23,583 nucleotides of DNA, from positions 1 to 23,583 of IMG/VR virus record IMGVR_UViG_3300023257_000470; one strand, written 5' to 3'. Positions 1 to 23,583 of the stretch are shown piece after piece (positions within the stretch are counted from its first letter, which is position 1; each line of letters begins with the position of its first letter). The translations under genes were made by a program, and so were the position numbers. The notes under the pieces are model-generated. The model did not search any database. It worked only from the letters and a program-made list of their open reading frames with translations, and was not told the origin of the DNA. Source of the DNA: a virus.

Positions 1-3000
1 TGATTTTTTAAGTCCAGTAAATTCATAAGCTGGATCCCAACCACTCCATGCACCAGCACCAGTAATATCAATTATATCAAATTCATATGATCCAAAATCA
101 TCATTATAATCTACTTCTACAATTGTAATACTTTGACCACCATGTGATGTTGATGATATTACAACAAATGTTGATGTTCTGATTGGTTCAGATTCACATC
201 CATATGTATTGTCTTTTACTCTAAAATCAAATGTTGTTGCAGATGTAAGACCTGTAAATTCATTTGATGTTTGCCATAATGAATTATCATCAATTTCAAA
301 TGTATATGCACTTAAATTATCCCCATTATTTATATCATCAATTGTAATACCAAAAACACCATCATTATATGTTGGAGTTATTTGTGTTATTATATTTTCA
401 ATTGTATCAATAGTAATTTCTTCACGATATTCATTAGCATCACCATCTAATATTGATACTTCATATGTTCCACCAGTTAAATTTCCAAAATAATTTCCCT
501 CATAATATGTTGATCCTGTTGTATATCTATATTTAGATATTCCACCAAAGGCATATACTGTAATATCCCCGGTAGGTATTAATGAACAAGAAGGTGTAGA
601 TTCATATAAAAATTCAATATCAAATTTTTCTTCATTCATTTCAAAATCATAAAATGATGTACATCCAGAAACATCTTCTATATATACTTGCCAATTTCCA
701 ATAGTTAATCCACTTATATATGGACTTGATTGATATGCACAATGACCTTCAACTTTATATTGATATGGTGATAATCCTCCATCAATATCATGTATATATA
801 TTAATCCATTATTACAAGTTGTGCAAGTAGGGTTATATATATCTATTTGAAATATTATTGGTTCAGTATATAATGTTATTTGTGTTGATGAAATACATGA
901 TAAATAATCTATAATATATATATTATAAACACCATTTGGTAAATCAAAATATTCTTCATAACTATAATTAGCACCATCATAACAACCAATTACAAATGAC
1001 CCCCCTGTACTAAAATAAAAATCGCTGCCATATGGTACTCCTGAAACTGAAATCATACCATCGCTTAATAAATTACAACTTGGATTAATCGTTGATGCAC
1101 TAATAGTTATTGGTTGTTTTTCTTGAATATTAGTTACTGCTGAATTTTCATATCCATTTGAATCTTTTACCCAACAAATATAAGTCCCTGCTGTTAAATT
1201 TTCATATAAATTATCATATAAAAATATTGGATAATTACCAGTATCCCCACTTAAACTATATTGATATTGTGGTATTCCACCAGTTGCATATATCTGAATT
1301 CTTCCATTTGTTGTATATGGACATATTGGAGTTGTTGTCGAAACAGAATATATTTCTAAATATGCTGGTTGATTAACAGTAATTCCAGAAATTGATATAT
1401 AACATCCATTTGCATCACTAATAATTAAGGTATAAGCTGTACTTGAAGCAGTTATACCAGTTAATAAATTATTATTTATTTGTATAATTTCTAATAATGT
1501 ATCATCATATGATATACCAGTAAGATTATATTGATATGGTAATGTTCCCCCACTCATATTTATTGTAATAAAACCATCATTATTACCATAACCTGTTGGA
1601 TCAGTTATATCTATTGAAGAAATTCCTAATTGTCCTGGTTCATTAACAGTGACATAATATGATGCTGTTGATTTCGTATCATCTTTTACAGATACAAAAT
1701 ATGTTCCACCTGTTAAATTTTCAAATATTCCTGTTGTGTTTATGTATCCTGTTGGAGTAATAGTATATAAATATGGTAATGTTCCTCCAGATGCAGTAAC
1801 ATAAATGGCACCATCTTGATTATTATAACAACTTACTCCACTAATTATTGTATTTATACTAATAGAATATGGATTATAATTTAAATTATCTAATTCAAGA
1901 GGTCTTGGTTTCATTGTTTTTTTATCAACACCAATATCTATTAATTCTATTGGTATAATATTTAAATTGCCATCAATATGAGTAAATCCAGAATTCATAA
2001 TCATATTAAAAATATTTAAATTAAATTTATCATTTTCATCTTGATATAAAATTCCAGTTGCATAATCTAAAATGTTAGTATCAGTTTTTATAATCTGACC
2101 ATATGCACCAGATATTCTATATCTTTCAGAATCAGATTTATTCTTATAATATTCTTGATCATAGTTTAAATATACTTTCATTAAAATATCAGATATACCA
2201 CTTAATGAAACAACATTGGTAATATCATAAATTCCACTACTTATCCCACTTGCAGTTAAATCATTATAAGGTTTTTCAATAATCATATAATCTTCTGTAA
2301 CTTCAGTAATCATTGTTCTTCCACTTGTATCCCCAGTTGCGAAAAAATCTATATAAGTATATGAATTAAAATCTTCTAATTTATTTAAATATGCTGTTAA
2401 TGGTGTAATTTTATATCTTGAACTTTGAACTGCATAATATGTTTCTAATGTAGAATAAATTTCTTCAATAGTATATTCTCCTGAATATAAAATATCTCCT
2501 GAATATATAGTTGTTGGTGTTGTCCCACTTTCTGCAATAAATATATCATTAATAAATGTTTCTAAATTATAATTAGCATATAAATTATCTGTTGAAAATG
2601 TAGAAATTGTTTCAGTAACTCCAGATTCTGAATATAAAAATGATAATAAATTATAATCAAAATATTTATAATAATCATTATCATTTACATTTATTTCAAA
2701 ATTAAATCCTGATACAGATGCAGTTATTAATTTTCCATATGGTGATGCATTAATATATTCTATAAATTGTGTTAAACCAGATTCAGCAAAATGTAAATTT
2801 CTAATTTTATAAGAATAACCAGTTGATAAATTATTATAAATATATTCTGGAATATTTCCATTTATTTCCAATTTATTATTATCTAAACTTTTAATTGTAG
2901 TAAAATAATTTAAATAAGCAGTATTTAATATATTTTCTGTTACTATTGATGTAGTTGCAGTTGTGTTATATAGAGTTATTAATATATGTTCATTAGTTGA

Positions 3001-3900
3001 AGAACTTGCAGAAAAAATACTATCTACATCAAAATATGTACCACCAGTAGTAAAATCAAAGGTTCTTGCAGAAACAGTATTCCCAGATGAAATATAAAAT
3101 AACCCAATATCAAGAATATTAGATATATTATATGTATCAGAATTTAAATACTTTATATCTAAAGTATTTCCCGTTTGATTGAAATCAAATGTAATAGTTT
3201 CAAATTCAGTTATATTATTTTTTAATGTTCTTGCAATATCATAATTTGTGAATATTAAAGAAGCAGTATCTCCTGTAATATTATAATCAAATTTATGTTT
3301 AATAATATATGAATGATATGGTGTAAAATATTTTGCTTCATTAGTAATTGGAAATGTTATCCCTGAATTTTCTAAAAAATATTGATTTTCTTTATATGTT
3401 CCTAATTTTATATAAAATTTTGATTTACTAGATGTTCCAGTTGTTTCAAGTAAATCTGATTTTTCTAAAAAATAATTTTGTGTTACATCATAAATATCAT
3501 TATCCATTATGTTATCTTGATTAAATAATAATATTTTATGATTTGGTTTAATTTCAACATTATCTATTTTATAATGAGTAATTCCAGTATCAATATTTAT
3601 ATCACTTGCAATATCAATAAGATGGAAATTTTGTAAATATTTGTCTATAATATTATATTCATTATACATATTATTTAATGTGTTTCCATCACCAGTTAAT
3701 AAAGATATCTTATAGATGTTATTAATATCATTAATATATGAATAACAAATACCATCTAAACATTTTTGGTATTTAAAATAAATATCCATTGTATTAGCAC
3801 TATTTATAGGTAAATAGTTACGATCTTCTAAAATAAAATTTGTAGTTCCAGTTTTTGCTATTGTATTGAAATTAAATTCAGTTCTAAAATTATATGTCAT
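1..3900 (-). CDS. SprB-repeat virion adhesin/tail protein, 3' end outside window
   Basis: An uninterrupted minus-strand frame runs from ATG at 3898-3900 to the window edge (1300 codons, no stop seen). Residues 1 to about 670 are a Gly/Ser/Thr- and Tyr/Asn-rich region without a recognised domain. From about residue 675 there are at least six repeats of 70-100 residues. Each has the SprB-repeat form: a Cys- or Pro-led strand, DG-x-I, then GGTLPYxY-like, L-x-GTY and a D-x-x-GC/GY turn; for example ASGGTLPYLY, NLTGGTYFVSV and ISDANGCYISI. SprB repeats are known from Bacteroidota gliding adhesins and large surface proteins. In a phage this size and composition suggest a long tail fibre, whisker or other adhesin; that role is inference. 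There is no signal peptide, which argues against a bacterial exported adhesin. It is transcribed away from 4009, with a promoter-like box at 3921-3930. Plus-strand ORFs inside it are shadows. Confidence 0.85.
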   Translation of the reverse strand, partial: MTYNFRTEFNFNTIAKTGTTNFILEDRNYLPINSANTMDIYFKYQKCLDGICYSYINDINNIYKISLLTGDGNTLNNMYNEYNIIDKYLQNFHLIDIASDINIDTGITHYKIDNVEIKPNHKILLFNQDNIMDNDIYDVTQNYFLEKSDLLETTGTSSKSKFYIKLGTYKENQYFLENSGITFPITNEAKYFTPYHSYIIKHKFDYNITGDTASLIFTNYDIARTLKNNITEFETITFDFNQTGNTLDIKYLNSDTYNISNILDIGLFYISSGNTVSARTFDFTTGGTYFDVDSIFSASSSTNEHILITLYNTTATTSIVTENILNTAYLNYFTTIKSLDNNKLEINGNIPEYIYNNLSTGYSYKIRNLHFAESGLTQFIEYINASPYGKLITASVSGFNFEINVNDNDYYKYFDYNLLSFLYSESGVTETISTFSTDNLYANYNLETFINDIFIAESGTTPTTIYSGDILYSGEYTIEEIYSTLETYYAVQSSRYKITPLTAYLNKLEDFNSYTYIDFFATGDTSGRTMITEVTEDYMIIEKPYNDLTASGISSGIYDITNVVSLSGISDILMKVYLNYDQEYYKNKSDSERYRISGAYGQIIKTDTNILDYATGILYQDENDKFNLNIFNMIMNSGFTHIDGNLNIIPIELIDIGVDKKTMKPRPLELDNLNYNPYSISINTIISGVSCYNNQDGAIYVTASGGTLPYLYTITPTGYINTTGIFENLTGGTYFVSVKDDTKSTASYYVTVNEPGQLGISSIDITDPTGYGNNDGFITINMSGGTLPYQYNLTGISYDDTLLEIIQINNNLLTGITASSTAYTLIISDANGCYISISGITVNQPAYLEIYSVSTTTPICPYTTNGRIQIYATGGIPQYQYSLSGDTGNYPIFLYDNLYENLTAGTYICWVKDSNGYENSAVTNIQEKQPITISASTINPSCNLLSDGMISVSGVPYGSDFYFSTGGSFVIGCYDGANYSYEEYFDLPNGVYNIYIIDYLSCISSTQITLYTEPIIFQIDIYNPTCTTCNNGLIYIHDIDGGLSPYQYKVEGHCAYQSSPYISGLTIGNWQVYIEDVSGCTSFYDFEMNEEKFDIEFLYESTPSCSLIPTGDITVYAFGGISKYRYTTGSTYYEGNYFGNLTGGTYEVSILDGDANEYREEITIDTIENIITQITPTYNDGVFGITIDDINNGDNLSAYTFEIDDNSLWQTSNEFTGLTSATTFDFRVKDNTYGCESEPIRTSTFVVISSTSHGGQSITIVEVDYNDDFGSYEFDIIDITGAGAWSGWDPAYEFTGLKKS

Positions 3901-3920
3901 TAAAATTTTTAATATTTGTT

Positions 3921-3930
3921 TTATATATTA
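3921..3930 (-). promoter_or_regulatory. TATATA-type promoter box of the SprB-repeat gene
   Basis: On the minus strand this reads TAATATATAA followed by AACAAATATTAAAA, ending about 20 nt before the ATG at 3900. It matches the recurring box found before most transcription units here. No clear -35 element is visible. Promoter function is inferred from recurrence and spacing. Confidence 0.45.
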
Positions 3931-3975
3931 AAATAAATGAATTAAAATCAATAATTAAAAAATGAAAATAAAAAC

Positions 3976-3985
3976 TTAATATATA
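3976..3985 (+). promoter_or_regulatory. TATATA-type promoter box of the 4009 gene
   Basis: TTAATATATA lies 23 nt before the ATG at 4009 and is followed by an A-rich leader (GAAAAAATAAATTTAATT). It matches the recurring box and sits back to back with the minus-strand box at 3921-3930 in the 108-bp divergent gap. Confidence 0.45.
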
Positions 3986-3991
3986 GATATG

Positions 3992-4042
3992 AAAAAATAA
4001 ATTTAATTATGAAAAATATATCAAATTTTAATGAATTTAAAA
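3992..4042 (+). repeat. Duplicated leader and N-terminal coding segment, copy 1
   Basis: This 51-bp stretch (18 nt of leader plus the first codons of the 4009 gene) recurs at 4557-4607 with about three mismatches and no gaps. The first 34 bp are identical. The reading frame is kept, so both proteins begin MKNIS-N/K-FNEFK. Confidence 0.8.
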
Positions 4043-4557
4043 ATATTAATTTTATAAAAATAAATAAATTATTAACTGAGGGATGGTTGAATGATGAAAC
4101 AGAAAAAAGGGCAGACAAATATTTTAAAAAATTAGTACCCAGTACAGGAAATTGTGAAACTGTAGAAGGTGAAATACTTAGAGCAATTAGTAAAATATCA
4201 TATAGATATTTTAATGATGGAGACTATTACTACGAAGGATATGGGACACAAACTGCTGGTAGTTCACATGCATATTTATCAGAATCAGAATATATTGATG
4301 AAAATCTACAAAAGAAAATTAATGATGAGTTTGATTTAATGGAATGGAGTAATGATTCAATATATGAAAAAGGTTTAGAAAATATTTTCAATTTAATATT
4401 AGATTATATAGAATTAAAAAATGGAAATTATACTAAAAATTCTGAAAATATGTTCAATTTTAAGTCGTTATTTATTGATGAAACATTGGACGATGATGAA
4501 ACATTGGACGATTTTGAAGATGAAGATGAAGATGAAGATGAAGATGAAAATTATTAA
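4009..4557 (+). CDS. Unknown acidic protein with capsid-targeting-like N terminus
   Basis: 182 residues, family not recognised. The N terminus MKNISNFNEF followed by KLLTE|G at residues 20-25 has the form of a T4 capsid-targeting leader with an (L/I)-x-E prohead-protease site; cutting after E24 would leave a protein starting GWLNDETEK. The middle contains a Tyr/Gly-rich stretch (YYYEGYGTQTAG). The C terminus is extremely acidic: an 18-bp repeat (4477-4512, twice ETLDDD-like) is followed by five GAAGAT hexamers (4516-4545), giving a run of Glu-Asp. The start is chosen for its position after the TATATA box and its AATTATG context. The next gene begins 17 nt after the stop with a near copy of the same leader. 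An internal head protein, or a DNA-mimic-like acidic protein, is possible but is inference. Confidence 0.8.
   Translation: MKNISNFNEFKNINFIKINKLLTEGWLNDETEKRADKYFKKLVPSTGNCETVEGEILRAISKISYRYFNDGDYYYEGYGTQTAGSSHAYLSESEYIDENLQKKINDEFDLMEWSNDSIYEKGLENIFNLILDYIELKNGNYTKNSENMFNFKSLFIDETLDDDETLDDFEDEDEDEDEDENY
4477..4545 (+). repeat. In-frame tandem repeats encoding acidic tail
   Basis: Two exact 18-bp copies (4477-4494, 4495-4512) are followed by five GAAGAT hexamers (4516-4545). All are multiples of three, so copy-number change would lengthen or shorten the acidic tail without a frameshift. Confidence 0.85.
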
Positions 4558-4607
4558 AAAAATAAATTTAATTATGAAAAATATATCAAAATTTAACGAG
4601 TTTAAAA
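4557..4607 (+). repeat. Duplicated leader and N-terminal coding segment, copy 2
   Basis: Partner of 3992-4042, offset by 565 bp. It begins at the last base of the stop codon of the 4009 gene and supplies the leader and first 11 codons of the 4574 gene. The TATATA box of copy 1 lies outside the repeat and was not copied. Confidence 0.8.
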
Positions 4608-5065
4608 CTCAGAAGAATATTAAAAATGAAAAATTTATAAAAGAATCTGTGACTTGGTGTACTCATAAGAAAAAATGCACAATAAATGAATGTTATTTCA
4701 ATGATGAAATGTGTCCTATTGTTAATGGATTAGTAAAACCTGATGAAGATTGTAATTCAACAAATGAAGGATTTACTGGGAGATTATCAAAATTTATAGG
4801 GAAAAATGAATATAATAAAACATTAGATTATATTAAAAGAGCTTTATTAAATTCTGAAAAATATAAAAGTTATAAAGTTGATAAAAATATTTTAATTAAA
4901 GATGCAGTTAAAGGATTAGTGCAAAAAATAAAATTTGCAAAGAAATTTAAAGATAATGAAAAATTATTAAACTCGTTAGTTGAAGAAATTGTTAAAGATT
5001 TGAAATCTAAGAAACATGGTCAAATTAATGAAAACAAAAAAGACATTAAAAGAATTAATTTCTAA
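4574..5065 (+). CDS. Unknown Cys-containing protein with capsid-targeting-like N terminus
   Basis: 163 residues from ATG at 4574. The open frame extends upstream to 4421, but that part overlaps the 4009 gene in another frame. The 4574 ATG has the duplicated leader and the AATTATG context, so it is the likely start. The N terminus MKNISKFNEFK and FIKE|S at residues 21-25 parallel the preceding gene and again place a possible protease site after E24. Residues about 25-55 contain four Cys in a CTHKKKC...CYF..EMC arrangement, then GLVKPDEDC, which could bind a metal or form disulfides. The remainder is Lys-rich and probably helical. No family is recognised. It is probably co-transcribed with the 4009 gene, 17 nt upstream. 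Confidence 0.8.
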   Translation: MKNISKFNEFKTQKNIKNEKFIKESVTWCTHKKKCTINECYFNDEMCPIVNGLVKPDEDCNSTNEGFTGRLSKFIGKNEYNKTLDYIKRALLNSEKYKSYKVDKNILIKDAVKGLVQKIKFAKKFKDNEKLLNSLVEEIVKDLKSKKHGQINENKKDIKRINF

Positions 5066-5071
5066 ATTTTC

Positions 5072-5080
5072 TTATATATT
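5072..5080 (+). promoter_or_regulatory. TATATA-type box before the 5096 small ORF
   Basis: TTATATATT followed by AAAAATC, 15 nt before the ATG at 5096. It fits the recurring box and suggests that a transcribed gene once began, or still begins, at 5096. Confidence 0.4.
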
Positions 5081-5095
5081 AAAAATCAGACAATC

Positions 5096-5218
5096 ATGGG
5101 AACATGAAAAATAAACATAAATCCAAAAGGTATTAAAAGTTTGATGACAGCATTAAATAATTCTAAATCAAATGCAGTAGCAAATGGTAATTCAGATACA
5201 TATTATTTTTTAAAATAA
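5096..5218 (+). pseudogene. Possible broken small gene with in-frame TGA at codon 4
   Basis: ATG at 5096, properly spaced behind a TATATA box, opens a frame with TGA at codon 4 (5105-5107). The same frame then stays open to TAA at 5216-5218, reading KININPKGIKSLMTALNNS and ending DTYYFLK. An internal ATG at 5144 would give a 24-residue peptide. The composition after the TGA looks protein-like (Asn/Ser/Ala/Gly). The simplest reading is a TGG-to-TGA nonsense mutation in a roughly 40-residue protein. A real 24-residue peptide from 5144, or chance, are alternatives. No homologue is recognised. The rest of 5219-5356 holds only the inverted repeat at 5316-5337. Confidence 0.35.
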
Positions 5219-5315
5219 ACAATGTGAAAATAATATCCAACAGTAAATTTTTTTAAAATATCAATAAATATCAAATAAATTAGTATTTGGCCCATATTTA
5301 TAAAATATATAACTC

Positions 5316-5337
5316 AAATAACTACTAATAGTTATTT
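5316..5337. promoter_or_regulatory. Perfect 9-bp inverted repeat before the Hc1-like gene
   Basis: AAATAACTA, a CTAA loop, then TAGTTATTT, followed by TTAAAAAA, 19 nt before the ATG at 5357. It could be an operator or 5'-UTR hairpin of the Hc1-like gene, or a weak terminator of the 5096 unit. The stem is AT-rich and weak, so function is uncertain. Confidence 0.4.
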
Positions 5338-5356
5338 TTAAAAAATAATTATAATT

Positions 5357-5545
5357 ATGAATTTAGAAGAACTTTATTTAGAAATTGAAAACCAATATCT
5401 AATTGTAGTAAATCGTCATGCAAAATTTGTTGAAAAAGGAAACAAAACTGCGGAAGCTGATGTGCGTAAAGCGTTGGGAGAAATTAAAAAACTTATAACA
5501 CCTTATAGAAAAGCATCTAATGCTGCTGTTAAAGCAATGAAATAA
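5357..5545 (+). CDS. Histone H1-like DNA-binding protein, Hc1 family
   Basis: 62 residues. The stretch KFVEKGNKTAEADVRKAL, then GEIKKLITPYRKAS, closely follows the Hc1-type pattern seen in small Bacteroidota histone H1-like proteins: EKGNKxAxxxxRKAxxEIxKLxxxxRK. These are basic helical proteins thought to bind and compact DNA. The gene stands alone, with an inverted repeat upstream and a strong terminator at 5572-5606 just after it. Its codons are less AT-biased than its neighbours' (GCG, CGT and TTG in the stretch around 5450-5480), which suggests acquisition from a bacterial host. A phage could use such a protein on its own or host DNA; that is inference. The start has the AATTATG context. 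Confidence 0.75.
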   Translation: MNLEELYLEIENQYLIVVNRHAKFVEKGNKTAEADVRKALGEIKKLITPYRKASNAAVKAMK

Positions 5546-5571
5546 AAACTGCAACAATCAAAAATGTATAA

Positions 5572-5606
5572 AAACATCAAAGAATTTTTCTTTGATGTTT
5601 TTTTTT
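5572..5606 (+). terminator. Rho-independent terminator after the Hc1-like gene
   Basis: An 11-bp perfect stem, AAACATCAAAG (5572-5582) pairing with CTTTGATGTTT (5590-5600), has a 7-nt loop and is followed directly by a run of T. The T-run leads into the promoter box of the next gene at 5604-5613. Confidence 0.85.
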
Positions 5607-5613
5607 ATATATA
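5604..5613 (+). promoter_or_regulatory. TATATA-type promoter box of the 5637 gene
   Basis: TTTATATATA, 23 nt before ATG at 5637, followed by CTTAAAAATAAA. It is embedded in the end of the terminator's T-tract, so one unit ends and the next begins within a few bases. Confidence 0.5.
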
Positions 5614-5636
5614 CTTAAAAATAAATACAATTAATT

Positions 5637-6140
5637 ATGACTGATGAAGAATATTTAAATCTTTTTAAAAAAATTAAAAATGATGATGAAAATTTGAATA
5701 AAACAAATCAAAATGAAATGGAAAATTTAAATGAAGTAAATCAAAATAAAATAAATATTGACCCTGATCCTTGGCAAAATTTACAAAATTTAAATGAAAC
5801 CCCAGTATCAAAATATAATATGAATGAAAATTTAAATGATGGATGGGGAACACAAGATTTTGTAATTGAAAAAAGAATGAATGGTCAAGTTATTACAAAT
5901 AATGACCCATATCAAACAAAAAAAATTAAACAAAAAACAGAAAATTTAAATGGATTAGATCAATTTGTTGATGATGAACCATTAAAATCTGTTAATGAGG
6001 TATATCAAACTAATCAAGGATTAGAACCACCAACAATTAATGAAAAATTATCTGATATTGATATTGTTTCAGTAGAATTATTTGAAAGAATGCATACAAA
6101 CGCAATGATTACTTTAAAAAATCATCCAAAATTTAAATAA
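5637..6140 (+). CDS. Unknown Asn-rich low-complexity protein
   Basis: 167 residues, family not recognised. The first 60 residues repeat an N-x-x-ENLN-x-x-NQN theme (ENLNKTNQNEMENLNEVNQN), indicating internal repeat expansion and probable disorder. The last 35 residues (INEKLSDIDIVSVELFERMH...NHPKFK) look more ordered and may be the functional part. There is no signal peptide, membrane segment or capsid-targeting leader. The start is set by the AATTATG context and the box at 5604-5613. The following gene starts 2 nt after its stop, so the two are translationally linked. Function unknown. Confidence 0.75.
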   Translation: MTDEEYLNLFKKIKNDDENLNKTNQNEMENLNEVNQNKINIDPDPWQNLQNLNETPVSKYNMNENLNDGWGTQDFVIEKRMNGQVITNNDPYQTKKIKQKTENLNGLDQFVDDEPLKSVNEVYQTNQGLEPPTINEKLSDIDIVSVELFERMHTNAMITLKNHPKFK

Positions 6141-6142
6141 AT

Positions 6143-7036
6143 ATGAAATATTTAAGAACATATAATGAATCTCACAACACATCAAAACGATATGGTGATA
6201 TTTTATCAGAAGGTCAATTCAATAAATTATTAGAAAAGAATTGTAAAAATTATATTGATATTAATAATCAAATAAAAATGTATCGTGGAATTGGAAACTA
6301 CATAAATCTATTCAAAATTTTAGAATTTAAAAATCATTATTACTTAAATCCAAAAAATCATTATAGACATTCTATTGAACCAGAGAATATTCATGTAATA
6401 TTAATGAGTGAAATGGAACAATGGAAAGATTTTCCACCATATAATCAATCAGTTATTTGTTCTACTAATAAAATAAGTGCAGAGAGTTATGGAGAGTTAT
6501 TTGAAATAATACCATATGATAATACAAAAGTGGGGGTTTGTTCTCATTCTTCTGTATGGGGTTCTTTTGGAGGTTTTGGAAAAAAATCCATTATTAAAAT
6601 GATTCATAATTTTCTTGAATATTATCCAGCAGATTGGGGAGCAATACAAGATGAAATAAAAAATATAGGTATTGAAAAGTTATCACAAGACAAACTTGAT
6701 TCAGATTTCATACATTCACTTTTATATTATAAAGAAAAGGGTGTATTTAGATATATTAAAAAAGGAGACTATTTACATACACCAAAAACTGGAAATTCTG
6801 AAAAAGAAGAAGAAGAAGAATTAAAAAATTTCAAGAAAAAGATGGATAAATTAACCACTAATGATATAATCGAATTTATTAATTTTTTATTTGAACCAAA
6901 AAATAATGGATTTAATTCAATTAAATATGATGGTAATTACACCACAAAAATATATAAAAATTATACTGATTTCAATACTGAAAATTTACAAACTTGGTGT
7001 GGAGGACCAGTTTTAATGAAAAAAATATTTATTTAA
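6143..7036 (+). CDS. ADP-ribosyltransferase-like protein with capsid-targeting-like leader
   Basis: 297 residues. The N terminus MKYLRTYNES followed by DILSE|G at residues 19-24 resembles T4 capsid-targeting leaders with a prohead-protease site after E23. The body has features of the R-S-E type ADP-ribosyltransferase fold: a MYRG motif at 46-49, then CSTNKISAESYG at 106-117 in the place of the S-T-S/NAD-binding strand, followed by FEIIPYDNTKVGV as the next strands. A catalytic Glu near the C terminus (around TENLQTWCGGP) is not certain. In T4, Alt is an injected, head-packaged ADP-ribosyltransferase, so leader and fold would make sense together. The gene starts 2 nt after the 5637 gene and has no promoter box of its own. 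The fold assignment is moderate; a non-catalytic relative is possible. Confidence 0.65.
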   Translation: MKYLRTYNESHNTSKRYGDILSEGQFNKLLEKNCKNYIDINNQIKMYRGIGNYINLFKILEFKNHYYLNPKNHYRHSIEPENIHVILMSEMEQWKDFPPYNQSVICSTNKISAESYGELFEIIPYDNTKVGVCSHSSVWGSFGGFGKKSIIKMIHNFLEYYPADWGAIQDEIKNIGIEKLSQDKLDSDFIHSLLYYKEKGVFRYIKKGDYLHTPKTGNSEKEEEEELKNFKKKMDKLTTNDIIEFINFLFEPKNNGFNSIKYDGNYTTKIYKNYTDFNTENLQTWCGGPVLMKKIFI

Positions 7037-7044
7037 ATATAAAA

Positions 7045-7067
7045 GTACCTTGGCAGTTCGCTTGGAA
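7045..7067 (+). other. Short GC-richer patch between ART-like gene and homing endonuclease
   Basis: This stretch (AGTACCTTGGCAGTTCGCTT and 3 more bases) is far richer in G+C than any nearby intergenic DNA. It lies just before the first copy of the 24-bp direct repeat. It may be a scrap of a displaced gene or part of an endonuclease target; nothing in it is recognised. Confidence 0.35.
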
Positions 7068-7072
7068 GAATA

Positions 7073-7096
7073 TCAATATTTAATATATAATAAAAA
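7073..7096 (+). repeat. 24-bp direct repeat flanking EDxHD endonuclease gene, left copy
   Basis: Starts TCAATATTTAATATATAA and is identical over 24 bp to 7991-8014. It contains the TATATA box (7079-7090) that probably drives the 7109 gene. Confidence 0.75.
7079..7090 (+). promoter_or_regulatory. TATATA-type promoter box of the 7109 endonuclease gene
   Basis: TTTAATATATAA followed by TAAAAATAAA, 18 nt before ATG at 7109. It is a typical member of the recurring box. Confidence 0.5.
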
Positions 7097-7108
7097 TAAA
7101 GATGATAT

Positions 7109-8008
7109 ATGTCGAGAAAATTAACTAATGAACAATTTATTGAAAAAGCTATGAATATTCATAATAATAAATATGATTATTCTTTAGTTAAATATATCAA
7201 TTCAAAAACCAAAGTAAAAATAATTTGTCCAATTCATGGAGTATTTGAACAAAGTTCTCAAAAACATTTACATAATAAAAGAGGTTGTCAAAAATGTGGT
7301 GGATCAAAAAAATTAACAACAGAAGAATTTATTAATAAATCTAATATAATTCATAATAATAAATATGATTATTCATTAGTTAATTATATTAATAATTCTA
7401 TAAAAGTGAAAATAATTTGTCCTATTCATGGTGAGTTTTATCAAAATCCAAATAATCATATATCTAAAAAATATGGTTGTTCAAAATGTAGTAATAATAG
7501 AAAATTAACAACAAAAGAATTTATTGTCAAATCTGATAAAATTCATAATAATAAATATGATTATTCATTAGTTAATTATATTAATGCACACACTAAAGTT
7601 GAAATTATTTGCCCTATTCATGGATTGTTTAAACAATCTGCAAATAGTCATATGAGAGGTATTAATTGTCCAAAGTGTAGTGAAAGTAAAGGAGAAAAAG
7701 TAATATCAAAATTATTAAACATAAATAAAATCAACCATATAAGACAACAAAGATTTAAAAATTGTAAAGATAAAAGAACTTTACCATTTGATTTTTATTT
7801 ACCTAATTATAATTTGTGTATTGAATTTGATGGTCAACAACATTTTGAATTATTTAATAATTTTTGGGGTGGTAACAAAACTCTAAAATTAACTCAAAAA
7901 CATGATGAAATAAAAAATCAATATTGTCTTGATAATAATATTAAATTAATAAGAATAAAATATAATGAAAATATTGAAGAAAAATTCAATTCAATATTTA
8001 ATATATAA
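7109..8008 (+). CDS. EDxHD-type homing endonuclease with three zinc-ribbon repeats
   Basis: 299 residues. Three tandem repeats of about 65 residues (roughly 5-65, 68-130 and 131-190) each read F-I-x-K-x-x-x-IHNNKYDYSLVxYIN, then CPIHG and finally CxxC (CPKC in the last). This gives a CxxH plus CxxC zinc-binding set per repeat and presumably DNA recognition. The C-terminal domain (192-299) starts SKGEKVIS. It carries FDFYLP (D228), IEFDGQQHF (E239, D241, H245) and QKHDEIKNQYC (H265, D266), the layout of the Vsr-like EDxHD homing nucleases found free-standing in phages. It would cut DNA at a target in genomes lacking the gene. It is flanked by a 24-bp direct repeat; the right copy includes the stop codon. 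A paralogue lies at 12969-14051. Confidence 0.85.
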   Translation: MSRKLTNEQFIEKAMNIHNNKYDYSLVKYINSKTKVKIICPIHGVFEQSSQKHLHNKRGCQKCGGSKKLTTEEFINKSNIIHNNKYDYSLVNYINNSIKVKIICPIHGEFYQNPNNHISKKYGCSKCSNNRKLTTKEFIVKSDKIHNNKYDYSLVNYINAHTKVEIICPIHGLFKQSANSHMRGINCPKCSESKGEKVISKLLNINKINHIRQQRFKNCKDKRTLPFDFYLPNYNLCIEFDGQQHFELFNNFWGGNKTLKLTQKHDEIKNQYCLDNNIKLIRIKYNENIEEKFNSIFNI

Positions 8009-8822
8009 TAAAAAAATAAACAAATTGATAATTGATAAAAATATTAAAATAAAAATAAATTCTATTAATTTTAAACGACTAAAAAAATTAAAATATAAAT
8101 TTAATAAAGTTGGAAATATAATTAATATTAAAATTTCAGATTTATCAAAAGGTTCACATAAAAGAATTAATGTTAAATGTTCATATTGTAATACAATAAA
8201 ACAAGTAGATTATTGTAATTATATTACTCAAACAAAAAATAGTGATTATTGTTGTAATAAATGTAAATTAATAAAAACAAATAATACTATAAAAACCAAA
8301 TATAATGTGGATAATATATCTAAATTAGATATAATAAAAAAGAAGAAAGAAGAAACAACATTTAAAAATTATGGAGTTAAACATACTTTTCAAAGTAATA
8401 TAAATATTAAAAAACGCAAAAAAACATTATTAAAAAAATATAATGTTGAACATAATTCACAAATAGAAAGTGTTAAAAAAGCAAAACAACTTTTTTCTGA
8501 TGATGAATTACCTAAATGGAAAAAATATCAAAGAAGTGTTAGACAACAAACAAAATCTAAAAAGAAAATATTATTAGAATTTTGGGATGGAACAGATTAT
8601 TATGATGGAGAATATATAAAAAATTATTTTTATTTAAATTGTTATAATAAAAAATATCCTAATATAGATCATAAACTTTCAATATTTTATGGATTTAAAA
8701 ATAATATATCTATTGAAGAAATGATTTCTATTGAAAATTTATGTTTTACTAAAAGAAGTCATAATATGAGAAAAAACACAAAAACAAATATTGAATATAA
8801 AAAAATAATCAATAAAAAATAA
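7965..8822 (+). CDS. HNH-like homing endonuclease with DUF7487-like repeats
   Basis: Up to 285 residues. ATG at 7965 overlaps the upstream gene by 44 bp. A TTG at 8025 (LIIDKNIKIKINS...) is an equally plausible start, because a TATATA box (7997-8008) and A-rich leader precede it as for other genes here. The order is an N-terminal sheet-like part ending DLSKGSHKRINVKCSYC, with further Cys pairs (CSYC, CCNKC). Then come two to three copies of the (K)KYNVDNxSK / NYGVKHTFQS / KYNVEHNSQ motif known from phage homing endonucleases. Last is a C-terminal IDHKLSIFYGF...ENLCFTKRSHNMRKN segment resembling an HNH-type core (D-H, N, H-N-x-x-K). Probably a free-standing mobile endonuclease nested behind the EDxHD gene. 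The nuclease class is less certain than its mobile nature. Confidence 0.75.
   Translation: MKILKKNSIQYLIYNKKINKLIIDKNIKIKINSINFKRLKKLKYKFNKVGNIINIKISDLSKGSHKRINVKCSYCNTIKQVDYCNYITQTKNSDYCCNKCKLIKTNNTIKTKYNVDNISKLDIIKKKKEETTFKNYGVKHTFQSNINIKKRKKTLLKKYNVEHNSQIESVKKAKQLFSDDELPKWKKYQRSVRQQTKSKKKILLEFWDGTDYYDGEYIKNYFYLNCYNKKYPNIDHKLSIFYGFKNNISIEEMISIENLCFTKRSHNMRKNTKTNIEYKKIINKK
7991..8014 (+). repeat. 24-bp direct repeat flanking EDxHD endonuclease gene, right copy
   Basis: Exact copy of 7073-7096. It covers the last codons and stop of the 7109 gene and contains a second TATATA box (7997-8008) positioned to drive a TTG start at 8025. Recombination between the copies would remove the whole 7109 gene and leave one promoter box. 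Confidence 0.75.
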
Positions 8823-8834
8823 ATAAACAAAATT

Positions 8835-11126
8835 ATGTTAAAATATAAATCATTTTCAGATAAATTATTTGAATCAGCTCCAAGAATACCAATATCAGAA
8901 GATTATTGGATTAAAAAAGGTAAAATAGGTAAAGAAGTAATGTTATTTTTTCACGATGATCTTGATGGGATCTTTTCTGCTGTAGCAATGAAAAATTATT
9001 TATTAGGTAAAGGATTCAAACTTCATGGTTATGGGATTGTAAATTATCAAGAAGGTTGGTCAACAACTGAACTAGATGACAAATATATTAATATAGCATT
9101 AGATTATGCTGAAAATGTTGACGGTATTAATATTTATATGGATCATCATGGTGAATTTATGGAAGAAGATAATGAAGAAAGAAATAGAGGAGAAGGTGCG
9201 GTTAAAACAGATACTGGTTCTGCATATGAAGGTATTATGGATCAATTAGGATTACCAATTGATTCAGGTATTCTAAATGTAATTGATATGGTAGATTCAG
9301 CCAAATATGATGATTATAAGATTAAACAGGAAGTTTTATTAAAATTTGATCCAGGAAGTTTTAAAAATAAATTAGAATTTGCTGCAGCATTTAATCAATT
9401 ATTAAAAAGAAGTGATCATAGAACATTTATAGAAGTTGTAGCAAATTCAAAAGATATTGCACCAAGTATTTATAATATTTATAGATTATTTAGATTATTA
9501 TATCCTGCAAATAATTTAAATATTTGGGATCTTAAAAAAGCTGCAAAACAAGCCGAATATTTAGATAATAATGGAAAACCTGATGTACCAGCATATTTAG
9601 AACATTTAAAATTATATAATAGAAAATTATTAAAATCTTTTGAGAAAGATTTTATTGGTGATGCAAGATGGAGGTTAGGACAAATGCAAAAAAAGACAAG
9701 AGGTTATAATAGAAAAGAATATATTAGAAATCAAACACAATTTCAAGAAAATTTTACAAAAGCTTCAAAATATGGGAGACCAATAATAAAATTAGATGGT
9801 TATCAAATACTTGGAACTATGGTTTTTGTTCCATCTGGTACTTGGGCAAATGCATTAAGAGCTCGTTCAATATTTGAAACAGATACTGAAATAATTAATG
9901 AATTTAATAAACAATTTAATGAAGATAGAGTTCCTACAATTGAATATAATGTTTTAAAAGAGAGTCCAATATATAATAAACTTGAGCCGATAATTGGTCA
10001 AAAAGTAGAATTAACAGGAGATTTAGATTATCAAAATAATCCTACAATTAAAATAACTAAAAATGTAACTACTGATTCATCTATTGAAGGTATTACAGGT
10101 TTTTTATCTAGAAATAAAGAAAAGGGTATAGTATTTAGAGCAAAACAACCAATATTTTGGATATTATTACAATATGGTAACACATTACAAGTTTGTTCAT
10201 ATCATAAATTAGATAAATATCCTAAAGAATATTTACCAAAAACAAAAGATGGGAAAAATATAACAAATTTGGGAAAATACACACAAGATTTATTATATAA
10301 TATGGCTAAATACTTTGGTTATAATATTAATATAATACCTGAAACAACAACAAAAGCTGGTGGTCATGTTGGTATTGGTTCTATTTCAAATATTTTTGGT
10401 AAAGTACAAAATGATCAAAATATAGTACCAGAACCTGGAACTAAAAATAGTCAAATACATATTTCAAATAAATCATTTATGAAAAAATATTATAATACTC
10501 GATTTTTAGATTTAATTAAAAATAAAATGATTGAAGATTTATCTGGAATACCTTGGGGAAATTTAAAAATGACTTGGGGAGATCCTGAAGAAACACCAAA
10601 AACTAAACCAAAAACATCTGAAATGAATAAAAAAGTTGTATTAGCTGATGAAATTAGAAAAGAAAAAGATGTGATTCGGGGTAATAAAGAATTAAAAGAA
10701 CCAGAAGATTCAAATGATGATAAAATAATACCAATATCTCTCGAACTCCCAACAAGACAAGTAGTTGAAAATAAAAAAACAAAACCAAGAAAACCTAAAT
10801 ATAATCCAGTAAGAATGATAGATAAAAAATATGCAGATGACTATGGACAAAAAATGAAAAAATATAGAGAATGGGAAGATCAAAAAAATCTTTTAAGAGA
10901 GTTTAATTCATACACACAACAAGTATTAGATTTTATTGATTATCCTTGGCAAGAAGATAATGAAATAGAATTTGTATCTTTATTAGATGAATACAGAGAA
11001 GAAATAGAAAAAAATATTAAATATGATATTAAAAATTATTTAAAATCTATGAATAAAGAAAATCAAACTCAACTTTTACACATGTCTGATGGGTTTCTTA
11101 CTGCATTTGAAAATTTACTTAAATAA
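8835..11126 (+). CDS. DHH/DHHA1 family phosphoesterase, capsid-targeting-like leader
   Basis: 763 residues. The N terminus MLKYKSFSDKLFE|S fits the packaged-protein leader pattern (possible cut after E13). DHH-family metal motifs follow: FFHDDLDG at 38-45, YMDHHGEF at 101-108 (the DHH signature) and VIDMVDSAKYDD at 149-160. A DHHA1-like substrate-binding motif, KAGGHVGIGSIS, appears near 507. Between them lies a large insertion, and a Lys/Pro-rich, probably helical tail follows residue 560. DHH enzymes use two metals to hydrolyse phosphodiesters; members include RecJ exonuclease, nanoRNases and cyclic-dinucleotide phosphodiesterases. At 763 residues it is much longer than NrnA-type enzymes. 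Substrate is unknown. If packaged it would act very early after infection. It begins 12 nt after the endonuclease and lacks its own TATATA box, so it may share transcripts with the genes upstream. Confidence 0.8.
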   Translation: MLKYKSFSDKLFESAPRIPISEDYWIKKGKIGKEVMLFFHDDLDGIFSAVAMKNYLLGKGFKLHGYGIVNYQEGWSTTELDDKYINIALDYAENVDGINIYMDHHGEFMEEDNEERNRGEGAVKTDTGSAYEGIMDQLGLPIDSGILNVIDMVDSAKYDDYKIKQEVLLKFDPGSFKNKLEFAAAFNQLLKRSDHRTFIEVVANSKDIAPSIYNIYRLFRLLYPANNLNIWDLKKAAKQAEYLDNNGKPDVPAYLEHLKLYNRKLLKSFEKDFIGDARWRLGQMQKKTRGYNRKEYIRNQTQFQENFTKASKYGRPIIKLDGYQILGTMVFVPSGTWANALRARSIFETDTEIINEFNKQFNEDRVPTIEYNVLKESPIYNKLEPIIGQKVELTGDLDYQNNPTIKITKNVTTDSSIEGITGFLSRNKEKGIVFRAKQPIFWILLQYGNTLQVCSYHKLDKYPKEYLPKTKDGKNITNLGKYTQDLLYNMAKYFGYNINIIPETTTKAGGHVGIGSISNIFGKVQNDQNIVPEPGTKNSQIHISNKSFMKKYYNTRFLDLIKNKMIEDLSGIPWGNLKMTWGDPEETPKTKPKTSEMNKKVVLADEIRKEKDVIRGNKELKEPEDSNDDKIIPISLELPTRQVVENKKTKPRKPKYNPVRMIDKKYADDYGQKMKKYREWEDQKNLLREFNSYTQQVLDFIDYPWQEDNEIEFVSLLDEYREEIEKNIKYDIKNYLKSMNKENQTQLLHMSDGFLTAFENLLK

Positions 11127-11155
11127 GTCAAAAAAACAACCAACTCATATTAAAT

Positions 11156-11183
11156 AGGTCAAAAGTATCAACTTTTGACCTTT
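11156..11183 (+). terminator. Hairpin terminator after the DHH gene
   Basis: AGGTCAAAAGT (11156-11166) pairs perfectly over 11 bp with ACTTTTGACCT (11171-11181) around a 4-nt loop, followed by TTATTTGTTTAT. The T-tract is interrupted, but position and stem support termination. Confidence 0.75.
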
Positions 11184-11188
11184 ATTTG

Positions 11189-11198
11189 TTTATATATA
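11189..11198 (+). promoter_or_regulatory. TATATA-type promoter box of the 11221 gene
   Basis: TTTATATATA followed by GACAAAAATAAA, 22 nt before ATG at 11221. As at 5604, it sits directly behind a terminator. Confidence 0.5.
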
Positions 11199-11220
11199 GA
11201 CAAAAATAAAATATCTAATT

Positions 11221-12129
11221 ATGATTTATAATAAAGAAAAAATTGAGAAAATTCACAACAAATATGTAAATGATGAAAAAATAAAAAGAACAGAAAAAAT
11301 ATATTATAATAATATTATAGGATTAAGAACATCTAATATTGTTTATGATTATAATCATGAAGAATTAATAGAATATGCAAAATGTTTTTCAGATGAAATT
11401 TATTTTATTGAGAATTATTTTCATATCAAATTACATTCATATCAGATAAAAATAATTGAACATTATAAAAATAATAGATTTAGTATTTTTATGAATTCAA
11501 GACAAACTGGAACATTTTCAATATTAATAATGTTATTCATTCATTCAATGATTTTTAATCAAGATTATAGTATATTAAAAATTGATCATAAAATAATGGA
11601 AAATATAGAACATTTTAAAAAAATAAAAAAATTATATATTCAATTACCATTTTTTTTACAAATTGGAGTTACAAATTGGAATTTAAAAGATATTAAATTA
11701 GAAAATAAAAGTTTTTTTCAATTACAATCTTCAAAAAATATAGGACTTGGATATAATCCAAGTTTATTTATAATTAATAATTTTTCACAAATACCAGATA
11801 GTTATATTTATGATATATATAATTCTATAATTCCAACTATTTCTTCTCAGAAAAATAATAAATTTATTATATCATCAAGACCAAATGGTTATAATTTCTT
11901 TCTTAATCTTGTAGAAAATTCAGAAAGAAGTGATAATGATCCATTAAAAAATAACTATAATACATTACGAACTTATTGGTGGCAAATTCCTGGTCGAGAT
12001 GAAAAATGGAAAGATGAAGTAATTAAAAAAATTGGATATGAATTATTTTTACAAGAATATGATTTAAGTTTTATGACTAAACAAAATTTAGAAAGAAGTA
12101 AAAAATTAAATAAAATATTAGGTATTTAA
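11221..12129 (+). CDS. Terminase large-subunit ATPase-domain relative with lost catalytic residues
   Basis: 302 residues, about half the length of a T4 gp17-like terminase (near 600); the C-terminal nuclease domain is absent. The ATPase-domain path is clear: the adenine/Q-motif region LHSYQIKIIEHY, Walker A position MNSRQTGTFS (91-100), then LPFFLQIGVTNWN, SKNIGLGYNPSLFIINNFSQIP (Walker B at 181-188), SSRPNGYNFF (C-motif at 218-223) and WWQIPGRDEKW. Where gp17 has SRQLGKT this protein has SRQTGTF, so the Walker A Lys is gone. Where gp17 has the Asp-Glu pair of Walker B it has Asn-Asn. It therefore should not hydrolyse ATP. The frame is intact with its own promoter box, so it looks like a retained paralogue rather than debris. 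It converges on the small terminase gene 19 bp away. A regulatory or packaging role is inference. Confidence 0.75.
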   Translation: MIYNKEKIEKIHNKYVNDEKIKRTEKIYYNNIIGLRTSNIVYDYNHEELIEYAKCFSDEIYFIENYFHIKLHSYQIKIIEHYKNNRFSIFMNSRQTGTFSILIMLFIHSMIFNQDYSILKIDHKIMENIEHFKKIKKLYIQLPFFLQIGVTNWNLKDIKLENKSFFQLQSSKNIGLGYNPSLFIINNFSQIPDSYIYDIYNSIIPTISSQKNNKFIISSRPNGYNFFLNLVENSERSDNDPLKNNYNTLRTYWWQIPGRDEKWKDEVIKKIGYELFLQEYDLSFMTKQNLERSKKLNKILGI

Positions 12130-12148
12130 TTATTTTAATAAATCATTT

Positions 12149-12964
12149 TTATTCTTTTTCTTTTAATTTAAATGTACCATTTAACATTTGTTCTAATAAT
12201 GTTGGGTCATCTTTTATTTGATCAAATACATCATTTAATAATTTTGGGTCCCCTATAATAGTATAATTATCTTCATCAGATATTTCTGATTCTTCTTCTC
12301 CTTGATTAATATCTACTAATTCTTCTTTTAATTCTTTATAAAATTCTTTCATTTTCTTTTGCAAATCATAAGTCATTTTGATAGTATCTCTCATCTCCTT
12401 TTGAAACATTGCAACGGATTGATACATCAGAGGATCATTTACACCGAGATCTAATTGAGTCATGCAAGAAATTAATGCACGTTTTGCCATACTAATTGAA
12501 AAATTTAAATCAGATAAAGAATCAGAATCATTTTTTATTATTTTATATATGTTTTTATTTTTCATATTATCTGGGGTTAAATATAAATTTGCTAAACATT
12601 CTAATGTTTCTTTTGAATCAATTTTAATTAATTCTATATCTTTATCATAATCATACACTTCTACAGCTAAATCTAATCCAGGTAATAAATCTGGTTCTGG
12701 AAACATTTCTTCGGGATGATTTATTGTATCTAACATTGATGAAATATTACCTTTTAATTCTTCAACTGAATCACTTATTTCATTTGGAGTTCTTTGATAA
12801 TCAGATGGGACATATTTATCAGAATTAATATTATCTGTTATCTTTTGTTCATTTTGTTCAAATTCAAATTCTTCTTGATTTTCTTCTTCAATATTTTCTT
12901 TTTTATCATTTTTTATATTTTCAAATTCATCATTAATATTGAAAAAATCATCTGTTTCATTCAT
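12149..12964 (-). CDS. Terminase small subunit, T4 gp16-like
   Basis: 271 residues. An acidic, probably disordered N terminus (1-90) precedes LLPGLDLAVEVYDYDKDIEL at 93-112, which parallels the region after the start of T4 gp16. Next is a helical core, NFSISMAKRALISCM...MYQSVAMFQKEM, then TYDLQKKMKEFYKEL (154-212), corresponding to the gp16 oligomerisation coiled coil. Last is DNYTIIGDPKLLNDVFDQI...LEQMLNGT (232-264), matching the gp16 C-terminal segment with its GSP-x-x-L and ING pattern as I recall it. Small terminases recognise DNA and regulate the gp17 motor. It begins 4 nt after the stop of the EDxHD endonuclease gene and probably belongs to the same minus-strand unit. It is longer than T4 gp16 (164 residues), mostly through the acidic N terminus. 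Confidence 0.7.
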   Translation of the reverse strand: MNETDDFFNINDEFENIKNDKKENIEEENQEEFEFEQNEQKITDNINSDKYVPSDYQRTPNEISDSVEELKGNISSMLDTINHPEEMFPEPDLLPGLDLAVEVYDYDKDIELIKIDSKETLECLANLYLTPDNMKNKNIYKIIKNDSDSLSDLNFSISMAKRALISCMTQLDLGVNDPLMYQSVAMFQKEMRDTIKMTYDLQKKMKEFYKELKEELVDINQGEEESEISDEDNYTIIGDPKLLNDVFDQIKDDPTLLEQMLNGTFKLKEKE

Positions 12965-12968
12965 ATTT

Positions 12969-14051
12969 TTAAATTATTTCTTTAAGTTTATCACCTATTT
13001 TTTCATTATATTTAATTCGTAATAATTTAATATTATTATCAAAACAATATTTATTTTTTATTTTATCTCGTTTTTGTGTATTTTTTAATCCTTTTTCATC
13101 ACCAAAATATTGAATAGCTTCAAAATGTTGTTTTCCATCAAATTCTACACATAAATTATAATCAAGCAAATAAAAATCAAATAATAATTGATTAATATAT
13201 TTACAATTTTTAAATTTTTTCTGTCTTATATATTTAATATTATTTTTATCTAATATTTTAGATATTTCTTTTTCACCTTTACTTTCATTACATATTGGAC
13301 AACCTGTATTTTTGTTAATATGATTAGATGAATCTGTAATGAATTTACCGTGTTTTTTACATATTATTGTAATATTTTTATGTGATCCATCATATTTTGA
13401 AAAAGAATAATCATATTTATCATTATGTATTTTTTTTGCTTTAATTATATATTCAGAAGTAGAATATTTTTTTGTTCCATAACAATATGGACATCCTTTT
13501 CCACTTAAATGACTTGTTGGAGTTTGAGTAAATATATTATCACATTTATTACATTTTATTTTAATTTTTGTTCTATTATTTTTATATTCACATAAATCAT
13601 AATTATAATGATTTTTATGAATTTTTTTAAAATTTTCAATTATTTCTATTTTCAATTTTTTATATCCACTACATCTTGAACAACCATGACCATTTAAATG
13701 AACTTTTGCATATTGTTCAAATTCTCCATGTAAAGGACAAATAATTTTTATTTTTGTATTTTTATTTTTATATTTTATTAATGTATAATCAAATTTATTA
13801 TTATGAATTATGTTTGCTTTTTTGATAAATTCTTCTTTTGTCATTTTGTATCTTTTACTACATTTAGAACAACCTTTCCCTTGTAAATGATTTCCTGGAG
13901 ATTGTTCAAATATTCCATGTATTGAACATATTATTCTAATTTTTAAACAAGCATTAACATAATTAACTAATGAATAATTATATTTATTACCGTGAATTTT
14001 TTTGGCATTCTTTATAAATTTTTTAGTTTTTATAATATCATTTTCATTCAT
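12969..14051 (-). CDS. EDxHD-type homing endonuclease with four zinc-ribbon repeats
   Basis: 360 residues, paralogous to the 7109 gene. Four repeats (about 8-68, 69-130, 131-193, 194-256) share IHxNKYDYSL, a CSIHG/CPLHG (or CNKC, CKKH) pair and a GC-x-x-C pair. One repeat (CNKCDN) swaps His for Cys, still a plausible zinc site. The nuclease domain has SKGEKEIS, FDFYLL (D292), VEFDGKQHF (E303, D305, H309) and TQKRDKIKNKYC, where RD replaces the HD seen in the other copy. It sits between the Mre11-Rad50 fusion and the small terminase, a common kind of position for free-standing homing genes next to replication or packaging genes. Its start (ATGAATGAAAATGAT) mimics that of the terminase (ATGAATGAAACAGATGAT). 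A TATATA box lies 18 nt upstream. Confidence 0.85.
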   Translation of the reverse strand: MNENDIIKTKKFIKNAKKIHGNKYNYSLVNYVNACLKIRIICSIHGIFEQSPGNHLQGKGCSKCSKRYKMTKEEFIKKANIIHNNKFDYTLIKYKNKNTKIKIICPLHGEFEQYAKVHLNGHGCSRCSGYKKLKIEIIENFKKIHKNHYNYDLCEYKNNRTKIKIKCNKCDNIFTQTPTSHLSGKGCPYCYGTKKYSTSEYIIKAKKIHNDKYDYSFSKYDGSHKNITIICKKHGKFITDSSNHINKNTGCPICNESKGEKEISKILDKNNIKYIRQKKFKNCKYINQLLFDFYLLDYNLCVEFDGKQHFEAIQYFGDEKGLKNTQKRDKIKNKYCFDNNIKLLRIKYNEKIGDKLKEII

Positions 14052-14068
14052 TAATTTATTAATTTTTA

Positions 14069-14079
14069 TTATATATAAA
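14069..14079 (-). promoter_or_regulatory. TATATA-type promoter box of the 14051 endonuclease gene
   Basis: On the minus strand TTTATATATAA followed by TAAAAATTAA, 17 nt before ATG at 14051. It could also serve the downstream terminase gene. Confidence 0.5.
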
Positions 14080-14090
14080 ATATCATTGTT

Positions 14091-14242
14091 TTAATATTTA
14101 CATTTAATTAATAATTTATATATTTCTTCAAGATTTTCAAAAATTTTTTTATAATTTATATAATTCTTCATTATTCTTCATTATTCTTCATTATTCCAAT
14201 CTAATATCAAACCCAATAGTTTCATCTAATTAAATTTATTTT
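14091..14242 (-). other. Degenerate intergenic stretch with small ORF and tandem repeat
   Basis: Between the Mre11-Rad50 fusion and the endonuclease. On the minus strand it holds a 12-codon open stretch without a start (LDETIGFDIRLE then TAA), a 10-bp tandem repeat, and a 26-codon ORF at 14091-14171 (MKNYINYKKIFENLEEIYKL...). GAAGAA-T/A-TATATAAATTAT occurs twice. It may be remnants of a displaced gene end; no function can be assigned. Confidence 0.35.
14161..14190. repeat. 10-bp tandem repeat, three copies
   Basis: Three units of T(A/T)ATTCTTCA at 14161-14170, 14171-14180 and 14181-14190 (first unit TAATTCTTCA, the other two TTATTCTTCA), continuing partly into TTATTCCAAT. Because 10 is not a multiple of 3, slippage would change which small frames are joined on the minus strand. 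Confidence 0.8.
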
Positions 14243-17200
14243 TTAATATGTTATTTTTAATGAACTTATACCTTTATCATCTTTAAGAACTTCAATTAAT
14301 GCATCAAAATTAATTGGATGATTATGTTCAATTATAATTATTTTATCTATTTTATCTTTCATTTTTTCTAACATATCTTTAAAATATCCAATAGATTTAT
14401 TAACTAATTTTCCTGTAATTTCATCAAGTAATAAAAAATTAGGTTTAGATTTATGATTTATTGTTCTTAAAGCTAATTTTAAAGCTATTGCAGAAAATGT
14501 TCTTTCAGCACCAGATCCTTCTAACAAATTTTGAACAATGTCTTGTGCGAATTCCATATACATTTTCAAATTTAACTTTTCATCAAAAAAAATATTAAAA
14601 TCAACTGTTGATAATAAATCTGACAATTCCTGATTAATTAAATCTTTTGATTTCATTAATAAAAATGTTGGTATACCATCTCTATGAACACATCTTTGAT
14701 ATTCTTTTAAAATTTCTTCAAGATGAACTTGTTTCTTATATTTTTCCATATTTTCAGAAATATCTAATATCGAATTTTCAATTATATTAATATTATTAAT
14801 AGTTTCATTTATATTTGAATTTAAATCTTCTATTTCATTTTTAAATTTATTTATCTTTCCATCATATTCATTTATTTTCTCATTTATTAATTGATTTTGT
14901 TCAATAAATTTTATATGGTTATAATATTTGTTAATTTTTTCTTCTGCATTTTCAATAGTCAATTTTATATTAGCTATTTTTAAAGAAAGTTCATTATTAT
15001 TATATAAAAAAGTTTCATATGTTCTACTTTCCTCTTTATCTTTTTGAATTTTGTTGATATCATCTTGTGTATTAGATTTTTCAATACTTTTTTCTTTCAC
15101 TCTTTTATTACCTTCTGATTTTAACTTAATATTTTTTTCAATTTTTTCTTCAAGAATATTTTGTTCTTCAGTTATTTTATCAATATTCAATTTTAATTCT
15201 TTTGAAAATATATTCTTTTTGATATTTTTACATATATTATTTATTTCATCTATCTCATCTGATTTATCATCAATTTTTAAAATTATCTCATTTTTAAATT
15301 TTTCAATTTTAGAAGAATAAACACCAGTTTCTAAATTTTCTATTTTTTCTTTTAATTCTGAATTTAATTTTGTTTTTTCTTTTAATTCTAATTGATATTT
15401 TTTAACATCTGGCATTAAATCTTCAATTTGTTGTTTTAATTGAGATATTTTTTCTTTTATATTATGTTCATTGTTTTCTTCATAAGGTCTAAAACAAGTA
15501 GGACAAATTGTAGATTCTTCTATTTCTTTAATTCTTTTCTTTAATTCAATTCCTTTTTCTTTAATATTAGATAATTCTTGTTTTATAGATTTTATTTTAA
15601 ATTTAATATCTGTTCTTTTATCAATTATTTTTCTTTTTTCATTATTAAGATAATTTTCAAATTCATTATTTAATTTATCAATTTCAATTTCAATATTTTT
15701 CAATATCATTTTTTGTTTTGTGATATCTTTGTCTTTCAATTGTTCTTTTTTTAACTCTAAATTTTTAACATTATTATCTAATGTTGAATTTTTTGAATCT
15801 AATTGAGATAATTTTAATTTTAAATTTAAAATATGGTCATCAAGAGTTTTTAATGATTTTAAGAGAGTTTCATACTGTTCTTTATCATATGATATTTTTA
15901 GTGTTAACATAGTCTTAGAGTTGATCTTTTGTTGATTTAAATTGATCTTAATAGTATTTTGATACTCTTTAATTTTTTCATTAATATTATCAATATTTAG
16001 TTTTGAAACATCATCATCTATCTTATTTAATTTCTTAAATTCATTATCTCTATCAGTATTAAAAATACTTAAAGAAAAAGTAACTCCGGATTTTTCTTCA
16101 ATAAAATCTAACTTTTCTTTTTGATATGTTCTTAACATTTGAGATAGTTTATTCATTTCAATTTCTGTATCAGATAAATTTAAAGAAATTTTATTAACTA
16201 CAATTTCTTTCTTATAATCTTTAAATACTGCTAATTTTTTTTCAAATATATCATAACCTGCATCTCTAATAATTGAATCTATAAATGTTGCTCTATCTAT
16301 TGATATTAAATCATTTAAATTTTCTGAATTGATTAAAGCCAATCTAATAAAATCTGAAAAATCACCAACAATAGCATTTATCATTAATTGAGTTTCAGTT
16401 TTTCTTTCTCCTCTTAATTTTTTCTCCTCTTTTATTTCAATACCAAGATAATAATTAACATCTGTTGATACTGATTTGATTGTTTCTTTTGATGTCCAGG
16501 ATCTAATAGTTTCTCTTAAAACTGTGTATTGTTGACCATTTATATTTATAATCATTCCACCTGAACAATTATCAAGATTTCTTTTATTATTTATATAACG
16601 ATTATCACCAAATTTCTCTGTTTTACCACCACCTAATTTATTAGTTGCTAATGTTGTCCCATGAGTGATATAACAAATACCATCAAGAAGAGTTGTTTTG
16701 CCCATTTGATTTTCTTCTGAATGTAATTGAATTATACCATGAATATCATTCCAATCAATTGTTTCTTTATTATATGATTTAAAATTATCTAACCAAAATT
16801 GTTCAATATTCCATTGAACATTATTAGTAGTTGTTGATAATTCTAATCTATCATTAATAATATCATCAATATTTAAAATTTCATCAATAAAATCATCTTC
16901 AAATTTATTAGCTTTTAAGTATTCTTTAAAAATATTTTGTTGAATTATTTTATCATTAACATTTATAGATTCATTTAAAGAATCACTTGATATAATATCT
17001 GAATAAATTCTTGTTTTTTCATAAACAACTTCATCAATATCGAATTTATTTTTAATATATTTATTAATTTTTCTTTCATTTTCATTATTTACATTAGAAG
17101 TATAATCTGTCCATTTTATCTTAACTTTTGATTTATTAGTTATTAATTTATGATTAAAATCAATCAAATCATAATCATAATCTTTATTTATTTCAAATGT

Positions 17201-17947
17201 AATTTTTGTATAATCATTTTGTAAATTGTATTCCTTATATGATATATTTTTGTTTTCATCTATTTCCCATAATATAAAACCATGATTATTAGTTTTTTCA
17301 CCAAAAGATAATTGTATTAATGAACCAGGATATGCCGTAGTATCATTAAAAAATTGTCTAAGATGAATATCCCCAAATAAATTTAAATCGTTATTTTTAA
17401 ATTCTGATAATTTAATTAAATTCTTACTATTCATATTAATTCCAGTAGGTAATTTACTACCAAAAACAGGATCATGAAATAATCCAATATAAATTTTGTT
17501 TTTATCTTTATTATGTTGTATATTTTTCCAAGGAATAATTCTTTTTTCCAAATGAGAATAATTAACCCATATTATATCTTCTGAATTATCTTCAAAAAAT
17601 CCACTTTTATCTAAAAAAACAATATTTCTGTTATTCATCATTTTCACAATTGAACCAATTGATGAAACTCTTTTTAAATCTTTTTTACGAATTTCGTGAT
17701 TTCCTGGGACAACAATAACTTCACAATAATTAGATAATTTATCAAGTAATTCTGATGCTAATGTTTCTGATTCTAATGTGGTTGTTATAAAGGCATCTAA
17801 TGTATCACCCACTATTACAATTTTATCAGGTTTTATTATATCTAATTCTTTATATAATTTTTGAAATTGTTCTCTATATTTATAATGTTCTTCAGGATTA
17901 TTTACTATATGTACATCTGCAATATGTACTATTTTAATTTTATTCAA
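14243..17947 (-). CDS. Fused Mre11-Rad50 (SbcD-SbcC; T4 gp47-gp46) recombination nuclease
   Basis: 1234 residues in one frame. Residues 1-230 are an Mre11/SbcD metallophosphatase: ADVH (D11, H13), GDTLDA (D48), PGNHE (N83, H84), FHDP (H158) and FGDIH (D193, H195). Residues 240-375 form a linker with helices typical of Mre11's Rad50-binding part. From about 378 a Rad50/SbcC ATPase follows: FWLDNFKSYNKETIDW, Walker A SEENQMGKTT (410-419), a long coiled coil, a zinc hook CPTC at 815-818, the returning coil, an LEGSGAERT signature (1143-1151), Walker B FLLLDE (D1175, E1176) and the IIIIEHNHP switch. These complexes resect double-strand breaks and load phage recombination; in T4 they are two genes. 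The start is TTG, overlapping the TGA of the upstream RHH gene (TTGA); no in-frame ATG is near. A stop lies two codons upstream of the TTG. Confidence 0.9.
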   Translation of the reverse strand: MNKIKIVHIADVHIVNNPEEHYKYREQFQKLYKELDIIKPDKIVIVGDTLDAFITTTLESETLASELLDKLSNYCEVIVVPGNHEIRKKDLKRVSSIGSIVKMMNNRNIVFLDKSGFFEDNSEDIIWVNYSHLEKRIIPWKNIQHNKDKNKIYIGLFHDPVFGSKLPTGINMNSKNLIKLSEFKNNDLNLFGDIHLRQFFNDTTAYPGSLIQLSFGEKTNNHGFILWEIDENKNISYKEYNLQNDYTKITFEINKDYDYDLIDFNHKLITNKSKVKIKWTDYTSNVNNENERKINKYIKNKFDIDEVVYEKTRIYSDIISSDSLNESINVNDKIIQQNIFKEYLKANKFEDDFIDEILNIDDIINDRLELSTTTNNVQWNIEQFWLDNFKSYNKETIDWNDIHGIIQLHSEENQMGKTTLLDGICYITHGTTLATNKLGGGKTEKFGDNRYINNKRNLDNCSGGMIININGQQYTVLRETIRSWTSKETIKSVSTDVNYYLGIEIKEEKKLRGERKTETQLMINAIVGDFSDFIRLALINSENLNDLISIDRATFIDSIIRDAGYDIFEKKLAVFKDYKKEIVVNKISLNLSDTEIEMNKLSQMLRTYQKEKLDFIEEKSGVTFSLSIFNTDRDNEFKKLNKIDDDVSKLNIDNINEKIKEYQNTIKINLNQQKINSKTMLTLKISYDKEQYETLLKSLKTLDDHILNLKLKLSQLDSKNSTLDNNVKNLELKKEQLKDKDITKQKMILKNIEIEIDKLNNEFENYLNNEKRKIIDKRTDIKFKIKSIKQELSNIKEKGIELKKRIKEIEESTICPTCFRPYEENNEHNIKEKISQLKQQIEDLMPDVKKYQLELKEKTKLNSELKEKIENLETGVYSSKIEKFKNEIILKIDDKSDEIDEINNICKNIKKNIFSKELKLNIDKITEEQNILEEKIEKNIKLKSEGNKRVKEKSIEKSNTQDDINKIQKDKEESRTYETFLYNNNELSLKIANIKLTIENAEEKINKYYNHIKFIEQNQLINEKINEYDGKINKFKNEIEDLNSNINETINNINIIENSILDISENMEKYKKQVHLEEILKEYQRCVHRDGIPTFLLMKSKDLINQELSDLLSTVDFNIFFDEKLNLKMYMEFAQDIVQNLLEGSGAERTFSAIALKLALRTINHKSKPNFLLLDEITGKLVNKSIGYFKDMLEKMKDKIDKIIIIEHNHPINFDALIEVLKDDKGISSLKITY

Positions 17948-18117
17948 TTTTTATCTTCATTATTTTTTAAATGTTCTTTCAAAACATCTTCTATCAATTT
18001 TGAAATAGATTTATTTTCTTTTTTTGATTGTTCTTTTAATATTTTTCCTAATTCTGGATGAATTGAAATTCCAAAATGAATTTTCTTTTTTTCTGGTTCT
18101 ATTTTTTTTCTACCCAT
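17944..18117 (-). CDS. Ribbon-helix-helix DNA-binding regulator (leftward)
   Basis: 57 residues, starting ATG at 18117. After a basic MGRKKIEPEKKK arm comes the ribbon IHFGISIHPEL, then two helices (GKILKEQSKKENK, SISKLIEDVLKEHLKNN). This is the Arc/MetJ ribbon-helix-helix plan, including the Ser-capped second helix. Such dimers bind DNA with the paired strands and usually repress. It is the first gene of a minus-strand unit and overlaps the TTG start of the Mre11-Rad50 gene by 2 nt, so the two are translationally coupled. It faces a second RHH gene across the 122-bp gap. Its stop is the only TGA terminator among the intact genes here. It is likely to regulate the shared intergenic promoters, itself included (inference). 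Confidence 0.75.
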   Translation of the reverse strand: MGRKKIEPEKKKIHFGISIHPELGKILKEQSKKENKSISKLIEDVLKEHLKNNEDKN

Positions 18118-18133
18118 ATCATATCTTATTTTT

Positions 18134-18143
18134 ATTAATATAT
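18134..18143 (-). promoter_or_regulatory. TATATA-type box of the leftward RHH/Mre11-Rad50 unit
   Basis: Minus strand ATATATTAAT followed by AAAAATAAGATATG, 16 nt before ATG at 18117. It is the left member of the divergent pair. Confidence 0.4.
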
Positions 18144-18213
18144 CATTTTCTTTTAAAAATGTTTATAAGAAAAATATTTAAAATATAAAAATCACTTTTT
18201 TTGACTTTTTTAT

Positions 18214-18226
18214 TTTAATATATAAA
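18214..18226 (+). promoter_or_regulatory. TATATA-type box of the rightward RHH/GIY-YIG unit
   Basis: TTTAATATATAAA followed by AATAAAGTTAATTATG; the box ends 13 nt before ATG at 18240. A TTGACT at 18201-18206 lies 7 nt upstream of the box, too close for a normal sigma70 -35/-10 pair. Confidence 0.45.
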
Positions 18227-18239
18227 AATAAAGTTAATT

Positions 18240-18413
18240 ATGAGACCAAAGAAAAAAGAAGAAGAAAAAAGAATAAATTTTTCAATAACGATATCACCAG
18301 AATTAAATAATATAATAATTAAAAACACAACAAATAGATCAAGATATATAGAATTTGTTTTATTAAAATATTTTAATAAAAATAGATTAGATGTTTCAAA
18401 AATAAAATTATAA
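18240..18413 (+). CDS. Ribbon-helix-helix DNA-binding regulator (rightward)
   Basis: 57 residues, the same length as the divergent RHH protein. A basic arm (MRPKKKEEEK) leads into RINFSITISPEL as the ribbon, then helices NNIIIKNTTNR and SRYIEFVLLKYFNKN. The alignment with the leftward protein is easy (K/R-I-x-F-x-I-x-I-x-PEL), so they look like ancient paralogues, probably with different operators. It starts in the AATTATG context behind a TATATA box and ends 1 nt before the ATG of the GIY-YIG endonuclease, so it is likely co-transcribed with it. It may control the homing gene, the leftward unit, or both; that is inference. Confidence 0.75.
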   Translation: MRPKKKEEEKRINFSITISPELNNIIIKNTTNRSRYIEFVLLKYFNKNRLDVSKIKL

Positions 18414-18414
18414 T

Positions 18415-19458
18415 ATGAAAAAAAGATGCATATATTCGTATGAATTTGATAATAATTATGTCTATATTGGATTAACTTGCAATATTAAAAATAGACAATA
18501 TAAACATAAAACAGAAAAAAATAGTGCTGTGTATCAACAACTAAATATATGTAGTGGATACACATTTAAAATTTTAACTGATTATTTACCAGTAGAAATA
18601 GCAAAAATAAAAGAAGGAGAATATGTTGAAATATATAAGAATAATAATTGGAATATCTTAAATAAGATTGGTACTGGTTCTATTGGAGGAATAATTATTA
18701 AATGGACATATGAAAAATGTAAAGAAACATCATTAAAATACAAAACAAGAAAAGATTTAAAAAATGAATATTTGGGATGTTATTTAAGAATACAACGAGA
18801 AAAATGGACAGAATTATTTGAACATATGGTTAATGCAAGTTTAATATGGGATAAAAAATCAATTTTAAATGACCTTAAAAAATATAAAACTTATTCTGAA
18901 TATAGAAAATCAAAATCATATAGGATAGCAGTAAAAAATAATATGTTAACTGAAATTTCTAAACATTTTAAAATAAAACCACATAAACAACATAATTATT
19001 GGTCATATAATAGATGTAAAGAAGAAGCATTAAAATATGATAAAAAATCAGATTTAAGCAAAAATTCTCCAAGTGCTTATTCATCAATAAGATTACATGG
19101 TTGGTTAGATGAATTATGTTCTCACATGATTAAATTAAGAAAATCAAATGGATATTGGACTTATGATAAATGTCAAGAAGAAACATTAAAATACAATAAC
19201 TTAAAAGATTTTATGAATGATTCTTGTGGATGTTATTATAAATGTTATAAAAATAATTGGTTAGAAGAATTATGTACACATATGAATTATAAAAAAAGAA
19301 AATCTCCAAATTTTAATTGGACAAAAGAAGAATGTAAAGAAGAAGCATTAAAATATAATAATAGATATGATTATTGTAGATATACTGGTTCTTATAAAAT
19401 AGCATTAAAAAATAAATGGTTAAATGATATATGTTCTCATATGATAATAAAAAAATAA
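18415..19458 (+). CDS. GIY-YIG homing endonuclease with repeated DNA-binding motifs
   Basis: 347 residues. The N-terminal nuclease domain (1-90) shows IYSYEF (6-11) and VYIGLT (16-21) for the GIY and YIG strands, then R27, H31, an Asp/Glu-rich turn with E67/E69 as candidate metal ligand, and NNWNILN. The rest contains five repeats of about 45-50 residues. The best formed is W-T/S-Y-x-x-CKEEALKYxxxxDF...KNxWLxELCSHM, near 100-135, 140-175, 185-225, 230-275 and 295-347; the second has diverged (lost the CKEEALKY part). Such repeats are common in phage GIY-YIG homing proteins and presumably bind DNA. It follows an RHH gene by 1 nt and ends 20 bp from a convergent gene. It is a mobile element by itself and need not help the phage. 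Confidence 0.8.
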   Translation: MKKRCIYSYEFDNNYVYIGLTCNIKNRQYKHKTEKNSAVYQQLNICSGYTFKILTDYLPVEIAKIKEGEYVEIYKNNNWNILNKIGTGSIGGIIIKWTYEKCKETSLKYKTRKDLKNEYLGCYLRIQREKWTELFEHMVNASLIWDKKSILNDLKKYKTYSEYRKSKSYRIAVKNNMLTEISKHFKIKPHKQHNYWSYNRCKEEALKYDKKSDLSKNSPSAYSSIRLHGWLDELCSHMIKLRKSNGYWTYDKCQEETLKYNNLKDFMNDSCGCYYKCYKNNWLEELCTHMNYKKRKSPNFNWTKEECKEEALKYNNRYDYCRYTGSYKIALKNKWLNDICSHMIIKK

Positions 19459-19478
19459 TATATGTTTTTGTTGTATAT

Positions 19479-20087
19479 TTAATGTTTCTTTCTTTTAAAT
19501 AATCTAAAATCTTCAAGATAATTCATTTTTTCTTGAATTTGTGTCTGAATTTGTGAACCTTTTTGACTTTCTTGACCTTGTATTTCTTGTGCCTGAACAT
19601 TATCTTTATTTTGTATTTGTATTTGTGGTTGAACTTGGGTTTGTGGTTGATTTTGAACTGGTTGACCTTGAACTGGTTGAATTTCTTGAATTTCGTCTTC
19701 TTGTGAAGATTGTTTTGTATTATCAGATATAATAACATCTTGAAAATCACCACCTCTAATATCTCCAAATAATATCTCCCCTTTCAAAAACATACCATCA
19801 AATATAATACCTTTTTCAACTATTATTTTCTTAAACATCCCATTATATATCACACCATTCATAAATCTACCATTTTTCCAATCAATGTCTCTAATCGCAC
19901 CATATTCAAATGTACCATTATAAAATATACCTGCATTTATAATTAATGTTTCTTTTGATATTTCTAATCTTATGTTTTCTACTTCACAATCTAAAAACCA
20001 ATTAAAATCATTAGCAAGTAATATTTCATTAATTTCATATGTTTTAGTATATGTTTGTCCTTCGTGTTGTAATTCTTTATATCTCAT
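19479..20087 (-). CDS. MORN-like beta-repeat protein with Gln-rich tail
   Basis: 202 residues. Residues 50-120 repeat a G-x-F-x-x-G-x-I pattern (AGIFYNGTFEYGAI, WKNGRFMNGVIYNGMF, GIIFDGMFLKGEILFGDI, RGGDF). This is like MORN or related beta-roll repeats that form an elongated sheet surface. Residues 124-195 are a low-complexity tail very rich in Gln (PVQGQPVQNQPQTQVQPQIQ), probably disordered. The last part (MNYLEDFRLFKRKKH) is basic and ordered-looking. No enzymatic motif is seen. It is the second gene after the kinase on the minus strand, 16 nt downstream of that gene's stop. A virion or scaffold-like role is possible; the Gln-rich segment echoes that of the 21159 protein. Function unknown. 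Confidence 0.7.
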   Translation of the reverse strand: MRYKELQHEGQTYTKTYEINEILLANDFNWFLDCEVENIRLEISKETLIINAGIFYNGTFEYGAIRDIDWKNGRFMNGVIYNGMFKKIIVEKGIIFDGMFLKGEILFGDIRGGDFQDVIISDNTKQSSQEDEIQEIQPVQGQPVQNQPQTQVQPQIQIQNKDNVQAQEIQGQESQKGSQIQTQIQEKMNYLEDFRLFKRKKH

Positions 20088-20103
20088 ATAATTTATATAT
20101 TAT

Positions 20104-21093
20104 TTATCTATATTGTTTTTTGTATAATATTATCCCACTATTCCAATGTTTAGCTAATTTGGTTCTATTTATATTTTCTATTTCTATATCAGAATTAGAT
20201 TTTGATATTTTATTAATAAATTTATCATAATCTTCTTTAAATTGAAAAAAATAAAATATTTTGTTTCTTCTTTTTTTAAAATGACAAGATTTCAAATGTT
20301 GTCCATGATAACTTATATTATCTTTAAGATTAATATCAAGTTCTTCAAAAATATTATCTGTTGGATTTAAAAAATCTATATATTTAGTTGTTTCATAAAA
20401 ATTATTATTTGCAACATTATAAATATAAAAATTATTAGGATTCAATTTTTTTAAATTTGTAATATTTTTACTAGCATTTAAATATGATTGAAATAAATAA
20501 TTTATTTCAACTTTTCGATCTCGATTTAAATTTTGATATATAGTTGTTTTCAAATCATTATAAACTTTAATAAAAATAATATCATAATGATTTTCTTTTG
20601 CCATATTAACTAATTTTTCTATTCTTTGAGGATTATTTCCAGTTGAATCAAAAATAAAATCTGCATTACTATTTTTCATAAATAATATCATTCTATTTAT
20701 TAATAAATTTTCATTATCTATAAATTCATTTCCTTTTAATATTTCAACAATTTCTTCATCACTTAATTTAACATCTATATGATATTTATTTTTTAATATT
20801 TTTAATATTTTTTTATTATTAATTAATTTCTGATTAATTTTATCATCATTAATTAATTTTTTGCCAATTTTTTTTAATTTTTGAATTAAATTATCTGAAT
20901 TAAAAATTTTATAATTTTTTAAATAAGGAATTAAAAAATTATCTACAAAAGTAGTTTTTCCTACTCCTGGAGGACCAAATAAAAATATTCCCGTTTTTCT
21001 TTTCTTATTCCACGTTAATTCTGGTATTTTATCATTTCTACTATGCTCTAATATGAGATTTGTTAGAAATTTATTATAATTATCAACAAACAT
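20104..21093 (-). CDS. P-loop kinase, zeta-toxin/polynucleotide-kinase-like
   Basis: 329 residues. FLFGPPGVGKTTF at 37-49 is a textbook Walker A. IFNSDNL at 63-69 could supply the acceptor-site Asp. DFIFDSTGNNPQR at 145-157 is the second strand with its Asp (D149), a pattern shared by zeta toxins and polynucleotide-kinase-like enzymes. NLNRDRKVE at 188-196 provides the lid arginines. The region after 240 is lineage-specific and carries GQHLKSCHFKKRRN. These kinases phosphorylate nucleotide sugars, nucleic-acid ends or other small molecules; the substrate here cannot be told. No epsilon-type antitoxin gene is adjacent, so a toxin-antitoxin pair is not supported. It is the first gene of a two-gene minus-strand unit, with a TATATA box 24 nt upstream. 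Confidence 0.75.
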   Translation of the reverse strand: MFVDNYNKFLTNLILEHSRNDKIPELTWNKKRKTGIFLFGPPGVGKTTFVDNFLIPYLKNYKIFNSDNLIQKLKKIGKKLINDDKINQKLINNKKILKILKNKYHIDVKLSDEEIVEILKGNEFIDNENLLINRMILFMKNSNADFIFDSTGNNPQRIEKLVNMAKENHYDIIFIKVYNDLKTTIYQNLNRDRKVEINYLFQSYLNASKNITNLKKLNPNNFYIYNVANNNFYETTKYIDFLNPTDNIFEELDINLKDNISYHGQHLKSCHFKKRRNKIFYFFQFKEDYDKFINKISKSNSDIEIENINRTKLAKHWNSGIILYKKQYR

Positions 21094-21116
21094 ATGTTAT
21101 TTGACTTTGTTTTTAG

Positions 21117-21127
21117 TTATATATAAA
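21117..21127. promoter_or_regulatory. Shared TATATA-type box between divergent kinase and 21159 genes
   Basis: TTATATATAAA on plus, TTTATATATAA on minus. It lies 23 nt before the minus-strand ATG at 21093 and about 31 nt before the plus-strand ATG at 21159. Being near-palindromic it could serve both, though the minus-strand spacing and A-rich follow-on fit the other boxes better. Confidence 0.45.
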
Positions 21128-21158
21128 ATTTGATAGATAAAAAAAATCAATATATAAA

Positions 21159-22169
21159 ATGAGCCAAATTTTTAAAAATATAGACACAAATGAAAAAGTT
21201 AAAATATTAGAAGTTGATAAAGTTTTTTATACTTTAGATTCTGGTACTAAAATAGATCAAAATTTATTTAGACAGAAATATGTTCCTGTTATGGATATTC
21301 AACAACCTCAAAATATTCAACAACCTCAACAAAACACTCAACAATCTAAATCCGAAGTAATTGATCCAAATGAATTTTTAAATATGAAAACAGTTATAAC
21401 TAATGTTAATTCATTAAAAAAAACAAATACACAAAATATTACAGATATTCCTAATCAAACTGTTAAGGAAAATGTTTCTGTTGATGGTTTAGGTTCTCAT
21501 CAAATTGATATTAATAATGAAGAAGCTATTAATAATTTAATAAAACCTGTACAACCAACAAAACAAGTTAATGAAAATGGGTTAACTACAGAACAAGAAT
21601 ATATTAGAACCCAACAAATAGAACTTAATGGTATAGATCCATTTAAAGATAGAATTATCAAATATAGATTAGAAAATGGAATACATAATCAAACTCAACA
21701 ATCACAATTATCACAATCTCAAACTCAACAACCAATGAATAATCAAATTATTGAAGAAAAAGAAGAAGTAAAAATGTTTAAAAAATTTAAAAGAATTCAT
21801 CCTGTTAAAATTGATTTAAGTATTAGTGATAAAATTGCAAAACCACAAATTATAGAATTATTAGCAGATGGTATTGAGGGAGATATTATAGAATATTATA
21901 CTGATGAAATTTTTAATACATTTGTTTCAGATATTGATAAATTAAAAGAAAATATTTATAATCAAATTTATAAAATTGTTTATGGAGAAGATAGAAAAAT
22001 AAAAGAAAAAAGAATTGAAGAAGAATCAATAAATGGTGTTGAATTAATTAAAGGAAAAATGACAAAAACTGGAAAACAACAATATAAATTTATTAATACT
22101 GATGGAAACATAATTGATTGTTTAATTGAAACTGCTGAAAAAAAGGGTTATAAACCAGTAAAAAAATAA
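21159..22169 (+). CDS. Unknown Gln-rich protein with conserved-looking ends
   Basis: 336 residues, family not recognised. Residues 1-45 (MSQIFKNIDTNEKVKILEVD, then KVFYTLDSGTKI) look like a small beta-barrel or KOW/Tudor-like module. Residues 48-210 are low complexity, with Gln-Pro-Gln runs near 48-65 and 175-195, suggesting disorder. From about 205 an ordered part begins, KKFKRIHPVKIDLSISDKIA, then ELLADGIEGDIIEYYTDEIF and a helical YNQIYKIVYGEDRK. There is no signal peptide or leader for capsid targeting. It heads a four-gene rightward series (21159, 22181, 22792, 23217). A structural or scaffold role would fit its make-up, but nothing demonstrates it. Confidence 0.75.
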   Translation: MSQIFKNIDTNEKVKILEVDKVFYTLDSGTKIDQNLFRQKYVPVMDIQQPQNIQQPQQNTQQSKSEVIDPNEFLNMKTVITNVNSLKKTNTQNITDIPNQTVKENVSVDGLGSHQIDINNEEAINNLIKPVQPTKQVNENGLTTEQEYIRTQQIELNGIDPFKDRIIKYRLENGIHNQTQQSQLSQSQTQQPMNNQIIEEKEEVKMFKKFKRIHPVKIDLSISDKIAKPQIIELLADGIEGDIIEYYTDEIFNTFVSDIDKLKENIYNQIYKIVYGEDRKIKEKRIEEESINGVELIKGKMTKTGKQQYKFINTDGNIIDCLIETAEKKGYKPVKK

Positions 22170-22180
22170 AATTAAAAAAT

Positions 22181-22792
22181 ATGAAAGAATTAAAAGAATT
22201 AGAAAAATATATCACAATAAAAGAAACAGAATCAAATGTATTATCACTTTTATTTGTTGATTTTAAATATGATGAAAAAGTTGAAAATTTTAATGAAAGA
22301 CCTTTTGATAGGTTAAATTCAGATAGTTTAAATTCAGATAGTTTAAATTCAGATAGACCAGACGTATTCACTAAAAATTTGGAATTCTCCAAAACAGATA
22401 AATCATTAGCAAAATCATTATTAGTTGAAAAAATTATAGAATTATCAATTAAAAATAAAAATGATATATTAGATAAATTTTCTATGGTAAATGTAGATAA
22501 AAGTAAAATTGGAAGTAAAATTAAAAATGGATCATATTATATTGCTGCAGATGGTCGACTTGGCCCAGCAACTAATATGTTAATTTCCGAAAAAAATTAT
22601 GAAAAATATAATATTGGAAATATTAAACATAATATGGAAGTAATGTTTGATGATTTAGTTGATGATTTATTCATATATAAAAAAAATGAAATGGATAACC
22701 CAGGATTAGTTTTATGTTATAATAAAGATAAATATGAATTACTTGATATTGGATTTTATCCAGAAAAACAATTTTTAAAAATAACATTATAA
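22181..22792 (+). CDS. Unknown protein with SLNSD tandem repeat
   Basis: 203 residues, family not recognised. Near residues 44-58 three consecutive 5-residue units (RLNSD, SLNSD, SLNSD) come from a 15-bp tandem repeat. This hydrophilic stretch separates a short N-terminal part (KELEKYITIKETESNVLSLL) from a longer C-terminal domain. That domain contains GSYYIAADGRLGPATNMLIS and ends in alternating strands (NPGLVLCYNKDKYELLDIGF, then YPEKQFLKITL). It starts 11 nt after the 21159 gene, and its TAA shares a base with the ATG of the next gene (TAATG), so all are translationally linked. A structural accessory role is a guess only. Confidence 0.7.
   Translation: MKELKELEKYITIKETESNVLSLLFVDFKYDEKVENFNERPFDRLNSDSLNSDSLNSDRPDVFTKNLEFSKTDKSLAKSLLVEKIIELSIKNKNDILDKFSMVNVDKSKIGSKIKNGSYYIAADGRLGPATNMLISEKNYEKYNIGNIKHNMEVMFDDLVDDLFIYKKNEMDNPGLVLCYNKDKYELLDIGFYPEKQFLKITL
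22310..22354 (+). repeat. 15-bp in-frame tandem repeat, three copies
   Basis: Units AG(G/T)TTAAATTCAGAT at 22310-22324, 22325-22339 and 22340-22354; the last two are identical and the first differs by one base. Encodes (R/S)LNSD three times, so length change would keep the frame. Confidence 0.9.
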
Positions 22793-23172
22793 TGAAAATT
22801 CACAATAAATATATTAATGAAGCTAAACGAATTAGGTCTGATTATTTAAATTTCACCAATAATTTTATAAAAAAAGAAAAGTTAATTGAGAAATATAAAA
22901 ATAGAATTCTCAACCTTTTAGAATCTATGGAGAAATTTATTGAAAAGAATGAAGAATTAGATGAAGAATCATTAAAAGAAAAATTAAATGATGAATTAAT
23001 GGATATGAATACTAATATGGAAAAAATTCAAAATGATGTGAAAATATTAGATGAAAATATTAAAAAATTAAAAACTCAATCTAAACAACTTTATGCTACA
23101 ATTTCAACTGAATATCCAAATTTAGATGAAAAAAAAATTCAAAAACAAATATTATATTCTTTAGATAAGTAA
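22792..23172 (+). CDS. Coiled-coil protein with T4-like capsid-targeting leader
   Basis: 126 residues. The N terminus MKIHNKYINE|A has the length and form of the T4 internal-protein leader, recalled as MKTYQEFIAE with cleavage after Glu10: here I8-N9-E10 precede A11. The remainder is highly charged and helical, with heptad-like spacing of Leu/Ile (KLIEKYKNRILNLLESMEKF, then ELMDMNTNMEKIQNDVKILD), suggesting a coiled coil. No enzymatic motif is present. Start and previous stop overlap by one base (TAATG). A small, charged, helical protein with such a leader fits an internal head or prohead-core protein; this is inference from the leader and composition. Confidence 0.75.
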   Translation: MKIHNKYINEAKRIRSDYLNFTNNFIKKEKLIEKYKNRILNLLESMEKFIEKNEELDEESLKEKLNDELMDMNTNMEKIQNDVKILDENIKKLKTQSKQLYATISTEYPNLDEKKIQKQILYSLDK

Positions 23173-23188
23173 TTTTTATTTGGTAAAA

Positions 23189-23200
23189 TTTATATATAAA
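23189..23200 (+). promoter_or_regulatory. TATATA-type promoter box of the 23217 gene
   Basis: TTTATATATAAA followed by ACAAAAATAAAATT, 16 nt before ATG at 23217. It is the clearest example of the box plus A-rich follow-on. Confidence 0.5.
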
Positions 23201-23216
23201 ACAAAAATAAAATTAT

Positions 23217-23583
23217 ATGAAAATAAAGAATTTTTCAGAAATAAACAAAAATTTTGAGTCTATTAATGAAGCTAAAGGGACTACACCAAAAGCATTTGTT
23301 AAAGAAATTAATATATTAATGATTAAAGCTGAAAACCAAATGGATGATTTTGTGGAAACATTAGATGAAATTTCTAGAAAAGCGAATAGTGGAGTATGGT
23401 ATTTTAGTGGACAGATGATGAATAATTATCGTATTGATAAAAATGAAAAAGTTAAAGAATTATTTCAAGATTTCAAATCTGATATAAAAGACAATACTAA
23501 ATTTGCTATGAGAGATATCCGAAAATTATTTAATGGTTCAAAAAATAGATTTAATAAAATTAAATCGATAAATTTGAAACCAG
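23217..23583 (+). CDS. Unknown protein with capsid-targeting-like leader, 3' end outside window
   Basis: At least 122 residues, open to the window edge. The leader MKIKNFSEINKNFESINE|A gives an I-x-E|A site after E18, again of the prohead-protease form. After it, KGTTPKAFVKEINILMIKAE is followed by GVWYFSGQMMNNYRID and a basic helical stretch (KFAMRDIRKLFNGSKNRF). The family is not recognised. It has its own TATATA box 16 nt upstream and stands 44 nt after the coiled-coil gene. Confidence 0.75.
   Translation, partial: MKIKNFSEINKNFESINEAKGTTPKAFVKEINILMIKAENQMDDFVETLDEISRKANSGVWYFSGQMMNNYRIDKNEKVKELFQDFKSDIKDNTKFAMRDIRKLFNGSKNRFNKIKSINLKP

Follow-up and report, generated by a model that had tools for sequence, protein, structure and literature searches.

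In a window of 23,583 nt of viral DNA, the whole stretch analysed here, several unrelated proteins begin with short leaders which are probably capsid-targeting sequences of the T4 kind: they would dock on the scaffold, be cut by the protease and bring their cargo into the head, and then into the host with the DNA. An earlier note had proposed six such proteins, starting at 4009, 4574, 6143, 8835, 22792 and 23217, and all six N-termini read as it described. Comparison lends strong support to its central claim, a T4-style leader that a gp21-type protease cuts at (L/I)xE: IPII and IPIII of T4 are recovered blind, the leaders of DHH proteins are modular, and in two relatives a protease-scaffold gene adjoins the capsid gene and the capsid has the same (I/M)NE site. 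The features are as follows (the arrow marks the predicted cleavage).

4009..4080 (+): leader of a 182-aa protein, MKNISNFNEFKNINFIKINKLLTE↓G; MKNISNFNEF (FxxF part), spacer and LLTE↓G; 24 aa
4574..4645 (+): leader of a 163-aa protein, MKNISKFNEFKTQKNIKNEKFIKE↓S; MKNISKFNEF, spacer and FIKE↓S; 24 aa
6143..6169 (+): leader of a 297-aa ART-like protein, MKYLRTYNE↓S; 9 aa; alternative end LSE↓G at 6211
6170..7033 (+): predicted mature ART-like cargo; phrog_12810; YRG motif
8835..8873 (+): leader of the DHH protein, MLKYKSFSDKLFE↓S; 13 aa
8874..11123 (+): predicted mature DHH-type phosphoesterase cargo; HDDLDG, DHH and KAGGHxGIG motifs
22792..22821 (+): leader-like start MKIHNKYINE↓A of a 126-aa helical protein; probably not a leader
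23217..23270 (+): leader MKIKNFSEINKNFESINE↓A; 18 aa; protein truncated by the contig end

Each leader would have two parts. The targeting part is a basic or hydrophobic start with two aromatics three apart, occasionally replaced by Leu or Ile; the putative cleavage part is (L/I/V)xE with a small residue after it. The two may overlap (YxxFIxE), adjoin directly (YxLFE) or have a spacer between them (FxxF...LIKE, as in T4 IPI). The window leaders have the (L/I)xE and small residue of a T4-type cleavage site. FxxF or YxxF is present in 4009, 4574 and 8835 and is only approximate in 23217 and 6143. The layout of 4009 is that of T4 IPI, MKTFKEF...ITE↓A.

We trained a position matrix solely on two uncultured huge phages, LR756501 (735 kb) and LR756502 (642 kb); it places all six proteins within the top seven of the 20 window genes. 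The scores, with the P values of within-protein shuffles, are 5.9 (0.09) for 4009, 14.3 (0.001) for 4574, 9.7 (0.006) for 6143, 9.5 (0.003) for 8835, 14.0 (0.003) for 22792 and 7.7 (0.03) for 23217. Among the other 14 genes only the homing-type endonuclease at 12972 comes near (6.0, marginally above 4009). With a matrix from LR756502 alone the six proteins are the top six of the window; with one from LR756501 alone they are within the top seven.

The products at 4009 and 4574 are near-identical in their first 12 residues and unrelated in the remainder. Taken alone 4009 is not significant, but a near-copy of the 4574 start on an unrelated protein counts in its favour. A search for homologs of the 23217 protein found none. 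The proposed set of six holds in the matrix ranking; 22792 is nevertheless probably outside it. The one homolog that we found for it, a protein of 133 aa in LR756502, can be aligned from residue 2–3 and has IKR↓A, without the Glu, where the window protein has INE↓A, so that the leader-like start is not independent of the folded protein. We therefore consider it a probable false positive, due to chance.

The ART-like protein at 6143 has two candidate boundaries, MKYLRTYNE↓SHNTSKRYGDILSE↓G. The second one, LSE↓G at residue 23, was chosen in the earlier note. YNE↓S at residue 9 is better supported, since leaders of the type MKHLKKYNE↓S are numerous in LR756502 and LSE↓G aligns with an (L/I)TE kept among homologs; as judged from these sequences, the leader may end there. 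Homologs start with MKWLKTYKIFE↓N and MRYLKKYKVFE↓N. The protein matches phrog_12810 (E=9e-21), and the YRG and S-x-S-like residues are conserved in its relatives. Close relatives come from the same phage only, followed by four distant ones. Pfam and PDB profile searches gave no match and did not confirm the ART identity proposed earlier, for which an ART fold or an R-S-E or H-Y-E motif would be expected; the AlphaFold models, with a mean pLDDT of 32 (single-sequence) and 42 (5-sequence), are unusable.

The clearest module is found in the DHH protein at 8835. We have found 37 distinct homologs with a leader: in 36 of them it ends with Glu at P1, directly before the conserved core, and all 37 have a hydrophobic P3. 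Aromatics three apart are present in 31/37, against a background of 24%. Four more homologs have no leader and start at about the core boundary, which indicates that the leader is a detachable module: the same kind of leader stands on unrelated proteins and is removable from homologs. The identity of the cargo as a DHH phosphoesterase, also proposed earlier, gains support through the homologs, with DxDG, DHH and DHHA1-like GGH motifs. The HDDLDG, DHH and KAGGHxGIG motifs are common to the window protein and its LR756501 homolog, in which PF01368 is above cut-off. The window protein itself gave no DHH match in Pfam, and a PDB profile search of the DHH protein gave no match.

In the related huge phages such leaders are abundant. 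The matrix finds them in 79/957 genes of LR756501 and 65/907 of LR756502, with about five expected in each. Cross-trained matrices give 40/907 and 72/957 where 4.5 and 4.8 are expected, and a strict pattern derived from T4 occurs in 36/957 and 16/907 genes, compared with 1.6 and 1.4 after shuffling. Judged by their sequences the leaders are a real family in huge phages, with about 60–80 predicted tagged proteins per phage. No domain is common to the 136 tagged proteins; the enzymes include PPK2, RNA ligases, methyltransferases, IMP dehydrogenase and one sigma factor. An RNA ligase has the leader in LR756502 and its homolog in LR756501 has none, another case of modular gain or loss. Genes homologous to T4 have a leader in 1/52 cases, a depletion in the expected direction which is not significant alone (P=0.18), and leaders are not frequent in genes close to the head cluster (28/1423). 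We found one leader in the 50 kb of CBB examined. In T4 the same matrix, which has no T4 training, gives four matches in 239 ORFs; two of them are IPII and IPIII, whose leader MKTYQEFIAE↓A is among the top-ranked. The IPIII annotation has a 10-residue leader followed by the mature protein.

The window is only a 23.6-kb fragment, with no PF03420 match and no protease, scaffold or complete capsid gene; the machinery of its phage is therefore deduced from relatives, whose shared proteins are about 30–40% identical. In LR756501 and LR756502 a gp21-type protease is fused to the scaffold as its N-terminal domain, and the gene adjoins those of the gp23-type capsid and the portal. The fused scaffold has 10–14 tandem repeats of 14 residues, Y-S-E-Y-I/L-A-E-N-L-D-K-N-I-x, in which Y-S-E-Y-I/L-A-E↓N matches the leader motif. 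The capsid propeptides end with QMNE↓N and QINE↓N, an (I/M)NE site like that of the leaders. In 942 repeat units from 80 relatives we find Tyr/His at P7, Tyr at P4, L/I/V at P3 and Glu at P1; P4 and P1 were already part of the search pattern. Independently of that pattern, the scaffold-protease ranks first of all proteins by internal matches to the leader matrix, with 6 against 2 for the next one in LR756501 and 7 against 3 in LR756502. When training used LR756501 leaders and left out the protease, the LR756502 scaffold has 9 matches and the next protein 2; with LR756502 leaders the LR756501 scaffold shares first place (3 matches).

We suggest that the leader docks on the prohead scaffold while the head assembles, and that it most likely does so as a mimic of a single 14-residue repeat unit. 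The gp21-type protease would then cut scaffold repeats, capsid propeptide and leaders, each after Glu. Once the core is cleared, the free cargo would be left in the head and would enter the host alongside the DNA. For the more specific proposal, that the tag is one copy of the cleavable repeat, with cargo posing as scaffold and a single protease dissolving both, we consider the chances about even. A tight covariation of leader and repeat was also considered and is rejected: LR756504 has few leaders (9/281) despite perfect scaffold repeats, LR756500 has leaders and a degenerate repeat, and Atu_ph07 does not fit either. The first two indicate that leader and repeat are not tightly coupled.

The leader might instead direct proteins to another place, such as a replication compartment, the membrane or a degradation or processing pathway, its likeness to T4 being convergent. 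Many tagged proteins are indeed enzymes that could work within the infected cell. We consider this unlikely: the spacing of residues is that of the proven T4 leader, with its blind recovery in IPII/IPIII, and the motif is also found in the head scaffold and its cleavage site in the capsid propeptide. Furthermore, an ATATATA element upstream of 45% of the leader genes is common to the head genes (8/8); it is found in 21–25% of other genes and 5/25 replication genes. The T4 late-promoter octamer TATAAATA is not enriched upstream of leader genes.

Chance is a considerably weaker explanation. An AT-rich phage (GC is about 21%) has N-termini rich in K, N, I, F, Y and E, which might form the pattern without function; 4009 and 23217 are weak singly, the bare (L/I)xE↓(S/A/G) pattern is enriched only about twofold and 22792 fails against its homolog. 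Shuffle and internal-Met controls refute chance for the family as a whole, though not for single proteins such as 22792 and 4009; independently trained matrices rank the window leader genes high, and the DHH homologs give an exact module boundary. Least credible of all is a translation-start cassette acting at the DNA level. In its favour, 4009 and 4574 have 28/30 bases identical from −20 to +10, upstream sequence and first codons alike, and the likeness fades deeper into the leader. Against it, what is constrained in different phages is the protein residues, as in the P1 and P3 of the DHH leaders, and leaderless homologs begin at the mature boundary.

A targeting role in the head thus remains our preferred reading. 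Which phage proteins are packaged or injected is usually an open question without a cultured virus; if we are right, a short sequence rule predicts the packaged, probably early-injected proteins of uncultured huge phages. Import by posing as scaffold would be an evolvable general route for loading 60–80 proteins per virion for injection, among them a sigma factor, RNA ligases, polyphosphate kinase, methyltransferases and the ART-like and DHH proteins. It would also suggest that the T4 sequence works as a mimic of a scaffold unit. The kind of signal is already known; its scale, modular shuffling and match to a scaffold repeat appear to be new. We found no paper joining capsid targeting with huge or metagenomic phages, in a search that left subscription journals and bioRxiv mostly uncovered.

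The capsid-targeting sequence of T4 IPI, IPII and IPIII reportedly goes back to Mullaney & Black in 1996. These proteins have an N-terminal leader of 10–19 residues with aromatics three apart and (L/I)xE cleavage, common to otherwise unrelated proteins; the spacer layout of 4009 and 4574 is found in IPI, and the gp21-type protease adjoins the gp23-type capsid gene. In T4 residues 4 and 7 target and residues 8 and 10 process, and targeting is explained solely as affinity for the core (review PMC9026906). In T4, however, only a few proteins are tagged instead of about 60–80, and its gp22 region has no tandem repeats and is apart from the protease, whereas in the huge phages both are fused and the repeat matches the leader. 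In phiKZ and SPN3US a gp21-related protease (gp175 and gp245) also cuts after Glu, and many proteins are packaged and ejected; they differ by an SxE or AxE motif, by several propeptides of over 100 residues and in that a common short aromatic leader is not reported (PMC5694885). In P1 an N-terminal signal sends DarB, and also a reporter, into the head, but the Dar proteins have no common consensus (PMC9024508). Agrobacterium phage Atu_ph07 has a non-repeated scaffold, in which a WxQLxE repeat was sought and none was found, and its leader motif is WxQLxE, not YxxFIxE. It also has tandem homologs of the ART-like protein (CDS 53–63), most of them with M(K/R)WxQL(T/N)E↓-type starts. At least 10 of 11 neighbouring genes have W/LxxLxE leaders; they lie inside CDS 31–76, a region of which 29 proteins were detected in the virion by mass spectrometry (PMC6102473).

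Leaders, short N-terminal tags which end in (L/I)xE followed by a small residue, were searched in the two uncultured huge phages LR756501 (735 kb) and LR756502 (642 kb). They are the nearest named relatives of the window, with a 38% identical DHH homolog in the former and a 29% identical ART-like homolog in the latter. Simple ORF calling gave 957 and 907 genes respectively (at least 60 aa), with approximate start sites. The pattern [FYWH]xx[FYW][ILV]xE|[SAGTN], where the bar is the predicted cut, was derived from the leader of T4 IPIII and searched in the first 30 residues. It is found in 36/957 and 16/907 genes, against 1.6 and 1.4 in shuffled N-termini (at most 6 in 200 shuffles) and 2.9 and 1.1 expected from internal-Met windows. 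From these leaders we made a ten-column matrix, with a threshold passed by 0.5% of internal-Met windows: it picks 79 and 65 genes, while 4.8 and 4.5 are expected. When each genome is scored by the other's leaders, 72/957 (LR756501) and 40/907 (LR756502) are found. Leaders exceed chance. Of the four T4 ORFs that score above the threshold, two are IPII and IPIII (MKTYQEFIAE|A); the IPIII annotation places its leader at residues -10 to -1. In this leader residues 4 and 7 were shown to be used in T4 for targeting, 8 and 10 for processing (PMC9026906).

With matrices blind to the window, the six window proteins with leaders proposed in the earlier note take the first six ranks, or six of the first seven. 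The neighbours 4009 and 4574 share the leader and the sequence upstream of it, while their downstream parts have nothing in common. They show FNEF, a spacer and then LLTE|G or FIKE|S; T4 IPI has an equal layout (MKTFKEF...ITE|A). In the ART-like protein (6143) the leader boundary is probably YNE|S and not LSE|G as had been proposed. The candidate at 22792 does not hold up and is probably no leader: its LR756502 homolog aligns across the supposed leader with IKR|A. Other features of the window, which is a complete IMG/VR fragment of 23,583 bases, has about 21% GC and contains a T4-type terminase fragment, are:

1-3900, minus strand: long protein with repeated domains, of SprB-type resemblance by eye
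11221-12129: terminase large subunit, ending after 302 aa
14243-17947: SbcD-like metallophosphoesterase and SbcC-like ATPase, apparently a single 1234-aa ORF
22181-22792: capsid-like ORF of 203 aa, with two separated matches to the LR756501/LR756502 major capsid protein

The repeat protein has homologs in LR756501 (1550 aa) and LR756502; its SprB-type look hints at a Bacteroidota host. Terminase homologs have about 750 aa in LR756501 and 710 aa in LR756502; the window gene may have been split by a mobile element, since endonuclease genes (7109, 7965, 12972) are close to it. The 203-aa ORF covers capsid residues ~103-187 and ~433-573 and the middle is missing: judged by sequence, it is a shortened capsid-like gene.

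A search for DHH homologs gave 53 new IMG/VR loci, from which 39 distinct sequences were kept; with the window and LR756501 they are 41. The leader, trimmed by eye at the core boundary, is present in 37 of them. It ends in Glu in 36 cases and in Asp in one, directly before the conserved core (E)(A/S)(A/S)PR(L/I)P...YW; P3 (P1 being the last leader residue) is hydrophobic in 37/37 and aromatic-x-x-aromatic is found in 31/37. The four leaderless homologs (L132, L133, L166 and L174) start at the predicted mature N-terminus or a few residues off, e.g. MAAPKLP or MSAPRIP. An RNA-ligase homolog has the leader MKKLHRYNSFIKE|S in LR756502 and none in LR756501. The leader is a module.

Another group of leaders is found in phage Atu_ph07:

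L045:17484-28592: about 11 genes in tandem, most of them ART-like; almost every one carries a W/LxxLxE leader

Its members are homologs of the window ART-like protein and start with M(K/R)WxQL(T/N)E| or close variants. By counting, they are CDS 53-63, inside CDS 31-76, a range with 29 proteins found in the virion (PMC6102473).

The prohead protease described below is one of the 136 tagged proteins of the matrix list, together with PPK2, methyltransferases, radical SAM proteins, IMP dehydrogenase, dephospho-CoA kinase, RNA ligases and a sigma factor; most of the 136 are without a known domain. Their genes adjoin one another somewhat above expectation. In LR756501 and LR756502 the word ATATATA appears within 70 bases upstream of 8/8 head and packaging genes checked, 45% of leader genes, 21-25% of other genes and 5/25 replication genes. 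It is possibly a late promoter; its presence in leader and head genes gives modest support to the leader reading, because the element came from searching many words.

The head-maturation protease of both genomes is the N-terminus of a protein which adjoins the portal and gp23-type capsid genes (phrog_207, E=5e-27 and 6e-28; the PF03420 match is below cut-off):

L011:13913-16333: prohead protease fused to scaffold-like region, 10-14 tandem repeats
L075:5272-7368: prohead protease fused to scaffold-like region, 10-14 tandem repeats

The polypeptide runs on into a long region of tandem 14-residue repeats, with consensus A-Y-S-E-Y-(L/I)-A-E-N-L-D-K-N-I. Relatives are encoded on 206 IMG/VR contigs, with 10-14 units each in the 80 inspected. 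This region is flanked by the protease and the capsid gene, which is where gp22 lies in T4; its position suggests that it is the scaffold. Leader and repeat unit have in common P7 Tyr, P4 Tyr, P3 Leu/Ile, P1 Glu and P2' Leu/Val. The protease-scaffold ranks first genome-wide in internal leader-matrix matches, 6 vs 2 for the next protein in LR756501 and 7 vs 3 in LR756502. With a matrix trained on LR756501 without the protease it is first in LR756502 (9 vs 2); in the reverse training it ties for first. The capsid propeptides end apparently in QMNE|N and QINE|N, with no aromatic residues; therefore cleavage seems to need the last three residues only, and the aromatic pair is specifically common to leaders and scaffold. 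Because of this, the cargo leader may be an imitation of the scaffold repeat unit.

A T4-type capsid-targeting sequence is the best explanation of the leaders, and a likely one; by extension from T4, tagged proteins would be packaged and injected. The large number of leaders, their modularity from homolog to homolog and their match to the repeated scaffold appear to be new. Unlike these propeptides, the T4 capsid cleavage site AFGSFLTE|A has the aromatic pair, so that the roles of targeting and cleavage are less separate in T4.

Follow-up and report, generated by a model that had tools for sequence, protein, structure and literature searches.

Introduction

A viral packaging motor is pictured as a ring in which every subunit is the same and active. 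T4 motors still work with inactive TerL subunits in the ring, but they start more slowly, run at lower speed and pause more often (PMC8589836); those subunits were laboratory full-length point mutants (Q163A), whereas the protein described here is a natural truncated paralogue. The small terminase, TerS, acts on the TerL ATPase (PMC9958956), and the TerL nuclease domain is thought to face the portal (PMC9410871). Lambda gpA has a lysine before the classical Walker A place and HK97 has a second critical lysine (PMC9410871), and a citing passage in PMC5727402 refers to Mitchell and Rao (2004) for deviant terminase Walker A motifs. In addition, Avs1-Avs4 recognize TerL and portal, and TerL triggers Avs immunity (PMC12931631).

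The window, by which we mean the whole 23,583-base stretch analyzed here, is a fragment and makes up the entire record for this virus. Its nearest relatives are the Mahaphage-clade huge phages W01 (LR756501, 735 kb), W03 (LR756502, 642 kb), W04 (LR756504, 636 kb) and W05 (LR745206, 634 kb), plus W02 (LR756500, 462 kb). The first four records appear to be the published Mahaphage-clade genomes (clade name and genome sizes, PMC7162821). By inspection of ORF starts, window 12-23 kb resembles W01 719-733 kb gene for gene.

Results and Discussion

An intact gene for a truncated TerL ATPase domain

An initial annotation of the window had read an intact 302-codon gene for a catalytically dead terminase ATPase domain, and the frame was found at exactly those coordinates, with its ATG at 11221 and its stop at 12129. 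The gene and its motifs are laid out as follows, with the basis for each call in brackets:

11221..12129, + strand: truncated, predicted ATPase-dead paralogue of the gp17-type TerL ATPase domain, 302 aa (homology, model, motif alignment)
11497..11520, + strand: Walker A site SRQTGTFS, K166->T and T167->F, lysine absent nearby (alignment to T4 gp17)
11776..11781, + strand: Walker B Asp-Glu replaced by Asn-Asn (alignment to T4 gp17)
11872..11880, + strand: coupling (C) motif SSR in place of TST/TTT (alignment to T4 gp17)
11956..12090, + strand: lid/linker-proximal segment, residues 246-290, best kept among the dead copies (pairwise identity by region)

The annotated likeness to the gp17 ATPase domain was borne out at two levels. 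By sequence, the protein matched the family model phrog_5989 (E=2e-25) and T4 gp17 itself (E=6e-22), so that its homology to TerL lies far above chance; among Pfam models none matched at E<=1. For the AlphaFold model, which drew on 24 sequences (window and locus), mean pLDDT was 91 and pTM 0.87, and the best solved Foldseek match of the model was the gp17 ATPase domain (2o0h; E 1.8e-21, TM 0.76), in agreement with the structural similarity that the annotation had proposed to check. The window protein has in common with the gp17 ATPase domain (Pfam Terminase_6N / phrog_5989) the ASCE ATPase fold, the order of the motifs, the Q-motif Gln, SRQ-x-G and the lid/linker region, but unlike T4 gp17 it lacks the Walker A Lys, the Walker B Asp-Glu, the C-motif Thr and the nuclease domain. 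Its C-terminus is the ATPase-to-nuclease linker, confirming that the gene stops before the nuclease domain; the protein has no C-terminal RNase H-fold nuclease, and the next gene is that for TerS, on the opposite strand. We considered phrog_5989 as a family of dead copies and rejected this, as the family covers N-terminal halves of T4-type TerLs generally.

The catalytic motifs of the window copy are lost

In T4 gp17 numbering, the window copy carries K166->T, T167->F, D255->N, E256->N and T287->R, and retains Q143, R162, Q163 and G165. It keeps 8/15 of the motif positions that are conserved in TerL versus 36/44 of the other conserved positions (Fisher p 0.04). The P-loop stretch (NRFSIFMNSRQTGTFSILIM) contains no lysine, which excludes a displaced-lysine Walker A too, there being no lysine at either place. 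From established terminase biochemistry, neither ATP hydrolysis nor DNA cutting is expected of such a protein. With the Walker A Lys, the Walker B Asp-Glu and the C-motif Thr all replaced, the window copy is dead as judged by its sequence, as the initial annotation had claimed.

Related huge phages carry a truncated copy and a full TerL

One full TerL and one truncated TerL-ATPase copy were each found in three of the five huge-phage genomes (W01, W02 and W04), while in W03 and W05 full TerL only was detected. The copy immediately follows TerL in W02, is separated from it by about 90 kb in W01, and in W04 sits far from it, at the end of the linear record. Within IMG/VR, the L117 copy was 83-84% identical to that of W01 and had conserved flanking genes, the L118 copy was partial (64-69% identity), L119 was identical to the W02 copy, and L131 and L132 were identical to the W04 copy. 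About 75 other TerL matches retained GKT/GKS and DE. The flanks of 80 Mahaphage-type TerL loci held no further dead copies, and scanning of bacterial and archaeal genomes found no copies there. In the open-licence papers searched, we found no published description of truncated dead TerL copies.

No TerL was seen within the 23.6-kb record itself, and the true TerL of the window phage was looked for in the same sample and not found. Only 23.6 kb of this virus, a relative of the 735-kb Mahaphage, is covered by the window, so that its own TerL is out of view. The initial annotation had set a split or decayed only TerL against its own reading; this misfits the relatives, since W01, W02 and W04 each carry a separate full TerL. 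The full TerLs of Mahaphage-type phages (W01, W03, W04, W05; L039-L042) are the nearest relatives of the window copy in our tree, but unlike it they are about 705-775 aa long and have GKT, DE, STP and the nuclease. A further caution is that trees and counts of huge phages based on TerL can pick up second, non-motor copies.

Many Mahaphage-type full TerLs were broken at Walker A (K166|T167) by an apparent split intein: L018/L023 in W01, L019/L024 in W02 and many of L141-L220. The W01 halves are up to 13 kb apart, an endonuclease-like ORF lies between the halves in W02, and in about 28 of 80 loci the TerL C-half starts N|T at the K166|T167 site. At L165:2050-5370, a TerL C-half carries a second, LAGLIDADG-bearing intein in its nuclease part, in a 1,106-aa frame. 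A split or intein-interrupted TerL was rejected for the window gene: the W01 and W02 halves break at K166|T167, and the window ORF crosses this site without an intein.

Two kinds of truncated copy

Closer reading of the motifs separated two kinds of copy. The W01, L117 and L118 copies have the Walker A sequence KSRQMGIT (K160), with Lys166 lost and D255 and E256 intact. The dead kind, which has no P-loop lysine, comprises the copies of the window (N160, T166, NN), W02 (S160, I166, DN) and W04 (N160, M166, MD), the latter two being the only others found that are as dead as the window copy. The C-motif Thr287 is lost in all six. The W01 kind is truncated at the same point as the window copy, has likewise lost Lys166 and Thr287 and occurs as a second copy beside a full TerL (shown for W01), but unlike the window copy it keeps K160, Asp-Glu and the Mahaphage TerL insertion. 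The window copy fits the features of the truncated-paralogue group, namely the end at the linker and the loss of Lys166 and Thr287. The initial annotation had proposed relatives with the same substitutions as a check, and this held in that W02 and W04 are equally dead but did not extend to W01, L117 and L118; we therefore rejected the view that all copies are equally dead, as the W01 kind has K160 with Asp-Glu. L222 and L223 were found together with the W01 kind and rejected as truncated copies, being full-length TerLs; the one at L223:5959-7554 has the Walker A sequence KGRQIGIST, with a displaced lysine.

A tree built from the ATPase region placed all of the six copies inside the clade of huge-phage TerLs, that of W02 not grouping with its own TerL. 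With long branches omitted, the window copy grouped with the W01/L040 TerLs (95/93). A single origin of all copies was neither shown nor rejected (AU p 0.24-0.45).

Because the W01, L117 and L118 copies keep a displaced lysine and Asp-Glu, they may still use ATP, and their motifs suggest that they may be active. Under this alternative, the truncated copies would be nucleotide users, with the W01 kind, a separate small ATPase, as the true state of the family and the window copy as a derived side branch. K160, D255 and E256 are kept in 3/3 copies of the W01 kind, which also shows purifying selection (see below), and deviant lysine places are known in lambda gpA and in the second-lysine terminase class including HK97 (PMC9410871; Mitchell and Rao 2004, as given in a citing passage of PMC5727402), although the off-place P-loop lysine is common to these and the W01 kind only. 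We consider this account very improbable, given that Thr287 is lost in every copy, that the window, W02 and W04 copies are without the lysine, and that a common origin of the two kinds has the ambiguous AU result above.

Gene neighborhood and origin of the window copy

The features that surround the gene are as follows:

7109..8008, + strand: treble-clef repeat protein with an endonuclease-like C-terminus, homing-type (DUF723, DUF4379)
8835..11126, + strand: DHH-like protein, 763 aa (gene convergent with and directly beside TerS in relative L135)
11156..11181, + strand: terminator-like hairpin between the upstream DHH gene and the dead TerL gene (z -4.35)
11189..11198, + strand: TTTATATATA promoter-like box (similar boxes precede other window genes)
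12149..12964, - strand: TerS-like protein, 271 aa, convergent with the dead TerL gene (synteny with full TerL in W03, W05 and W04)
12969..14051, - strand: treble-clef repeat/DUF559-like endonuclease, homing-type, abutting TerS (a similar gene in L139)

The identity of the convergent gene annotated as small terminase gained backing from synteny, as homologues of the 12149-12964 protein adjoin the full TerL in three huge-phage genomes (W03, W05 and W04). The protein matched phrog_735 weakly (E=0.04), its model shows a long helical hairpin at low confidence (pLDDT 63), and TerS identity between the window and W01 is 42.7%. A promoter box of its own had also been ascribed to the dead TerL gene: TTTATATATA does stand behind the hairpin, and the W02 copy has an upstream layout similar to this hairpin and box, but boxes of this type are weakly above chance (6 seen vs 2.26 expected; 6/100 shuffles gave as many).

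In L135 and L136, the TerS (63-70% identical to that of the window) and the DHH protein (55-57%) are again encoded close together. In both, the two genes are convergent neighbors with no TerL-like gene between them, one small gene intervening in L136. The window gene was therefore probably inserted, or else lost from these relatives, and its TerS neighborhood is probably the result of insertion. The TerS/dead-TerL block is flanked on either side by genes for homing-type endonucleases, and in L139 TerS is abutted by a gene similar to the 12969-14051 endonuclease. Because the window gene was apparently inserted, and the W01 and W04 copies lie far from TerL, we regard neighborhood as weak evidence of function.

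The two flanking genes, 7109-8008 and 12969-14051, are related to each other as treble-clef repeat endonuclease-like genes. The sequence L002 is identical to the window and has, inside a gene of this treble-clef repeat endonuclease type, a repeat of about 355 bases (79% identity).

Conservation, selection and the possibility of decay

Conservation was compared by region as pairwise identity. For Walker A, Walker B and the C-motif, the three dead copies had identities of 0.27, 0.25 and 0.36, versus 0.48, 0.58 and 0.72 in true TerLs, while the lid/linker-proximal segment reached 0.44 in the dead copies (n=3) and 0.42 in true TerLs. In this profile of three sequences, which are few, the best-conserved part of the dead kind is no longer the catalytic motifs but the lid/linker side.

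The dN/dS comparison that the initial annotation had proposed could be answered for one kind of copy: values of 0.137 (W01-L117, 390 codons), 0.128 (W01-L118) and 0.211 (L117-L118), against 0-0.31 for flanking genes in the same comparison, point to purifying selection in the W01 kind and concern that kind only, as the dead-kind copies found included no close pair. For the dead kind we relied on open frames and kept positions. In a neutral simulation started from a related TerL at the base composition of the window (82% A+T), 0/400 frames were open already at 84% identity, and the branch leading to the window copy has about 1.1 changes per site with 302 codons still open.

These data bear on whether the gene is in decay: part of a TerL that homing endonucleases or recombination moved here and that now drifts, functionless. 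Such a copy would be expected to look truncated and to have lost its motifs, as this one has; it sits among homing-type endonuclease genes, inserted between genes that are adjacent in relatives. Three other contigs have exactly the same DNA, the identical sequence occurring in samples 3300031227, 3300005915 and 3300005935, so that there is no polymorphism with which to test drift. We nevertheless find decay improbable. The frame has stayed open beyond the divergence at which no simulated neutral frame did, the conserved non-motif positions are mostly kept, the predicted fold is confident, the gene has its own promoter-like box and an upstream terminator, and two other equally dead copies are also open. 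We infer that selection retains the dead-kind copies. Their fast evolution would fit a regulator of the motor, but equally an accessory gene or one in an arms race.

A proposed binding mimic of TerL, and other possible roles

Since comparable truncated copies are retained by related huge phages that also have a working motor, the window copy probably acts by binding and not by pumping DNA. The reading that we favor, tentatively and with slightly less than even confidence, is that the window gene is a retained, non-catalytic mimic of TerL. It draws on the homology, the predicted fold, the motif losses, the presence of a truncated copy and a full TerL in three relatives, the open frames at great divergence and the shifted conservation. 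In its favor we count the position of the W02 copy directly behind TerL and of the window copy beside TerS; against it we count that its own TerL is unseen in the 23.6-kb record, that presence is patchy (none in W03 and W05) and that evolution is fast. The initial annotation had proposed a retained pseudo-motor that may bind the small terminase, portal or DNA. The intact dead ATPase domain and the relatives with both a truncated copy and a full TerL agree with retention, but the TerS neighborhood, which probably stems from insertion, adds little to it, and absence of the nuclease domain, the part thought to face the portal, argues against portal binding.

Since the T4 motor tolerates dead subunits and TerS acts on the TerL ATPase, a soluble look-alike could tune packaging through TerS/TerL, which we see as the likeliest target, though a doubtful one. 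In such a mechanism, a second copy of the TerL ATPase domain would have lost ATP hydrolysis and the nuclease and kept the fold. With its lid/linker-proximal face kept, the look-alike would compete for or modulate the partners of the true TerL, in the first place TerS and the TerL ATPase ring, and the result would be a tuning of when or where packaging starts.

TerL being a trigger of Avs immunity, a serious rival to the binding mimic is an immune decoy, in which a mimic of the TerL ATPase would occupy TerL-sensing receptors of the Avs/AVAST type without activating them and so shield the phage when the true TerL appears. The window model matches the Avs3-bound TerL in PDB 8dgc (rank 18, E 2.8e-7), as other TerLs do, and the gene's patchy occurrence and rapid divergence are what an arms race might produce. 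However, any TerL homologue would match 8dgc, and the window phage has no known receptor or host, leaving us to judge a decoy unlikely.

The same T4 data raise another use, a dominant-negative TerL domain that would enter or block the motors with which competing or superinfecting phages package their DNA. Doped-in dead subunits do impair T4 packaging (PMC8589836), and the gene behaves as an accessory gene of variable position. Yet the phage's own motor would also be at risk of harm, the window protein has neither hinge nor nuclease domain, and nothing indicates that it has diverged from its own TerL in particular, which lies outside the fragment. We consider such a poison quite improbable.

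A broader proposal, which we hold to be doubtful, is that some of the largest known phages keep a dedicated non-catalytic TerL homologue, either as a regulatory subunit of a heteromeric motor or as a decoy that blinds TerL-sensing receptors. If true, a protein derived from a terminase would in either case have taken on a new role. With a dead TerL domain that is natural and retained, it would also become possible for motor regulation by an inactive relative, or anti-Avs use, to be tested.

Other features of the window

At 18415-19458, an endonuclease-like start of GIY-YIG type was seen by eye, followed by repeats, with no Pfam match at E<=0.01. At 14243-17947 on the - strand, a fused SbcD-SbcC-like protein joins a metallophosphoesterase and an SMC-like ATPase in one 1,234-aa frame. 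Positions 1-3900, also on the - strand, hold a frame of at least 1,300 aa that runs off the left end and has repeated SprB/PKD-like segments by eye; its product resembles a large adhesin or structural protein.
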